DNA from: Rhodovarius crocodyli
GTDB lineage: Bacteria > Pseudomonadota > Alphaproteobacteria > Acetobacterales > Acetobacteraceae
Direction of reading: 5' to 3'
DNA: 64,000 nucleotides
NCBI RefSeq assembly: GCF_004005855.1
Contig: NZ_SACL01000004.1
Location: forward strand, 434,001-498,000
The notes beneath the pieces are model-generated. The model saw only the letters and a list, made by a program, of their open reading frames with translations, did no database searches and had not been told where the DNA came from. Positions 1 to 64,000 of the stretch are shown here, piece by piece; the first letter of the stretch is position 1; every line of letters starts with the position of its first letter. A program made the translations under genes and the position numbers.

Positions 1-399
1 CACGCCGGAGATCGAGATCTGGCCCTCATAGGCGATGACCCCGCCAACCGGCTGAGCATAGCCCAGGTGCCCGTCGGCGCAGAGGGCGCCCGCCAGAACG
101 TTGCCCACGCTCATGCAGGTGCGCATCTGCTCGATGGTGCCCTGCTCATGGTCGCCGCACACCAGCAAAGGCGCGCTGGCGTAGCGCTCATCCTGCCCGG
201 AGACGCCGCGCGCCTCCTGGGCGGCAGCGGCGACGACCTCGGCGCGGGCGGTCGCGCGGAAGGTGCACCAGGCCGGCATGGAACGGCCTTCCTTGGTCTC
301 GTGCGGGACGCGGGCGTCCGGTTCCAGGCCAGCTGCGATCGCGAGTTCGCGGGCGCGGGCCTCGAAGGCGTCCGGGCGTCGTATGATGGGGTCGCTCAT
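1..399 (-). CDS. RtcB-family RNA ligase, N-terminal part (runs off window)
   Basis: The visible 133 residues start MSDPIIRR and end inside the conserved RtcB stretch ADGHLGYAQPVGGV...ISISGV, which in the family directly precedes the metal-binding D-x-x-C motif. RtcB joins 2',3'-cyclic phosphate (or 3'-phosphate) and 5'-OH RNA ends using GTP and Mn2+ and serves in tRNA repair. The manganese-binding residues lie beyond the window, so activity cannot be judged. An AAAGG Shine-Dalgarno sequence lies about 8 bases before the ATG. It is the last visible gene of the leftward operon that begins with the phage tRNA and tmk, which fits an RNA-repair role during infection. Confidence 0.75.
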   Translation of the reverse strand, partial: MSDPIIRRPDAFEARARELAIAAGLEPDARVPHETKEGRSMPAWCTFRATARAEVVAAAAQEARGVSGQDERYASAPLLVCGDHEQGTIEQMRTCMSVGNVLAGALCADGHLGYAQPVGGVIAYEGQISISGV

Positions 400-426
400 G
401 ACGAGGGGCCTTTCAGGATGGAAGGG

Positions 427-1251
427 TCAGTTGGCCCGGCGGCGCGCCTTGGGGCGCTCAGCATCGGGAAGGAAGTAGGAGGGCACTTGAGGGGCTTCCT
501 GCCCCGTGGCGCCGAGGAAACTGGTCATCACGCCAATGGCGCTGCGCGAGTGGGCTTCAGCGGCCACAAGGTGCTTGAAGATCTCCGGCGCGCTGTCCTG
601 CAGGGCCATGGCCGCCTTGATCGCGGCAGCGGCATGCTCGGGCGAGGCCTTCCAGCCGTCGAGCTCTATCCCGGAATCCGCCAGAAGCGCGGCCACACGC
701 GCCGCGCCGCCGGCAGCCCGCTCAATGCGGCCCTTCTCATACTCGAGCTTGTCGGCGACCCGGGCCTCAACCCGTTCGTTCACCGCAGCCTCGAACGCGC
801 TGCTGTACAGCTTGACCTGCGCGCCTTGGGCCGCGCGCAGGAGAGCCGCGACGAAGTGCTTCGGCAGCACCGATGCCCGATCGTGGCGGGGCGCCTGGCG
901 GGCGACGGTGATCTTCAGATCCCCGGCGACCGTCATCAGGCCCCAGCCCACGGGGATCGTGCTCACATCGACCTTCAGATACTCAGGGACGATGATCCAC
1001 CAGCAGTCGCAGTGCTGCGCGATGGCCTCGGCCTTCTCGGGGTTCAGCAGCTCGCGCTTCAGGTCGGACATGCTCACCTTGATCTCGAAGCCCTCGATGG
1101 CCAGCCCGCGGCTTGGCCACATGTTCATCATCACGGCGTCGGCATGGCGTTTCGTATGAGCGCCGGTGCCGTCCGCGACCTCGAACATGAGGACGCATTC
1201 CTGGCTGGGGTAGCGGCGGCGCAGCGCGTCGCGGATCATCTCGGCGTTCAT
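427..1251 (-). CDS. Predicted PD-(D/E)XK nuclease-like phage protein
   Basis: This 274-residue protein carries FEIKVSMSDLKREL near residue 55, an E-x-K core of the kind seen in MmcB-like and other PD-(D/E)XK phage proteins, followed by a CDCWWIIVPE strand and a WGLM segment that recur in such families. The second half (from about residue 150) is helical and alanine-rich and I do not recognise it. Its ATG overlaps the stop of the preceding gene by four bases (ATGA), so it is translationally coupled. Function as a DNA nuclease is inferred from the motif only. Confidence 0.6.
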   Translation of the reverse strand: MNAEMIRDALRRRYPSQECVLMFEVADGTGAHTKRHADAVMMNMWPSRGLAIEGFEIKVSMSDLKRELLNPEKAEAIAQHCDCWWIIVPEYLKVDVSTIPVGWGLMTVAGDLKITVARQAPRHDRASVLPKHFVAALLRAAQGAQVKLYSSAFEAAVNERVEARVADKLEYEKGRIERAAGGAARVAALLADSGIELDGWKASPEHAAAAIKAAMALQDSAPEIFKHLVAAEAHSRSAIGVMTSFLGATGQEAPQVPSYFLPDAERPKARRRAN

Positions 1252-2216
1252 GCCGCCGCCTCAGTCTTGGCGGCGCGATCAGCCTTCACCTTCTCCACCC
1301 AGGCCCGGATGGCCTGATAATGGACGCGGCACGAGAACGGGTATTCGTGGGTGCCGTAGTAGTCCTCCATCCCCAGCCGGTAGCAGAGGTCCGCCGCGTT
1401 CTCGGGGCCGCCATCGCTCAGGTGGCGTTCCAGAGCCTCCTTGATCTCCCGGCGCCCGGCGGCAGTGAAGATGCTCTCGGCGTCGTTGTAATCGAACTCC
1501 TGCCAGAGCCGCGCCCAGAGCTCCCACCCGTCCGGCACCTCGAAGAGGTCGGTCACGCCTTGCTTGCGCGCATCGAAGTCGCCAAAGCGCCGTTCCCTGC
1601 GCGGGATAGCGAGCGCCTGCGGCGGCTCGGGCAGGAAGTCGTCCTTGTTGGGGATGCCGACATCCTCTCCCGCCAGGCGTGCGCGTATTGCGGCCCTGGC
1701 TTCGTCTCGCCACTCCATCAGCGCCGGCGCGCGCTCCCGACGATATTCCTGCAGCTCTTGCCGGTAGCCGGAGGTTCGTCGACCGATGCCGTACCGCGGC
1801 CGGTGGCCATCCAGCATCTCCAGGGCGGGCTCATTGGCGGCCTGAATGATGAAGGCAGTCGTCGCCTCGGCCGAGAACTCCCGCTTGGCGCTGGACTTCT
1901 CCATGAGGTAGCTGAACTCAATGCCATCAAGCCACTTCAGCGTGCTCTCCAGCGTCCTCATGGCCTGGTAATGCGTGACATTGAAGGTGCCGAGATCACC
2001 GGCAATGGCCAGCGAGCCGGGCGTCCAAGTCACGCTGAAGGCGTAGTTGCTGTCCGCAAAGGTCTTCACCTTGGCCAGCTTCTGGGGGCCTTGCTGGCGG
2101 AACTGCACCGCCCGGTAGCGGGAGGCCATGTGCCAGGAAATGGACTGGCGCTCCGTCATCTCGTGGTTCTCGAACCAGGAGGCGATGCGCTTGTCGTCGG
2201 GGTCGGTCTTGGACAT
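1248..2216 (-). CDS. Hypothetical phage protein, 322 aa
   Basis: I chose MSKTDPDDKR as the start because the longer open frame upstream is proline/arginine-rich out-of-frame-like sequence that overlaps a small gene. The protein is rich in aromatic and charged residues (WHMASRYRAVQF, WARLWQEFDYND) and has no motif that I recognise, no signal peptide and no membrane segment. It sits between a 26-residue membrane peptide gene and the nuclease-like gene, in the same leftward operon. The Shine-Dalgarno sequence is weak. Confidence 0.6.
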   Translation of the reverse strand: MSKTDPDDKRIASWFENHEMTERQSISWHMASRYRAVQFRQQGPQKLAKVKTFADSNYAFSVTWTPGSLAIAGDLGTFNVTHYQAMRTLESTLKWLDGIEFSYLMEKSSAKREFSAEATTAFIIQAANEPALEMLDGHRPRYGIGRRTSGYRQELQEYRRERAPALMEWRDEARAAIRARLAGEDVGIPNKDDFLPEPPQALAIPRRERRFGDFDARKQGVTDLFEVPDGWELWARLWQEFDYNDAESIFTAAGRREIKEALERHLSDGGPENAADLCYRLGMEDYYGTHEYPFSCRVHYQAIRAWVEKVKADRAAKTEAAA

Positions 2217-2236
2217 CGGATGAGGGTTCCGAAAGT

Positions 2237-2317
2237 TCAGGGTGTCAGGCCGAGGGCCAGCAGCAAGCCCGCGACGGCGCCAAGCGCCATGCAGGCACGA
2301 AAGGCCAGGAGAACCAT
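2237..2317 (-). CDS. 26-residue single-span membrane peptide
   Basis: The frame begins MVLLAFRACM and continues as an almost entirely hydrophobic stretch to a TGA. The start codon shares one base with the stop of the upstream HTH gene (TGATG), the coupling seen throughout this operon. The length matches one membrane span. No function can be assigned. The frame could be chance, but its exact placement in an otherwise empty gap supports it. Confidence 0.4.
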   Translation of the reverse strand: MVLLAFRACMALGAVAGLLLALGLTP

Positions 2318-2817
2318 CAGGCGGCCATCGCGGCGCGCGAGGTGGCGTTGATCTGGCGTCTGGCGCGGGAGGCGAAGTAGGAGCGCATGCCGGCCATGGC
2401 GCGGGTCTCGCTCTCGCCCCTCTCGCGAAGGGAGAGGAACACCCGTTCCTCCTCGAGGCTGAGGGGGCGGATGGCAGGATGCTGCACATCGTCGGCGCCG
2501 CCGTCTTCGGGTAACGGCAAGTCCCCTGTCAGCCGGAAGCTCTGGATCATCTCTTCGACATAGCTCGGGTTCAGGCCGATCTCGCGAGAGATGGTGGTCG
2601 GCCCCTTCCCGGCCTTGGCCCGCTCGACAATCCAGCCCTTCAGCTGATGGTCTTCCTTCGCCTTGGGCAGAACCTTGGCGTTGCGCAGGGCGCCGAGGCA
2701 GCGGGAGACAAGGGCCTGGGCGATGCAGAGGTCCTTGGCGATCTGGGATGGCAGGCGGCCCATCTCATACAGGTCGAGAACTTGGTCCCGAGTGACATCA
2801 AGAGGGGATCTGGGCAT
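2317..2817 (-). CDS. Helix-turn-helix DNA-binding protein, 166 aa
   Basis: Starting at MPRSPLDVTRDQ, residues about 5-45 form a resolvase/sigma-like helix-turn-helix (LYEMGRLPSQIAKDLCIAQALVSRCL), and a second similar unit follows near residues 50-85 (GKGPTTISREIGLNPSYVEEMIQ). Longer upstream frames give arginine/proline-rich sequence typical of a shadow frame. Phage genes with this layout are often transcription regulators or terminase-small-subunit-like proteins; which applies is unknown. It overlaps the preceding 82-residue gene by 20 bases. Confidence 0.6.
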   Translation of the reverse strand: MPRSPLDVTRDQVLDLYEMGRLPSQIAKDLCIAQALVSRCLGALRNAKVLPKAKEDHQLKGWIVERAKAGKGPTTISREIGLNPSYVEEMIQSFRLTGDLPLPEDGGADDVQHPAIRPLSLEEERVFLSLRERGESETRAMAGMRSYFASRARRQINATSRAAMAA

Positions 2818-3046
2818 GGGGCGTCTCCTCGCCGTACACGACGGCGTCGATTTCGGTGGGGCTGGCGCCCTGGCGCAGGCCATTGACGCGAAGGGCGGTG
2901 CGAAGGCGGCCGAGTTCGGCCAGCAGCACCGCAAGGTCGGTCTTCTCGACCATGACCGTGCCGCCTCCCAGCATGGGCGGCAGGAAGGGGGACGAGAGGC
3001 GCTGGATCGCCGCCTGGACGACATCCCGGGTGGCGGCGGCCATCAC
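2798..3046 (-). CDS. Hypothetical protein, 82 aa
   Basis: MMAAATRDVV begins a short protein that overlaps the stop of the cytosine methyltransferase gene by four bases and runs into the HTH gene. It contains a leucine-rich helix (TDLAVLLAELGRLRTALRV) that could dimerise. I recognise no family. Its support is operon placement and normal amino-acid composition. Confidence 0.5.
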   Translation of the reverse strand: MMAAATRDVVQAAIQRLSSPFLPPMLGGGTVMVEKTDLAVLLAELGRLRTALRVNGLRQGASPTEIDAVVYGEETPHAQIPS

Positions 3047-4725
3047 GCCACCCGCGCACCGCGCAGCGCGGCCAGGCGGTGAACCACATTACGCTCGGCC
3101 AGGAGGCGGGCCATTCGCTTCGGCACGCTGTTGCCGATGAGCCGCATGGATTCCGTCTTGGACAGCGCGCGGGCGACGCCGTCGATGACGATCTGCTTCG
3201 GCAGCTCCAGCTCGTGCGCGGCGGCGGCCTCATGGGGCTCGAGCATCCGCATGCCGATGTCGTGCAGGATGTACTGCTCGCCGGCGAAGCTGGCCGTGAC
3301 CACCCCGAAGCGGGCCTTGGTCGTGACCGTATCCAGCGCCTGGGTGCAGGACTGCGAGACGCCGCCCTCGCCGTAGTATTTGGTCATGAAGGCGGCGACG
3401 GCGGCGATGTGGTTGCCGCCAGCGGTCAGGGTCGGCAGCGGATCCTGGGCCGAGAGCGAGGTACCGGTGCCGCGCAGGTGGGCGAAGTATGCCGCGCAGA
3501 CCTGCTGCTGCGTCCCCCGGGTGGTCAGGGTCGAGAGCGGCTTGCTGACCGGGTTCCCGATGTTCCCCAGGTTGTGCTGCGCCATCCAGGCGGCCACGAC
3601 CGCGTGCTTGCTGCTGCTGGCCACGACCGTGCCCAGAGGGGCCTGAATGTCGAGCGCGCGGGGCGCCTGGCCCGGCCGCTCGCCATAGCCCGTCTGGATC
3701 ATCGTGGCGGCCGCCAGCTTCGGCGCGATGACGGCGAACTCTCCGCGCTGCGCCGTGGTCAGTGTCGGCAGCGGCCCCGTGCTGGGATAGGACCGCGGGG
3801 GCCCGCTGTGGGTCAGCGGGATAAAGAACGGCTGCGGGTGGTCCAGCACCTCGCGCCGCAGGCCGAAGGCGATGCGCTGGTGCGTGGCGTCCACCAGGGG
3901 CTTCGGGCGCTCGAAGATGCTGGGGATCGGGAGCGACCAGTCAATGATGCTGTAGGCCGGCACCCAGGGCAGCAGACCACCCTTCCCTTCCTCCGCATGG
4001 CTCTGCACCGGCCAGGCCGGCGAGCTGCCGTCGAAGCTGAGCACGGCGAACCACCGGCGCCGCGTCGTGGGCACGCCGAAATCGGCACAGCACAGGTCGC
4101 GGTCCTGATAGGTGGCGCCCAGGCGCTCGAGGTGCTTTACGAAGGCCCGGAAGCTGCGGCCGAGCCGCCGCTTGTCGCGGACCAGCTGCTGCTGCTGGCG
4201 GGGCACGTGCTCGCCCTTCGCCGCTACGGTGTCGTCCAGCTTCAGGACGCGGCCGGTGGCCTTGTCGCGCTTGGCGATCAGCGGGCCCCAGCCCCGGATC
4301 TCGCGGACATTCTCCATCAGGACGATTTCCGGCCTGGTCTTCCCGACCCAGCGGCAGACCTGCCAGGCCAGCGACCGGACACGGGGGCTGCGCGGCGCGC
4401 CGCCCTTCGCCACGGAGTGGTCCCGGCAGTCTGGGCTTGCCCAGAGCACCTTCACCCGCCGCCCGCCAGTCGCCGCCACCGGGTCGATGTCGAAGATGTC
4501 GCCCTTCAGGTGCTTCGTGTGCGGGTGCAGCGCCTGGTGAGCGGCGATAGCCACTGCGTCATGGTTGACCGCCACATGCACCGGGCAGCCAGCCTCCTCG
4601 AGCCCCGCGCAAGCGCCGCCCAGCCCCGCGAACAGGACGACCGTGATCCCCTCGTCCAGCGGCCACTGGGCGGGGTTCGGTGCCGGCGGCCGACGGCGCC
4701 TGCGGAAGGACCCACCATCAGGCAT
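3043..4725 (-). CDS. C5-cytosine DNA methyltransferase (Dcm family)
   Basis: From MPDGGSFRR (560 aa) the family motifs appear in order: SAM-binding FAGLGGACAGLEEAG (about 32-46), the catalytic cysteine in ASPDCRDHS (C100), ENVRE (138-142), RRRWFAV, and a C-terminal IGNSVPKRMA. The SPDC form of motif IV, rather than PPCQ, is common in phage and large-element enzymes. It would transfer methyl from SAM to cytosine C5 in a specific sequence, plausibly to shield phage DNA from host restriction. The ATG lies inside the end of the RlmN-like gene (8-base overlap). No cognate restriction gene is adjacent, so it looks like an orphan enzyme. Confidence 0.9.
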   Translation of the reverse strand: MPDGGSFRRRRRPPAPNPAQWPLDEGITVVLFAGLGGACAGLEEAGCPVHVAVNHDAVAIAAHQALHPHTKHLKGDIFDIDPVAATGGRRVKVLWASPDCRDHSVAKGGAPRSPRVRSLAWQVCRWVGKTRPEIVLMENVREIRGWGPLIAKRDKATGRVLKLDDTVAAKGEHVPRQQQQLVRDKRRLGRSFRAFVKHLERLGATYQDRDLCCADFGVPTTRRRWFAVLSFDGSSPAWPVQSHAEEGKGGLLPWVPAYSIIDWSLPIPSIFERPKPLVDATHQRIAFGLRREVLDHPQPFFIPLTHSGPPRSYPSTGPLPTLTTAQRGEFAVIAPKLAAATMIQTGYGERPGQAPRALDIQAPLGTVVASSSKHAVVAAWMAQHNLGNIGNPVSKPLSTLTTRGTQQQVCAAYFAHLRGTGTSLSAQDPLPTLTAGGNHIAAVAAFMTKYYGEGGVSQSCTQALDTVTTKARFGVVTASFAGEQYILHDIGMRMLEPHEAAAAHELELPKQIVIDGVARALSKTESMRLIGNSVPKRMARLLAERNVVHRLAALRGARVA

Positions 4726-5668
4726 GGGCGGTGGCCACCGGAGCGTGGACCTCAGGCCGGCCGAACCCAATGGAGCGGCGCGCTTGGTCAGGGTTCTGGT
4801 TGGCCCATTCCTGGACGAACCAGAGCTGGCCACAGCCGCCGCCGATCGTGTCCTGGCCGGCGGGGTCGAAGACCCGGACATCAAAGCCGAGGCCCAGCAG
4901 CTTGTCGCCGAACCCGGTGGCCAGCCGGCGCTGGTGCTCATTCGTCGCGGGCAGGCCTTCCGACCTCTCGCAGACCACCGAGACCGTGGCGTTCCACACC
5001 GTGGGGTGGAAGAGCTTGGCAAGACGCTCGGCGTCGATGTCAGCGCTGTTCTCGTCGTGAGCGCAGTAGTTGAAGAACGGCCGGCGGCCGGTGGCCTGCG
5101 CCCACTCCGCGCCGCGCAGCGCGATGTCCCAGAGGCCCAGCTTGCGCTGGAAAGGGATCAGCTTGTCCCGGGCTTCATCGGTGCTCTCGTGCACGGAGAA
5201 CTGCAGCCCGACGGTAGGCACCCGGACGCTAATATCCACGACATCGGCGAAAGCCTTGCCGATATCGGGCGCCGAGGTCGAGATCAGCAGCGCCGCGCTG
5301 GGATACATGGCGTACAGCCGCTCGATGGCCGGGATCAGGCCGGCCAGGTTCAGCAACGGCTCGCCCATGGACATGAACATGATCTGCAGGCGCTTCATTT
5401 CGGCCGGCGCGACGCCCGTCTCGGCGATGCAGTGCTCGACCTGCGCCACGATCTCCTCGGCGCTGAGCGAGCGCGCGAAGAAATCGCCCGCGCCGCAGAA
5501 GCGGCAGCCCATCGGGCAGCCGCTCATGGTCGAGCAGCAGATGACGGTCCGGGTGGCATAGTCCGGGTAGCGGTAGAGTACCGCTTCGGCGACCGCCGTA
5601 TCCTTGGTGAAGACGAACTTCGAGACGTTCTGCGCGGGATCCTGGATCTCGCGGATGCTGTTCCACAT
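4718..5668 (-). CDS. RlmN-like radical SAM RNA methyltransferase, phage-encoded, lacking the N-terminal domain
   Basis: The 316-residue protein has the radical SAM cluster CPMGCRFC (C51, C55, C58), a cysteine seven residues earlier (C44) matching RlmN's catalytic C118, the MGEP loop (101-104), and GGGCGQL near the end with C279 matching RlmN's methylated C355. RlmN makes C2-methyladenosine in 23S rRNA A2503 and in tRNA A37. The usual N-terminal accessory RNA-binding domain is missing, since the host-type protein is about 380 residues. The start MWNSIREIQD was chosen because upstream sequence looks non-coding. It lies between a small gene and dcm, near a phage tRNA-Met, so a tRNA target is possible. 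Confidence 0.8.
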   Translation of the reverse strand: MWNSIREIQDPAQNVSKFVFTKDTAVAEAVLYRYPDYATRTVICCSTMSGCPMGCRFCGAGDFFARSLSAEEIVAQVEHCIAETGVAPAEMKRLQIMFMSMGEPLLNLAGLIPAIERLYAMYPSAALLISTSAPDIGKAFADVVDISVRVPTVGLQFSVHESTDEARDKLIPFQRKLGLWDIALRGAEWAQATGRRPFFNYCAHDENSADIDAERLAKLFHPTVWNATVSVVCERSEGLPATNEHQRRLATGFGDKLLGLGFDVRVFDPAGQDTIGGGCGQLWFVQEWANQNPDQARRSIGFGRPEVHAPVATAHA

Positions 5669-5727
5669 GGGGGGGCCTCGGGGGCAGGAAGGTTGCGTAT
5701 GGGCTGAGTGACGCCGGCATGGGCCGG

Positions 5728-6051
5728 CTACAGGTTGTCCTGCAGCCGCCCGGTGCAGTGGGCGAGCCGCTCTGCCAGGCTCTTCAGCGCCTCGATCTCG
5801 CATGACAGCTGATCCAGGAGGCTTTCCTCGCTGCTGCGCTTCTGGAGATCGCCAGCACCGCCGACAGGGGCGGGGCCGAAGGTCCTGTCCAGCTTGCGCT
5901 CCTGCTCGCTGACGTTGCTGCCAATGCGAGAGCTGATCTGGGAAAGCTCGCCGATGAGCGTGGCGAGACGCCCGGGCGGCCGGGGGGATTCATCTCCAGC
6001 GCCGGCGGAATAGCCGCCGAAGCCGCGCGGGAGGGTGCCCATGCCGCTCAT
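5728..6051 (-). CDS. Hypothetical protein, 107 aa, helical C-terminus
   Basis: The N-terminus is glycine-rich (MSGMGTLPRGFGGYSAG) and the rest is predicted helical (LATLIGELSQISSRIGSNVSEQ, LLDQLSCEIEALKSLAERLAHC), suggesting a coiled coil. It starts in a four-base overlap with tmk. I recognise no family. Confidence 0.55.
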   Translation of the reverse strand: MSGMGTLPRGFGGYSAGAGDESPRPPGRLATLIGELSQISSRIGSNVSEQERKLDRTFGPAPVGGAGDLQKRSSEESLLDQLSCEIEALKSLAERLAHCTGRLQDNL

Positions 6052-6809
6052 GCTGCCACTCCCTGCCGGCGCGGGGGCACGCCGAGCATCGCCCCCGCCC
6101 GCTCCCTCCGCTCATCAGACGCGGCCTGGAAGGCGCGCATCACCGCGAGGTGGGTCTGGGCCGCATCCAGGTTCGTCACGTCGATGGTCCGCACCACGCG
6201 GCCGTCGATCTGGAGGGGCGCGCGAAACGCATTGACGATGCGGCGGCGCTCCGACGCGAACTTCTCATCGAGCTGGTCGCTGAGCCGGTTCTCCGAGGAA
6301 AGTGACCAATTCGGCATCGCCGCCTTCCGCGCCCGCAGCCGAGCCTCAATGGCCTGCTCGTCGGCATCGAGGATGATGGTCAGGTCCGGCATGTGCCAGT
6401 CGCGGGAAGCGGCCAGGAAGACCTGCTCCACCACCCTGCCCTTGCCCGCCACCTGGTAGGCGAAGGTCGTGTCGATGTAGCGGTCACAGACTACGACGGG
6501 AGCCTGGAGCCCGGTCGGCAGCCGCCCATCCAGGAAGCCAGTCACGATGCGGTCCACCAGTGCCTTGTTGAGCAGGTGGGGCATGATCACGGAGCGCAGG
6601 TGCTCGCTGCGCGCCGCGGCCAGCAGATGCAGGGCCTCGAGCGGGGTGGCGGTCAGCAGGGCCTGCCGGGCGACGGCGCCCAGCCCGTCGTGACGCGGCT
6701 CGCCCGTCAGGAGCACGTTGAAGTTGGCGTTCTCCCGCAGCTTGTCGGCGAGCAGCTTCGCCTGCGTGGTTTTCCCGACGCCATCGGCGCCCTCGATCGT
6801 GATGAACAT
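6048..6809 (-). CDS. tmk: Thymidylate kinase (dTMP kinase), phage copy
   Basis: The P-loop GADGVGKTT is at residues 7-15, the GEPRHDG segment follows near 36, and the family signature CDRYIDTTFAYQ lies near 110. The enzyme phosphorylates dTMP to dTDP with ATP in the cytosol, raising dTTP for phage replication. At 253 residues it is longer than the usual 205-215 because of an insertion before the DRY motif and a C-terminal extension. It is the first protein gene after the phage tRNA in the leftward operon. Confidence 0.88.
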   Translation of the reverse strand: MFITIEGADGVGKTTQAKLLADKLRENANFNVLLTGEPRHDGLGAVARQALLTATPLEALHLLAAARSEHLRSVIMPHLLNKALVDRIVTGFLDGRLPTGLQAPVVVCDRYIDTTFAYQVAGKGRVVEQVFLAASRDWHMPDLTIILDADEQAIEARLRARKAAMPNWSLSSENRLSDQLDEKFASERRRIVNAFRAPLQIDGRVVRTIDVTNLDAAQTHLAVMRAFQAASDERRERAGAMLGVPPRRQGVAA

Positions 6810-6921
6810 TCGCGCCTCGCGGATGTGATTTCGGACAAGAAGGGTCGCGCCGCGGCAGTCTGTTTTGCGGCAGATAACTGCCGCGGCGCCTTGCCGCGCT
6901 GGAGGAGCGCGACGTTCGATC

Positions 6922-6998
6922 TGGATGCGGAAGTTGGATTTGAACCAACGACCTCCTGGTTATGAGCCAGGCGCGCTACCGGACTGCGCTATCCCGCA
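6922..6998 (-). tRNA. tRNA-Met(CAT), phage-encoded
   Basis: The minus strand folds into a full cloverleaf: acceptor TGCGGGA/TTCCGCA, D-arm GCGC/GCGC, anticodon arm CCTGG-CTCATAA-CCAGG, T-arm GTTGG/CCAAC, and an encoded CCA. The anticodon stem lacks the three stacked G-C pairs of an initiator, so it reads as an elongator or, if lysidine-modified, tRNA-Ile2. The first pair is U1-A72 and the discriminator is U, which is unusual. It stands at the head of the tmk operon. Confidence 0.9.
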
Positions 6999-7101
6999 AT
7001 GGCCCCCGGACGGCGTTTCGATCCCGCCCTCCAGGGTCCTGAGGCACCGGCCGGCTGACCCTCCGACCACCGACCCGCTCCTCATGAACGCAGTCGTAGA
7101 A

Positions 7102-7115
7102 CACATTAAAATGTG
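7102..7115. promoter_or_regulatory. Operator palindrome, copy 1 (CACAT-TAAA-ATGTG)
   Basis: The inverted repeat lies just upstream of the leftward tRNA-Met/tmk operon. On the minus strand it falls inside the 17-base spacer after a TTGACG hexamer, the place where a bound repressor would block polymerase. Extra ATGTG and CACAT half-sites occur at 7122-7156. Confidence 0.65.
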
Positions 7116-7128
7116 CCGTCAATGTGAT

Positions 7129-7440
7129 TTATGTGTTTCGACTGCGAAAAACACATGCTGGGAGATGACGCCGGTACTTGGCGGCCAAGCGGTCGATCTG
7201 CTGGATCTGGGCGGCCGAGAAGCGGGCCTCTCGGGCGCGCGCCAGCATGGCCATGCCGCGGATGAAGGGCCGATCAGTGGCGGCGAGGCGCCGCTCCACC
7301 TCACCCAAGGCGCGGGCCTTCGCGACGGCCTCTGGCGGAGCCAGGAAGGTGCGCTGAGGCGAGGCTGCCGTCGCCTTTGGCTTGTCGCGATGGTCCCTCG
7401 GGCGCGCCTGCAGCGGCAGGACGCCGAACAGGCCGGTCAC
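7129..7440 (-). CDS. Hypothetical protein, 103 aa (GTG start)
   Basis: The GTG start overlaps the stop of the upstream gene (GTGA). The protein is basic, with a helical, alanine- and arginine-rich second half (AVAKARALGEVERRLAATDRPFIRGMAMLARAREARFSAA is the region, residues about 40-80) ending IDRLAAKYRRHLP. Frame upstream of the GTG reads as a shadow of the neighbouring gene. I recognise no family. Confidence 0.5.
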   Translation of the reverse strand: MTGLFGVLPLQARPRDHRDKPKATAASPQRTFLAPPEAVAKARALGEVERRLAATDRPFIRGMAMLARAREARFSAAQIQQIDRLAAKYRRHLPACVFRSRNT

Positions 7441-7691
7441 GCGCGCAGGTGGCTGTTGAGCTTCGCCACCGAGGCTTCGAGGTTGTAGCTGATCAGCACC
7501 GCGCCAGGCGCCAGCTTCGCGGCGAACTGGCAGGCGGCTTCGGTGGCCGGGAGGATGATGGAGTGGACGCCGGGCACCATCAGCGCCAGGCGAGGGATGC
7601 CCCAGGCTTGATCCGTGGCGTCGTGGATAGCGATGGTTTTCGCGGCGCCGGCGCTGAAGATCTGACGCAAGGCGTGGGGAAGGAATTCCAA
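7437..7691 (-). CDS. Hypothetical protein, about 84 aa, start uncertain
   Basis: The coding frame lies between ssb and the next gene; I place the start at a TTG five bases after the ssb stop because no ATG is available near it. The sequence (KTIAIHDATDQAWGIPRLALMVPGVHSIILPATEAACQ region) has normal protein composition and ends SVAKLNSHLRA. Function is unknown. An internal ATG (MVPGVHS) would give a much shorter product. Confidence 0.45.
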   Translation of the reverse strand: MEFLPHALRQIFSAGAAKTIAIHDATDQAWGIPRLALMVPGVHSIILPATEAACQFAAKLAPGAVLISYNLEASVAKLNSHLRA

Positions 7692-7695
7692 GCAA

Positions 7696-8202
7696 TCAGA
7701 ACGGGATGTCGTCGTCCCGGTAATCCTTCTTGCCGTTGACGTAGTCCTGGTTGCTTTGGCGCTGGCGCCCTGCGTCAGGCTGCCTGCCTCCGGTTCCCCG
7801 GCCTCGATCCTCGCCTCCGTTGCCATGGCCTCCATCACCATCCCCCTCCTGACGCAGGTTGCCGCCGACGAGGGCCACCTGCCCCCGAAATTGGCGCAGC
7901 ACGATTTCGGTGGTGTAGCGCTCGACACCATCCTTGTCGGACCATTTACGGGTCTCGAGCTGGCCTTCGATGAAGACCTCATTGCCTTTTCGCAGGTAGC
8001 GCTCGGCCACGTCGCATAAGTGCTCGTTGAAGATCGCGACGGAGTGCCACTCCGTGCGCTCCTGCAGATTGCCCTCGCGATCCTTGAACTTTTCGCTTGT
8101 CGCCAATCGCAGGTTCACGACCCGGTTGCCGTTTTGAAGGGTCCGCGTCTCTGGGTCGCGACCAAGGCGCCCCAGGATCATGACCTTGTTGACGCCCGCC
8201 AT
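7696..8202 (-). CDS. ssb: Single-stranded DNA-binding protein, phage copy
   Basis: Residues 1-110 are a bacterial-type OB fold ([39 protein letters not shown]-like), followed by a glycine/aspartate-rich linker and the acidic tip DDDIPF that recruits partner proteins. It coats ssDNA at the replication fork. The start follows the host pattern MAGVNKV exactly. It closely resembles the host SSB at 43,628 in the OB fold but has a different linker. The gene heads a leftward transcript whose control region contains operator copy 2. Confidence 0.95.
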   Translation of the reverse strand: MAGVNKVMILGRLGRDPETRTLQNGNRVVNLRLATSEKFKDREGNLQERTEWHSVAIFNEHLCDVAERYLRKGNEVFIEGQLETRKWSDKDGVERYTTEIVLRQFRGQVALVGGNLRQEGDGDGGHGNGGEDRGRGTGGRQPDAGRQRQSNQDYVNGKKDYRDDDIPF

Positions 8203-8264
8203 CAGATCACCCTGTCCATGGCCCTGCGGGTAGCATGCGGCGGCACGCGCCGCCTAGTGTAAAA

Positions 8265-8278
8265 CACATCTAAATGTG
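8265..8278. promoter_or_regulatory. Operator palindrome, copy 2 (CACAT-CTAA-ATGTG)
   Basis: The site lies between divergent ssb and the DUF932 gene. Symmetry extends to 22 bases (8261-8282) because AAAA and TTTT flank the arms. Leftwards, a TACACT hexamer follows within one turn and could be the -10 box of ssb. Confidence 0.65.
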
Positions 8279-8354
8279 TTTTTACACGGTTTTGACCTTG
8301 CAATAATTCCTACGTTCTGTTACTTTGGAGGGGTTCGGAGGGCATTGCCCGACC

Positions 8355-8415
8355 TCAGCCGCGCCATCTCGGTGCGGCGCGCCCAGCCGGCGGCGTGTTT
8401 CGCCGGCGAAGAGGA
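8355..8415 (+). promoter_or_regulatory. Hairpin leader module 1 (type I)
   Basis: Hairpin A pairs 8358-8365 with 8371-8378; hairpin B pairs GCCGGCG (8386-8392) with CGCCGGC (8401-8407). The Shine-Dalgarno GAAGAGGA follows directly at 8408, eight bases before the ATG of the DUF932 gene. Confidence 0.7.
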
Positions 8416-8422
8416 CATACCA

Positions 8423-9610
8423 ATGCCCGACACCAACATCATGGACACGAACACCGGCCGCATCGGCGCACGCAGCGTCGATGTCAGCAGGGGCGCCCTG
8501 GACGGCTCTGTGAGCAGCCAGTGGTTCGCCCGGCCCGATGACCAGCGCTTCCTGACCCTCGAAGGCCTCTTGGCCTCCGTGGAGCAGCGCAGAGAGCGCA
8601 GCATCGTGAACACCCTCGACACCCGTTCCATCGGGGTGCGGGGCAGCAGGGAGGATGAAACCCTCCTGCAGCTCATCACCCCGGACGGGATGATCGCCCC
8701 CAACAACTGGTCCTTCGGCCAACTCTGCTCCCGCGTTGGCGCGCCTGCGGGCTTCCTGCGCACGCTTCGGCTGGCGCCGGCGGTCCTGCAGGAGCGTCTC
8801 GAGCGCTCGGATGCCGAGCAGCTGAAGTTCATGCGCACCATCAATCCCGACGGGACCGAGGTCGCTGAACTCCGCGCCGTCACCGGCGTGGATTATGGCC
8901 GGGTGTGGGACGAGGAGGTGGTTCGCGCTGTCATGGGCATCGCCAGCGATGGCACCTGGAAGGTTCCGGGCGTCATCAACTGGGGTAAGGGCACCTACGA
9001 CCCTTCGGCGCCGGTCAGCAGCGAGAGCACCACGCTCTACGCCTCGGACCGCGACGTGTTCATGTTCCTGTGCCGCGACGAGTACCCGATCGAGGTCGGG
9101 AAGCTCCGCAACGGCGACCCTGACTACATGTTCCCGGGCTTCATCGTCTCCAACTCGGAGACGGGATCCCGGGCGCTGACCATCGAGACGATGTATCTCC
9201 GCGCCGTCTGCATGAACCGCAACCTCTGGGGTGTGGAGAACAAGCAGACCGTCCGGATGCGTCACTCCAAGGGGCTGCCCTCCCGCTTCGCGGCGGAGGC
9301 CGGCCCCACCCTGCGCCAGTTCAGCCAGGCCTCCGCGTCCGCGGTCGCACAGAAGGTGATCGCGGCGAAGGGCACCATCATCGGCAAGGACGATGATGAG
9401 GTGAAGGATTTCATCCGGAAGCAGGACTTCAGCATCAAGTCGACCGAGCAAATCATGGCCTCGGTCTACGGTGAGGAAGGCCATCCGGCCCGGTCCGTGT
9501 GGGATGTCGTCCAAGGCATCACCGCGAAGGCCCGGGAGATCCGGCACCAGGATGAACGCGTGGACATGGAGCGCAAGGCCGGCGCGCTGATGAACAGGAT
9601 CAAGGTCTGA
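8423..9610 (+). CDS. DUF932 (phage/plasmid-like) protein, 395 aa
   Basis: The protein matches the DUF932 layout: an N-terminal region with YDYGRVWDEE-like text (VTGVDYGRVWDEEVV), VFMFLCRDEYPIEVG, GSRALTIETMYLRAVCMN, and a C-terminal helical part. Such proteins are widespread early genes on phages and plasmids and their biochemical role is unsettled. I chose MPDTNIMDTN because GAAGAGGA lies in front of it; the longer frame starts inside the operator. A strong terminator follows the stop. Confidence 0.8.
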   Translation: MPDTNIMDTNTGRIGARSVDVSRGALDGSVSSQWFARPDDQRFLTLEGLLASVEQRRERSIVNTLDTRSIGVRGSREDETLLQLITPDGMIAPNNWSFGQLCSRVGAPAGFLRTLRLAPAVLQERLERSDAEQLKFMRTINPDGTEVAELRAVTGVDYGRVWDEEVVRAVMGIASDGTWKVPGVINWGKGTYDPSAPVSSESTTLYASDRDVFMFLCRDEYPIEVGKLRNGDPDYMFPGFIVSNSETGSRALTIETMYLRAVCMNRNLWGVENKQTVRMRHSKGLPSRFAAEAGPTLRQFSQASASAVAQKVIAAKGTIIGKDDDEVKDFIRKQDFSIKSTEQIMASVYGEEGHPARSVWDVVQGITAKAREIRHQDERVDMERKAGALMNRIKV

Positions 9611-9616
9611 CACCCG

Positions 9617-9705
9617 GGCCCGGGGGCTTCACAGCTCCCGGGCCTTTCTCGTCACCCCATCACGGGGTGGCCCGCCGAGCGCCCCCGGATCGGGGCGCGA
9701 AAGGA
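9617..9705 (+). promoter_or_regulatory. Hairpin leader module 2 (type II) with terminator hairpin
   Basis: A terminator-like stem pairs 9617-9627 with 9634-9644 and is followed by TTTCTC. Hairpin A pairs CACCCC (9653-9658) with GGGGTG (9664-9669). Hairpin B pairs GCGCCCC (9679-9685) with GGGGCGC (9692-9698). The Shine-Dalgarno GAAAGGA is at 9699 and the ATG at 9714. Confidence 0.72.
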
Positions 9706-9713
9706 ATGCGACA

Positions 9714-10049
9714 ATGCAAACCGAACAGGAAACACCCGCGGCACCGGCAGAGCCGGAGACCGAGGCGAACCCCTACCGGTTCGAAATGAGCTTCCAGCCC
9801 GCACAGGCAGCCATCTATCTGCTCGCTCGGGTCGCCGATGGCGATTTCGTCGATTGCATCGAGGCCCGCGAGGCTCTCGCCCGCTGGAAGAGCTGTCTCG
9901 CCACGGAAGCCAACGCCGACGCCATCGAACAGCTGTCCTCCGACGAGGTGGAGTTCGACGACCATGGCGTTGCCGTGGTCGAGGCCGACGGCGGCTACTG
10001 GATACAGGGCTGGCTGTGGGTTGAGCAGGAGGCTGAGAATGCCGACTGA
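9714..10049 (+). CDS. Hypothetical acidic protein, 111 aa
   Basis: It is acidic with a disordered start (QTEQETPAAPAEPETEA) and a folded-looking remainder (FEMSFQPAQAAIYLLARVADGDF, YWIQGWLWVEQEAE). It is the first of five closely packed rightward genes sharing leader module 2. I recognise no family. Confidence 0.6.
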   Translation: MQTEQETPAAPAEPETEANPYRFEMSFQPAQAAIYLLARVADGDFVDCIEAREALARWKSCLATEANADAIEQLSSDEVEFDDHGVAVVEADGGYWIQGWLWVEQEAENAD

Positions 10050-10293
10050 CCTCACCGCCGAATGCCTGGCTGGCTACGACGCCCCGAAGGGCGCGGCCTG
10101 CCCCTATATGTTCAGCAGTTCATCCTGGCTCGCCTGGATGGCTGGCAGGCGGGTTGCCGGAATGTCCCGACCCACCGCGTGCCGATCCAGCCGCGGTTAC
10201 TCCGTCCGCATTAAAACCGCTGGCGGCTCTCAGGTACTCGTCGCCTTCGCGGGCCCGGACCTCACCGAGATCACGATGGACCGGGCGCCATGA
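10039..10293 (+). CDS. Hypothetical protein, 84 aa
   Basis: MPTDLTAECL starts 11 bases inside the preceding gene. The second half (GYSVRIKTAGGSQVLVAFAGPDLTEI) looks like a small beta-rich fold. It ends in a four-base ATGA overlap with the next gene. No family is recognised. Confidence 0.55.
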   Translation: MPTDLTAECLAGYDAPKGAACPYMFSSSSWLAWMAGRRVAGMSRPTACRSSRGYSVRIKTAGGSQVLVAFAGPDLTEITMDRAP

Positions 10294-10484
10294 AACGCGC
10301 CGACGCCCTCAATGCGATCCGCGCCGCCGGCGCACAAGGCGACCAGCAAGCGTTCATGCGGCTCTACGTCGAGAACCGCGTCAGCAAAAGTGCGGCTGAC
10401 GCTGCCTGGCGGGAGGGCCAGAATCTGGCCCGCTTCGTCAAACAGCGCGACGCCAAGGAGGTGTCTCGTGACCCAGTCGCCTGA
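10290..10484 (+). CDS. Hypothetical protein, 64 aa
   Basis: A short helical, basic protein (MKRADALNAIRAAGAQGDQQ...AWREGQNLARFVKQRDAK) coupled to the previous gene by an ATGA overlap. An AAGGAGG near its end serves as the ribosome site of the next gene. Confidence 0.5.
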   Translation: MKRADALNAIRAAGAQGDQQAFMRLYVENRVSKSAADAAWREGQNLARFVKQRDAKEVSRDPVA

Positions 10485-10683
10485 CCTCTCCACCGTCGCC
10501 ACCCGCACCCCGGCCACGACCTGGGACGGGAAGCACGACGTGCTCCCCTCCGCCCGGGCCCAGTTCCGGGGCAGCGATGTCCCGCCTGAGGCCTTCCGCG
10601 CTCCTGCCAACTTTGCGGCCAACGCCGCACTGGTCGGCCTGTGGAAGATCATCGGCGACTTCACGGTCCGGCACCGCCGCTGA
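10468..10683 (+). CDS. Hypothetical protein, 71 aa (GTG start)
   Basis: A perfect AAGGAGG (10455-10461) lies seven bases before the GTG, which overlaps the previous gene by 17 bases. The protein ends ANAALVGLWKIIGDFTVRHRR. No family is recognised; the ribosome site is the main support for the start. Confidence 0.55.
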   Translation: MTQSPDLSTVATRTPATTWDGKHDVLPSARAQFRGSDVPPEAFRAPANFAANAALVGLWKIIGDFTVRHRR

Positions 10684-10689
10684 CGTGAA

Positions 10690-10941
10690 ATGACGAGGCC
10701 CCCTATAGAGGTGCGCGTCACCCCATGGGTCAACGTCGAAGGAAACCCGCTCTGGCATGGCTCGCGTATCGCGGCTTACCGGATCTGGATCGAGTTCGAC
10801 GGACGCCACTGGTACCAGTGCCATGAGTGGGAAAACCGCCACGGCAACCGGGAGCGGTGGACCGACAGCTGGATCAACGGTCTCCGTGGCTTTCCGCCAC
10901 ATGCGACCGTCCCAGCCGCCAGCGATCCCCCGCCACCATAA
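10690..10941 (+). CDS. Hypothetical protein, 83 aa
   Basis: The protein is rich in tryptophan and tyrosine (VTPWVNVEGNPLWHG, YRIWIEFDGRHWYQCHEWEN) and probably beta-structured. It closes the five-gene cluster; its stop touches the terminator hairpin of leader module 3. Function is unknown. Confidence 0.55.
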   Translation: MTRPPIEVRVTPWVNVEGNPLWHGSRIAAYRIWIEFDGRHWYQCHEWENRHGNRERWTDSWINGLRGFPPHATVPAASDPPPP

Positions 10942-10943
10942 CC

Positions 10944-11027
10944 GCCGCCCCTCCGGGGGCGGCTCCTCCGTCGCCCCATCCTGGGGCGGCGCGCCCAGCC
11001 GGCGGCGTGTCTCGCCGGCGAAGAGGA
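10944..11027 (+). promoter_or_regulatory. Hairpin leader module 3 (type I)
   Basis: Stem T pairs 10944-10951 with 10956-10963; hairpin A pairs CGCCCC (10972-10977) with GGGGCG (10983-10988); hairpin B pairs 10998-11004 with 11013-11019. GAAGAGGA at 11020 precedes the ATG at 11036. Confidence 0.72.
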
Positions 11028-11035
11028 ACACCACC

Positions 11036-11461
11036 ATGCCGATCGCGAAGCGGTGCAGAAAATGCACAGGTTCGAATTGCGGTGCGGAAGCCACAGCAAA
11101 TTGGGATGTCGAGAGCCAAAGCTGGGTCCTGGGCACGCTCCACACCAACACCTGGTGTGACGCCTGCGAATACGATGACCCCGGTCTGGTCGATGTCGAA
11201 GTCAGCGAGAACCTGGTCGAGGACTTCCAGCTCGAGATCTGGCGCGGCGACGACAACGAAGGGCCCATCACCCGCATCGTTGTTGCCTGCGTGCTGTTCG
11301 ACCCGGAGGAAGCTGGCATCTCCTGCCCGAAGCACGTCTTCGAGGAGGAAGCCGACATCACCCGGCTGCTGACCATCGCCCGACAGAGCGAGCGCAGCGA
11401 CCCGTTCGACGACAAGCTCCCCAGCGACGAAGCCATCATCACGGCCGCGCTGAACCTCTGA
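11036..11461 (+). CDS. Hypothetical protein with N-terminal cysteine pairs, 141 aa
   Basis: The N-terminus has C-x2-C and further cysteines (CRKCTGSNCG, then CDACEYDD near residue 42), suggesting one zinc site made from paired knuckles. The remainder is acidic (LVDVEVSENLVEDFQLEIW, FEEEADITRLL). The start follows leader module 3. Possible roles include nucleic-acid or protein binding, but nothing is specific. Confidence 0.6.
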   Translation: MPIAKRCRKCTGSNCGAEATANWDVESQSWVLGTLHTNTWCDACEYDDPGLVDVEVSENLVEDFQLEIWRGDDNEGPITRIVVACVLFDPEEAGISCPKHVFEEEADITRLLTIARQSERSDPFDDKLPSDEAIITAALNL

Positions 11462-11464
11462 CCT

Positions 11465-11544
11465 GGGGCGGCCCTGCGCCGCCCCCCTCGTCGCCCCATC
11501 ATGGGGTGGCCCGCCGAGCACCCCCGGATTGGGGTGCGAAAGGA
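11465..11544 (+). promoter_or_regulatory. Hairpin leader module 4 (type II)
   Basis: Stem T pairs 11465-11472 with 11478-11485; hairpin A pairs CGCCCC (11492-11497) with GGGGTG (11503-11508). Hairpin B pairs GCACCCC (11518-11524) with GGGGTGC (11531-11537), an A-T pair where modules 2 and 5 have G-C. GAAAGGA at 11538 precedes the clamp ATG. Confidence 0.75.
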
Positions 11545-11552
11545 CCGAACCT

Positions 11553-12704
11553 ATGTTCGACAACGCTTTCAAGGACAATATCGTCGGCGCCGTGAGCTGC
11601 GATGCGCAGTTCCTCCGGGCGGCCTTGGATAAGGCCTTCCTGGCGGTGAATGCGAAGCTGAAGGTCCCTGCCCTGCACCATGTGCTGGTCAGGAACGACA
11701 AGCTCTACGCCACCGACATGGAGATGATGATCTTCGTCGATCTGCCCCCGGGCAGCTGCTCCGGCTCCGCGTTCCTGACTGACCCCGAGCGCCTCCTCGC
11801 CATCCTCAAGACTGCGGATGGCCGCATCACGGTCGAGGGCCGACGCCAGGATGTGAAGGACGGCGACGCCATCTGCTCCATCTTGGTGCGGGCCGGCGAT
11901 GCGTCGATCTGGTCACCCAGTTGCCCGGTGGAAGACTTCCCGGCGCTCGATCGTCTCAAGGAGGCGAAGGAGCGACTTACCCTCACGGCCGAGCAACTCG
12001 CGCTCGCCTTCAGCTGCGTCGCCCCGGCGATCAGCACTGAGGCAACCCGCTACTATCTGAACGGCATCTGCTTCGACATGAGGAGCGAGCCGGCGGGATT
12101 CACGATGGCGGCCACCGATGGCCACCGTCTCGCGACCTTCGACTTCCCTGTCGAGCCCAAGGTCGCCATGAAGCCCATCATCCCGAAGCTGGCCATCACG
12201 TCGCTGCAGAAGCTGCTCAAGGGCAGCCGCAGCGACGTGCTGCTGAAGATCGGCGACACAAGGGCAGAGTTCTCCTCTGCCGACTGGGCGCTGACGACGA
12301 AGCTCATCGACGGCAGCTTCCCCGAATACGGTCGGGTGGCTGCCACCAGCTTGGAAAGCAAGGGCACGGCCAATTGGGTCGTGTCCGCTGACAAGGCGGC
12401 CTTCGCCAGCACGCTGGCAAGGGTCCATATCCAGGGAAAAAGCGCCCCGGTGAAGCTCACCTCGTCCGGCGAGCTGGTCAGCGGCAATCAGGTTGATGGC
12501 CAGGCCAGCGCGCCCATCTCCGGCGCTCTTATCACGGGCGTCCCTCAGGATGTGGGCTTCAATGGGAAGTACTTCGCCGAGGCGCTGAAGAGCGCCCCGG
12601 GCGACCGTATCTCCCTTTTCTTCCAGGATCCGGGTGGGCCCTTCTTGCTGAAGGTGCCCGGCCGGGATGACTGGAGCACTACGCTCATGCCCCTGCGGTT
12701 GTGA
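11553..12704 (+). CDS. dnaN: DNA polymerase III beta subunit (sliding clamp), phage copy
   Basis: The 383-residue protein has the three-domain clamp plan: an N-terminal domain (LRAALDKAFLAVNAKL...LHHVLVRNDKLYATDMEM), a middle domain with AATDGHRLATFDFPV, which is the classic bacterial clamp signature, and IDGSFPEYGRV; the C-terminus ends TLMPLRL in place of the host MPMRL. It would encircle DNA and tether a polymerase, presumably host Pol III. The start MFDNAFK follows leader module 4; nine residues of upstream frame come from the leader. A phage-borne beta clamp is uncommon. Confidence 0.88.
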   Translation: MFDNAFKDNIVGAVSCDAQFLRAALDKAFLAVNAKLKVPALHHVLVRNDKLYATDMEMMIFVDLPPGSCSGSAFLTDPERLLAILKTADGRITVEGRRQDVKDGDAICSILVRAGDASIWSPSCPVEDFPALDRLKEAKERLTLTAEQLALAFSCVAPAISTEATRYYLNGICFDMRSEPAGFTMAATDGHRLATFDFPVEPKVAMKPIIPKLAITSLQKLLKGSRSDVLLKIGDTRAEFSSADWALTTKLIDGSFPEYGRVAATSLESKGTANWVVSADKAAFASTLARVHIQGKSAPVKLTSSGELVSGNQVDGQASAPISGALITGVPQDVGFNGKYFAEALKSAPGDRISLFFQDPGGPFLLKVPGRDDWSTTLMPLRL

Positions 12705-12710
12705 GCAACC

Positions 12711-12790
12711 GGCCGAGGGTCATCCCTCGGCCTCTCGTCGCCCCATCGCGGGGCGGCCCGCCGAGCGCCCCCGGATGGGGCGCGAAAGGA
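12711..12790 (+). promoter_or_regulatory. Hairpin leader module 5 (type II)
   Basis: Stem T pairs 12711-12719 with 12724-12732; hairpin A pairs CGCCCC (12739-12744) with GGGGCG (12750-12755); hairpin B pairs GCGCCCC (12765-12771) with GGGGCGC (12777-12783). GAAAGGA at 12784 precedes the ATG at 12798. Confidence 0.75.
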
Positions 12791-12797
12791 CAACCCC

Positions 12798-13301
12798 ATG
12801 CATCTTTCCGATGCCATCGCACTTGCGGTCGCGCAGCTGAAGGCTGAGCGCGAAATCGCGGTGGGCTGCTACTTCGCCCCCGGCGCATCCAGGGACGACC
12901 TGAGCAGCCTCGACGACACGGAGCGCGAGCATCTGGCCGGTCTCAATGCCGCTATCAGCGCGCTGGAAACGGCGTGGCCGGTGGCGGTCGAGAAGATCTC
13001 GGCCGGCGCCCACGCCATTGCTAGCCTGGCCGAGAGCCGGCTGGAGGACATGCACGCCGACGCCGAAAGCCGCCACGAGAAGCAGATTTTCCGCTGCACG
13101 AACTATGTGGCCGCAATCGACCGCGTGCGCGAGTTTCGCGCGGGGCTGGAGCACGTCATGCCCGACCCGCCGCTCTGGGACTACGATGTCCGGGACAGCC
13201 TTCGGCACCATGCCGAGGAACACGGCGTCGACCTGGAAGCAGCGATGACCGCTCACAGCGACACGGGTGAATGCCCGTGCTGCGCCAATCCATCAAAATA
13301 G
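12798..13301 (+). CDS. Hypothetical protein, 167 aa
   Basis: The protein is mostly helical (DAIALAVAQLKAEREIAVG, LAGLNAAISALETAWPVAVEKI, SLAESRLEDMHADAESRHEKQ) and ends with a cysteine cluster ECPCCANPSK that might bind metal. No family is recognised. Its stop lies in a small AAATAGG/CCTATTT hairpin (13296-13317) that leads into an AT-rich gap. Confidence 0.6.
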   Translation: MHLSDAIALAVAQLKAEREIAVGCYFAPGASRDDLSSLDDTEREHLAGLNAAISALETAWPVAVEKISAGAHAIASLAESRLEDMHADAESRHEKQIFRCTNYVAAIDRVREFRAGLEHVMPDPPLWDYDVRDSLRHHAEEHGVDLEAAMTAHSDTGECPCCANPSK

Positions 13302-13321
13302 GATCAAGAACCTATTTATAG

Positions 13322-13350
13322 TTGCAATCGTAGGTATTTATTGGTAATAT
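13322..13350 (+). promoter_or_regulatory. Sigma-70-type promoter of the exported 75-aa protein
   Basis: TTGCAA (13322-13327) is followed after exactly 17 bases by TAATAT (13345-13350). The surrounding 13,296-13,390 is far more AT-rich than the rest of the prophage, and no hairpin leader module is present here. Confidence 0.55.
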
Positions 13351-13397
13351 TACTTTGTTGGTGAGGAATTAACTTCATCGACATTGGAGAAATACCA

Positions 13398-13625
13398 ATG
13401 AAGATCGCACTTCCGGCCATTGTGGTATTGGTCGTGGCGGCTTCCCCGCCGGTCGCGCCGGCTCCGATCAAGAGCCTGGACGCGCTGATGGACGAGTTTT
13501 CCTCCGAGTTGGAGAAGCTCGCCCAGATCGAGGACGACGATGCCTTCATGCAAGCCGTCCTCAGCTACCTCTCCCCGCTGCCCGGTCCGCCGGCCAGCTT
13601 GGGGGTGCCCATCTACCCGATGTAG
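13398..13625 (+). CDS. Small exported protein, 75 aa
   Basis: Residues 1-22 (MKIALPAIVVLVVAASPPVAPA) read as a signal peptide with likely cleavage after an alanine; the mature part is acidic and helical (LDALMDEFSSELEKLAQIEDDD) and ends in a proline-rich tail. A GGAGAAA ribosome site precedes the ATG. It has its own promoter in AT-rich DNA, the pattern of a lysogenic-conversion (moron) gene. Target and function are unknown. Confidence 0.6.
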   Translation: MKIALPAIVVLVVAASPPVAPAPIKSLDALMDEFSSELEKLAQIEDDDAFMQAVLSYLSPLPGPPASLGVPIYPM

Positions 13626-13631
13626 CGCCCC

Positions 13632-13713
13632 ACCGCCCAGCTACTGGGCGGTCCTCCGTCACCCATCATGGGTGGCGCGCTCAGCCGGCGGCGCGTTTCG
13701 TCGGCGAAGAGGA
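13632..13713 (+). promoter_or_regulatory. Hairpin leader module 6 (type I)
   Basis: Stem T pairs 13632-13640 with 13644-13652; hairpin A pairs CACCC (13660-13664) with GGGTG (13670-13674); hairpin B pairs GCCGGCG (13684-13690) with CGTCGGC (13699-13705), keeping pairing through a G-U. GAAGAGGA at 13706 precedes the ATG at 13724. Confidence 0.72.
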
Positions 13714-13723
13714 ACCCCACCCT

Positions 13724-13846
13724 ATGGCACCCATCGCCATCCGCCTGGCCGGCATTGTCGGCCGTGCTGTCTGCGCCGCGGCCATCGCCGTCATTGTGAC
13801 CCGCAGCAGCCCCGCCCGCCGGCTGGCGCGGCGCGACAACACCTGA
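13724..13846 (+). CDS. 40-residue membrane peptide
   Basis: MAPIAIRLAG starts a single hydrophobic span (IVGRAVCAAAIAVIVT) followed by an arginine-rich tail (ARRLARRDNT), which predicts an outside-in topology with the basic tail in the cytosol. The start is fixed by leader module 6. No function is known. Confidence 0.55.
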   Translation: MAPIAIRLAGIVGRAVCAAAIAVIVTRSSPARRLARRDNT

Positions 13847-13849
13847 TCG

Positions 13850-14080
13850 AAGCCGCCTCGGGCGGCTGCCGCCCTCCCCCAGGGTGGCCCGTTGAGACAG
13901 GGCCTGGGCACTTCCCTACCCCAACCCAGGATAGACCCATCAGCGGCAACTGAGGGCCTTGCCGGCGCATGCACCCCCGTGCGCCTGGTAGGGCCCTCCC
14001 CGTCCGCGGCGCTCACGACGAGCGCCGCCCGCCGACGCCCCCGGTTGAGGGGCAGAAGACGCCCCGATCCGGGGATGGAG
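13850..14080 (+). promoter_or_regulatory. Divergent hairpin leader region (module 7)
   Basis: The 230-base gap holds several GC hairpins but no convincing gene: GCCGCC/GGCGGC near 13852, GCCTGGG/ACCCAGG around 13900-13930, GGCGCT (14008-14013) with AGCGCC (14021-14026), and GCCCC (14037-14041) with GGGGC (14049-14053), ending in a GGAG ribosome site at 14077. It looks like one degraded module followed by one divergent working copy. Confidence 0.45.
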
Positions 14081-14086
14081 ACATTC

Positions 14087-14377
14087 ATGGAACTCGTTCA
14101 TGACCTGATCGACCCTCGAGAGGTATATTCTCACATCGAGGATGACCGGGTTCGAGAAGCGTGCATCTACGGCCGCCGCAGTGATTACATCACCGTGCAC
14201 CGGCAGCGCACGCGCCTGTATGACGCCAGCATCGCCCATCAGAGGCGGCTGGCGAACGATCCGAGAGTTACGGTTGAGGAGCGGCGCATGCTCCTGGAAT
14301 ACACCCACTTCCTGCGGAATAATCTGCATGATCCGGACCTGTTCCTGCAGTTCTTGCGCCTCTTCTGGTTGACCTGA
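14087..14377 (+). CDS. Hypothetical protein, 96 aa
   Basis: The protein is highly charged and helical (DDRVREACIYGRRSDYITVHRQRTRLYD, VEERRMLLEYTHFLRNNLHDPDLFLQFL are its main segments). I prefer MELVHDLIDP over an ATG 12 bases earlier because TGGAG lies seven bases before it. No family is recognised. Confidence 0.55.
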   Translation: MELVHDLIDPREVYSHIEDDRVREACIYGRRSDYITVHRQRTRLYDASIAHQRRLANDPRVTVEERRMLLEYTHFLRNNLHDPDLFLQFLRLFWLT

Positions 14378-14382
14378 CTACC

Positions 14383-14460
14383 CCGCCCGGCCCCCTCCAC
14401 CGGGCGGCCTCAGCCACCCCCACGGGTGGCGCGTTCAGCGCGGACCACTGCGCGAAGAGG
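14383..14460 (+). promoter_or_regulatory. Hairpin leader module 8, without an obvious gene
   Basis: Stem T pairs CCGCCCGG (14383-14390) with CCGGGCGG (14400-14407); hairpin A pairs CCACCC (14414-14419) with GGGTGG (14424-14429); hairpin B is shortened to GCGC (14438-14441) and GCGC (14450-14453). GAAGAGG at 14454 is intact, yet no ATG, GTG or TTG follows at working distance. Confidence 0.6.
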
Positions 14461-14690
14461 CCTACCAGCGAACTCGAGCTGGCGTCGCTCCCCTATACTA
14501 TTCCATCACCAGGGTGAGTTCGGAGCCACCGGCCCCCTGCCCCAGCGAGGCAGGCGCCGCCGCGCACCGTAGCGCGCGGAGAAGGAAAGTCGCCTCGTTC
14601 TGGGCAGCCCGCATCCGTCGTGGACGGTCGCTCTGCAGAAAGCCCTGGAACCGCCGCTTGGCCGCGGCGCGCGAACGAGATCAATTGCCA
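14461..14690 (+). other. Gap with possible gene remnant or small RNA
   Basis: No confident gene lies here. A TATACT hexamer at about 14494-14499 could be a -10 box. A basic 59-codon frame opens at GTG 14514 and closes at the 14,690 stop, and the whole stretch ends at an intrinsic terminator. Options are a decayed gene behind leader module 8, a noncanonical start, or a roughly 200-base RNA. Confidence 0.3.
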
Positions 14691-14730
14691 TAGCCCCTGA
14701 GACCAGCCCGGTCTCAGGGGCTATTTGTCT
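14691..14730. terminator. Intrinsic terminator between rightward genes and cI-like gene
   Basis: A 13-base perfect stem (14692-14704 with 14710-14722, loop AGCCC) is followed by ATTTGTCTT. It ends rightward transcription; the stop codon of the convergent repressor gene lies inside the stem. Confidence 0.8.
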
Positions 14731-15476
14731 TCCAGGATGCTCGCCATGACGACGCGGCCCCGGATCTGGACGCGCATGCCCTCGCTGTCCCACCAGCCGC
14801 CGTCATAGGGCCACTGCTTCATGGCGATCTGGCCGACATGCGCCTTGTTGTGGGAAGCGAAGACCAGCTTAACGCCGCCGTCGTCTTCCACCTGGATCTG
14901 GCGCACCGTGACCTCGTGCTTCCCGCTGTCGTTCTTGCGGTGGACCAGCACCCGGTCGCCGTTGGCCAGCGGCCTGACGCCGGGCGTGCCGAAGCCCACG
15001 ATCGCGACCACCGTGCCCGGGTGGTAGAAGCCGTTGGCGTGGTCGTCGGTGACGAGGACTGCCTCATCGATCTCGAGCGGCGGCGGGATGGCGAAGTTCT
15101 CGTCGGCACGGCCTGGCACCTCATAGCGCGGCCGCCACTGGCCCGAGGCGGCCTGCACCGTGACGGGAATCACCAGCGCCTGGCGCGAGCTGATGGGCGC
15201 CTCGCCCATGATCTCCGCGACCGTGGCGTTTGCGGCCTTGGCAAGCCGATCCAGCGTGCTGAGGCTCAGCATGCGGGTGTGGCCGTTCAGGAAGTTGTAG
15301 ATGGCATTGGGCGTCGGAAGCCCGGCCTCCGTAGCCCAAGATGTTGGTGTGCGATCAGTTTCCGCCATGAAGGTTCGGAGAGCTTTCCGCTTCGCATCGC
15401 TGCGGTCCTCACGCTCCACGCGCGCCGCCGCCTTGCCGCGGGGTTGACGCCCGCTCATCTCGCCGCCAATTGCCAT
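14721..15476 (-). CDS. CI-like phage repressor (HTH plus S24-like domain without catalytic residues)
   Basis: Residues about 31-92 form an XRE-like DNA-binding domain (SWATEAGLPTPNAIYNFLNG), and 100-245 follow the LexA/CI S24 fold (IPVTVQAASGQW, HPGTVVAIV, NGDRVLVHRK, EVTVRQI). In active relatives a D-S-M motif supplies the serine and T-V-K the lysine; here the matching positions read DDHA (144-147) and TVR (190-192), so self-cleavage is unlikely. It is divergent from a cro-like gene with operator copy 3 between them. MSGRQPR (15,458) is an alternative start. Confidence 0.82.
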   Translation of the reverse strand: MAIGGEMSGRQPRGKAAARVEREDRSDAKRKALRTFMAETDRTPTSWATEAGLPTPNAIYNFLNGHTRMLSLSTLDRLAKAANATVAEIMGEAPISSRQALVIPVTVQAASGQWRPRYEVPGRADENFAIPPPLEIDEAVLVTDDHANGFYHPGTVVAIVGFGTPGVRPLANGDRVLVHRKNDSGKHEVTVRQIQVEDDGGVKLVFASHNKAHVGQIAMKQWPYDGGWWDSEGMRVQIRGRVVMASILEDK

Positions 15477-15484
15477 GTGTTTTC

Positions 15485-15498
15485 CACATAAAAATGTG
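15485..15498. promoter_or_regulatory. Operator palindrome, copy 3 (CACAT-AAAA-ATGTG)
   Basis: The site separates the cI-like and cro-like genes. A third half-site, ATGTG at 15475-15479, overlaps the repressor's own start codon and faces the palindrome, giving three alternating half-sites as expected for an autoregulated switch. Confidence 0.7.
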
Positions 15499-15511
15499 AT
15501 AGACCGGTGTG

Positions 15512-15787
15512 ATGCGACGCAATACCCCGACCGTCAGCGCCCTGCTGAAGCAGCTGGAGGACGAAGCCCTTGCAAGGGGCCTGTCCCGAGCCGAGCTCGC
15601 CGCCCAGGCCAACCTGCACGTCAACACCCTGCGGGGCTTCGGCCAGCAGAACGAGCCGCGACGGGGCGCGGGACGCACTCGCGTCAGGGAGCATCACTGG
15701 AATCCCACGCTGTCTACCATCCTGGCCATCGAGTCCGTATTGGTCCGAAAAGTGGTTCCGTCCTCTAAACCTGTGGTTAAAGCATAA
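15512..15787 (+). CDS. Cro-like HTH regulator, 91 aa
   Basis: Residues about 6-45 form a helix-turn-helix (LLKQLEDEALARGLSRAEL, AQANLHVNTLRGFG). Its divergent position across operator copy 3 from the repressor gene suggests the Cro role of opposing CI. A GTG three bases upstream could also start it. The Shine-Dalgarno sequence is poor, so a leaderless message from the switch promoter is possible. Confidence 0.6.
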   Translation: MRRNTPTVSALLKQLEDEALARGLSRAELAAQANLHVNTLRGFGQQNEPRRGAGRTRVREHHWNPTLSTILAIESVLVRKVVPSSKPVVKA

Positions 15788-15791
15788 CTCT

Positions 15792-16322
15792 GTGTCGGGT
15801 CCAGTCCGATTCAAGACAGGAGCCACTTTTCAGCCGCCCGGCGCGCCCGCGGCGCCGCGCCGGAAGCGTTCCTGGAACCGCCATCCTGAATCGGTGATGC
15901 AGTCGAACTGCGTGGAGATCTTCGACCGCGCGGTGCCGGCCGGCACTGCCTTCCTCTACGCGGTGCCGAACGGCGGGCGCCGCGACGGCCTCACAGGCGC
16001 CATCCTGAAGGCCGAGGGTGTGCGGGCCGGCGTGGCCGACCTGGTGCTGATGCTGCCCCGTGGCCGCAGCGTCTACATCGAGATGAAGGTGGGCGGCGGC
16101 CAGAGCATCAGCGGCGTGAAGGTGGCCAAGGGCTACCAGAGCGATACCCAGCAGGGCTTCCAGGCCACCGTGGAAGCCCTGGGCTTCCGCTACGTCATCT
16201 GCCGCTCGGAGGCGGAGTTCGAGGCGCTGCTGATCGAGGAGGGCGTGCCGCTGCGGTTCCGCACGCATGTCGCGGCACGCTCCTCGGCCAAGCCGAGAAG
16301 CTCATCGGCCGAGATGTCGTAG
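15792..16322 (+). CDS. VRR-NUC domain nuclease
   Basis: The domain is complete: PESVMQSNCVEIF, the PNGGRRDG loop, GVRAGVADLVLMLP with the catalytic aspartate, YIEMKVGGG with E-x-K, and the C-terminal GFRYVICRSEAEFEALL. VRR-NUC proteins are PD-(D/E)XK nucleases, often Holliday-junction or flap specific in phages. I chose the GTG at 15,792 because the conserved HPESVMQ stretch lies upstream of the first ATG (15,898). Its last 44 codons overlap the convergent HTH gene, which is unusual and may indicate a frayed C-terminus. Confidence 0.75.
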   Translation: MSGPVRFKTGATFQPPGAPAAPRRKRSWNRHPESVMQSNCVEIFDRAVPAGTAFLYAVPNGGRRDGLTGAILKAEGVRAGVADLVLMLPRGRSVYIEMKVGGGQSISGVKVAKGYQSDTQQGFQATVEALGFRYVICRSEAEFEALLIEEGVPLRFRTHVAARSSAKPRSSSAEMS

Positions 16323-16504
16323 ATCTCGCACAGGCGCCGGGTCTGCCAGGCGCTGGGCATGGTGCGTCCATCCTCCACCTTCCACATGGCGACATAGCTG
16401 ATCCCCAGGGCGGAGCCGACCTCCTTGAGGGACAGACCGCGCTTCTCGCGCAGCGCCCGTATCCTCGCGGCCAGTTCCGGCCAGGGGCTGCGTTTCGTGC
16501 TCAT
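16190..16504 (-). CDS. XRE-family HTH protein, 104 aa
   Basis: Residues 8-65 form a typical XRE domain (ARIRALREKRGLSLKEVG, GISYVAMWKVEDGRTMPS, LCEIYDISADELLGL). The tail after about residue 75 is serine/alanine-rich and overlaps the end of the VRR-NUC gene on the other strand. It is coupled by ATGA to the initiator gene, so it may regulate replication gene expression. Confidence 0.7.
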   Translation of the reverse strand: MSTKRSPWPELAARIRALREKRGLSLKEVGSALGISYVAMWKVEDGRTMPSAWQTRRLCEIYDISADELLGLAEERAATCVRNRSGTPSSISSASNSASERQMT

Positions 16505-17709
16505 GCCGCGTCTCCTTCGTCTGCTGCTGGTGCCGCCGCCGCGCGCGCCATGAAGCGCTCGAAGCTGGCCATGTCCGGGAAGCCGTAGGGGAGAACCTCG
16601 GTGCCAAGGTGAGGCTGCAGCACCTTGGCGACGCGCCGCAAGACGGCCGGGTCACGCTCCCCATCGAGATCCTTCGGCCACCACCCCTCGTACTCGGCCG
16701 CCGCGGCGACCTTCATGGCCTTCTGGATCGCCGCCCGCTGCTTGGGGGTCACGTCCCAGTTGCCGGTCTGCTTGGGCGCACCAGGCGGCAGCGCCTTCTC
16801 GGCTGCATGGGCGGCGAGCACTGCCCTCCGGAAGTAGCTGAAGCTCCCAGGGGCATCGCCGCCGAATGCGAGCTTCGACGCCGTCAACTCGCGGACAACC
16901 CGCTCAGCCGTGACCTCGCTGACGCCCTGGCTGAGCCAGTTGATGACCTCCCGGAAATTGTAGCCACCTGTGCCAGGGAAGCCCGCAATCCTCGCCAGCT
17001 TCTCCCCCAACACCGCTCCCCTTGCGGCCATCGCAGCAGCGGATTCAGGCTCCGGCCCTGGTGCCTCGCGCGCGGATAGTGATTCCCCTTCGGAGTCCTG
17101 AGGGGGTTGGTTAGGAGTTATCTTAAGGGGAGATATACCTACGCGCGCGTTGGAGCCCCGGTGGGCTTCTCCGTGGGATACGTTTTGGGTTTCGGTGGCT
17201 TTTCGGTGGGTATCGCCGTGGGATACGTTTTGGGTATCCGTGGGAATTGATTGGGTATCGGTGGGTTTCCCGTTTGGGTATCGGTGGGTTTCCGCTGTGT
17301 GAGCCACCGCCACCGTCCGATCTGACACGAGCCGCAACGCCGGCCGCGCGGGCGATCCATCTTTGCGAGGCCTCCCGCCCAGTTTGGCATTCGCACGCTG
17401 GGCGGCGAGCTTCCGCTCGCTGATGCCGTGGAACACCTCCACGCGATAGCGGCCGCCCTCGTCTCGGTGCAGCACCTCGGCATCCCAAAGCACCTTGCCA
17501 GCGGCATGCACTTCCGAGAGCAGGCACCCTGCCAGTTTGGCCATCGCCTCACGCGGCTCGGCGCCTTCCGGCAGCGGCAGCCAGCCGTCACCATCGGCAG
17601 CCAGGGCCAGCGACAGCCAGAGGCTGCGCGCCGCCAGCGGCAGCGCCCGCAGCGCGGCCTCCGAAGACAGCCGGGCTACCAAGGCCTGAGGGGAATTCGC
17701 GCGGGCCAT
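16501..17709 (-). CDS. Putative phage replication initiator (O-like) protein
   Basis: The 402-residue protein has an N-terminal winged-helix-like region (LRALPLAARSLWLSLALAADGDGWL, LAGCLLSEVHAAGKVLWDAEVL, YRVEVFHGISERK), a low-complexity middle (about residues 135-190) with a repeated TDTQNVSHG/TETQNVSHG motif, and a C-terminal domain (YNFREVINWLSQGVSEVTAERVV, ALKVAAAAEYEGWWPKDL-like). Gene order beside dnaB, plus iterons within its middle, mirrors lambda O with its internal origin. The role is inferred from this context, not from a firm family match. Confidence 0.6.
   Translation of the reverse strand: MARANSPQALVARLSSEAALRALPLAARSLWLSLALAADGDGWLPLPEGAEPREAMAKLAGCLLSEVHAAGKVLWDAEVLHRDEGGRYRVEVFHGISERKLAAQRANAKLGGRPRKDGSPARPALRLVSDRTVAVAHTAETHRYPNGKPTDTQSIPTDTQNVSHGDTHRKATETQNVSHGEAHRGSNARVGISPLKITPNQPPQDSEGESLSAREAPGPEPESAAAMAARGAVLGEKLARIAGFPGTGGYNFREVINWLSQGVSEVTAERVVRELTASKLAFGGDAPGSFSYFRRAVLAAHAAEKALPPGAPKQTGNWDVTPKQRAAIQKAMKVAAAAEYEGWWPKDLDGERDPAVLRRVAKVLQPHLGTEVLPYGFPDMASFERFMARAAAAPAADEGDAA
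17107..17293. repeat. Iteron array inside the initiator gene, candidate replication origin
   Basis: Seven copies of an 8-base core YSGTGGSR-like (CCGTGGGA or TCGGTGGG, one TCGGTGGC) start at 17171, 17192, 17203, 17216, 17238, 17258 and 17281, spaced 11-23 bases, near whole helical turns. Two longer 20-base repeats are perfect: 17171-17190 with 17216-17235, and 17251-17270 with 17274-17293. A relatively AT-rich stretch (17110-17142, with TTATCTTAAG and GATATAC) adjoins and could be the unwinding element. Confidence 0.6.
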
Positions 17710-19229
17710 CAGCCATCATCCTCTGGCAGGTCGAAGAAGGCTGTCGTCGTGTCCTCGAAGCCGACGGTCTGCTCGAAGGTCTTGCCCTGGCGGCTTTTCG
17801 GGCAGGAGATCAGGGCCTTGCCCTTCGCATCATCCCGCCGGATGCGCCATTCCGAATGGCGTAGCTGAAAGGCCGCATCGTCCTCGTTCAGCTTCCGGAG
17901 CGGCTCATTCCGCAGCAGGTAGTAGTGCTCGCGGTACAAGAACATGATGACGTCGGCGTCCTGCTCGATGGTCCCGGATTCACGCAGGTCCGACATCTGG
18001 AGGCGCTTCTCCTCGCGGCTGTCGACGCCACGGTTGACCTGGCTCAGGGCGACCACGGGCACTTTCAGATCCTTGGCCAGCCGCTTGATGGCCCGGGTGA
18101 TCTCGCCGATCGCTTCCGTGCGGCTGGCGGCCTTCTTTCCACCGATCGAAGGCGGCTCGGCCAGCTGCAGGTAGTCGATGAAAATGGCGTCGAGGCCGCC
18201 AGCCCGCTGAAACTGCCTGGCGCGTGAACGGATAGCCGCGATGGAGGAGCCCGCCTGCTGGTCCCAGTGGATTCCCATTGCGCGGAGCCGCCGGGCAGCA
18301 TCCTCGACTGCGATTTGATCCTTCCGGCTGCTCTTGAGGCTGCGTCGGCTCCCATCCTGGAACTCGATATAGCCGTCGATGATGAGCTCCGCCGGCAGCC
18401 CGGATTCCTGCGCGACCATGCGCTGGTATGTCTCGATCGCGTCCATTTCCAGGTTCGCGAAGTAAACTCGCTTTCCAGCGAGGCCGAGATTGCGCGCCAT
18501 CGTCGCGCCAAGCGCGCTCTTACCAGCGCTGGATGGGGCCGCGATCACGTAAACCCGGGTCGGCCGCAGCCCACCGAGCCTCCGGTCCAGAGAGCGGATG
18601 CCAGTCGAGAGCCCGACTACCTCCCCGGGCTCGAGCCTCATTACCGCGGCAATGTGGCTCATGAACTGGTCATAGACCTGCGAATTGGTCAGCTGGTTCT
18701 CCGCGCCCGCTTGCTGCGCGCCCAGCTGAACCACGGACGTGTCGAGCCCATCCAGGATCTCGCGCGCGGTGGGCCCATGGGGGTCATAGGCCGCCGCCGC
18801 GGCCAACTCGCACGCCTCGATGGTCTCTCGCCGAAGCGCCATGTCGACCACGATGCCAGCGTATTCTCGGATGTTCACCGCGCCCACCGTCGCGCTCAGC
18901 AGCGTGGCGAGGTAGCGGGCGCCACCGACATCCTCCAGGCCCTGCTCCGCCTCGAACAGACCCTTCAAAGTGATCGCGTCGGCAGCCTTTCCGGCGCGGA
19001 TGCGGTCAGCGATGGCTGCGTAGATCCGCGCGTGGGCGGCGTCGGCGAAGTGGTGGGCCTCCAGGATGTCGCCCACCCGGTCGAAGGCCCGGTTGTTCTG
19101 GAGAAGACCGCCCAGGACGGCCTGTTCGGCCTCCATACTGGCTGGCGGAAGGCGTAGCCCAAGCGTTGAGCCCGTAGGCTGGGAGGCATTTCCGAGAAGC
19201 GCGGCCCCAGGTCGCTGCTGCAGTGACAT
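17709..19229 (-). CDS. dnaB: Replicative DNA helicase DnaB
   Basis: The N-terminal domain (PPASMEAEQAVLGGLLQNNRAFDRV, DHF-like HHFADAAHARIY) and RecA-like C-terminal domain are both present: Walker A PSSAGKSALG, LEMD after the first core strands, Walker B IFIDYLQL, the VVALSQVNRGVDSREEKR sensor and DLRESGTIEQDADVIMFLYRE. It unwinds the fork 5' to 3'. The 506-residue length matches the family. It overlaps the initiator gene by one base (TGATG). The 434-base gap upstream contains operator copy 4. Confidence 0.93.
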   Translation of the reverse strand: MSLQQRPGAALLGNASQPTGSTLGLRLPPASMEAEQAVLGGLLQNNRAFDRVGDILEAHHFADAAHARIYAAIADRIRAGKAADAITLKGLFEAEQGLEDVGGARYLATLLSATVGAVNIREYAGIVVDMALRRETIEACELAAAAAYDPHGPTAREILDGLDTSVVQLGAQQAGAENQLTNSQVYDQFMSHIAAVMRLEPGEVVGLSTGIRSLDRRLGGLRPTRVYVIAAPSSAGKSALGATMARNLGLAGKRVYFANLEMDAIETYQRMVAQESGLPAELIIDGYIEFQDGSRRSLKSSRKDQIAVEDAARRLRAMGIHWDQQAGSSIAAIRSRARQFQRAGGLDAIFIDYLQLAEPPSIGGKKAASRTEAIGEITRAIKRLAKDLKVPVVALSQVNRGVDSREEKRLQMSDLRESGTIEQDADVIMFLYREHYYLLRNEPLRKLNEDDAAFQLRHSEWRIRRDDAKGKALISCPKSRQGKTFEQTVGFEDTTTAFFDLPEDDG

Positions 19230-19297
19230 GCGATTGAAATTCCCCGAAATCCAAGCGCTTTTGTTGGACAGCCGAGGTCGTCGCGGCTAAGGTTTGA

Positions 19298-19383
19298 GCG
19301 CGCCATCCCCGTTGGCGCCCACGCTGGCGGCACCACTGCCGCCGGATCGAACGCCTCCGCCGGCCAGGGCGGGGGCGTTTTCG
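19298..19383 (+). ncRNA. Candidate three-hairpin small RNA or leader
   Basis: TTGGAC (19264-19269) and CTAAGG (19287-19292) are 17 bases apart. Downstream, three stems follow: 19300-19305 with 19313-19318, 19326-19331 with 19338-19343, and 19350-19361 with 19368-19379, the last ending in TTTT. The same stems read on the other strand would lie in the 5' leader of dnaB mRNA, so direction is uncertain. Confidence 0.35.
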
Positions 19384-19474
19384 CTTCCGACCCCCAGACC
19401 ATACGCACCGCCTCTGATCGTCACAAGGCGAATCTCGAAATGCTGTGCATTCCGTGTGTTAACTCGTGGTATTT

Positions 19475-19488
19475 CACATTGTAATGTG
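19475..19488. promoter_or_regulatory. Operator palindrome, copy 4 (CACAT-TGTA-ATGTG)
   Basis: The site lies between divergent dnaB and the methyltransferase operon, about 245 bases before dnaB and 175 before the methyltransferase. It would let one repressor shut both replication and recombination directions. Confidence 0.65.
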
Positions 19489-19600
19489 TTATTGTTTTCT
19501 CAAGCCCTGGTAGGCTGACCGCACCTAGATCGCAAAATCTTGTGCCTGGAAGGCGTACCAAGGGCCGGGGCGGGAAGTTTGCCCTCCACCACTCCTCCGT

Positions 19601-19656
19601 CACCCCATCGCGGGGTGGCGCGCTCAGCCGGCGGCGCGTCTCGCCGGCGAAGAGGA
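19601..19656 (+). promoter_or_regulatory. Hairpin leader module 9 (type I)
   Basis: Hairpin A pairs CACCCC (19601-19606) with GGGGTG (19612-19617); hairpin B pairs GCCGGCG (19627-19633) with CGCCGGC (19642-19648). GAAGAGGA at 19649 precedes the ATG at 19664. There is no clear stem T, consistent with there being no gene directly upstream. Confidence 0.72.
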
Positions 19657-19663
19657 CCGAATC

Positions 19664-20407
19664 ATGAACTCCGATTCAATCCGTGACGTGCTGGAAACCA
19701 GCTCCTTCAACGGGGCCAACCTGGTCCTGCCCGGCACGCTCACGCGTTCGGAATACCAGGCGGTAAACAAGGCCATCGAGGCCGCTGGCGGCAAGTGGGA
19801 TAAGAAGGCCCGGGCGCACGTCTTCCCGAGGGATGCGCGCCAGGCTCTGGCGCCGGTACTCGCCGGGAGCGACCTGACCAAGCCACCGTCCCGGAAGAAA
19901 GAGCTTCAAGCCTTCTTCTCACCGCCCGGCGTGGTGGAGCGCGTTATCTCCCGCGCCGCCATCGGCCGGAGGGATCTGGTGCTGGAGCCCTCTGCCGGCC
20001 ACGGCGCCTTGGCGCTTGCCGCGCAGGCAGCCGGCGGCCGGGTCGAGTGTTGCGACATCGACAGCGACCACGTCGACGAGCTCCGCCGTCTCGGGCTCAA
20101 CGCCAGGATCTACGACTTCCTGAAACTGGCCCCGAACCCCGCTTATGACCGGGTGGTGATGAACCCTCCGTTCCGCAACCTGCAGGACGTGGATCACGTC
20201 ACCCATGCCCTCGGGTTTCTGAAGACCGGCTGCAGCCGCCTGGTGGCGGTGATGTCGCCAGGCTTCCAGTATCGGCAGACCAGGAAGGCGAAGGCCTTCA
20301 GAGAACTGCTGGCGAGCCGTAACAGCCTCGTGGAGACCTTGCCCGAGCAAAGCTTCAAGATCGCAGGCACCAGTGTTTCAACGCTGCTCGTGACCATCAC
20401 GGGCTGA
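19664..20407 (+). CDS. SAM-dependent DNA methyltransferase, probably N6-adenine
   Basis: Motif I is LVLEPSAGHGALA (about residue 105), CCDID binds the SAM ribose, and the catalytic NPPF lies near residue 167 (VVMNPPFRNLQD), the form used by amino-methyltransferases on adenine. An N-terminal module (LTRSEYQAVNKAIEAAGGKWDKK) recurs in phage and plasmid relatives. The 247-residue enzyme has no target-recognition domain that I can see, so the sequence specificity is open. It is the first rightward gene past dnaB. Confidence 0.8.
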   Translation: MNSDSIRDVLETSSFNGANLVLPGTLTRSEYQAVNKAIEAAGGKWDKKARAHVFPRDARQALAPVLAGSDLTKPPSRKKELQAFFSPPGVVERVISRAAIGRRDLVLEPSAGHGALALAAQAAGGRVECCDIDSDHVDELRRLGLNARIYDFLKLAPNPAYDRVVMNPPFRNLQDVDHVTHALGFLKTGCSRLVAVMSPGFQYRQTRKAKAFRELLASRNSLVETLPEQSFKIAGTSVSTLLVTITG

Positions 20408-20411
20408 ACTT

Positions 20412-20495
20412 CCGCCCGGCCTTGGCCGGGCGGCCCTCCGTCGCCCCGATGCGGGCGGCGCGCTCAGCCGGCGGCGCGTTTCGTCGGCGAAGAGG
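20412..20495 (+). promoter_or_regulatory. Hairpin leader module 10 (type I)
   Basis: Stem T pairs CCGCCCGGC (20412-20420) with GCCGGGCGG (20425-20433); hairpin A pairs CGCCC (20442-20446) with GGGCG (20453-20457); hairpin B pairs GCCGGCG (20467-20473) with CGTCGGC (20482-20488). GAAGAGG at 20489 precedes the ATG at 20505. Confidence 0.72.
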
Positions 20496-20504
20496 GAATA
20501 CCCA

Positions 20505-21104
20505 ATGAACACCGCAACCGCCCTGGGCGACGACATCGTCGTCTACCGAAGCGACCGGATGGTTGGCAGCAGGATGTCGCTGGACGACGCCCGCGCCAAT
20601 CTCCGGAGCGGCCTGCCAGGCGTCCTGGCGAGCCATATCGCGGCCTTTCACCCCGGCGCCGTCGTCGAATTCTGGACGGCACAGGGCGGCCGCCGATGGG
20701 TCGCCAACCTCACAGCCGACCTGGAGGGCTCGCCTCTGGAGCATTTCCAGAAACGAGCCCGGCCGATCACCACCTACATCCCAGATGCACCATGCGGCGA
20801 CTGCCGCGGCCCGGATCGCGAGGATATCGACCCCGACGACGATGACCCCGACGATGACGAGGATGGCCGCATGACTTTCTTCGATGTGCACATCAACGCG
20901 CAGGACATCATAGCCCCGCGCGCCATCCTCCGGATACGAGCCTACGACCATGACGACGCCAAGCGCCGCGTGCTCGAGAATTGGGGCGACTACGAGGAGG
21001 AGTGCTACGAGAACGCCATGGAGAGCGTCGAAATCCAATGCCAGGACGTCGAGTTCTCGGGTGACGAGGACATGATCGACGACATCCTCATGTCGGAGCA
21101 CTGA
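20505..21104 (+). CDS. Hypothetical very acidic protein, 199 aa
   Basis: A central run of aspartates (DREDIDPDDDDPDDDEDG, about 108-125) links an N-terminal part with LDDARANLRSGLPGVLASHIAAFHPG and a C-terminal part with LRIRAYDHDDAKRRVLENWGDYEEE. The acidity could mimic DNA, as in some phage anti-restriction proteins, but this is only a suggestion from charge. The start is fixed by leader module 10. Confidence 0.6.
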   Translation: MNTATALGDDIVVYRSDRMVGSRMSLDDARANLRSGLPGVLASHIAAFHPGAVVEFWTAQGGRRWVANLTADLEGSPLEHFQKRARPITTYIPDAPCGDCRGPDREDIDPDDDDPDDDEDGRMTFFDVHINAQDIIAPRAILRIRAYDHDDAKRRVLENWGDYEEECYENAMESVEIQCQDVEFSGDEDMIDDILMSEH

Positions 21105-21107
21105 AAC

Positions 21108-21183
21108 GCCGCCGGGCCAGCCCCGGCGGCATAGCCGCCCCACTACCTGCCAAGGCGGCCCGTCGATACGGCAGGACAGGAGA
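21108..21183 (+). promoter_or_regulatory. Hairpin leader module 11 (divergent)
   Basis: Stem T pairs GCCGCCGGG (21108-21116) with CCCGGCGGC (21122-21130). Two overlapping, mutually exclusive stems follow: GCCGCC (21134-21139) with GGCGGC (21154-21159), and CCTGCC (21146-21151) with GGCAGG (21170-21175). AGGAGA at 21178 is the ribosome site. Confidence 0.55.
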
Positions 21184-21189
21184 CAATCC

Positions 21190-21342
21190 ATCTCCATCAC
21201 AGAACCAGGCCTCTCCGGCCTGCAGAGCCTTCTTCCCGCCATCTGGGATGAGGCCATCGCCTGGGTCGCGCTCGCGGCCAGCCTTGGGATCGACATCGTC
21301 TTGCTGACGATCATCCCCTGGCTCCTGGGCCTGATCCGGTAA
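21190..21342 (+). CDS. 50-residue membrane protein with apparent ATC start
   Basis: The frame reads ISITEPGLSGLQSLLPAIW and continues as two hydrophobic stretches ending PWLLGLIR before TAA. AGGAGA lies six bases before an ATC codon, ideal spacing, while no ATG, GTG or TTG precedes in frame. Either ATC is a weak noncanonical start or a former ATG has mutated. A strong terminator follows immediately, so the gene closes this operon. Confidence 0.5.
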   Translation: MSITEPGLSGLQSLLPAIWDEAIAWVALAASLGIDIVLLTIIPWLLGLIR

Positions 21343-21345
21343 CCA

Positions 21346-21395
21346 TGTGCCCCTGGGACGCGCTAACGCTGCGTCCTAGGGGCACATTTCTATTT
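21346..21395 (+). terminator. Strong intrinsic terminator
   Basis: A 16-base stem (21346-21361 with 21371-21386, one G-T) caps a loop that itself can close, followed by TTTCTATTT. It isolates the small-gene operon from the recombination operon. Confidence 0.88.
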
Positions 21396-21401
21396 GCAAT
21401 C

Positions 21402-21415
21402 CACATTTCAATGTG
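21402..21415. promoter_or_regulatory. Operator palindrome, copy 5 (CACAT-TTCA-ATGTG)
   Basis: The site sits after the terminator and 46 bases before the exonuclease start. TTGCAA at 21394 would place it inside the 17-base spacer of the recombination operon promoter. Confidence 0.68.
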
Positions 21416-21461
21416 TTTTTGTCCGCTCCGTTCCCTGTAACCCCTGTGGTTGGAATCGGAT

Positions 21462-22355
21462 ATGGACCCCTCCACCTGCCGTGCCCTCGGCTTCCGCACC
21501 GATGGCATTTATGACCTCTCGCTGCTGGGCCTGCGGCCGGACGCCATCGAGCGCCGCCGAAGCTTCATCGGTGGCTCCGACGCCACGATTATTGCCAGCG
21601 GCGATGCCGAGAAGATCAACACGCTGGCGCGCTTCAAGCGCGGTCTGGAACCGGCGGTAGATCTCTCCGACCTCATCCACGTGATGCTGGGCAATGTCAC
21701 TGAGCCCTTCATCCTGGCGTGGGCGGAGCGGCAGCTGGGCATTTCCATGTCGCGCCGCGGCGAGGAGGCGGTCCACGCCCGCTTCGACTTCCTCCGCTGT
21801 ACGCTGGACAGCTGGACGACCTTCCAGGGGCGTCAGATGTCGGTCCAGGTCAAGCACGTGAATGCCTTCTCCAGCGAGGAGCAGGCGCTCGCCTACTATA
21901 CCCCCCAGCTGCAGCACGAGCTGATGGTGACCCAGGCCGACGCCGCGCTGATGCTGGTCATGGTCGGCACCCTGAAGTTCGGCTGGGCCGTGGTCGAGCC
22001 TGACCCGGTGTTCCAGGCGCGCCTCCGCAATTCCGAGATGGCCTTCTGGCAGGCGGTCCGCGAAGGCCGGGACCCGGAAGTGGTCGTTCCGCAGCTCACC
22101 AAGGCCGAGAAGGCCGCCGGTCGCTTCGAGTTCGTCGACATGACGACCCACGCGGTCGGGAACGAGTGGGGCGATGCTGCCGCGCGCTTCCTGAAGCACA
22201 AGGAGGCGGCCGAGAGCTTCGAGAAGGCCAAGACCGACCTGAAGGCTCTGGTGCCGGCTACCGCGAAGCAGGCCACCGGCAGCGGCGTGAAGGTCACCGT
22301 CGACAAGAAGAACGCCATGAAGGTCGAGGCATTCCCGGCCCAGGTGGCGGCATGA
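21462..22355 (+). CDS. YqaJ-type viral recombinase exonuclease
   Basis: The protein shows IGGSDA (36-41), an aspartate in RCTLDSW and VQVKHVN, matching the lambda-exonuclease/YqaJ active site (the E-x-K core reads Q-V-K here). It would degrade one strand of dsDNA ends to give 3' tails for the adjacent annealing protein. I use the ATG at 21,462; a TTG 12 bases earlier is possible. The C-terminal 50 residues are lysine-rich. It is the first gene of a coupled operon running to 28.5 kb. Confidence 0.85.
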   Translation: MDPSTCRALGFRTDGIYDLSLLGLRPDAIERRRSFIGGSDATIIASGDAEKINTLARFKRGLEPAVDLSDLIHVMLGNVTEPFILAWAERQLGISMSRRGEEAVHARFDFLRCTLDSWTTFQGRQMSVQVKHVNAFSSEEQALAYYTPQLQHELMVTQADAALMLVMVGTLKFGWAVVEPDPVFQARLRNSEMAFWQAVREGRDPEVVVPQLTKAEKAAGRFEFVDMTTHAVGNEWGDAAARFLKHKEAAESFEKAKTDLKALVPATAKQATGSGVKVTVDKKNAMKVEAFPAQVAA

Positions 22356-22873
22356 GCGTCATGATCCGAACCGCCGCCGTCGAGGCCATGATCGGGCGCG
22401 CCGCCGCCCGCATGTCCGGTGCCGCTCAGGTGGCGCGTGAGCTGGGCAGCGACGCCATGGCCGCTGGCTACGAGAACAGTATGGCCTTCATCCAGGCCGA
22501 GATGGCGGCGCTGCTGGACAGCATCGCCCCTCTCGCCCGGACCACGGAGCTGCCCCTGCTCGCGGCGCCGGATGGCACGCCGGCCCACTCTGCGGACGCG
22601 GTCGCGCCTGGCTCCCGCAAGCCGCATGTGCGCACCGACGTCGGGAATGCCGGCTGCCACTGGCAGGACGGCGAGCGAGAGCAGCTGCGCGAGGGTTGGC
22701 TGGCTGGCAAGTCGATCCCCGCCCTGGGCGTCGAGCTGAAGCGCAGCGAGCGCGCCATCCTGCACGAGGCCACGAAGGTGCTGGGCCTTGAGCGCCGGCC
22801 CGGCGACCGCGAGGCCATGCGCGCCTTCCGCGCCAGGCTGGCCGAGCCTACAGCGGAGGCCGCCCATGGCTGA
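22352..22873 (+). CDS. Hypothetical protein, 173 aa, HTH-like C-terminus
   Basis: The start overlaps the exonuclease stop (ATGA). The C-terminal half (HWQDGEREQLREGWLAGKSIPALGVELKRSERAIL) resembles a SANT/GcrA-like helix-turn-helix that scans DNA. The N-terminal half is helical. It lies between exonuclease and annealing genes, so a recombination accessory role is possible. Confidence 0.55.
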   Translation: MSVMIRTAAVEAMIGRAAARMSGAAQVARELGSDAMAAGYENSMAFIQAEMAALLDSIAPLARTTELPLLAAPDGTPAHSADAVAPGSRKPHVRTDVGNAGCHWQDGEREQLREGWLAGKSIPALGVELKRSERAILHEATKVLGLERRPGDREAMRAFRARLAEPTAEAAHG

Positions 22874-23636
22874 GGATACGCCCGCCCCTGCGCTTTCGCC
22901 TTTCCCTCGCCAGTCCGATGCCCAGCATCTGCTGCTGCCCGCACTGTTCGCGGCCAAGGCCAAGTTCCGCCCCGTGACCAAGCGCAACATCGCGATCGTC
23001 CAGGAAGCGGAAGGCCAGCGCAGCTACAACTATGCGGATCTGGCCGCCTACATCGACGCGGTCTCTGAGGCCCTGCTCGAGCAGGACATCCTGATCGAGC
23101 AGGAGCCACGCACGACGCCGGGCGGGCGGCACTTCATGTGCACCACGCTGCTCCACGTCTCTGGCCAGTGGAAGGCGTCCTACCTTCCCATGTACTCGGT
23201 CACCGACGCCAACCCCCATGTCGCTGGCAGCCGTCTCACCTATGCTCGCCGCCACGGGCTGGCCCTGATGCTGGGCCTGTCGGTGCGCGACGATGACGAC
23301 GATGGCGCCACGGCCAGCGCCCTGGCGCGTGAAGAGCAGCCGCAGCGCGCTCGGCGCCAGGCCGCGCAGCAGCAGAAGGCGGCCGAGGAGGCGCCGGCAG
23401 CTTCGCCCCCTGCCCTGCGCGAGCCCCAGGGCATCAACGAGCAGATCGCCCGCATCAAGGAAGATCTGAAGGCCGCGTTCGCCGCCGGCGGCCGCGATGC
23501 GGCGGACATCGCTTGGCAGAAGCATGCCCGCTTCATCCTGGCCCAGTCCGATGATCTGCAGGAGATCATCAAGGACGGCTACCACGCGGTGGTCAACGAT
23601 GATCCGCCGGTGCCGGAGGCCCTCGATGCCTCGTGA
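22866..23636 (+). CDS. erf: ERF-family ssDNA-annealing protein
   Basis: The diagnostic block GSRLTYARRHGLALMLGL followed by an acidic DDDDD tract (about 118-142) and NYADLAAYIDAVSEALLEQDI near residue 57 mark the Erf family. Erf proteins form rings on ssDNA and anneal complementary strands, pairing with the exonuclease two genes upstream. A glutamine/alanine-rich linker separates a helical C-terminal part. I chose MAEDTPAPA because it overlaps the previous gene by only eight bases. Confidence 0.9.
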   Translation: MAEDTPAPALSPFPRQSDAQHLLLPALFAAKAKFRPVTKRNIAIVQEAEGQRSYNYADLAAYIDAVSEALLEQDILIEQEPRTTPGGRHFMCTTLLHVSGQWKASYLPMYSVTDANPHVAGSRLTYARRHGLALMLGLSVRDDDDDGATASALAREEQPQRARRQAAQQQKAAEEAPAASPPALREPQGINEQIARIKEDLKAAFAAGGRDAADIAWQKHARFILAQSDDLQEIIKDGYHAVVNDDPPVPEALDAS

Positions 23637-23982
23637 TGCGCCCCTGCAGCGCGCGATGCTCGTGGACGAGGCCGATATCGAGGAGAGCCTCGCCTATCTG
23701 CGCGACACCGCCGTTGAGTTCGGCGCCCTGAAGTCGCGCAAGCTGGTGCTGGAGCTCAAGCTGAAACGGGCCCGCGCCGCGCGCGTCGCCGCCTCGCAAG
23801 CCTCTTCGACCGATCGCCGCGAGGCGGAGGGCTGGTCCTCCAGCAAGGTGGACGAGATCATCGAGGAATCCGCCCAGGCCGAGGCGCGTTTCACCGAGAT
23901 CGGCGCCATGCGGCAGTACCACGAGCTGCGCATCGAGGTCTGGCGGAGCCTGAACGCCAACAATCGGCGGGGGAACATATGA
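23626..23982 (+). CDS. Hypothetical helical protein, 118 aa
   Basis: The protein is nearly all helix (DEADIEESLAYLRDTAVEFGALKSRK, VLELKLKRARAARVAASQAS are its segments) and ends with a conserved-looking EARFTEIGAMRQYHELRIEVWRSLNANNR. This pattern is common in phage recombination operons, but I know of no function. It overlaps erf by 11 bases. Confidence 0.55.
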   Translation: MPRDAPLQRAMLVDEADIEESLAYLRDTAVEFGALKSRKLVLELKLKRARAARVAASQASSTDRREAEGWSSSKVDEIIEESAQAEARFTEIGAMRQYHELRIEVWRSLNANNRRGNI

Positions 23983-24224
23983 CCCCAATCGCCGACGTCA
24001 TGCGCCGGGCCTGCGAGGCTGTGACCGGCCGCCACGACCTGCCCGATCCCCTGCCCCCGGATCTGTCCCGCTCCATGCGCACCGCCGTGACGCTCGGCGA
24101 GACCGCCGCGCTGGCTGGCACCGCGGGCGAACACTTCGACGCCGTCCTGGCCGCCGCGCGCGAGGCCTTCCGCCTTAAGGCCGCCGAGATGTCGCTGACC
24201 CAGGCCGCACAGGAGAGCCTATGA
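23979..24224 (+). CDS. Hypothetical protein, 81 aa
   Basis: A small helical protein (MTPIADVMRRACEAVTGRHD..., AVLAAAREAFRLKAAEM) joined to both neighbours by ATGA overlaps. No family is recognised. Confidence 0.5.
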   Translation: MTPIADVMRRACEAVTGRHDLPDPLPPDLSRSMRTAVTLGETAALAGTAGEHFDAVLAAAREAFRLKAAEMSLTQAAQESL

Positions 24225-24685
24225 AGAAGCCCAATCCGAAGGCGAAGGTGGCGACGCCGGTTGCTGGTAGCATGCGCCAGACGGAGCCCACGCCAGAAGC
24301 CCCGCCGCCCGCGCCGGTCGCCGCCGAGCCGTCGAGCGCTGAGGCCGTGCTGGCCGCGATCCATCGGAACGCCACCCAGACCCAGAAGGTGCTGGAGTCC
24401 TACCAGGCCTTCAACGACGTGATGCTGGCCAAGCAGCCGGGAGCCCCGGAAGGCGCTCTCTGGGTGCAGCTGCCTGGCGCGCCGGCTTTCGAGGTCAGCA
24501 TCACTCTGCCGGTCGATGTGCGAGGTCGCTTCTCCGAGCGTGAAGTGCAGCTGATCGAGGCCATGCTGGAGGACGTCACGCGCAACAGCATGCCGGTCAT
24601 CGTTGAGCGTGTCCGTGACGACCTGAGGGGTGCGGTCGACGCCATGCTGCAGCAGGCCGGGCATCCGGTCGCGGGCAACGCCTGA
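24221..24685 (+). CDS. Hypothetical protein, 154 aa
   Basis: A proline/alanine-rich disordered N-terminus (about 1-45) precedes a folded part with FEVSITLPVDVRGRFSEREVQLIEAMLEDVTR. The start shares four bases with the previous stop. Function is unknown. Confidence 0.5.
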   Translation: MKKPNPKAKVATPVAGSMRQTEPTPEAPPPAPVAAEPSSAEAVLAAIHRNATQTQKVLESYQAFNDVMLAKQPGAPEGALWVQLPGAPAFEVSITLPVDVRGRFSEREVQLIEAMLEDVTRNSMPVIVERVRDDLRGAVDAMLQQAGHPVAGNA

Positions 24686-24688
24686 CCC

Positions 24689-25015
24689 ATGGCCGCCGCC
24701 GGCCGCCGCGCCGCCTCTCCCGACGCCCCCACGAGCCCCGTCGTGCTGCTGTTCCAGCGCGCGGCCGAGACCATGCGGCGGCCGTCCACCTGCCAGTTTC
24801 CCCTGTGGGGAGACGAGGAACGCCCGGAGAAGCGCGAGTTCTGCGGCAAGCCCCTGCGGCCGATCGAGGCCGGCGGCGGCCCGTACTGCCCTGCCTGCGC
24901 GCGGCGTTGCTACACCGTCCGCGCCTTCATCACGCTGCCCAAGCTGCGGGACTACCGCCAGGTCACAGCCGAGAGCGGCCCCATCGGGGTCGATGGAAAG
25001 AAGGAAAATGCCTGA
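24689..25015 (+). CDS. GcrA C-terminal-like zinc protein, 108 aa
   Basis: The core CQFPLWG...REFCGKPL...GGPYCPACARRCY (about 36-77) follows the spacing of the C-terminal zinc-binding part of GcrA, the alphaproteobacterial regulator that recruits RNA polymerase to methylated GANTC promoters. The N-terminal DNA-binding HTH of GcrA is absent. With several phage methyltransferases nearby, it may interfere with or borrow methylation-dependent transcription; this is inference. Confidence 0.55.
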   Translation: MAAAGRRAASPDAPTSPVVLLFQRAAETMRRPSTCQFPLWGDEERPEKREFCGKPLRPIEAGGGPYCPACARRCYTVRAFITLPKLRDYRQVTAESGPIGVDGKKENA

Positions 25016-26151
25016 TGGCTGAAAGCTCTGCCATCTCCTGGACCGACGCGACGTGGAACCCCTGGATCGGCTGCACTCGGATCTCGCCCGCCTGCGACCA
25101 CTGCTATGCGGCCGACTGGGCGAAGCGGCACAAGAAGGAAGACCTCTGGGAAGGGCGGCTGCATCGCACCTCCGTCCAGACCTGGACTCTGCCCCGGCGC
25201 CTCGAGCGCCAGGCGGTGAAGGACGGACGTCGCATCCGGTGCTTCGTGGCCTCGCTCTCCGACTTCTTCGACAACCAGGCCGACCCGGCGTGGCGCGAGG
25301 AAGCCTGGGCCGTCATGCGCGCGACGCCGCATGTGGACTTCCTCGTGCTGACGAAGCGCGCCCAGAACATCGCCAAGATGCTGCCTCCCGACTGGGGGCA
25401 GGGCTACCCCAATGTCGCTCTCGGCACGACGGTCGAGAATCAGGCGGAGGCAGACAGGCGCGTGCCGCAGCTGCTGGCGGTGCCGGCCCGGCTGCGTTTC
25501 CTGTCGTGCGAGCCATTGCTGGGGCCGGTGACGCTCGACGGCTGGTTGCCCGGGGAAAACGGATGCCAGAGCTGCGATGACGGCGAAGGCTATGGCAACC
25601 GTTGCTCACGGGGGGATATTCCGCGGGAGGAGCAGTGCCCGTGGCGCTGGGCGGTCCAGACCGTCACCGAGCACGGGCCGATGGATGAGCACGGCTGCCC
25701 TGCCAGCGTCAGCTGCGAAATCCAGACCATCGACTGGGTGATCGTCGGCGGCGAAAGCGGTCCGCAGGCACGCCCGATGCACCTCGACTGGGCGCGCAGC
25801 CTTCGCGACCAATGCGCGGCTGCCGGCGTACCTTTCCACTTCAAGCAGTGGGGTACTTGGTCGCCCGCTGCCTGGAAGCCTGAGCGCCTCACCGCCATGA
25901 ACGACGAGGAATACAAGGCCCACGCGACCGTATGCGGCGCGACCCATGTCCTGACCTACGGGACCGGTGTGCCGTCGTTCATCCGCGCCCTGGGCCATGC
26001 GCCCTGGAGCTGCGAGCGCGCTGACGAGGCGCCCGACGATCTCCGCCATCTGCCGCTGCAGCGCACCCATGAGCGGGCTCAGCAACTGCTCGATGGCGTC
26101 AGGCACCTCGCGGTGCCTTCCCTCAACCCGACCGGAGCCCCCCTCCCATGA
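25015..26151 (+). CDS. Phage Gp37/Gp68 family (DUF5131) protein
   Basis: The start MAESSAISWTDATWNPWIGC with the cysteine set C-x6-C-x2-C (CTRISPACDHCYA, about 20-32), then LSDFFDN, LTKRAQNI, RFLSCEPLLGP and WVIVGGESGPQARPM, is the family signature. The cysteines and fold suggest a radical-SAM-like iron-sulfur protein. These proteins are common in phages of actinobacteria and proteobacteria and their reaction is not established. Additional cysteine pairs (CQSCDDGEGYGNRC) could hold a second metal. The ATG overlaps the previous stop (TGATG). Confidence 0.82.
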   Translation: MAESSAISWTDATWNPWIGCTRISPACDHCYAADWAKRHKKEDLWEGRLHRTSVQTWTLPRRLERQAVKDGRRIRCFVASLSDFFDNQADPAWREEAWAVMRATPHVDFLVLTKRAQNIAKMLPPDWGQGYPNVALGTTVENQAEADRRVPQLLAVPARLRFLSCEPLLGPVTLDGWLPGENGCQSCDDGEGYGNRCSRGDIPREEQCPWRWAVQTVTEHGPMDEHGCPASVSCEIQTIDWVIVGGESGPQARPMHLDWARSLRDQCAAAGVPFHFKQWGTWSPAAWKPERLTAMNDEEYKAHATVCGATHVLTYGTGVPSFIRALGHAPWSCERADEAPDDLRHLPLQRTHERAQQLLDGVRHLAVPSLNPTGAPLP

Positions 26152-27221
26152 GCGAAGCGACCACCCCTGCCGTCATCCAGTTGACGGAGCCCAAGGACAT
26201 CATCCTCGACGCGAAGAAGCGCGAGGATTTCTACAAGCAGATCACGGCGACCATCGCCGGCCAGGATGCCGATCTCGCCACCGAGAAGGGGCGGAAGGCC
26301 GTGGCCTCACTCGCGCACCAGGTCGCCAAGGCCAAGGTGGCCGTGGACAACGCTGGCAAGGCGCTGACCGAGGACGCCCGGAAGCAGGTCCAGGCCATCA
26401 ACACCGACCGCAACGCGGTCGTCGCCAAGCTGGAGGATCTGCAGAAGCTCGCCCGCCGTCCTCTGGACGAGTGGGAGGCCGCGGCGGCCAAGCGCAAGGC
26501 CGAGCGGGAGAGCATCCTCACGCAGCTCGCCCAGGCCACCCAGGTCGGTGCGCTGGATACTGCCGAGGTCCTGCGCCGCCGGCTGGCGATCGTCGAGGGC
26601 ATCGGCCTGGACGCCACTGTCCTCGAGGATGCGACCGCTTTCGCCTCGAAGCTGAAGCAGGACGCTATCGACACGCTGACCGTCGCTATCACGCGCGCCG
26701 AAGCAGCCGAGAAGGCCCAGGCCGAGCTGGAGGAGCTGCGCCGCGTCCAGGCCGAGCGCGATGCGGCTGACCGGCAGCGGGAGCAGGAGGCGGCCGCCCA
26801 GGCCGCCGAAGCCGAGCGCCTGCGCGTGGAGCAGGAGCGTGAGGAGCTGGCCAAGCTGCGGCGGGCCGATGAGGAGCGGAAGGCCGCCGAGGCCGCCAAT
26901 GCGCCGCCGGTGGCCGACGCGAAGCCCGGTTCTGAGCCGCCGGCCGCCGCGCCGGCTCCTAGTGTGGCGCCTCCTATCGCGGGCTGCTACGCGCCGGGCT
27001 TCGCGTCGGCCTATGTGCGCCCGCAGGCCCCGATCCCCCTGCCCCCGGCCAGCGGCCTCGGCGCCGTCGGCACGCTCGACCTGTCCGCACCGATCGCGGC
27101 CGAGATGGCGGAGACCGCCGCCAGGGCCCTGCAGCGCGAGGTGGGATTCAGCCCCGCCGCATGCCTGCGGGTCGTCACCCTCATCCGGGACGGGAAGATC
27201 CCGCACCTGACCTTCGGCTGA
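26148..27221 (+). CDS. Coiled-coil phage protein, 357 aa
   Basis: The N-terminal 150 residues are helical (AKKREDFYKQITATIAGQ, GRKAVASLAHQVAKAKVAVDN), residues about 180-250 are a long charged coiled coil (AEKAQAELEELRRVQAERD), and a proline/alanine linker leads to a small C-terminal domain (MAETAARALQREVGFSP, LIRDGKIPHLTFG). Similar proteins sit in phage recombination operons, but no activity is known. Confidence 0.6.
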   Translation: MSEATTPAVIQLTEPKDIILDAKKREDFYKQITATIAGQDADLATEKGRKAVASLAHQVAKAKVAVDNAGKALTEDARKQVQAINTDRNAVVAKLEDLQKLARRPLDEWEAAAAKRKAERESILTQLAQATQVGALDTAEVLRRRLAIVEGIGLDATVLEDATAFASKLKQDAIDTLTVAITRAEAAEKAQAELEELRRVQAERDAADRQREQEAAAQAAEAERLRVEQEREELAKLRRADEERKAAEAANAPPVADAKPGSEPPAAAPAPSVAPPIAGCYAPGFASAYVRPQAPIPLPPASGLGAVGTLDLSAPIAAEMAETAARALQREVGFSPAACLRVVTLIRDGKIPHLTFG

Positions 27222-27859
27222 TGGCTGCTCTGTTCCCAGACCTGCCGCACGACGCCGGCGCCGATGGCGCGAGCCCCGCAGTGCAGCGGCTCGCCGGGCG
27301 CTCGCCCAACAAGGCCGCGCGCGAGCGTCGCCATGCTGACGGCGTCGATGGCGACTTCTTCCGCACCCCGGCCATCGCCACCCGCGCGCTGCTGGAGCGG
27401 GAGGTGTTCCCGCGTGGCATCTGGGAGCCCGCCTGTGGTGATGGCGCCATCAGCCAGGTGCTGGAGGCCCTGGGCCACGACGTCATCAGCACCGACCTCT
27501 TCGCCCGCGGCTACGGCGTGGCGGGATGGGACTTCCTGCAGCAGCGGGCCCTGCCGCACGGCGTGGAGGCCATCATCACGAACCCGCCCTTCAAGCTGGG
27601 CACCAGGTTCGTCCAGCACGCGCTCGGCCTGGGCGCCAGGAAGATCGCCATGCTGTGCCGCGTCGCCTTCCTGGAAGGCCAGGAGCGCCGCGACACCATC
27701 TTCGCCCACCAGCAGCTGAGCCGGGTCTGGATCTTCTCCAGCCGGATCACGCTCTGGCGGGGCGACGACCCCAATCCCCAGGAGAAGGGCGGCGCCATGG
27801 CGTTTGCCTGGTTCGTCCTGGAGCGACACCACCACGGTGGGACCGTGGGCTTCATCTGA
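27221..27859 (+). CDS. Second SAM-dependent DNA methyltransferase
   Basis: DFFRTPAIATRALLERE leads into motif I IWEPACGDGAISQVL (about 62-76), then DVISTDLF and the catalytic NPPFKLGTRF (about 118). This is a compact adenine-type enzyme of 212 residues. It differs from the 19.7 kb enzyme in lacking the N-terminal module. The family occurs in many prophages as an orphan; the target is unknown. It is coupled to the coiled-coil gene by TGATG. Confidence 0.8.
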   Translation: MAALFPDLPHDAGADGASPAVQRLAGRSPNKAARERRHADGVDGDFFRTPAIATRALLEREVFPRGIWEPACGDGAISQVLEALGHDVISTDLFARGYGVAGWDFLQQRALPHGVEAIITNPPFKLGTRFVQHALGLGARKIAMLCRVAFLEGQERRDTIFAHQQLSRVWIFSSRITLWRGDDPNPQEKGGAMAFAWFVLERHHHGGTVGFI

Positions 27860-27882
27860 CCATCAACCGAAAGCCAGCCCCC

Positions 27883-28206
27883 ATGAACGCTACCACCCCG
27901 AGCCTCTCCCTCCTGGAAGCCCAGGCCCTGGCCTCCAACATGGCCCACCCCCGGGTCACGAAGGAGCACATCGAGGCCCAGATCATGACGGTCGACTATA
28001 TCTACGAGGGCCAGCTCACGATCTGCATCATCTCGATGAAGAACGGCTTCAGGCTCGTCGGCAAATCCGCGCCCGCCGATCCGGCCAACTTCAATGCCGA
28101 GGTGGGTCAGCGCTACGCCTACGAGGACGCCTTCCGGCAGGCCTGGCCCTTGGAGGGCTACCTTCTCTGCACCGTTCTGCAGACCCAGAAGGAAGCTGGC
28201 CAGTGA
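27883..28206 (+). CDS. N4 Gp49 / Sf6 gp66 family protein
   Basis: The 107-residue sequence VTKEHIEAQIMTVDYIYEG-like, CIISMKNGFRLVGKSAPADPANFNAEVG, and AYEDAFRQAWPLEGYLLC is the hallmark of the Gp49-like family, a small phage protein of unsettled function found in many early operons. The start follows a 23-base gap. Confidence 0.78.
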   Translation: MNATTPSLSLLEAQALASNMAHPRVTKEHIEAQIMTVDYIYEGQLTICIISMKNGFRLVGKSAPADPANFNAEVGQRYAYEDAFRQAWPLEGYLLCTVLQTQKEAGQ

Positions 28207-28478
28207 ACCGCCAGCAGCGCCGCGCCGCCTCCACGAAGCGCCGCACCGCCGAGAATCGCACCGACACGCTGGCCAGGCAGGTCGCGGAGATCATGCAGGC
28301 TGCCAATGTCCCCGATGAGGGCCGGATCGCCGTCATGGTCTCCCTGCTCTCCGCCCTGGTCCGTGCCCGCTCTGGCTCCCTGACGCAGCGCTGGGAGATG
28401 CTGGAAATGGTGACGAAGGCCCTGAGCGAAGCGGTGCTGGCGCCCGAGGAACAGAGCGATGAGCCTCTCGCAGCCTGA
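28203..28478 (+). CDS. Hypothetical protein, 91 aa (GTG start)
   Basis: The GTG overlaps the previous stop (GTGA). The N-terminus is strongly basic (NRQQRRAASTKRRTAENR) and the rest helical. No family is recognised. Confidence 0.5.
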   Translation: MNRQQRRAASTKRRTAENRTDTLARQVAEIMQAANVPDEGRIAVMVSLLSALVRARSGSLTQRWEMLEMVTKALSEAVLAPEEQSDEPLAA

Positions 28479-28803
28479 CAGCGCGACACTGGCCCGGCTC
28501 GATCCCGAGGTTCGCAAGGCCCTCGAGATCGACTTCGCCTGGCGGCAGCATCGCGAGGAGACCGGCACCAAGCTCTATGGGCGGACGGGGCGCGCCCTGT
28601 TCGACCGGATCTGCGGTGAACAGAACTGGCGCTGCTGCCATTGCGGGTTCCGCACCAACCTCGACGTGCCCGGGCGTCAGCCGACACGCGAGCACATCAT
28701 CCCCCGCTCCCTCGGCGGGCCGAACACCTACGACAACCTCGCGCTCGCCTGCGCCCGGTGCAATGGCGAGCGTGGGTCGAACATGGACTGGCAGAAGCAA
28801 TGA
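28459..28803 (+). CDS. HNH endonuclease
   Basis: Residues about 57-110 form an HNH domain: C-x2-C (CCHCGF), the histidine pair in REHIIPRSLGG, the asparagine in YDNLALAC, and a closing C-x2-C (CARCNGER), with zinc held by the four cysteines. It would cut DNA, perhaps in packaging or homing. It overlaps the upstream gene by 20 bases and is four-base coupled to the next. Confidence 0.85.
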   Translation: MSLSQPDSATLARLDPEVRKALEIDFAWRQHREETGTKLYGRTGRALFDRICGEQNWRCCHCGFRTNLDVPGRQPTREHIIPRSLGGPNTYDNLALACARCNGERGSNMDWQKQ

Positions 28804-29102
28804 GAGCCCAGACCCAGCGAAAGCCCAACGCCGCGCCGCCGGTCGAGCCCATAGGCACGCACATGACGCGCGAGGCCGCGGCCGCATACTTCGCCTCGCT
28901 CGGCTTCACGCATATCACCGTGGCCTCACTGCACGCGCTGGCGTCCAAGCCGGCGGCCGATGGCCCGCGCTACTTCAGGTTCGGCCGGCTGACCTATTAT
29001 TCGAAAGCGAGCCTGGACAGCTGGCTTCAAGGGCAGATCGAGAAGGCCGAGCAGAAGGCGGCCGAGAAGAATGCGCCTAAGAAGCGGGACCGGGCGGCTT
29101 AG
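28800..29102 (+). CDS. Excisionase-like DNA-binding protein, 100 aa
   Basis: The central part MTREAAAAYFASLGFTHITVASLHALASKPAADGPRYFRFG with a following TYYSKASLDSWL is the helix-turn-helix plus wing arrangement of AlpA/MerR-like excisionases. It is the last rightward gene and converges with the integrase gene (26-base overlap), the usual Xis position. It would bend attachment-site DNA to drive excision. Confidence 0.65.
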   Translation: MRAQTQRKPNAAPPVEPIGTHMTREAAAAYFASLGFTHITVASLHALASKPAADGPRYFRFGRLTYYSKASLDSWLQGQIEKAEQKAAEKNAPKKRDRAA

Positions 29103-30474
29103 CGGCCCAGGTGGCACGCCGCGCCAACGGCACATCCTTCAGCGGCTCATTCAGGCCCCAGGCCTCTGGTAAGGGCAGTTTCGTCTGTCTCGCGACCGCT
29201 TCGCCGAGAACCTCGGCCCATTTCTCCATCGCCGCCACGCGGCGATCCCACAGCTCCGACCGCTGATAGATACCCACGACGCCCGGCAAGGTTGCAGACG
29301 AGGCGTGGTTCAGGATCTTGTCGGCCACCACCACCTCGATGCCAGCATCCGCCATAGCCGTGGCGACGGAGCGGCGGAGGTCGTGAAGATGGCCCTCCTT
29401 CACCTTGCCTGTGGCAACCAGTGCCGCCTTGAGCGCAGGCCAGCCAGTGAACGGCTTCCCTGACCGCCCAGCGAAAACCAGCGGCGATACCTCCTGCTCG
29501 TCAGGCCTCTTGCTGGGCCCGGCCAGGCGCGGCGATATCGTGGCAATCAGGGCGACTGCAGGTGAGCTGAGGGGGACAAGGTGCTCGCGCCTGGCCTTTG
29601 TGCTGGTGGGCGGCTGAGCCCAATGGGGCCCCAGGGTGCTGCTGGTCAGGCGGAGATGCTCCCACAGCACGCGCGCGGCCTCATTCTCGCGGCATCCGGT
29701 GATGATCATCAGCCGAGCCAGGGCGCCGGGCCGACCGAATGCGCCGCAGGCCACCCACAGCGAGGCCACCTCCTCAACCGACCAGTGCTGCCACCGCTTG
29801 GTAGGCTTGCCCGGCAGCTCGAACTTCGTCGGCCATCGCGCGGGTGAGGCCCAGGCCCGGGTCTCCAGATTGATGTGCTTGGCGATGCGCACGATCGCCG
29901 CCCGGATGTTGTTCGCCGCGCTCCATGAGCCCTGGCGGTCCAGGAGGGCCTGAAGCTCCGAGCCGGCGTCATACTCGGAGATCGCCAATGCTCCGAAGGT
30001 GGGGCGCAGGAGCCGCGCCTCGATCAGGAGCATCTCCTTCTCGTGTCGGGCCAGCTCGCCGCCGGCGATCTTCGTGTCCCGCTCCTGCTCGGTGCGGGAA
30101 CGCCAGCTGTCCAGGAGAGTGCTGATGGGAATCGCGGCGGCCAGGCGCTTCGCCTCGGCATCGGCTTCGTCCTGGCGCCGCTTCTTCTCGGCCGCCAGCT
30201 CGTACTTTTCCTCTTCGCCCAGGTCCCGGCCCTTGGCGGCGGCGCGTCGAATATCCTCCGCCTGCTCGCGGGCCAGCTCGGGGTGCAGCTCTGGGTAGGA
30301 TCCCAGGGTCTGGAACCGCTGCTTGCCTTCTCCGCGGACACGGAACTTCACGATGTAGGAGATGCCTCGGCCGAGCCTGACCCCGAATCCGGGGGTCTTA
30401 TCGTCCCAGAAGATCTCCCTGGCATCGCCCGGCCGCTTCAGCAGCTCCTCGAGGGTGCGGACGCCGATTCTCAT
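29077..30474 (-). CDS. int: Tyrosine recombinase (phage integrase)
   Basis: The 465-residue protein has an N-terminal arm-binding domain (about 25-60), a core-binding domain (115-225) and a catalytic domain with R262 (TGCREN), K293, H364-x2-R367 (HLHDLRR), H390 and nucleophile Y403 (GIYQRS). It integrates and, with an excisionase, excises the element at the tRNA-Thr 3' end. I use the ATG at 30,474; a TTG 33 bases upstream is less likely. It reads away from the attachment site, as is usual. Confidence 0.93.
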   Translation of the reverse strand: MRIGVRTLEELLKRPGDAREIFWDDKTPGFGVRLGRGISYIVKFRVRGEGKQRFQTLGSYPELHPELAREQAEDIRRAAAKGRDLGEEEKYELAAEKKRRQDEADAEAKRLAAAIPISTLLDSWRSRTEQERDTKIAGGELARHEKEMLLIEARLLRPTFGALAISEYDAGSELQALLDRQGSWSAANNIRAAIVRIAKHINLETRAWASPARWPTKFELPGKPTKRWQHWSVEEVASLWVACGAFGRPGALARLMIITGCRENEAARVLWEHLRLTSSTLGPHWAQPPTSTKARREHLVPLSSPAVALIATISPRLAGPSKRPDEQEVSPLVFAGRSGKPFTGWPALKAALVATGKVKEGHLHDLRRSVATAMADAGIEVVVADKILNHASSATLPGVVGIYQRSELWDRRVAAMEKWAEVLGEAVARQTKLPLPEAWGLNEPLKDVPLARRATWAAKPPGPAS

Positions 30475-30488
30475 TTCCAAGGCCCCCG

Positions 30489-30517
30489 GGCTACCACTGG
30501 CTACCAATTGGCTACCA
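30489..30517. repeat. Three phased GGCTACCA repeats upstream of int
   Basis: Copies lie at 30489-30496, 30499-30506 and 30510-30517, spaced 10 and 11 bases, one helical turn each. They lie between the int start and the tRNA attachment site and are candidates for integrase arm-type or excisionase sites. Confidence 0.5.
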
Positions 30518-30608
30518 CGCGGGGCCGAAAATCGGCAAACCCTGGACAGCCTCGGACGATCCTGGAAAGTCCCGAACGCCGCTAAGTGGCTGATATTTGA
30601 AGGGGAAA

Positions 30609-30683
<75 letters not shown>

Positions 30684-30748
30684 TCACGCGGCGGCCTTCT
30701 ACCGCCCCCGCGCCCGGGCCGCAACCGCCCCCCGGCGAGAATTTCGGA

Positions 30749-32941
<2,193 letters not shown>

Positions 32942-33142
32942 GGCGTGATTCGTGAAATGTTCCTGTCGGTGGGGGTACACCAGCCGGCGCCCGCAGGCCA
33001 GTGCGACATTGTTATTTGCGACTCATTCGCATTTGCATTAAAACGACGCCATCGCAGACGGAGGTTCCCATGCGTTGCGCTCCGCTTTCGCCCTTCCTGC
33101 TGATGCGGCCCACCCTCCAGAAGATCGAACAGGCCAAGCCCG

Positions 33143-33604
33143 ATGACGCCACAACCGACCGAACCCACGCTCGAAACCCTGGGGCCGGACGCGCTGTTCA
33201 CCGTGGGCGTGCTGCGCGCCTGGGTGGCGCCGCTGATGCAGCCGGGAAAGGCGAACCCGGACTGGCGCGACATCTGCCGGATGATCCATCTGTGCAGCGA
33301 GGGCATCCGCGCCTTCGACCGCATGATGGCGCTGCTGACCAACCACGCCCGGCGCCCCATCGAGGTGCGTTGCTGCGACTGCCCGCAGGTGGGCATCGAT
33401 GAGCGGCACATGCTGCGCCTGATCGGCGCGCTGCAGATCGGCGACCGGGTGGAGGCGCTGGAGGTGCTGGTCGGCTGGATGCCCACCCAGATCGCGCAGA
33501 TCGCGCTGCTCTATGCGGCGGGCTTCGCGGATTCGGTGGCCGAGGCCGGTCTGCGCCTGCCGCCGCCGATCATGCGGCCCGCGATCGGTGTGACGCTTCA
33601 CTGA
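33143..33604 (+). CDS. Hypothetical protein, 153 aa
   Basis: The protein contains CCDCPQVGIDERHMLRLIGALQIGDRVEALEVLVGWM and hydrophobic helical stretches (IAQIALLYAAGFADSV) that are too short or polar for clear membrane spans. I recognise no family. It is divergent from parC across about 200 bases and has normal composition for the host. Confidence 0.6.
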   Translation: MTPQPTEPTLETLGPDALFTVGVLRAWVAPLMQPGKANPDWRDICRMIHLCSEGIRAFDRMMALLTNHARRPIEVRCCDCPQVGIDERHMLRLIGALQIGDRVEALEVLVGWMPTQIAQIALLYAAGFADSVAEAGLRLPPPIMRPAIGVTLH

Positions 33605-33824
33605 ACCCGGGCGCCAGCCGGCCATGTGGGCCCGGTCACATGGCCCGGCCACATGGAATGTCCGACAAGGCACGTTAGCCAGAACTTATCGCCACCCCCT
33701 TGCTTCAAATAGCCCTGGCCATGCCGCGCCGCAGCATGCTCAGATGAACGAGGACAAGCCAGCAGGCCCGCAAACGGGTTGCGCACACGGCCATACGGAA
33801 CTGTATCCGAAGGGCTGTGCCAGA

Positions 33825-35045
33825 GTGACGAAACTGATCGCCGATCGCCTGGAGGGGGTGAAACCCTCCGCATCCGGCAAGGCTTCCCAGCGTGCGCGCG
33901 AGTTGCTGGCCGCGGGAATCGACGTGATCTCCCTTGCCACCGGCGAACCCGATTTCGACACGCCCGAACACGTGATCGAGGCCGCGATCGCGGCCATGCG
34001 CGCGGGCGACACGCGCTACACCAGCGTCGGCGGCACGCCCGCCCTGCTGCGCGCCGTGCGCACCAAGTTCCAGCGCGACAACGCCATCGACTACGCGCCC
34101 AACGAGGTGATGTGCGCCCCCGGCACCAAGAACCTGATCTTCCTGGCGCTGATGGCCACCCTGAACGAGGGCGACGAGGTGATCGTGCCCGCGCCGCACT
34201 GGGTCTCCTACACCGACATGACCAGGCTGGTCGGCGGCAACCCGGTGGTCGTGCCGTGCTCGCACAACAACGGCTACAAGCTGGACGGCGCGAGCCTGGA
34301 GGCCGCCATCACCCCGCGTACCCGCTGGCTGATGCTGAATACCCCCAGCAACCCCACGGGCGCCGTCTACACGCCCGAGGATCTGCTGGAGATCGCCGAG
34401 GTGCTGCGCCGCCATCCGCAGGTGATGCTGATGTCGGACGAGATCTACGAGCACATCCTGTTCGATGGCGTGAAGTTCCACAGCTTCGCGGCCGTGGCGC
34501 CCGACCTGAAGGAGCGCACGCTGACGCTCTCGGGCGTGTCCAAGGGCTATGCCATGACCGGCTGGCGCGTGGGCTTCGCCGGCGGCACCGCGCCGCTGAT
34601 CGCCGCCATGAAGGAAGTGCTGTCGCAGAGCAGCGGCAGCCTGTGCTCCATCAGCCAGGCGGCCTCGGTGGCAGCTCTTGAGGGGCCGCAGGATTACCTG
34701 GCGGAACGCTCGGCCTCCTTCCAGGCGCGGCGCGACCGGCTGATCCCGCTGCTGGATGCCATCCCCGGCCTGCGCTGCCACCGGCCGCAGGGTGCCTTCT
34801 ACCTATTCGTGGAATGCGGCGGGCTGTTCGGCCTGCGCACGCCCGCCGGCACCGTGCTGGAGAAGGATGCCGATGTCGCGGCCTTCTTCCTGGATGAAGC
34901 GCGCGTGGTGGTGGTGGCCGGTGCCGCCTACGGCCTGTCGCCGCATGTGCGGCTGTCCATCGCGACCTCGATGGAGAAGCTGGAGGAAGCAGCCGCCCGC
35001 ATGGCGGCCGCCGTGGCGAAATTGTCGCCCGCGATGGCGGCATGA
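33825..35045 (+). CDS. aspC: Class I aminotransferase (aspartate aminotransferase-like)
   Basis: From VTKLIADRLEGVKPSAS the protein has SLATGEPDFDTPEH, YTSVGG, the NTPSNPTGAVY loop, SDEIYEH and the PLP lysine in SGVSKGYAMTGWRVGF. It is a fold-type I, I-gamma subgroup aminotransferase, about 406 residues as usual. I chose the GTG because the family begins there; an ATG at 33,744 would add 27 residues of poor composition. The stop overlaps an ABC permease gene (ATGA), so its amino substrate may be what the transporter imports. Confidence 0.85.
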   Translation: MTKLIADRLEGVKPSASGKASQRARELLAAGIDVISLATGEPDFDTPEHVIEAAIAAMRAGDTRYTSVGGTPALLRAVRTKFQRDNAIDYAPNEVMCAPGTKNLIFLALMATLNEGDEVIVPAPHWVSYTDMTRLVGGNPVVVPCSHNNGYKLDGASLEAAITPRTRWLMLNTPSNPTGAVYTPEDLLEIAEVLRRHPQVMLMSDEIYEHILFDGVKFHSFAAVAPDLKERTLTLSGVSKGYAMTGWRVGFAGGTAPLIAAMKEVLSQSSGSLCSISQAASVAALEGPQDYLAERSASFQARRDRLIPLLDAIPGLRCHRPQGAFYLFVECGGLFGLRTPAGTVLEKDADVAAFFLDEARVVVVAGAAYGLSPHVRLSIATSMEKLEEAAARMAAAVAKLSPAMAA

Positions 35046-35962
35046 GCGCCACGGCGCTCCCTCAGCCGCGCGGCATCGCCTGGCCGGGCCGGAGCAGCTA
35101 CGTCTCGCTGGCCATGCTGCTGCCGGGGCTGGCCTTTCTGTTCGCCTTCCTGGTGCTGCCGTCGCTGGTGCTGCTGGCCAACGGCTTCATGACGCAGCAC
35201 CAGACCGGCGAGGTGGCGCCGCCCTTCACGCTCGCGAATTTCGACCGGCTGCTGTTCAGCCCCGCCTATCAGCGCACGCTGCTGCTGACGCTGAAGGTGG
35301 CCTTCGTCACTTCCTTCGTCACCGTGGTGCTGGCCTATCCGCTGGCGATGGCCATCGCCTATGCCAAGCCTTGGTTCAGCCGGCTGGTGATGGTGCTGGT
35401 CGTCGCCCCGCTGGTCGTCAGCGTGCTGGTGCGCAGCTATGGCTGGCAGCTGCTGCTGGGCAACAGCCGCACCGGGGTGCTGAACTGGCTGCTGGAGGCG
35501 GTGGGCTTCGGCGTGACCCCGGTGAAGATCATGTTCACCGAATGGGCGGTGGTGGTCGCCTCGGTGCATGTGTTCCTGCCGCTGATGGTGCTGCCGCTCG
35601 CCACCTCCCTCACGCGGATCAACCCCGCCGTGATCGAGGCCGCGCGCATGCTGGGCGCAGCCCCCTGGCGCGCCTTCCTGCGCGTCACGCTGCCGCTCAG
35701 CATCCCGGGCCTGACGGCGGGCATCAGCGTGGTGTTCTCGCTCACGGCCGCGTCCTACATCACGCCCGCCATGCTGGGCGGCACGCGGGGCGCCATGCTG
35801 GGCAACCTGCTCGAACAGCAGGTGACCACCGCCTATGACTGGGCCATGGGCGGGGCCATCGCCTTCGTCATGGTCGCCATCGCGCTGGGCGCCAATATCG
35901 GCGCGACCTGGCTGATCGAATACCGGCAACGCGCACGGCTGCGCGCCTCGGGGGCACGCTGA
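35042..35962 (+). CDS. ABC transporter permease, PotB-like
   Basis: The protein has six predicted membrane spans, starting at LAMLLPGLAFLFAFLVLPSLVLL, and the permease EAA loop EAARMLGAAPWRAFLRVTLPLSIPG (about 200-224) that docks the ATPase. This is the first permease of a spermidine/putrescine-type (PotABCD) importer. It is coupled to the aminotransferase gene and to the second permease. Confidence 0.88.
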   Translation: MSATALPQPRGIAWPGRSSYVSLAMLLPGLAFLFAFLVLPSLVLLANGFMTQHQTGEVAPPFTLANFDRLLFSPAYQRTLLLTLKVAFVTSFVTVVLAYPLAMAIAYAKPWFSRLVMVLVVAPLVVSVLVRSYGWQLLLGNSRTGVLNWLLEAVGFGVTPVKIMFTEWAVVVASVHVFLPLMVLPLATSLTRINPAVIEAARMLGAAPWRAFLRVTLPLSIPGLTAGISVVFSLTAASYITPAMLGGTRGAMLGNLLEQQVTTAYDWAMGGAIAFVMVAIALGANIGATWLIEYRQRARLRASGAR

Positions 35963-36765
35963 TGCGCGGGCGGCTTTCCACCTCGGGCGCCGTGCTGGTC
36001 TACGGCTTCGGCGCGCTGATCCTGCTGTTCATCCTGGCGCCGCTGCTGGTGGTGATCTCGCTGTCGGTCAGCCAGGCGCCCTTCGCGACCTTCCCGCCAC
36101 GCGGCTTCACCTTCGACTGGTTCGGCCGGGTGATCGCGGATGAGGAGTTCCGGCACGCCTTCATGGTCAGCGTGGTGCTGGCGGTGGCGGCCACCGCCGC
36201 CTCCTTCGCATTGGGCCTGCCGGCCGCCTATGCGCTGAACCGCTGGAAGGTGCCCGGGGCGGCGGCGATGGAAGCCATCCTGCTCTCGCCGCAGATCTTC
36301 CCGATCCTGATCACCGGCCTCGCTCTGCTGCAATTCATGGCCAGCCGCGGGCTGCGCGATGCGGAGATGAACCTGTTCATCGGCCATGTGCTGATCACCC
36401 TGCCCTATCTGGTGCGCACCATCACCGCCAGCCTGAAGCTGGTGGACCGCACGCTGGAGGAAGCGGCCCGCACCCTTGGCGCGCCCCCCTGGCGCGTGTT
36501 CTGGCTGGTGACGGTGCCGCAGATCATCCCCGGGATCGCGGCCGGCTGCCTGTTCTCCTTCATGATCTCCTTCGACGACTTCCCCATCTCCCTTTGGCTG
36601 GCCGATGCGCAGACGGTGCCGCTGCCGATCTTCCTGCATTCCAGCATGTCCCGAGTCTTCGACCCGTCCATCGCCGCCATGTCCACGCTCATGATCCTGA
36701 CGGGCGCGCTGGCGGTGATCGGCCTGGAAAAGCTCGTGGGCCTGCGCCGCGCCATGGGCATCTGA
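35962..36765 (+). CDS. ABC transporter permease, PotC-like
   Basis: The protein has six predicted spans and the EAA loop EEAARTLGAPPWRVFWLVTVPQIIPG (about 170-195). The start shares one base with the preceding stop (TGATG). It pairs with the PotB-like protein in the membrane. Confidence 0.88.
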   Translation: MRGRLSTSGAVLVYGFGALILLFILAPLLVVISLSVSQAPFATFPPRGFTFDWFGRVIADEEFRHAFMVSVVLAVAATAASFALGLPAAYALNRWKVPGAAAMEAILLSPQIFPILITGLALLQFMASRGLRDAEMNLFIGHVLITLPYLVRTITASLKLVDRTLEEAARTLGAPPWRVFWLVTVPQIIPGIAAGCLFSFMISFDDFPISLWLADAQTVPLPIFLHSSMSRVFDPSIAAMSTLMILTGALAVIGLEKLVGLRRAMGI

Positions 36766-36785
36766 CCTTCATGAGAGAAGCACAC

Positions 36786-37850
36786 ATGACCGAACACTCA
36801 TTGTCCCGCCGCACGCTTGCTCTCGGTGCGTTGGCCGCCCCCACGGTGGTGGTGAAGAATGCCTGGGCGCAGGGAAAGTCGCTCTATGTCGGCACTTATT
36901 CCGGCGTGCAGGGCGAATACATCCGCCGCAGCGTGATCCCGCGCTTCCAGTCCGATTTCGGCTGCCGCGTGTTCCAGCGTGAGGGCGTGACGCTGGGCCA
37001 GATCGCCATCCTGCGCACGGAAAAGGCCCGGCCTACCTATTCCGTCATGATGATGGACGACCTCGGCATCCCCATCGCCAAGACCGAGGGGCTGATCGAC
37101 AAGTTGCCGGCCGACAAGATCCCGAACCTGGCCAAGGTGTTCCCGAACTTCCGCTACGCCGAGGATTACGGCGCGGCCTTCGCCATCTCGGTCGTGACGC
37201 CCTTCACCAACACCTCCGTCCCCCCGCTCGAAAGCTTCGCCCAGCTGTGGGATGCGCGCTTCCGCGGCCGCTTCATCATGATCAGCCCGCGCCTGACGCA
37301 GAGCGTTCACCTGTTGGCCATTGCGACCTCCATGGTGACCGGCAAGCCGGTGCTGGAGGCGCAGTACGAGATGGACAAGGGCTGGGCCAAGATGGCCGAG
37401 CTGAAGCCCAATGTGCAGACGCTGTACGACAACACCGGCGCCACCATCCTGCAGGTCAGCCAGGGCCAGGCCGATGTGGCGGGGCCGGAATTCTCCAAGG
37501 GGCTGGTGCCCTACATCATGCGCGGCGCGCCGGTGGTGCAGAGCCGCCCGAGCGAGGGCTCCTTCGCGGGCGTGAATTGCGTGACGCTGGTGAAGAACGC
37601 GCCCGAGCCTGAACTCGGCGCCGCCTTCATCGACCGCATCCTGTCGCCGGCCGTGCAGAAAGGCATGGCCGAGGCCACCTATGCCGCGCCGTCGGTCAGC
37701 GACATCCAGCTCTCGGCCGAGGTGTCCAACCTGGTGCCCTATCCCGAGAGCCGCATGCGCGACCTGCGCCTGTATGTGCTGGACTGGGCGCATATCAACC
37801 CGCTGCGCCCGGCCATCCTGGAGCGCTTCAACCAGGTGTTCGGCAGCTGA
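36786..37850 (+). CDS. ABC transporter substrate-binding protein with Tat signal
   Basis: SRRTLALGALAAPTVVV at the N-terminus is a twin-arginine signal, with cleavage near AWAQ (about residue 29). The mature part is a spermidine/putrescine-binding-like (extracellular solute-binding type 1/8) periplasmic protein with YSVMMMDDLGIPIAKTEGL and FTNTSVPPLESFAQLWDARFRGR. GAGAGAAG precedes the chosen ATG; an ATG 15 bases earlier is alternative. Ligand may be a polyamine or amino-acid derivative. Confidence 0.82.
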   Translation: MTEHSLSRRTLALGALAAPTVVVKNAWAQGKSLYVGTYSGVQGEYIRRSVIPRFQSDFGCRVFQREGVTLGQIAILRTEKARPTYSVMMMDDLGIPIAKTEGLIDKLPADKIPNLAKVFPNFRYAEDYGAAFAISVVTPFTNTSVPPLESFAQLWDARFRGRFIMISPRLTQSVHLLAIATSMVTGKPVLEAQYEMDKGWAKMAELKPNVQTLYDNTGATILQVSQGQADVAGPEFSKGLVPYIMRGAPVVQSRPSEGSFAGVNCVTLVKNAPEPELGAAFIDRILSPAVQKGMAEATYAAPSVSDIQLSAEVSNLVPYPESRMRDLRLYVLDWAHINPLRPAILERFNQVFGS

Positions 37851-37852
37851 GC

Positions 37853-38941
37853 ATGGCCAAGCCCGTCGACCTGGCGCTGTCCGGCCTGAGCAAGCATTAC
37901 GGCCGCAACGTCGCGGTGGAGGGCGTGACCCTGCGCATCGCGGCGGGGGAGCTGGTGGCCCTGCTCGGTCCCTCGGGCTGCGGCAAGACCACCACGCTGC
38001 GCATGGTCGCGGGTCTGGTGGAACCCTCCGCCGGCGAGATCCTGATCGGCGGCATGCAGGTGACCAAGGTGCCGGTGCACAAGCGCAACATCGGCATGCT
38101 GTTCCAGAACTACGCGCTGTTCCCGCACCTCTCGATCGCGCAGAACGTGGCCTTCGGCTTGCAGATGCGCGGCGTGGGCAAGGCCGAGACCGCGAAGCGC
38201 GTGGCCGATGCCCTGGCCCTGGTGCAGCTAGGCAGTTTCGCCGATCGGCTGCCGGCGGCACTCTCGGGCGGGCAGCAGCAGCGCGTGGCACTCGCCCGCG
38301 CCCTGGTGATCGAGCCGAGCCTGCTGCTGCTGGACGAGCCGCTGGGCGCGCTGGACAAGAACCTGCGCGAAAGCATGCAGGTGGAGCTGCGCCAGATCCA
38401 GCGGCGCCTGGGCATCACCGCCGTCCTGGTCACCCATGACCAGGAGGAGGCGATGACGCTGGCCGACCGCATCGTGATCATGCGCGACGGCAAGCTGGAA
38501 CAGGTGGGCACCCCCGAGGAAATCTACAGCCAGCCCGCCACCCGCTTCGTCGCGGGCTTCATCGGCGCAGCCAACTTCCTGAAGGGCACCGTGGCGTCCC
38601 GCGGGGCGGAGGGGCTGGCCATCGCCCTGCCGGGCGGCGGGCGGCTTCTGCTGCCGACGGAGACCCAGGAAGCGCCGCTGGTCGCGGTCCGGCCGGAGGC
38701 CATCGCCATCGGCCCCGCCGATGGTCCGCTGCCCGGGAACGGCACGCCGGCCACTGTCGAGCAGGTGGTCTATCGCGGCCAGATGACCCATCTCTACATG
38801 CGACTGGATGATGGGGAGCCGCTGCTGGCCTATCTGGCCAATCGCGACGGCGCCGCACCGGATGGCGCCGGCATGCGCGTGGGCGAACGCGTGATGGCCC
38901 ACTGGCCAGCTTCCGCCAACAAGGTGGTACGCGACAACTGA
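37853..38941 (+). CDS. ABC transporter ATP-binding protein, PotA-like
   Basis: Walker A is GPSGCGKTT (about 39-47), the signature SGGQQQR is near 139, Walker B LLLLDEPLGALD near 158 and the switch histidine in LVTHDQEE. The C-terminal 90 residues form a TOBE_2 domain. It closes the aminotransferase-transporter operon, two bases after the binding protein gene. Confidence 0.92.
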   Translation: MAKPVDLALSGLSKHYGRNVAVEGVTLRIAAGELVALLGPSGCGKTTTLRMVAGLVEPSAGEILIGGMQVTKVPVHKRNIGMLFQNYALFPHLSIAQNVAFGLQMRGVGKAETAKRVADALALVQLGSFADRLPAALSGGQQQRVALARALVIEPSLLLLDEPLGALDKNLRESMQVELRQIQRRLGITAVLVTHDQEEAMTLADRIVIMRDGKLEQVGTPEEIYSQPATRFVAGFIGAANFLKGTVASRGAEGLAIALPGGGRLLLPTETQEAPLVAVRPEAIAIGPADGPLPGNGTPATVEQVVYRGQMTHLYMRLDDGEPLLAYLANRDGAAPDGAGMRVGERVMAHWPASANKVVRDN

Positions 38942-38948
38942 GCACGAA

Positions 38949-38972
38949 AAAGGGGGCCTTTCGGCCCCCTTT
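38949..38972. terminator. Bidirectional intrinsic terminator
   Basis: The stem AAAGGGGGCC (38949-38958) pairs with GGCCCCCTTT (38963-38972) around a TTTC loop. T-rich tails on both strands suit the convergent potA-like and tig genes. Confidence 0.9.
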
Positions 38973-38995
38973 CCAGTTCCGGGCTTTGGCCTCGA

Positions 38996-40309
38996 TTACT
39001 CGGCGGCCGCCAGCTCTTCCGGCGTCACGGTCTTCTCTTCGACCTTGGCCAGTTCCAGCATGAAGTCCACCACCTTCTCCTCGAAGATGGGGCTGCGCAG
39101 GTTGTTGATGGCGTCCGGGTTCTTGGTGAAGAACTCGATCACCTGGCGCTCCTGGCCCGGGTAGCGCTGGGCCTCGGCCATCATGGCGCGGTTCAGCTCT
39201 TCCGGGGTGACCTGGATGTTGTTGGTGCGGCCGATCTCGGCCAGCAGCAGGCCCAGGCGGATGCGGCGCTCGGCGATCTTGCGATAGTCGGCCCGCAGCG
39301 TCTCCTCGTCCTTGCCCTTGTCGTCGGCATCCAGGCGGTCGGCCTTCATGTCGGCTTCCACGCGCGGCCAGATCTGGCCGAACTCGGCCTCCACCAGGCC
39401 CTCGGGCACCTCGAAGCTCGCCTGCTCGGCCAGCGCGTCCAGCAGGGCGCGCTTCACCTTGGCGCGGGCCATGCCGTCGTACTCGTTCTGCAGGACGTTG
39501 TTGATCGTCTCGTTCAGCTTCTCGAGGCTCTCGAGGCCGAGCTTCTTCGCCAGCTCATCGTCCACCGCGGGCTTGGTGTAGACCTTCAGGGTCTTGGCGG
39601 TGATCGTGAAGTCGGCGGTCTTACCGGCCAGATCCTTGGCCTGGTAGTCCTCGGGGAAGGGCACGGTGATCACGCGGGTCTCGCCCGGGACCATGCCTTC
39701 CATCTGCTCGGAGAAGCCGGGGATGAAGCCGGGGCCCGCGATCTCGACCGGCATGTCGGTGCCCGTGCCGCCCTCGAAGGCCACGTCGCCGATCTTGCCC
39801 ATGAAGTCCACGATCAGGACTTCACCCTTGGCAGCGGCGCGGGCCTCGGTTTCCTCGAGCGAGGAGTTGCGGCGGGAGATGTTCTCGATGGCCTTGGCCA
39901 CCTCGGCCTCGCCCGGGGTCGCCTTCAGGCGCGTCAGGCTGATGGCGGAGAAGTCGGGCATCGGCACTTCCGGCAGCACTTCCATGCTGATCTCGAAAGA
40001 CAGGTCCTCGCCTTCCTTGAATTCCTTCAGGTCGATCTTGGGCTGGGTGGCCGGGCGCAGGCTGCGCTCGGTCAGCAGCTTGTCGGTCGCTTCCTGGATG
40101 GAGGCGTCCAGCACTTCGCCGGTCACGGCCTTGCCGTAGCGGCTGGCGACGAGAGAGGCGGGCACCTTGCCGGGGCGGAAGCCCGGCACCTTCAGGTCGC
40201 GGCCCAGCTCGGCCAGCTTCTTGTCCTTCTGCGCCGCGAGGGTGGCGGCAGGCACCACCACGCTATAGGACCGCTTCAGCCCCTCGTTCGACAGTTCCGT
40301 CACGTTCAT
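38996..40309 (-). CDS. tig: Trigger factor
   Basis: The three domains are present: ribosome-binding (MNVTELSNEGLKRSY..., FRPGKVP at 48-54), an FKBP-like prolyl isomerase (VDFMGKIGDVAFEGGTG, FIPGFSEQMEGM) and the C-terminal chaperone arms. It holds nascent chains at the ribosome exit. I chose MNVTEL, three codons after another ATG, because the family starts there. The gene is followed by the terminator and preceded by tRNA-Leu. Confidence 0.95.
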   Translation of the reverse strand: MNVTELSNEGLKRSYSVVVPAATLAAQKDKKLAELGRDLKVPGFRPGKVPASLVASRYGKAVTGEVLDASIQEATDKLLTERSLRPATQPKIDLKEFKEGEDLSFEISMEVLPEVPMPDFSAISLTRLKATPGEAEVAKAIENISRRNSSLEETEARAAAKGEVLIVDFMGKIGDVAFEGGTGTDMPVEIAGPGFIPGFSEQMEGMVPGETRVITVPFPEDYQAKDLAGKTADFTITAKTLKVYTKPAVDDELAKKLGLESLEKLNETINNVLQNEYDGMARAKVKRALLDALAEQASFEVPEGLVEAEFGQIWPRVEADMKADRLDADDKGKDEETLRADYRKIAERRIRLGLLLAEIGRTNNIQVTPEELNRAMMAEAQRYPGQERQVIEFFTKNPDAINNLRSPIFEEKVVDFMLELAKVEEKTVTPEELAAAE

Positions 40310-40362
40310 CGCGCGCAAACCTTCAAAATCTCTGCCCTATCAAGGGCTGTGTGTCCGGCCTG

Positions 40363-40447
<85 letters not shown>

Positions 40448-40588
40448 CCTTCGGTGCCGTTACGGCAGCCGCAAGACTGGCCACAGATGCTCCATCAAGG
40501 CCCGGGCGTGTAAACCATGGGGCGCCTTACGCCAAGTGCGAGAGGGCCGGAAAAGCCCGCACTGGCGCCATAGAGTATCGGGATACCG

Positions 40589-43495
<2,907 letters not shown>

Positions 43496-43510
43496 GGGGG
43501 TATTCCGAAT

Positions 43511-43525
43511 GTTCTGTATGTGTTC
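43511..43525. promoter_or_regulatory. LexA (SOS) box, GTTC-N7-GTTC
   Basis: GTTC (43511-43514) and GTTC (43522-43525) are seven bases apart, the direct-repeat consensus of alphaproteobacterial LexA. The site lies 16 bases before uvrA and 103 before ssb, the classic SOS-controlled divergent pair. Confidence 0.85.
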
Positions 43526-43627
43526 ACATATGCCACCGGACGCTGCAACGCGCAATGGCGACGGGCGGGGCTGGCTTGGCCCCGTGCCAATCAGGTAAGA
43601 TCGCTGCCTCATTTCAAGGTGGACGAC

Positions 43628-44191
43628 ATGGCCGGCGTGAACAAGGTCATCATCCTGGGGCGGCTCGGCCGCGACCCGGAGGTGCGCAACTTCCAGAATG
43701 GCGGCAAGGTCGTGAACCTGCGCGTGGCCACCAGCGAACGCTTCAAGGACCGCGAAGGCAACCAGCAGGAGCGCACCGAGTGGCACTCCGTGGCGATCTT
43801 CAACGAGCGCCTGGGCGATGTGGCCGAGCGCTTCCTGCGCAAGGGCAGCGAGGTCTATCTCGAAGGCCAGCTGGAAACCCGCAAGTGGCAGGATAAGGAA
43901 GGCCAGGAGCGCTACACGACCGAGATCGTGCTGCGCCAGTTCCGCGGCGAGCTGACGCTGGTCGGCGGGCGTGGCCAGGGCGGCGGCGGGTCCGACGACG
44001 ATGAAGGCGGTGGCTACAGCGGCGGCGGCGGCGGCGGTGGGTACGGCGGCGGCCGCTCCTCCGGCGGCGGCGGTGGCGGCGGCTATGGCGGCGGCCGCTC
44101 TTCCGGCGGCGGTGGCGGTGGTGGCGGCCAGTCGCGCGGCGGCTGGGAAGCCCCCAAGAAGTCCGACCTGGACGACGACATCCCGTTCTGA
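43628..44191 (+). CDS. ssb: Single-stranded DNA-binding protein (host)
   Basis: The OB fold covers residues 1-110 ([31 protein letters not shown]). A long glycine-rich linker with repeated [14 protein letters not shown] units (about 115-170) leads to the tip DLDDDIPF. At 187 residues it is a normal bacterial SSB. The upstream frame that extends through uvrA is antisense and not coding. Confidence 0.96.
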
Positions 44192-44196
44192 TTGCC

Positions 44197-45300
44197 ATGC
44201 GGCGCCATTGGCTCGCCCTGGTCCTGCTGTTGTCCGGCTGCGCCACGCGGCCGGACATGGCGGCATTGGCGCCCGTCAGCGCGGCGCCAGGCACGCCCAT
44301 CACGGTGCATGTCGCGACCTCCCGTGCGCGCCGGTCGGCCGATGCCAATGACTTCACGAACGGCCGCTCACCGCGGCTGAACCTCGCGGCCTACACGGTC
44401 TCCGTGCCGCCGGCGCATGAAGCAGGCCGCATCGAGTGGCCGTCGCGTGTGCCCGACCCCACCCGCAGCTTCGTCACCCTGGACAGCCGCGTGCTGGATC
44501 TGGCGGGGTTCGAGGCCGGGGTCTCCGCCCGGCGCTGCGCCGCGAATGCGGGCAACACCGCCATCTTCGTGCATGGCTACAACACGAACTTCCCCGAGGC
44601 GCTGTTCCGCCTGGTGCAGATGACCGCCGACACGGAGCCGGGCGGTGTGCCGATCCTGTTCTCCTGGCCCTCGGACGCGCTGCCGCTGGCCTATGTCGCG
44701 GACCGCGACGCGGCCATCTTCTCCCGCGATCACCTGGTGGAGCTGCTGTCCCGTGTGACGGCCATGTGCCCCGGGCGGCCGGTGATGCTGGTGGCCCACA
44801 GCATGGGCGGCTGGCTGACCATGGAGGCGCTGCGCCAGCTGCGCCTGATGGGCCGCAACGAGGTGATCGCCGCGCTGCGCGTCATCCTCGCCTCACCCGA
44901 CATCGACATGGACGTGTTCCGCAGCCAGACCCGCGTGATCGGCCCGCTGGACCCGCCGCTGACCGTCCTCGTCTCCCGCGATGACCGCGCGCTGTCGGCC
45001 TCCTCGCGCATCGCGGGCGCGCGCAACCGGCTGGGCAACCTCAGCGTGGATGATGAGGCCGTGCAGCAGGCCGCCCGCGAATCCGGCATGGCCATCGTGG
45101 ATATCAGCGCGGTTTCCGCCAGCAATTCCCTGAACCACGACCGCTATGTGGGCTTCGCGCGGGACTATGCGCGGATGATCGACAGCGGCGCCGCGGAACC
45201 AGGCGGCGTCAGGCGCGCCGGGGCCTTCGTGTTCAATGCCATCGGTAACACCGTCTCCAGCCCCTTCAGGCTTGTCGGCCGCGCGCTGTCACCTGAATGA
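44197..45300 (+). CDS. Alpha/beta hydrolase (DUF900), lipoprotein
   Basis: The signal [15 protein letters not shown] ends in an LSGC lipobox, so the protein is probably lipid-anchored. The hydrolase core has [10 protein letters not shown] (about 128), the nucleophile elbow AHSMGG (about 202) and a late aspartate/histidine region ([19 protein letters not shown]). DUF900 members are esterase-like with unknown substrates. It starts five bases after ssb. Confidence 0.82.
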
Positions 45301-45388
45301 CGGCGCCCGAATAGGGCCACAGTCGCGCTCCACCATGCTCCCTCATCCCGGCGATGCCGCAACAGCCGGGGAACGATAAGAGGGCGCC

Positions 45389-45805
45389 ATGAGGAAACTG
45401 ATGCTGACCTTGGGCTGGCTCTGCCTGGCCCTGCCCGCCTCGGCCCAGCCGGCCGGGCGCGACTATGACGCTTCCGGCCGCTATCAGGGCCGGGTGGAGA
45501 TGCAGGGCGACACCAGCCGCCGCTATGACGGTTCCGGCAGGATGATCGGCCGCACCGAGCGCAGCGGAGACACGACCCGCCAGTATGATTCGTCCGGCCG
45601 CCTGCAGGGGCGCATCGAGACCAATGGCGGCATGGCCCGGCAATATGACAGTTCCGGCCGCCTGACCGGGCGCACCGAAACCAGCGGCGATGTCTCCCGC
45701 CATTACGATTCCTCGGGGCGGATGACCGGCCGCACGGAACGCAGCGGCGACACGCTGCGGCATTACGACAGTTCCGGCCGGCTGACGGGCACCACTCGCC
45801 GCTGA
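45389..45805 (+). CDS. Exported YD-like repeat protein, 138 aa
   Basis: After a signal peptide (cleavage near ASAQP, residue 20) the protein consists of about six 18-residue repeats of the form R-x-YDSSGR-x2-GR-x-E-x2-GD. They resemble the YD repeats of Rhs proteins, but are shorter and much more regular. A periplasmic or surface beta-structure is likely. The function is unknown. The repeats are also visible in the DNA, with TATGA...TCCGGC recurring every 54 bases. Confidence 0.7.
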   Translation: MRKLMLTLGWLCLALPASAQPAGRDYDASGRYQGRVEMQGDTSRRYDGSGRMIGRTERSGDTTRQYDSSGRLQGRIETNGGMARQYDSSGRLTGRTETSGDVSRHYDSSGRMTGRTERSGDTLRHYDSSGRLTGTTRR

Positions 45806-45881
45806 CTGCTTCGTGAAGATTGCATTTCCGTTATGCGGCGTGGCACAAATCCGTGCCGCACCGCATCGAGGAAATTCTTTC

Positions 45882-46871
45882 TTGTTCAAGCCTTTCATGT
45901 CGCGCCGTGCTGCCCTGGCGGGCGCTGCGCTGCTTTCGACCCCTGCCCTGGCCCCTGCCTCCCTGGCACAGGGCGCCTGGCCCCAGCGCAGCATCCGGCT
46001 GGTGGTGCCCTTCGCACCGGGCGGGTCGGTCGATGTGCTGGCACGCATCCTGGCCCCTGCCCTGACCGAGAAGCTCGGCCAGACCGTCCAGGTGGAAAAC
46101 CGCAGCGGCGCCAATGGCGCGGTGGGCGGGCAGGCCGTCGCGCAATCGGCCACCGACGGGCACGCGCTACTGTTCTCGGCCAGCCTGCAGACGCTGGCGA
46201 AGCTGGTCATGCGCAGCCCGGGCTATGACCCGCTGACCGAGCTCGCGCCCATCGCCCGGGTGGGCGAGGGCCCGGTGGTGATGGCCATCAGCAAGGACCG
46301 ACCGCAGACGACCCTGGCCCAGGTGATCGAGGCCGCCCGCCAGAAGCCCGAGGACTGGTCCTTCGGCGTCGGCGCGCTGGGCGCCGCCGGCCATCTGGCG
46401 ACCATCGACGTGATCCGCACCATCGGCAAGGACATCACCGTGGTGCCCTATCGCGGCACGACCCCTGCCCTGGCGGACCTGATGGGCGGGCGCATCGGCG
46501 CGCATATCGACCCGGCCCCCGCCATGCTGCCCCAGGTGCGCGGCGGCAACCTGCGCGGCATCATGATCACCTCTGCCCAGCGCAGCCCGCTGGCGCCGGA
46601 CCTGCAGACCACGGCCGAGGCGGGCTTCCCCAACCTGGACGTGCGTTCCTGGTGGGGCTTCTGGGGTCCGGCCGCCATGCCGGCCGAGGTGAAGGCCAAG
46701 GTGGCGCAGGCGGTCTCGGCGGCGCTCGCCGAACCCGCCATCGTGGAGCGCTTCGTGGCCAGCGGTGCCATCGCGGGCTTCATGGGCAGCGCGGATTTCG
46801 CGGCCTTCATCCGCCAGGACTATGCCAAGGCAGAAGAATTGTTCCGCATCGGGCGCGTGCAACCCGAATAA
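45882..46871 (+). CDS. Bug-family tripartite tricarboxylate transporter substrate-binding protein
   Basis: A Tat-like signal (SRRAALAGAALLSTPALAPASLAQG) precedes a typical Bug protein: WPQRSIRLVVPFAPGGSVDVLAR, GQTVQVENRSGANGAVG, GVGALGAAGHLA and VPYRGTTPALADLMGGRI. These periplasmic proteins bind carboxylates for TctAB transporters. GAGGAA lies eight bases before a TTG at 45,882, which I prefer; ATG 45,897 is the alternative. No membrane component is adjacent, as is common for the family. Confidence 0.85.
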   Translation: MFKPFMSRRAALAGAALLSTPALAPASLAQGAWPQRSIRLVVPFAPGGSVDVLARILAPALTEKLGQTVQVENRSGANGAVGGQAVAQSATDGHALLFSASLQTLAKLVMRSPGYDPLTELAPIARVGEGPVVMAISKDRPQTTLAQVIEAARQKPEDWSFGVGALGAAGHLATIDVIRTIGKDITVVPYRGTTPALADLMGGRIGAHIDPAPAMLPQVRGGNLRGIMITSAQRSPLAPDLQTTAEAGFPNLDVRSWWGFWGPAAMPAEVKAKVAQAVSAALAEPAIVERFVASGAIAGFMGSADFAAFIRQDYAKAEELFRIGRVQPE

Positions 46872-46932
46872 CCCTCTTGCGGGTTGCGAATTCGGGGGCA
46901 CCTTTGCGGCAACGCACATAAGGTGACCCCCG

Positions 46933-47766
46933 ATGCCCAAGGACAATCCCTCCCCGGCCGCCGCCCTGCTGGCGGAGCGCTACCAGGGCCAAGGCCCTTC
47001 GGTGCCGCCGCAGGTGAACGATGTGGTGGAGCATCTGCTCAGCCACCGTTCGGTCCGCGCCTATCTGCCCGATGCCCTGCCCGAGGGCGCGCTGGAGACG
47101 GCGATCGTGGCGGCGCAGTCCGCCGCCTCCTCCTCCAACCTGCAGGTCTGGAGCGTGGTCGCGGTCGAGGACAAGGAGCGCAAGGCGCGGCTGGCGGCGG
47201 TGACCGGCAACCAGAAGCACATCCTGGATGCCCCCCTGCTGCTGGTGTGGCTGGCCGATCTGTCGCGCCTGGCGCGCGTGGCCGAGGCGCGCGGCATCGA
47301 GACGCAGGGTCTCGACTATACCGAGATGCTGCTGGTGGGCGTGGTGGATGCGGCACTCGCCGCGCAGAACGCGGTGGTGGCGCTGGAATCGCTCGGGCTC
47401 GGCACCGTCTATATCGGCGCGCTGCGCAACGACATCACGACCGTCGCCAAGGAGCTGGGCCTGCCGCCGCATGTGATGCCCGTGTTCGGCCTGGTGGTCG
47501 GCAAGCCCGACCCGGCACGCCCGGCCGCCATCAAGCCCCGCCTGCCCGTGCGCACCATCCTGTCGCGTGAGCAGTATTCGAGCGACGCCGAGGCCGAGGC
47601 GGTCGAGACCTATGACGCGCTGTTCAAGGAGTTCCAGCGCGGCCAGTCCCTGCCGGAGGAAGGCTGGGTGGCACGCTCCGCCGAGCGCGTGGCAACCCCC
47701 AAGGCCCTGACCGGCCGGCATGTGATGAAGGAGGCCATCATCGGACTGGGCTTCAAGCTGAAGTAA
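46933..47766 (+). CDS. Nitroreductase-family NADPH-dependent oxidoreductase
   Basis: The protein (277 aa) has the FMN-binding start HRSVRAYLPDALPEGALE (about 38-55), AAQSAASSSNLQVWSV, and LLLVGVVDAALAAQNAVVALESLGLGTVYIGALRN, as in NfsA/FRP-type enzymes. They reduce quinones, nitro compounds or FMN using NADPH. The C-terminal part (YDALFKEFQRGQSLPEEGW) matches the family. Confidence 0.85.
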   Translation: MPKDNPSPAAALLAERYQGQGPSVPPQVNDVVEHLLSHRSVRAYLPDALPEGALETAIVAAQSAASSSNLQVWSVVAVEDKERKARLAAVTGNQKHILDAPLLLVWLADLSRLARVAEARGIETQGLDYTEMLLVGVVDAALAAQNAVVALESLGLGTVYIGALRNDITTVAKELGLPPHVMPVFGLVVGKPDPARPAAIKPRLPVRTILSREQYSSDAEAEAVETYDALFKEFQRGQSLPEEGWVARSAERVATPKALTGRHVMKEAIIGLGFKLK

Positions 47767-47778
47767 GCGGCGCGGGTG

Positions 47779-47973
47779 TCAGGCGGCCTTCGCCTGCCAC
47801 CCGTCCTTCTCCAGCGCGGCCAGCAGCGGCGCCACGTCGTCCATGGCCACCGTCACTTCCTTCTTCTCCAGGTCCAGTGCGACGAGCTTGCCCGGGGCAG
47901 CCTCCTTCAGCGTCGCGGTCACCCCCTTGGCGCAGCCGCCGCAGGTCATGTTCTCCACCTTGATGCGCACCAT
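47779..47973 (-). CDS. copZ: Copper chaperone (heavy-metal-associated domain), CopZ-like
   Basis: The 64-residue protein is one ferredoxin-like HMA domain with the metal site MTCGGCAKGV (C-x2-C at 10-13). It carries Cu(I) to the ATPase. MVRIKVENM is the natural start; the longer upstream frame is not HMA-like. It is divergent from copA. Confidence 0.88.
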   Translation of the reverse strand: MVRIKVENMTCGGCAKGVTATLKEAAPGKLVALDLEKKEVTVAMDDVAPLLAALEKDGWQAKAA

Positions 47974-48117
47974 GGCGTCGGATCCTCGTCTTTCCAGGGG
48001 AGCCTCCCGCATCGCTGGCCCGCATGCCTTGATGTGGCGCAAGGCGGGATGCTCCCTTGCAACCATAGTTAAGACGCCACTTATCGACATCCAAGGCCAG
48101 ACCGGGACTGCAACATC

Positions 48118-50520
<2,403 letters not shown>

Positions 50521-50521
50521 C

Positions 50522-51064
50522 TCAGGGGATCGCGGCCATCACCCGGTCCAGGCAGCCGTCGGTCAGCCCCCGCACGCCCAGGTTGCCGTAGGGGAATTCA
50601 CTGATCGGCGCCCTGGCGGCAGGCAGCATCTGCCAGCCGGCGCGCGGCACGGCCTCCATCTCCATGCCCTGCCTCTCATCGGTCATGACCAGGCACAGGC
50701 CCTTCAGCGGTGGGCGGCCGCCTGCGGCCCTGCGGCGGTTCTCCGTGGCGAAGCGCAGATATTGTTGCATGCATTCGCGGCTCGTCAGCCAGGCGGGGCT
50801 GCCTGCGAGGATCATGATCCGCGCCTGGGCCATCGCCGCCTCGTGATAGCCGCGCTCATTGTCCGCCGCATCCAGTTCGCAGCAGGCGGCATAATCCACC
50901 CGCACCGCGTCCGCCGCCAGCCAGCCGCGCCGGCCCATGATCCTGCCGCGCAGCCACTGCGCGAACAGCATGCCCTGTTCCGCCGTGGGAAAGGTCAGCA
51001 GAACCTCGATCTTCTGGGTGGTTTCGGGCCGGTTCTCCGGCCTTTTCTTCCACATGTAGAACAT
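50522..51064 (-). CDS. Hypothetical protein, 180 aa
   Basis: From MFYMWKKRPENR the protein contains FPTAEQGMLFAQWLRGRIMGRRGW and a tryptophan-rich C-terminal half. No signal peptide, membrane span or known motif is visible. A second ATG nine bases later is possible. It is convergent with copA. Confidence 0.6.
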   Translation of the reverse strand: MFYMWKKRPENRPETTQKIEVLLTFPTAEQGMLFAQWLRGRIMGRRGWLAADAVRVDYAACCELDAADNERGYHEAAMAQARIMILAGSPAWLTSRECMQQYLRFATENRRRAAGGRPPLKGLCLVMTDERQGMEMEAVPRAGWQMLPAARAPISEFPYGNLGVRGLTDGCLDRVMAAIP

Positions 51065-51269
51065 GTTCCGGAGCCTCCACTCCTTGGCTGAGGCCAAGAA
51101 GGCCAGAGGTGCGTCACTGAAACCATACTTCTTAAGTCAGGAATTTTCTGCATGTTTCGTGGTCATCCTGCGCCACGGCATGCCGTCGCGGCCCGGCCGG
51201 CGCCCTTGCGGCACCTGTCCGACAATGCTGCACTGCGTCCATGCCATGTGACCGATTGCGCAGCGCCTG

Positions 51270-52328
51270 ATGCCGAAGCTCTCCCATTTCTACCGCCTGC
51301 TGTTCGGCACGGCGCTCGGCGCAGTCGGCGGCAGCGTCTTCGCCTATCTTCACCTGCCCCTGCCCTGGCTCATCGGCTCCCTGGTGTTCGTGGCCGCCGC
51401 CCGGGTGGCAGGGCTGCCCGCCGGGGCCTCGCGCCGGGCCCGCCAGGGCGCCTTCGGCGTGGTGGGCATCGCGCTCGGGCTGTATTTCACGCCGGCCACC
51501 GCCGCATTGCTGGCGCGCGAGGCACCGCTGCTGATCGGCGCCGCCTTCGCGACCCTGCTGGTGGGCGCTGCCCTGGCGCCGGTGCTGGCCAAGGTCGCGA
51601 AGCTGGACATCGCCACGGCCTGGTTCGCCTCCCTGCCCGGCGGCGCCGCCGACATGGCCATGCTGGCCGAGGCCCATGGCGGAGAGCCCGCCCCGGTCGC
51701 GGTCGCGCAGATCCTGCGGGTATGTTTCGTGGTCATCATCACGCCCAACCTGATGGTCCTCAGCGGGCTGCACGGCGACCACCAGACCTTGTCCACCGTC
51801 ATCCCCTTCGATCCGCTGGCCTTCGGGCTGGTCTATCTGGCCAGCCTGATCGCGGCCGTGCTGCTGGTGCGCATGGGCGTGCGCGCGGGCTGGCTGCTGG
51901 CGCCGCTCGCGGTCAGCGCGACACTGACCGCGTGCGGCGTGCAGACCTCGGGCGTGCCGGGCTGGCTCTCCGCCACGGCGCAGATCTTCCTGGGCTCCAA
52001 CCTCGGCGCCGGCATCGACCGCAATGCCCTGTCGCGCCTGCGCCGCTTCGTGCCCTTCGCGGTGCTGGAGATCGTGGCGCTGATGGTGCTGTGCGCCCTG
52101 GTGGGCGTGGGGCTGGCCTGGCTGACGGGCAAGCCGCTGGGGGACATGCTGCTCGGCACCTCGCCGGGCGGCGTGACCGAGATGAGCCTGACCGGCAAGG
52201 GGCTGGGCCTGGATGTCGCGATCATCGTGACGCTGCACATCACCCGCATCTTCCTGGTCACGATGCTGACGCCGCCGATCTTCCGGCTGCTGCATGCCCA
52301 CCGGCCGCACCCGGCCCCCGGAGAATAG
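51270..52328 (+). CDS. AbrB-family (AbrB-dup) membrane transporter
   Basis: The protein has about ten membrane segments arranged as an internal duplication, with the repeated signature ASLPGGAADMAMLAEAHGG (about 113) and GTSPGGVTEMSLTGKGLG (about 294). The family was once labelled putative ammonia monooxygenase and is now treated as a transporter. The two amidase genes that follow six bases later suggest uptake of an amide or export of a product. Confidence 0.82.
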   Translation: MPKLSHFYRLLFGTALGAVGGSVFAYLHLPLPWLIGSLVFVAAARVAGLPAGASRRARQGAFGVVGIALGLYFTPATAALLAREAPLLIGAAFATLLVGAALAPVLAKVAKLDIATAWFASLPGGAADMAMLAEAHGGEPAPVAVAQILRVCFVVIITPNLMVLSGLHGDHQTLSTVIPFDPLAFGLVYLASLIAAVLLVRMGVRAGWLLAPLAVSATLTACGVQTSGVPGWLSATAQIFLGSNLGAGIDRNALSRLRRFVPFAVLEIVALMVLCALVGVGLAWLTGKPLGDMLLGTSPGGVTEMSLTGKGLGLDVAIIVTLHITRIFLVTMLTPPIFRLLHAHRPHPAPGE

Positions 52329-52333
52329 TCCCG

Positions 52334-53872
52334 ATGGAACCCTGCTTCCTGTCCGTCACCGAGGCCTCGGAACGGATCGCGGCCCGCAGCCTCACGGCCA
52401 CCGCCTATCTTGAATCGGTGCTGGGTCGGATCGCGGCGGTGGACGGGCGCGTGCGCGCCTACATCACCCCGATGTTCGAGGAAGCCCGCCTGGCCGCGGC
52501 GCAAGCCGATGCCGAGATCGCGGCCGGGCGCAGGCGGGGACCGCTGCACGGCATCCCCTTCGCCGTGAAGGACAATTACCACGTGGCGGGGGTGCGCACC
52601 TCCGGCGGGTCGCGGCTGATGCTGGACCATGTGGCGGACCAGACATCGACGATCGTGGCGCGGCTGCAGGCGGCGGGCGCCATCCTGCTGGGCAAGCTGA
52701 ACACCTGGGAATACGGCACCGGCAATGGCGGCGTGTATTTCGACCTGCCCTTCGATGTGGCGCGCAACCCGTGGGACCTGGACCGTTTCACCGGGGGCTC
52801 CTCCACCGGCAGCGGGGCGGCCGTGGCGGCGGGCCTCGCGCCCTTCGCGCTGGGTTCCGACACGGGCGGCTCCATCCGCCTGCCGGCGGCGGCCTGCGGG
52901 CTGATGGGGCTCAAGCCCACCTATGGCCGCACCAGCCGGGCGGGCTGCCTGCCCAATTGCTGGTCGCTGGATGTGACGGGTGCGCTGTGCTGGACGGTGG
53001 CCGACAGCGCGCTGGTGCTGAACACCATCGCGGGCTTCGACGCGTCGGACCCCGCCAGCGCCGATCGCCCCGTGCCCGATTACCGCGCCGGGCTGCGGGA
53101 CGGCGTGCGGCACATGGTCATCGGGCTGGTGACGGGGATGGAGGAGGAGCCGATCTCCCCCGACATCCTGGCCGGGCTGGAGGCCGCCCGGGCCGCGCTG
53201 GAGGCCGCCGGCGCCCGCATCATCGACATCGCCCTGCCGGAGCCGCTCGCGCGGTATCGCCAGCCCGCCGGGCTGATCAACCAGTCCGAATCCCATTCCA
53301 TCCATGAGGCCGACTACCGCGACCGGCCGGAGCTGATGGGCCAGGCGCTGTGGGAGAAGATGACCAGCGGCAGCCTGGTGCGGGCGGCCGACTACATCGC
53401 CGCCCAGCGCATGCGCCGCCACCTGGCCGAGGGCACGGAGCGCCTGTTCTCCACCTGTGACCTGCTGCTGATGCCGGGCGCCTTCCGCGTGGCGCCGCGC
53501 TTCGACGACGCGGCGGGCACCATGGCCTTCACCCGCGAAAGCGCCATGAACATCGCCAGCATGACCGGTCACCCGGCCATGAGCGTGGTCTCGGGCTTCG
53601 ACGCCGCCGGCATGCCGCTGAACATCCAGCTGATGGGCCCGTATTTCGAGGAGGCGCGCGTGCTGCGCGCGGCACTGGTGCTGGAGGCCGCGCTGGCCGA
53701 CCGGGACCGCAGGCCGGCCCTGATGGGCGGCGAAGGCCCCGCCGGCACGCCCGTGCCCGCCGACCGCGAGGCCCGGCGCACCGCCATTGCCGCCGCCGTG
53801 CGCGCGGCGGGCGAGGCCCTGCCCCGCCTGCCCGCCAAGGACGACGAACCCGCCAACTGCTTCAGGCCATAA
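52334..53872 (+). CDS. Amidase-signature enzyme, 512 aa
   Basis: The Ser-cisSer-Lys triad is in place: K79 (AVKDN), the GGSSTGSG loop (154-161) and S180 (SDTGGSIRLP). It hydrolyses an amide to acid plus ammonia. MEPCFLSV is fixed by the short gap after the transporter gene; the upstream frame is antisense-like. The C-terminal 60 residues beyond the amidase core are alanine/arginine-rich. Confidence 0.88.
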   Translation: MEPCFLSVTEASERIAARSLTATAYLESVLGRIAAVDGRVRAYITPMFEEARLAAAQADAEIAAGRRRGPLHGIPFAVKDNYHVAGVRTSGGSRLMLDHVADQTSTIVARLQAAGAILLGKLNTWEYGTGNGGVYFDLPFDVARNPWDLDRFTGGSSTGSGAAVAAGLAPFALGSDTGGSIRLPAAACGLMGLKPTYGRTSRAGCLPNCWSLDVTGALCWTVADSALVLNTIAGFDASDPASADRPVPDYRAGLRDGVRHMVIGLVTGMEEEPISPDILAGLEAARAALEAAGARIIDIALPEPLARYRQPAGLINQSESHSIHEADYRDRPELMGQALWEKMTSGSLVRAADYIAAQRMRRHLAEGTERLFSTCDLLLMPGAFRVAPRFDDAAGTMAFTRESAMNIASMTGHPAMSVVSGFDAAGMPLNIQLMGPYFEEARVLRAALVLEAALADRDRRPALMGGEGPAGTPVPADREARRTAIAAAVRAAGEALPRLPAKDDEPANCFRP

Positions 53873-53883
53873 AGGAAACGCCC

Positions 53884-55167
53884 ATGGAACCCTGGCAACT
53901 CTCCGCCGCCGAGGCCGCCGGCCGGATCAAGGCCGGAACCCTCACCGCCGAGGCGTTGACCCGCTCCTGCCTGGAACGCATCGCGGAGCGCGAGCCGGTG
54001 GTGAAGGCGTTCACCTACCTGGACCCGCTGCTGGCGCTGAACAGCGCGCGGCGCGTCGACAAGGGCTATGAGCCCGGGATCCTGCATGGCCTGCCCTTCG
54101 CGGTGAAGGACATGATCGACACCGCCGACATGCCGACCAGCCACAACTCCCCGCTGTATGAGGGGCTGCGCCAGGGCCGGGATGCCGCCTGCGTGGGCGT
54201 GGCCCGCGCCGAGGGCGCGGTGATCATCGGCAAGACTGACACGGTGGAATTTGCGGCGGCCGGGCGCCGTGCCCTGACGCGCAACCCGCATGACCCGACG
54301 CGCACGCCGGGCGGCTCCTCATCCGGCTCGGCGGCGGCGGTGGCCGACGGCATGGTGCCCCTGGCCTTCGGCACCCAGACCGGCGGCAGCACCATCCGCC
54401 CCGCCAGCTTCTGCGGCGTGCACGGCATGAAGCCCACCCATGGCGTGGTGAACACCGAGGGCGCCAAGCGCTACTCCCACACGCTGGACACCATCGGCTG
54501 GTATGGCCGCACCCCGGCCGACCTGCGGCTGGTGGCCCAGGCCTTCCGCTTCTACGGCATCGACAACCCGCGTGCGCTGACGCCCACGGGCCTGCGCATC
54601 GCGCTGTGCCCCGGCCCCAACTGGGCGCTGGCCGCCCCCGAGGCGCGGGAGGCCCTGGCCACCGCCGGCAAGCGCCTGGAAGCGGCGGGTGCCATCGTCG
54701 AGGATTTCACCCTGCCCCCCCCCTTCGGCGAGGTGACGGAGGCCCAGCTCGCCGTGCTGTATGGCGAGGGCCGTGGCGCCTTCCTGGCCGAGGCGCTGAC
54801 CGACCCGGGCCGCCTGCATGACGACTTCCATGACCGGGTGAACAATTTCCAGGGCGTGTCGCCCCAGCGGATGCTCTGGGCCTATGACCTGGCCGCCGAG
54901 TGCCGGAAGCTGTTCGACGGCTTCTTCCCGCGCTTCGACGCGGTGCTGACGCCTGCCGCCGCCGGCGAGGCGCCGGTGGGCCGCCAGGACACCGGCAACC
55001 CGGTGTTCAACTCGATGTGGACGCTGCTGCACGTGCCCTGCATCGGCATTCCCTGCATCAAGGGGCCGAACGGCATGCCGGTGGGCGTGCAGATCGTGGG
55101 CCCGCGCTTCGGTGATGCCGAACTGCTGGACGTGGCGGAGGCTGTCTCGCCCGTCATCATGGGCTGA
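53884..55167 (+). CDS. Second amidase-signature enzyme, 427 aa
   Basis: The triad is K75 (AVKDM), the GGSSSGSA loop (143-150) and S169 (TQTGGSTIRP). It shares the MEP-L-S start with its neighbour but is shorter and differs in the substrate pocket (RPASFCGVHGMKPTHG), so the two are old paralogs. It lies 11 bases downstream in the same operon. Confidence 0.88.
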   Translation: MEPWQLSAAEAAGRIKAGTLTAEALTRSCLERIAEREPVVKAFTYLDPLLALNSARRVDKGYEPGILHGLPFAVKDMIDTADMPTSHNSPLYEGLRQGRDAACVGVARAEGAVIIGKTDTVEFAAAGRRALTRNPHDPTRTPGGSSSGSAAAVADGMVPLAFGTQTGGSTIRPASFCGVHGMKPTHGVVNTEGAKRYSHTLDTIGWYGRTPADLRLVAQAFRFYGIDNPRALTPTGLRIALCPGPNWALAAPEAREALATAGKRLEAAGAIVEDFTLPPPFGEVTEAQLAVLYGEGRGAFLAEALTDPGRLHDDFHDRVNNFQGVSPQRMLWAYDLAAECRKLFDGFFPRFDAVLTPAAAGEAPVGRQDTGNPVFNSMWTLLHVPCIGIPCIKGPNGMPVGVQIVGPRFGDAELLDVAEAVSPVIMG

Positions 55168-55743
55168 TCAGCGTACCGAAGCCCAGCCATTGGCGCCCAG
55201 CCAGGTCGTCAATGTCTTGGGCAATGCGTGGGCGCCGTCCAGCCTGATGAAGAAGGGCGCCTCGCCCAGCGGGAAAGCCAGCTGGTAGCAGACGATTACG
55301 GCCTCGGAGCAGGTGACGGTCTTGATGACCTCATGCCCCGGGTTGCGGAAATTGGCGGGCGTCGCCTTGTTCGCCTCGTAGCGGGCCCGGTACTTCATCC
55401 AGCGCGCATAGGCATCGGGCCCGAAGGCGGAGGAACCGATGGCCAGACGGATGGCGCGGTAGATGCCGTAGGTGGCGCCGGCCGCGACGGCATCGGCCAC
55501 ACGCTGCAGTTCCGCCTTGCGGGCATCGGCATTGCCGATCCGGTCCCAGGGCGGGCAGAACATCAGCACGCCGCGGCTGGAGGAGATGTAGGTGATGTTC
55601 CCCCCATCCATCTGCATGTCCGCTTCCTTGTGGAAGTTCTTGCTGTTCTGGGCATGGATGACGGTTCGCTCGTCATAGGCCATGCCGATATGGCCGGCCG
55701 GACCGCCGGGCATGAAGATGATGTCGCCTGTCTGCATCGCCAT
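55168..55743 (-). CDS. YiiX/NlpC-P60-like permuted papain-fold protein
   Basis: MQTGDIIFMPGGPAGHIGMAYDE supplies the histidine strand and VTCSEAVIVCYQ (about 142) the cysteine of a permuted papain-fold hydrolase, as in YiiX/DUF830. There is no signal peptide. Such proteins cleave amide or acyl bonds in lipids or peptidoglycan-like substrates. Its stop directly abuts the convergent amidase stop. Confidence 0.65.
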   Translation of the reverse strand: MAMQTGDIIFMPGGPAGHIGMAYDERTVIHAQNSKNFHKEADMQMDGGNITYISSSRGVLMFCPPWDRIGNADARKAELQRVADAVAAGATYGIYRAIRLAIGSSAFGPDAYARWMKYRARYEANKATPANFRNPGHEVIKTVTCSEAVIVCYQLAFPLGEAPFFIRLDGAHALPKTLTTWLGANGWASVR

Positions 55744-56010
55744 GAACGTCGCCCCCGGATGTTTTTCTGTACGCCAAAGCAGAATTGAGACGAAGGCTTA
55801 GGCGTATTTCGTGCCTTGTGTAAGGGCGGCGTGTCGATCGCAGCGATGGGTGTTGCCGATGGCGGCAGGACAAGGTGGGCGCCCCTCATGTCCCCTCCTA
55901 AGATTTTTCATGCTGCGATGCATCCAAAAGCCCGCTCGCGCGTAATCGTCTGTGCTGGGGAAGAAGAACGGCCGGGATCGACGTGTCCGCCGCATCAGGA
56001 ATTGGATTTC

Positions 56011-56343
56011 ATGAGGATCATCTACGTTCACGAGCGCCGCCGGGGCTTGGCCGGCCGATGCGCGCTCGCCGGGTTCCTGGCATTCCAGGTCTTCTTCATC
56101 ACCCTCGCCATGGCGGGCGGCAGCTGGGCCGCCCCGATGCATGAGGCCGCCAGCCAGATCTCGCAGATCACGGAGTTCCCGTGGCTAGACCTGCCGGGCA
56201 GCGATCAGCTGTGGAGCTGGGTGGCGGGCAGCCTGATTCTGGCGGCGCTGGCGCTGATGACGCGCGGCAGGGTGAAGGCACACCGGACCGTCGCGCCGGA
56301 CGTGTCGCTGCAGACGCTGTTCCGCCTGCGCACGGGTGGCTGA
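56011..56343 (+). CDS. Small two-span membrane protein, 110 aa
   Basis: Two hydrophobic spans (LAGFLAFQVFFITLAMAGG, about 22-40, and WVAGSLILAALALMT, about 72-88) flank a short periplasmic loop; the basic ends predict cytosolic termini. The longer upstream frame is rejected because MRIIYVHERR opens the conserved-looking part. Function is unknown. Confidence 0.55.
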   Translation: MRIIYVHERRRGLAGRCALAGFLAFQVFFITLAMAGGSWAAPMHEAASQISQITEFPWLDLPGSDQLWSWVAGSLILAALALMTRGRVKAHRTVAPDVSLQTLFRLRTGG

Positions 56344-56346
56344 CGG

Positions 56347-56574
56347 CTAGATCCGGCGGCTGACATCAATGGTCGCCGCCCGGCGCCCGCACCAGATGCA
56401 GCGCAGCCTGGCCTGCAATTCGTAGAATGCCATCTCCCGCCGCAGGCGCCTGGCCTTGATCCAGAGCGCGACCGGCTTGGAGACCGCGTGCCCGCATTCG
56501 CAGCTGACACGCAGCCAATAGCCGTCCTCGCGATACCAGAGCGGGTCGACGGGCCTGGGTGCCGCATAATCCAT
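56347..56574 (-). CDS. Small zinc-ribbon-like protein, 75 aa
   Basis: Two cysteine pairs, CECGH (about 25-28) and CIWCGRR (about 58-61), could bind one zinc. The middle is an arginine-rich helix (LWIKARRLRREMAFYELQARL). It sits six bases downstream of another small gene. No family is recognised. Confidence 0.55.
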   Translation of the reverse strand: MDYAAPRPVDPLWYREDGYWLRVSCECGHAVSKPVALWIKARRLRREMAFYELQARLRCIWCGRRAATIDVSRRI

Positions 56575-56580
56575 CGGCCA

Positions 56581-56781
56581 TCACCGCAGCCCCACGGCCC
56601 AGCGGGCGGCTTCCTCGATCATGGGCCAGGGCGCGGCCGGCATGATGGCGATCGCGGCGTCCCTGGCGGCGGCATGGGCATCCTGTCCCTTGTCGCGCGC
56701 GAGCAGCACGGCCGCAGCCAGATATTCCGCCACGCCGGGCGTCAGCCAACTGGGGAGCACAAGGGTCACGGCCGCCGTCAT
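56581..56781 (-). CDS. Hypothetical protein, 66 aa
   Basis: A small helical protein (LTPGVAEYLAAAVLLARDKGQDAHAAARDAAIAI) ending EEAARWAVGLR. It forms a two-gene leftward unit with the zinc-ribbon-like gene. No family is recognised. Confidence 0.45.
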   Translation of the reverse strand: MTAAVTLVLPSWLTPGVAEYLAAAVLLARDKGQDAHAAARDAAIAIMPAAPWPMIEEAARWAVGLR

Positions 56782-56855
56782 TCATGGAACATAACAGGAA
56801 CAACGACGGAGGCAATCAAGCCCTCGGACTACTCAGCCAGGCATTTCCATCGGGG

Positions 56856-57128
56856 TCAGGACGCGTCCCCTAGCGCCACCCGCGCATGGGGTCGGACACT
56901 GTTCCACCAGCTGCGGGAAAATAGCCGCGCCTTCCTCTTGCCAAGGCATGCGCCCCTGGACAGTTCATCGATGAGCCGATGAACGAGGACTGCCTCATAT
57001 TCCATTTCATCATAGCGTAGCCTGGCCTCGACATACTGAAGTATGTCCTGGGTCGGAACGCCATTCAGAGGCTCAAAGGGCGACGGGGCTGCTTCTTGAG
57101 ACTTGCCAGACATTTTCTTGCTCTTCAC
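56856..57128 (-). CDS. Hypothetical protein, 90 aa
   Basis: The N-terminus is lysine-rich (MKSKKMSGKSQ), then helical (DILQYVEARLRYDEMEYEAVLVHRLIDEL). Codon use is less GC-biased than in the neighbours, hinting at recent arrival. It lies in the AT-richer stretch before tRNA-Glu. No family is recognised. Confidence 0.45.
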   Translation of the reverse strand: MKSKKMSGKSQEAAPSPFEPLNGVPTQDILQYVEARLRYDEMEYEAVLVHRLIDELSRGACLGKRKARLFSRSWWNSVRPHARVALGDAS

Positions 57129-57401
57129 GTCTCGGTGATTTTACGGAAGCGAATCAATCGGAGCGAATGCAAGCATCTAGGTGATTCATAACTAACTTTT
57201 AAGAAATATGGCAGTCCAGGCGCGGCACTATTGATCCACCTCAACTGCGAGAAAAATAAATCCATTCAATCGCTTGTATCAGCTGGCGGAACGCTTTCGA
57301 TCGCCCATTGGGATCGATATCGCAACAATACCGGCAAGACGAGGCGTGCGGGGCAAGTCGCCCGCCACTGAACCGACGCCATGACATGTTGGAAAACTGA
57401 C
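57129..57401. other. AT-richer intergenic stretch beside tRNA-Glu
   Basis: I find no gene or clear hairpin here. Base composition drops well below the surroundings (for example around 57,190-57,270), which together with the orphan genes to the left suggests foreign or decayed DNA next to a tRNA. Confidence 0.4.
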
Positions 57402-57477
<76 letters not shown>

Positions 57478-57530
57478 GGTCAGTGGCGCGGAGATATAGG
57501 GCGCGCCGGGGGCGGTCAACCCCACCCCCG

Positions 57531-59306
57531 TCACGCGCGTGCGCCATCCACGATCTGGAACGCCGCGGAGACCTGGTCATTCCACTTCTCCGCCCGCAGA
57601 TGACCCGCCAAATGCAGCGGAGAACCGCCGGAATTCAGCAGAAGGCCGGCCAGCGGCCCCTCCTTCGCGCGGAAGCACACGGCCTTCAGGCGGCCACCGT
57701 CCTCGCCCTCCAGAAAGGCGCGAATCACCTGCCCCTCGGCGCCCACGCGGTCGGCCTTCACGATTCGGCACCGCCGCAGCACAAAGACCGGCTCCTCGTT
57801 TCCCGCACCGAAGGGCGACAGCCGCGTGACATGGTTGGCCATCTCCACCGTGGCCCCGCGCACCGTCAGCGCGCCGTCCAGCACCAGCTCGCTCGCGGCA
57901 GGCAGGGCGGCGGCACCCGACAGCCGCTCCTCCAGCAGGGTGTGGAAGGCCTCCAGCCGGTCCGCCTGGATGGTGAAGCCCGCGGCCATGGCGTGCCCGC
58001 CGCCCGCGATCAGCATGCCGCTGGAACGCGCCCAGATGACGGCGGAACCGAGGTCGAGCCCGCTGACGCTGCGCCCTGATCCCTTGGCGATGCCCTCATC
58101 GATGCCGGCCACGCAGGCGGGGCGGTTGAACTTCTCCTTCAGGCGGCTGGCGACGATGCCCACCACGCCCGGGTGCCAGCCCTCGCCCCGCACCAGCAGC
58201 ACGCCGCGGCCGGCGGCCATCTGGGCCTCGCCCTGGGCCATGGCGTCGGACAGCACGCCGGCCTCCACTTCCTGCCGCCTGCGGTTCACCGCATCCAGCT
58301 TCTCGGCCATGGCGCGCGCCTCGGCCGGCAGGTCGCACAGCAGCAGGCGCAGGCCCAGATCGGGTTCGGCAATACGCCCGCCGGCATTGATGCGCGGCCC
58401 GAGCGTGAAGCCCAGCGTATGGGCCGAGACCTCGCCCCGCGCGCCCGCCACCTCCATCAGCGCCGCGAGCCCCGGGCGGGCCCGGCGCGCCAGCACCTTG
58501 ATGCCTTGGGTCACCAGGGCACGGTTCACGCCCTGCAGCGGCATCACGTCGCAGACGGTGGCCAGCGCCACGATGTCCAGCTCTGCCATCAGGTCCAGCT
58601 CGGCGGGGCCGGTCTGGAAGAAGCCCGTGCGGCGCAGCTCCCGCTGGGTCGCCACCAGCGCCAGGAAGGCCACGCCCGCCGCGCACAGGCCCTTGAGGCC
58701 CGAGGTGCAGTCCAGCCGGTTCGGGTTCACCGCCGCGCGCACCACGGGCGGCGGGCCCTCCGCCTTGTGATGGTCCAGGATGACCACATCCGCCCTGCCC
58801 CGCGCGGGTTCCAGCGCCGCATGGGCCGCGATGCCGCAATCCACGCAGACGATCAGCGTGGCCCCCGCCTCGCACAGGGCCGCGATGGCCGCCGGGTTGG
58901 GGCCGTAGCCCTCCTTCAGCCGATCGGGCACGTAATGCGTGACCTCGCAGCCGAAGCGGCGCAGCGCGCCCACCATCAGCGCGCCCGAACAGGCGCCGTC
59001 CACGTCATAATCGGCGAAGACAGCCAGTTTTTCCCGTGCACGCACGGCCTGGGCCAGCCGCGCGGCCGCCGCATCCATGTCGATCATCACCGACGGATCG
59101 GGCAGGAACACCCGCAGGCGCGGGTCCAGGAAATCCGCCGCCGTCTCGGCCGTGATGCCGCGCGCGGCCAGCAACCGCCCGAGCATCTCGGGCAGTTCCA
59201 GCCGCTGGGCCAGCATCAGGCTGGCGCGGTCATCGCTCGCGCGCCAGGACCAGCGCCGGCCGGTGACGCTGGCGGAGACCTCCAGCGCAGCCGCTTCCTC
59301 AGGCAA
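57531..59306 (-). CDS. recJ: Single-stranded-DNA-specific exonuclease RecJ
   Basis: DHH-family motifs are in order: DYDVDGACSGALMV (about 99), GYGPNP, VDCGI, LDHHK (about 177), and the DHHA1 part GGHAMAAGFTI. It is a 5' to 3' ssDNA exonuclease in recombination and mismatch repair. The start is a TTG inside the glpX stop (eight-base overlap); the N-terminal TGRRWSWRASDDRA is conserved in relatives, which supports it. Confidence 0.93.
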   Translation of the reverse strand: MPEEAAALEVSASVTGRRWSWRASDDRASLMLAQRLELPEMLGRLLAARGITAETAADFLDPRLRVFLPDPSVMIDMDAAAARLAQAVRAREKLAVFADYDVDGACSGALMVGALRRFGCEVTHYVPDRLKEGYGPNPAAIAALCEAGATLIVCVDCGIAAHAALEPARGRADVVILDHHKAEGPPPVVRAAVNPNRLDCTSGLKGLCAAGVAFLALVATQRELRRTGFFQTGPAELDLMAELDIVALATVCDVMPLQGVNRALVTQGIKVLARRARPGLAALMEVAGARGEVSAHTLGFTLGPRINAGGRIAEPDLGLRLLLCDLPAEARAMAEKLDAVNRRRQEVEAGVLSDAMAQGEAQMAAGRGVLLVRGEGWHPGVVGIVASRLKEKFNRPACVAGIDEGIAKGSGRSVSGLDLGSAVIWARSSGMLIAGGGHAMAAGFTIQADRLEAFHTLLEERLSGAAALPAASELVLDGALTVRGATVEMANHVTRLSPFGAGNEEPVFVLRRCRIVKADRVGAEGQVIRAFLEGEDGGRLKAVCFRAKEGPLAGLLLNSGGSPLHLAGHLRAEKWNDQVSAAFQIVDGARA

Positions 59307-60294
59307 TGAAGGCGGCGGGCTTGGTGGCGAAGTTGTGCTTCGCCTCGACGAAGCGCACCGAGCCGGAGGCGGAGCGCATCACCACCGAATGGGTATAGGC
59401 CCCGCCCGGGAAGCGGCGCACGCCCTTCAGCATGGAGCCATGGGTGACGCCGGTGGCCGCGAACATCACGTCGCCGCTCGCCATTTCCTCCAGCCGGAAG
59501 ATCTTGTTGGGCTCGGTGATGCCCATTTCCCGGGCGCGGGCGATCTGCGTGTCGTCCTCATAGATCAGGCGGCCATACATCTGCCCGCCGATGCAGCGCA
59601 GGGCGGCCGCGGCCAGCACGCCCTCGGGCGCGCCGCCCCAGCCCACATACATGTCCACGCCCGTCTCGGGCTGGCTCACGGCCACCACGCCGGCCACGTC
59701 GCCGTCGGGGATGAGCATGACGCGCGCGCCGGCGGCACGGCAGGCCTTCAGCAGTTCCTTGTGACGGTCACGGTCCAGCATGCAGACGTTCAGGTCGCTG
59801 ACGGAGCAGCCCTTCGCCTTGGCCAGTTCCTTCAGGTTCTGCTCCATGCTGGCGTCCAGGCTGACGACATCCTTGGGCAGGCCCGGGCCCACGGCCAGCT
59901 TGTCCATGTAGATGTCGGGCGCGTGCAGGAAGCCGCCCTTGGGGGCGATCGCCAGGGTGGCCATGGCGTTCGGGCCGTTCTTGGCCGTCAGCGTCGTGCC
60001 CTCCAGCGGGTCCACCGCGATGTCCACCGAGGTGCCACCGCCGGACTTGGCGAAGATGCCCACCTTCTCACCGATGTAGAGCATCGGCGCCTCGTCCATC
60101 TCGCCCTCGCCGATCACGACTGTGCCGTCGATGGCCAGCGTGTCGAAGGCGCGGCGCATCGCCTCCACGGCCGCGCCGTCGGCGGCATTCTTGTCGCCCA
60201 GGCCGATCCAGTTGCTGGCGGCCAGGGCCGCCGCCTCCGTGACGCGGACGATGTCGAGGGTAAGGGTGCGGTTCAGACCAGCTTCGGCGGACAT
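59299..60294 (-). CDS. glpX: Class II fructose-1,6-bisphosphatase
   Basis: Motifs include GDKNAADGAAVEAMR, the metal site GEGEMDEAPMLY, DIAVDPLEGTT and YVGWGGAPEGVLAAAAL. The enzyme dephosphorylates fructose-1,6-bisphosphate in gluconeogenesis. MSAEAGLNRT is the family start; the upstream frame runs into hom. It lies 17 bases after hom in the operon, a grouping (hom-glpX-recJ) typical of alphaproteobacteria. Confidence 0.94.
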   Translation of the reverse strand: MSAEAGLNRTLTLDIVRVTEAAALAASNWIGLGDKNAADGAAVEAMRRAFDTLAIDGTVVIGEGEMDEAPMLYIGEKVGIFAKSGGGTSVDIAVDPLEGTTLTAKNGPNAMATLAIAPKGGFLHAPDIYMDKLAVGPGLPKDVVSLDASMEQNLKELAKAKGCSVSDLNVCMLDRDRHKELLKACRAAGARVMLIPDGDVAGVVAVSQPETGVDMYVGWGGAPEGVLAAAALRCIGGQMYGRLIYEDDTQIARAREMGITEPNKIFRLEEMASGDVMFAATGVTHGSMLKGVRRFPGGAYTHSVVMRSASGSVRFVEAKHNFATKPAAFIA

Positions 60295-60311
60295 GTTCGG
60301 GCTCCGGTGGA

Positions 60312-61604
60312 TCAGAGGGTTTCGATACGGATCAGGGCGGGCTTTTCCAGCACCGCGTCCAGGCCCGACAGTCGGCGGATGGCGGCCTGCATGGCCGCTT
60401 CCTCGCATTCATGGGTGGTCATCACCACGGGCACCGCCTCACCGGGCGCGCGCCCGCGCTGCAGCAGCGATTCCATGGAAATCTTGGCATCGCGCAGCAC
60501 GGCGGTGACGTCGGCCACCACGCCCGGGCGGTCCACCACCATCAGGCGCAGGTAATAGGCGCCGCGATGGCTGGACATGGGCCTGGCCGGCGCGGCGGAC
60601 AGCGCATCGGCCGAGGCACCCCAGACCGGGGTGGTGCGGCCGCGGGCGATGTCCACCAGGTCGGCCACCACGGCACTCGCGGTGGGGCCGGCGCCCGCGC
60701 CACGGCCCTGCAGGACAACGCGGCCCACCGCATCGCCCTCGGCGACCACGGCGTTGAACACGCCCTCCACATGGGCGATGGGCGCATCAAGCGGCACCAT
60801 GCAGGGATGCACGCGGGCCGAGACGCCGGCCTCCGTGCGGGTCGCGATGCCGAGCAGCTTGATGCGGAAGCCCAGCGCCGCCGCCATCTCGATATCCACG
60901 GCCGACACGTCGCGGATGCCCTCGACATGCAGCTCGGAGAAATCGACCGGGCGGTTGAAGGCGAGGGCTGCCAGGATGGCTAGCTTATGCGCCGCGTCCA
61001 CGCCGTCGATGTCGAAGCTGGGGTCGGCCTCGGCGTAGCCGAGCTTCTGCGCCTCGGCCAGCACCTCGGCGAATTGCAGCCCGCGCAGGCGCATTTCGGT
61101 CAGGATGTAGTTGCAGGTGCCGTTCAGGATGCCGGCCACACGACGGATGTCGTTGCCGGCCAGGCCTTCGCGCACCGCCTTGATGGCGGGAATGCCGCCG
61201 GCCACCGCAGCCTCGAAGGCGAGCGGCGCGTTGTGGGCCTCGGCCAGCTGGGCCAGCTTGCGGCCATGCAGGGCCAGCAGCGCCTTGTTGGCGGTGACGA
61301 CCGGCTTGCCGGCGGCCAGCGCCGCCTCGACCAGCGCGCGGGCCGGACCCTCGCTGCCGCCGATGGTCTCCACGATCACGTCCACGCCCGGATCGGCGAC
61401 GAGCGCCACCGGGTCCTCGTACCAGCGCAGGCCGGTCACGGGCACGCCGCGATCCTTGTGGCGATCGCGGGAGGAAACGGCGGTCACGGCAATGGGGCGG
61501 CCCGCGCGGGCGGAAATCAGCCCGGCATTGTCACGCAGCACCTTCAGCACCCCGGCACCGACAGTGCCGAGGCCAGCAACTCCGACGGAAAGAGGTCGGC
61601 TCAT
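60312..61604 (-). CDS. hom: Homoserine dehydrogenase
   Basis: The NAD(P)-binding start is SVGVAGLGTVGAGVLKVL (6-23), followed by KPVVTANKALLA, the catalytic region GILNGTCNYILTEM and KLGYAEADPSFDIDGVDAAHKLAILA, and a C-terminal ACT domain (about 345-425, YYLRLMVVDRPGVVADVTAVL) for threonine feedback. It reduces aspartate semialdehyde to homoserine. Confidence 0.95.
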   Translation of the reverse strand: MSRPLSVGVAGLGTVGAGVLKVLRDNAGLISARAGRPIAVTAVSSRDRHKDRGVPVTGLRWYEDPVALVADPGVDVIVETIGGSEGPARALVEAALAAGKPVVTANKALLALHGRKLAQLAEAHNAPLAFEAAVAGGIPAIKAVREGLAGNDIRRVAGILNGTCNYILTEMRLRGLQFAEVLAEAQKLGYAEADPSFDIDGVDAAHKLAILAALAFNRPVDFSELHVEGIRDVSAVDIEMAAALGFRIKLLGIATRTEAGVSARVHPCMVPLDAPIAHVEGVFNAVVAEGDAVGRVVLQGRGAGAGPTASAVVADLVDIARGRTTPVWGASADALSAAPARPMSSHRGAYYLRLMVVDRPGVVADVTAVLRDAKISMESLLQRGRAPGEAVPVVMTTHECEEAAMQAAIRRLSGLDAVLEKPALIRIETL

Positions 61605-62815
61605 CCTTCGTTCAACTCCTCAACCGGGGCCGCATTGTCCCCCTGCAGAAAATGGCGGATGCCGCGCAGCGCCTGGCGGATGCGCTGGTTGTTCTCCACG
61701 AGCGCGATGCGGACATGGCCGTCGCCGTGCTCGCCGAAGCCCAGGCCCGGGGCCACGGCCACCTTCGCCTTCTCCAGCAGCAGCTTGGAGAAGCCGACGC
61801 TGCCCAGATGGCGGAACTTCTCGGGGATGGGTGCCCAGAGGAACATGGAGGCCTCGGGCGCCGGCACGTCCCAGCCCGCGGCATGCAGCCCCTTCACCAG
61901 CACGTCGCGGCGATCCTTATAAAGGGCGCGCATCTCGGCCACGCAGTCCTGCGGGCCGTTCAGCGCGGCGACGGCCGCGACCTGGATCGGCGTGAACGCG
62001 CCGTAGTCCAGATAGGACTTCACCCGCGCCAGCGCCGAGATCAGCCGCGGGTTGCCCGCCGCGAAGCCCATGCGCCAGCCGGGCATGTTGTAGGTCTTGG
62101 ACATCGAGGTGAACTCGACGGTGCAGTCCTTGGCACCCGGCACTTCGAGCACCGAGGAGGGGCGGTTGTTTTCGTCGAAATAGATCTCGGCGTAGGCGAG
62201 GTCGGACAGGATGAACAGCTCGTGCTTGAGCGCGAGCGCCACCAGCTCCTTGTAGAACTCCCGGCTGGCCAGCAGCGCGGTGGGGTTCGAGGGGAAGTTC
62301 ACGATCAGCGCGGTGGGCTTGGGCACCGAATGCCGCACGGCGCGGTCGATCGCCTCCAGCATCGTGTCGTCGGGCGTGTAGGGAATGCTGCGCGCGCTGG
62401 CACCCGCGATGATGAAGCCGAACTGATGGATCGGGTAGGACGGGTTCGGCACCAGGATGGTGTCGCCGGGCGAGGAGATCGCCTGGGCGAGGTTCGCCAG
62501 CCCTTCCTTGGAGCCGAGCGTGGCGACCACCTCGGTCTCGGGGTTCAGCTTCACGCCGAAGCGGCGGTCGTAATAATTCGCCAGCGCCTTGCGCAGGCCC
62601 GGGATGCCCTTGGACTGCGAATAGCGATGGGTGCGCGGGTCCTGCACCGCCTCGACCAGCTTGGCCACGATATGCGGGGGCGTCGCGGTATCGGGGTTGC
62701 CCATGCCGAGGTCCACGATGTCCTCTGCTGCTGCGCGTGCCTTTGCCTTGGCGGTGTTCACCTCGGCGAAGACATAGGGCGGCAGGCGGCGGATACGGTG
62801 GAACTCTTCGGGCAT
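61601..62815 (-). CDS. alaC: LL-DAP-type/alanine aminotransferase (AlaC-like)
   Basis: The protein has DLGMGNPDTATPPHIV, HRYSQSKGIPGLRKA, VPNPSYPIHQFGFIIAG, NFPSNPTA and the PLP lysine in SMSKTYNMPGWRMGF. This fold-type I enzyme makes alanine from pyruvate and glutamate in E. coli AlaC and often precedes hom in alphaproteobacteria. It is coupled to hom by ATGA and leads the operon. Confidence 0.9.
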   Translation of the reverse strand: MPEEFHRIRRLPPYVFAEVNTAKAKARAAAEDIVDLGMGNPDTATPPHIVAKLVEAVQDPRTHRYSQSKGIPGLRKALANYYDRRFGVKLNPETEVVATLGSKEGLANLAQAISSPGDTILVPNPSYPIHQFGFIIAGASARSIPYTPDDTMLEAIDRAVRHSVPKPTALIVNFPSNPTALLASREFYKELVALALKHELFILSDLAYAEIYFDENNRPSSVLEVPGAKDCTVEFTSMSKTYNMPGWRMGFAAGNPRLISALARVKSYLDYGAFTPIQVAAVAALNGPQDCVAEMRALYKDRRDVLVKGLHAAGWDVPAPEASMFLWAPIPEKFRHLGSVGFSKLLLEKAKVAVAPGLGFGEHGDGHVRIALVENNQRIRQALRGIRHFLQGDNAAPVEELNEG

Positions 62816-62899
62816 TTCTCTGGCCTTGTTGGGGTGTTACCCGCCCATTCTAGCGGGTTTGCCGCCGGGCGACCATCGCACGGCGGGGTGAAGGCTTGG

Positions 62900-63454
62900 T
62901 CATGGCTGGCGCAGCGAGGGCACCGGCGGGGGCGCGGTCGGCGGCCCCAGCATGTCGGGGGTGGGCAGGCTGGGCACGGCGCCCGGGGCGGGCGGCGCGG
63001 TCTCTCCGGGCGAGACGACGCCGGGCTGCAGCGGGATGCCGGGGGCGACCCAGGGCACGGGCTCGGCCCGGGCCAGGGCCGGGGGCGGCGGCGGCGCGCC
63101 CGGGATGGGAGGGCGGCCCGGCGCCTCGGTCGGGAAGGTGGCGGCAGCCCCGGTACGGGCGGGCAGCGGCTCGGCCGAGGAGGAACGATCGGCGCGCAGC
63201 GAAGCCTCCAGGCTGCTGCGATAGGCCGGGTCCGGGCGCGCGGGCCGTTCCGGCACCGTGCCCAGATTGGGCAGCGGCCGGTCCAGCCCCGGCGGCGGCA
63301 GGCGGTTTTCCAGGCTGCTGCCCGTGATGTCGCCCACCAGCCTGCCGGGCGACAGCTGCGCGCTGCAGCCGGCCAGCAACAGAACGGACATGACGCGGCA
63401 CGCTTGCGCCGCCCCCCTGCCCTTCCTACCCTTCGATTCCAGCACTGTCGCCAT
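62900..63454 (-). CDS. Proline-rich lipoprotein
   Basis: The N-terminus is basic (ESKGRKGRGAAQACRV), followed by MSVLLLAGC, an LAGC lipobox near residue 30. The mature 150 residues are proline/alanine-rich and mostly disordered. MATVLESKG is preferred because the internal ATG would leave too short a signal. Function is unknown. Confidence 0.6.
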   Translation of the reverse strand: MATVLESKGRKGRGAAQACRVMSVLLLAGCSAQLSPGRLVGDITGSSLENRLPPPGLDRPLPNLGTVPERPARPDPAYRSSLEASLRADRSSSAEPLPARTGAAATFPTEAPGRPPIPGAPPPPPALARAEPVPWVAPGIPLQPGVVSPGETAPPAPGAVPSLPTPDMLGPPTAPPPVPSLRQP

Positions 63455-63564
63455 GCCCGCCTCGCTCTCGGGGATTGTCTTTGCCCTGTGGGGGCGCGGG
63501 GTGGAAGGGGGCAATGCCGACAGGGAATACAGGCAAGGGCCTTTCGAGCCCGGAGGACGCCGCG

Positions 63565-64000
63565 ATGAACGACAAGCCCGGGCCGGAAGCGCCGAACTTC
63601 CACCTGCCCGACCCCGCCCTGGTGACACGCACCATGGCCGAGGTCGCCGAGCGCGGGCAGCGTATCGTGGGCGATTTCCTGAAACGGCAATCGGAGGAAT
63701 CGAGCAGCCTCGACCCGCTGAACCTCGGCCAGGCCTTCATGGAGATGACGGCCAAGCTGATGACCAACCCCGCGCAACTGATGCAGGCGCAGCTGGGCTT
63801 CTGGCAGGATTACCTGACCCTGTGGTCCAACACCGCCCGCCGCATGCTGGGCGGCGAGGCCGAACCCGTGATCGCCGAGCCCAAGGGGGATCGCCGCTTC
63901 AAGGACGACGCCTGGCGCGAGAATGAGGTCTTCGATTTCATCCGCCAGTCCTACCTGCTGACCAGCAAGTACTTCACCAACGTGGTGCACAGCGCCGACG
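63565..64000 (+). CDS. phaC: Class I poly(3-hydroxyalkanoate) synthase, N-terminal part
   Basis: The visible 145 residues (DPLNLGQAFMEMTAKLMTNPAQLMQAQLGFWQDYLTLW, GDRRFKDDAWRENEVFDFIRQSYLLTSKYF) match the N-terminal domain of class I PhaC. The catalytic cysteine domain lies beyond the window. CGGAGGA precedes the ATG by seven bases. The enzyme polymerises hydroxyacyl-CoA into storage granules. Confidence 0.92.
   Translation, partial: MNDKPGPEAPNFHLPDPALVTRTMAEVAERGQRIVGDFLKRQSEESSSLDPLNLGQAFMEMTAKLMTNPAQLMQAQLGFWQDYLTLWSNTARRMLGGEAEPVIAEPKGDRRFKDDAWRENEVFDFIRQSYLLTSKYFTNVVHSAD

Follow-up and report, generated by a model that had tools for sequence, protein, structure and literature searches.

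Hairpins of a shared plan recur just upstream of gene starts along a rightward block of a Rhodovarius crocodyli prophage, raising the question of whether they form one RNA element and, if so, at which step of gene expression it acts. In the window, by which we mean the whole 64-kb stretch of DNA analysed, we identified nine complete double-hairpin modules, along with three of divergent form, between positions 8352 and 21166, all on the + strand (Table 1); the initial annotation, which had described a shared multi-hairpin leader plan in about ten spacers, had thus recognized a real feature. In a full module, a conserved linker of 7 nt (SCGYYSA) lies between hairpins A and B. All three divergent modules keep hairpin A and the linker, M7 with a different hairpin A sequence and the linker CCGCCGA.

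Table 1. Leader modules and associated features of the window; R1 is a covariance model built from the type I modules alone
Feature	Coordinates	Strand	Class	Position or content	Match
M1	8352..8416	+	full, type I	before DUF932 gene (ATG 8423)	R1 85.8 bits, E 3.2e-20, training sequence
DUF932 family protein gene	8423..9610	+			Pfam PF06067 E 6.6e-7; phrog_1362 E 6.9e-44
M2	9643..9707	+	full, type II	before gene 9714 plus four tightly spaced genes	R1 40.1 bits, E 3.6e-8, held out
M3	10964..11028	+	full, type I	before gene 11036	R1 89.2 bits, training sequence
M4	11485..11546	+	full, type II	before sliding-clamp-like gene 11553	R1 33.6 bits, E 1.8e-6, held out
DNA polymerase III beta-clamp-like gene	11553..12704	+			Pfam and PHROGs
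M5	12732..12792	+	full, type II	before gene 12798	R1 32.6 bits, E 3.3e-6, held out
M6	13652..13714	+	full, type I	before 40-codon ORF at 13724	R1 81.0 bits, training sequence
M6b	13868..13895	+	divergent	8-pair hairpin A plus linker CCGTTGA only	partial R1 match, 10.4 bits, E 2.4
M7	14006..14086	+	divergent, type II-like	before gene 14087	no R1 match
M8	14407..14462	+	full, type I	hairpin B different	R1 51.6 bits, training sequence
M9	19593..19657	+	full, type I	before methyltransferase-like gene 19664	R1 90.8 bits, training sequence
DNA methyltransferase-like gene	19664..20407	+			profile match
M10	20434..20497	+	full, type I	before gene 20505	R1 81.3 bits, training sequence
M11	21134..21166	+	divergent	6-pair, long-looped hairpin A plus linker CCGTCGA only	no R1 match
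Integrase gene	29077..30507	-		beside tRNA-Thr (30609-30683)	

In all nine full modules hairpin B abuts the Shine-Dalgarno sequence (SD), which on reading is either GAAGAGG or GAAAGGA, and in eight of the nine this SD, with which the module ends, lies 7-11 nt before an ATG; no ATG lies close downstream of M8, M6b or M11. By our own reading of the open reading frames, 10 rightward starts in 8.35-21.2 kb have a gap of at least 40 nt, and modules precede 9 of them. The plan as first drawn also included an ATCNN loop in hairpin A, present in 7 of the 12 hairpins A and absent from the remainder, and a GC stem (T) ahead of it. Among the 11 modules other than M7, T stands directly before nine (M2, M3, M4, M5, M6, M6b, M8, M10 and M11), each following a rightward gene; ahead of M1 and M9, the first modules of the two rightward blocks, there are only wobble-rich stems set apart from the module. 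Because T touches only modules that follow a rightward gene, it is best read as the 3' end of that upstream gene and as belonging to the preceding gene, not to the module.

The stems might have been ordinary terminators with separate promoters downstream, but a simple consensus scan called neither type of site within the modules. The scan called two promoter-like sites in 8200-22000, against 1.6 expected, and eight terminator-like sites, against 6.4 expected from shuffles, none of them in a module. No GC stem with a T-run was called within any module, and a reading of hairpins A and B as intrinsic terminators is not supported.

The succession of T and, at once after it, hairpin A before nine modules leaves two or three stems in these gaps, and strong stems lie immediately 5' of the SD. 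Such an arrangement would suit an RNA-processing or stability element in which the three stems are separated by cleavage or act as barriers to exonucleases, giving every gene on a long transcript a stable mRNA of its own with a clean 5' end. We consider this reading unlikely, since the linker, some of the loops and an SD-complementary CCUC (described below) are conserved beyond the need of mere stems.

A scan of the 64 kb for pairing, linker length and SD returned nine instances on the + strand, none on the - strand and none in 10 shuffles (200-base blocks), with settings that were chosen after the modules had been seen. A looser scan covered 219 loci (1.86 Mb, duplicates of this prophage's loci left out) and returned nine instances in the window, eight on the + strand and one on the - strand, at M5, which is palindromic; together the remaining 218 loci gave 12 on two strands, compared with 7 on one strand in their shuffles. 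R1 recovered the three held-out type II modules with E values of 4e-8 to 3e-6.

With hand-set arms, all 92 cells of hairpin A (12 copies) and all 67 of hairpin B (10 copies) were paired, and the 13 cells that were not Watson-Crick were all G-U and none A-C, which favours a fold of the sense RNA over a DNA palindrome. The individual substitutions reported earlier are present in the sequence: pair 4 of hairpin A is A-T in M2, M6 and M9 and G-C in M3 and M5, pair 3 of hairpin B is A-T in M4 and G-C in M2 and M5, and hairpin B stays paired through G-U in M6 and M10. In the six type I copies, changes on both sides occurred at 3 pairs (reached by 11 of 500 shuffles), the covariation score was reached by 0 of 500, and the true structure was 99.1% paired compared with at most 63.6% for slid structures; the number of further pair types was reached by 115 of 500 shuffles. 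Under a tree-based null, paired cells and compensated pairs taken jointly were matched in 0 of 5000 simulations for hairpin B and in 1.1% for hairpin A. For hairpin A, compensated pairs alone were reached by 10.7% of the tree simulations and the best pair alone, on the joint measure, by 7.9%. Because all modules come from one prophage, the copies share descent and these tests are low in power, and single measures are weak. The earlier view that covariation marks a selected RNA fold is supported by compensatory changes in both hairpins, the restriction to G-U, the single orientation and the abutment of hairpin B on the SD. Taken together, the sequence comparisons support what appears to be a selected RNA fold beside translation starts. 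A bistable refolding of A and B, which can be drawn for M5, was rejected; it is not conserved, and by reading M2 would carry an A-C mismatch.

The same data bear on the possibility that the inverted repeats are a DNA operator bound by a protein, or a boundary at which gene cassettes recombine. Modules of the two types are interspersed along the genome, and M8, M6b and M11 resemble modules whose gene has been lost; this interleaving and the three orphan or decayed modules fit gene turnover. However, both arm halves change with pairing kept and with wobble cells exclusively G-U, and the modules have a single orientation. Integron attC sites carry the core sites GTTRRRY and RYYYAAC, and 0 of the 12 modules contained either. 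We regard an operator or recombination boundary as improbable. Least probable is antitermination of the HK022 put type, in which the nascent double hairpin would allow polymerase to read through T stems in the gaps that follow: two adjacent sense-RNA hairpins do follow a T stem in most gaps, but such a function would need neither SD abutment nor repetition in each gap, and no T stem was called as a terminator in the simple consensus scan.

The modules are probably best explained as a phage-specific RNA leader placed where translation begins on early (non-structural) genes that each have their own start. In the mRNA, hairpins A and B would fold side by side across the 7-nt linker, with hairpin B ending at the SD, and the likely site of action would be translation initiation. 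Since the ribosome-binding site is framed alike before unrelated genes, one factor or condition could act on all of them.

A candidate means of such control is suggested by the type I modules, in which a CCUC just before hairpin A is complementary to the GAGG of the SD, so that their pairing would close a three-way junction; opening it would turn the genes on together. All six type I modules carry the upstream CCTC, even M1 and M9, where no T stem touches the module. One position further out, the pair is U-A, C-G or G-C in five of the six and mismatched in M1, an outcome found at 3.5% in the tree-based null. Among type II modules, M2 has a CCTTTC (9643-9648) complementary to its GAAAGG, and the SD of M4 has no good partner by reading. 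In fold ensembles of eight modules the SD was not clearly more closed than in shuffled leaders; M8 alone stood out (5 of 200 shuffles), and the other seven fell at 29 to 131 of 200. Mutation of CCTC was predicted to open GAGG in M1, M3 and M8, with little effect in M6 and M9 and none in M10. SD closure is plausible, and would be uneven across modules.

Temperate phages are viewed mainly as under transcriptional control. More speculatively, the modules may constitute a phage RNA regulon, in which the upstream anti-SD strand would close each ribosome-binding site over the two-hairpin junction, and a single factor from phage or host, acting in trans and recognizing the conserved linker or loops, would open or lock them all, so that the early programme would be set by translation and not by transcription. 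We give this extended reading a low probability. A folded leader that recurs at most separately started genes of one early block, with sense-strand covariation and an SD at its edge, would open a direct way into the joint control of translation in a phage. Control by CsrA was rejected: the host's own genome (99.5% complete) had no PF02599 match, and one was found in 3 of 14 control genomes.

The initial annotation had proposed a phage-wide control, which is too broad, because the modules are confined to one 12.8-kb non-structural block (8.35-21.2 kb). Between 21.4 and 29 kb R1 matched nothing at E up to 10, and the prophage likely ends on its right at the integrase/tRNA-Thr site. The 70.5 kb to the left of the window contain terminase, portal and tail genes, and there neither the R1 genome search (E up to 0.01) nor the structural scan found a module; the rest of the genome likewise gave no R1 match at E up to 0.01.

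The covariance-model search of other genomes that had been proposed was run, and it returned no convincing copy outside the prophage. In Rfam 15, only four tRNAs in the window reached the gathering score, and three matches in 8200-22000 at E up to 5 were far below it. Phage records gave one weak 35-base match by blastn, and plasmid records a single match of 31 bases, to a chromosome-sized Klebsiella entry. In viral contigs, an exact pattern found two stretches, both on the prophage's own contig, and a looser one 29, of which two were its own and the other 27 scored at best 18.9 bits with R1. The pattern scan of genome contigs yielded at least 118 stretches; on the 80 to which R1 was applied, the best score was 30.8 bits, on an Actinomadura contig, and the next 26.6. 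The Actinomadura match was rejected, being single and inside open reading frames. R1 matched 35 of 299 family genomes at E up to 0.01, the own genome included; outside it there were 42 matches, the best at 39.1 bits, and none of the 29 loci read by eye among them had the module layout. At E up to 1e-6, 1 of 395 order genomes matched, the own one. The family and order draws overlap in part, and Infernal was run with stricter filters, by which weak matches are lost.

A search for relatives of the prophage brought up none whose gene order could be compared. Portal homologues occurred in 10 of 396 other family genomes at 35-43% identity, and 19 window proteins had no match at E of 1e-4 or below (best 0.11) in stretches of three portal-bearing genomes (G123, 120 kb; G032, 45 kb; G107, 80 kb). 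Searched with the clamp and the portal, viral contigs returned only the own contig, and with DUF932 one more, L012 (37% identity). Its DUF932 leader has, by eye, two adjacent hairpins far from the SD; L012 had no R1 match and one unrelated repeat pair. The surroundings of DUF932 in phages Mae-JY30 and ZS04 gave no R1 match and at most one weak self-repeat. Among the genomes searched, the double-hairpin module thus appears specific to this prophage. A literature search on repeated stem-loop leaders in phages found nothing relevant, from which we claim no absence.

Among known systems, the put antiterminators of HK022 consist of two adjacent, cis-acting RNA hairpins that are not known to be tied to an SD or repeated at each gene. 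The modules share the two adjacent hairpins and differ in abutting the SD and in being repeated per gene. They are best read as a variant of the start-associated repeats of mycobacteriophages. The SAS and ESAS of cluster K mycobacteriophages occur in many copies per genome, nearly all in one orientation and at non-structural genes only, just before ATG starts and mostly after larger gaps, with an inverted repeat upstream of the SD-bearing repeat; the SAS consensus is a 13-bp repeat at the start, GGGATAGGAGCCC (PMC3203893). The modules are alike in being many, in having one orientation (all +, 8.35-21.2 kb), in serving non-structural genes and in placing an inverted repeat just upstream of the SD; they differ in lacking the 13-bp SAS and in having two hairpins, the second of which abuts the SD. 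ESAS contain putative SigA-like promoters (PMC11373665), whereas the consensus scan called no promoter-like site in the modules. The modules also resemble the Frpo/ssi elements of plasmid leading regions as folded repeats before genes of a mobile element, but those are described as folded single-stranded DNA promoters with -35 and -10 elements (PMC11541004), for which the same scan called no counterpart.

A parallel in layout was found on alphaproteobacterial plasmids of several genera and in further genomes, where a TGACGGG...CCCGTC hairpin leader, its stem ending at the SD, occurs in up to three copies per 40-kb stretch before DUF932, ArdC, ParB and hypothetical genes. It precedes DUF932 in 4 of 10 loci of those further genomes, and so not every DUF932 gene. 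We know of no published name for this leader, from a light search of the literature. Like the modules, it is repeated, ends at the SD and precedes a DUF932 gene; unlike them, it is one bipartite hairpin of unrelated sequence. An unrelated SD-ending leader before some DUF932 genes thus provides a precedent for the module layout, and its occurrence at the same gene family suggests that mobile elements may use repeated structured leaders more generally.

The initial annotation had described repeated multi-hairpin leader modules in the prophage, and a strict structural scan confirmed them. With criteria picked after the modules had been seen (pairing, linker length and GAA(G)AGG only), the scan returned exactly the nine full modules (M1–M6 and M8–M10) on the plus strand; the minus strand had no hit, and neither did 10 shuffles made in blocks of 200 bases. 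Three divergent modules (M6b, M7 and M11) complete the set. A looser scan that adds a start codon and excludes loci duplicating the window's own prophage gave 8 sites on the plus strand of the window and 1 on the minus strand, at the palindromic M5; the other 218 loci combined gave 12 over both strands, and shuffled loci gave 7 on one strand. R1, a covariance model trained on the six type I copies, recovered the held-out type II copies at 40.1, 33.6 and 32.6 bits (E 3.6e-8 to 3.3e-6), matched M6b in part only (10.4 bits) and missed M7 and M11. On the minus strand the same palindromes gave weaker matches (M2, 21.7 bits), and no score elsewhere in the window exceeded 18.7 bits.

From 5' to 3', full modules consist of a pyrimidine-rich strand, which is CCTC in type I, then hairpin A (7–8 pairs), a 7-nt linker, hairpin B (6–7 pairs) and a Shine-Dalgarno (SD) sequence that abuts hairpin B with zero gap. 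Type I modules (M1, M3, M6, M8, M9 and M10) have the linker GCGYYCA, hairpin B GCCGGCG/CGYCGGC (GCGCGG/CTGCGC in M8) and the SD GAAGAGG; type II modules (M2, M4 and M5) have CCGCCGA, GCRCCCC/GGGGYGC and GAAAGGA, respectively. The linkers of the divergent modules are CCGTTGA (M6b), CCGCCGA (M7) and CCGTCGA (M11). An ATG lies 7–11 nt downstream of the SD 7-mer in 8/9 full modules, M8 having none.

With hairpin arms set by hand, 92/92 cells paired in hairpin A (12 copies) and 67/67 in hairpin B (10 copies). Ten cells in hairpin A and three in hairpin B were G-U and none was A-C; these 13 cells would become A-C mismatches if the opposite strand were read. The presence of G-U without A-C favours sense-strand RNA, as a strong hint rather than proof because few independent events underlie the cells. 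Pairing in the six type I copies held in 99.1% of cells, compared with at most 63.6% when the structure was shifted by 1–3 columns, and three pairs had changed on both sides (equalled in 11/500 shuffles). Taken together, the both-side changes, the exclusively G-U wobbles and the poor pairing of slid structures support the selected RNA fold proposed initially. The covariation score was equalled in 0/500 shuffles, but the count of further pair types in 115/500. When the observed number of changes was placed on a tree of the nine copies, paired cells and compensated pairs were jointly equalled in 0/5000 cases (hairpin B) and in 1.1% of cases (hairpin A); compensated pairs alone in hairpin A reached 10.7% (best pair alone, 7.9%). 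These figures come from an alignment adjusted to fit the structure and from a small number of interrelated copies.

In the genome that holds the prophage, R1 found nine places at E ≤0.01, every one inside the 8.35–21.2 kb block of the window, so that the term "phage-wide" in the initial annotation was too broad. By ORF reading, modules precede 9/10 rightward starts in this block that follow a gap of at least 40 nt, the sole exception being gene 13399, after an AT-rich gap. Modules are also absent from the four closely spaced genes behind M2. Module-led genes include those for DUF932 (M1), a beta-clamp-like protein (M4) and a methyltransferase-like protein (M9), and 5/8 of those tested had no Pfam or PHROG family match. 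Leftward genes include SSB and DnaB helicase, an integrase adjoins tRNA-Thr, and the part of the contig left of the window carries terminase, portal, tape-measure and tail-fibre genes. A perfect stem of 7–13 pairs (the T stem, G-U allowed) stands between the preceding stop codon and M2, M3, M4, M5, M6, M6b, M8, M10 and M11, and most plausibly belongs to the preceding gene as its 3' end. The two rightward blocks begin, each after leftward genes, with M1 and M9, for which only wobble-rich upstream stems (7 and 8 pairs), out of contact with the module, were seen. A simple consensus scan placed no promoter-like or terminator-like site inside any module. The likeliest role for the modules is control of translation, a reading we favour with moderate confidence; a possible alternative is that they are cassette boundaries.

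Positions of features in the window and of TGACGGG leader copies at comparison loci
Feature	Location	Remark
Full and divergent modules	window 8352-21166	
M5	window 12732-12792	best fold a single long hairpin, A and B arms exchanging partners; M5 alone
AT-rich gap	window 13302-13398	precedes ORF 13399; possibly inserted later, bringing its own promoter
Stretch after orphan M8	window 14462-14724	no clear rightward ORF; possibly an RNA gene or a gene that has decayed
Terminator-like stem	window 14690-14724	strong; ends the preceding stretch
Tandem-like repeats	window 17150-17300	GTGGGATACGTTTTGGG / GGGTATCGGTGGG, within leftward ORF 16501-17709
TGACGGG leader	L236 20063, 21431, 22531	plasmid stretch
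TGACGGG leader	L237 20066, 21551, 24873	
TGACGGG leader	L232 14962	plasmid stretch
TGACGGG leader	L231 12727	plasmid stretch
TGACGGG leader	L014	genomic locus; two copies
TGACGGG leader	L015, L017, L022	genomic loci

In 6/6 type I modules, a CCTC placed one base 5' of hairpin A is complementary to the GAGG of the SD, a pairing that would form a three-way junction. CCTC is found also at M1 and M9, where no T stem touches it, and is therefore part of the module. The four inner pairs of this candidate closing helix are invariant in type I and thus neutral, neither for nor against it. At the outer position, three modules have U-A, one C-G and one G-C, and M1 is mismatched (tree null, 3.5%). By reading, type II complementarity is perfect in M2 (CCTTTC/GAAAGG), has 5/6 pairs in M5 and finds no good match in M4. 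Fold ensembles of eight modules revealed no special SD closure, M8 alone lying under most shuffles (5/200; others, 29–131/200). Replacing CCTC in silico freed GAGG in M1 (0.09 to 0.40), M3 (0.14 to 0.46) and M8 (0.03 to 0.36), freed it little in M6 (0.06 to 0.11) and M9 (0.27 to 0.34), and did not free it in M10 (0.33 to 0.32). Because ensembles and replacements are uneven over the modules, the predicted closure of the SD by the upstream strand is offered as a hypothesis.

The model search of further genomes suggested at the outset yielded no convincing copy outside the module-bearing prophage. Among 298 other genomes of the family, weak R1 matches occurred in 34 (best, 39.1 bits), and 29 of 42 such matches were inspected and judged by eye to be chance; 394 other genomes of the order gave no R1 match at E up to 1e-6. 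Viral contigs, phage records and plasmid records held no convincing copy, nor did 80 of at least 118 genome-contig stretches scored by R1. In IMGVR_UViG_2882837327_000005 the matches are spaced identically and three proteins are 100% identical; we treat it as the same prophage.

A second leader, unrelated to the modules, consists of TGACGGG, an inner hairpin, CCCGTC and GGAG, followed by ATG. It occurs on alphaproteobacterial plasmids and at other genomic loci, in front of DUF932, ArdC, ParB and hypothetical genes. It is not universal: 4/10 genomic DUF932 loci carry one, and among three DUF932-bearing plasmid stretches the leader precedes that gene in L232 and L236 but only ParB in L231. Places resembling one copy numbered 57 in 38 plasmid records, and in 1/12 aligned copies a C-G pair of the outer stem is replaced by T-A. 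Rfam had no match in the ten genomic DUF932 loci or in the metagenomic viral contig L012. By eye, two adjacent hairpins lie upstream of a DUF932 relative in L012, before 3712; unlike the modules, they have another sequence and no contact with the SD.

The nearest known kind is the SAS/ESAS of cluster K mycobacteriophages. As described in PMC3203893, these elements have another sequence and a single inverted repeat, whereas the modules have two hairpins; ESAS also holds a putative promoter, according to PMC11373665, whereas the consensus scan placed no promoter-like site in the modules. The logic of placement, as given in PMC3203893, is common to both.
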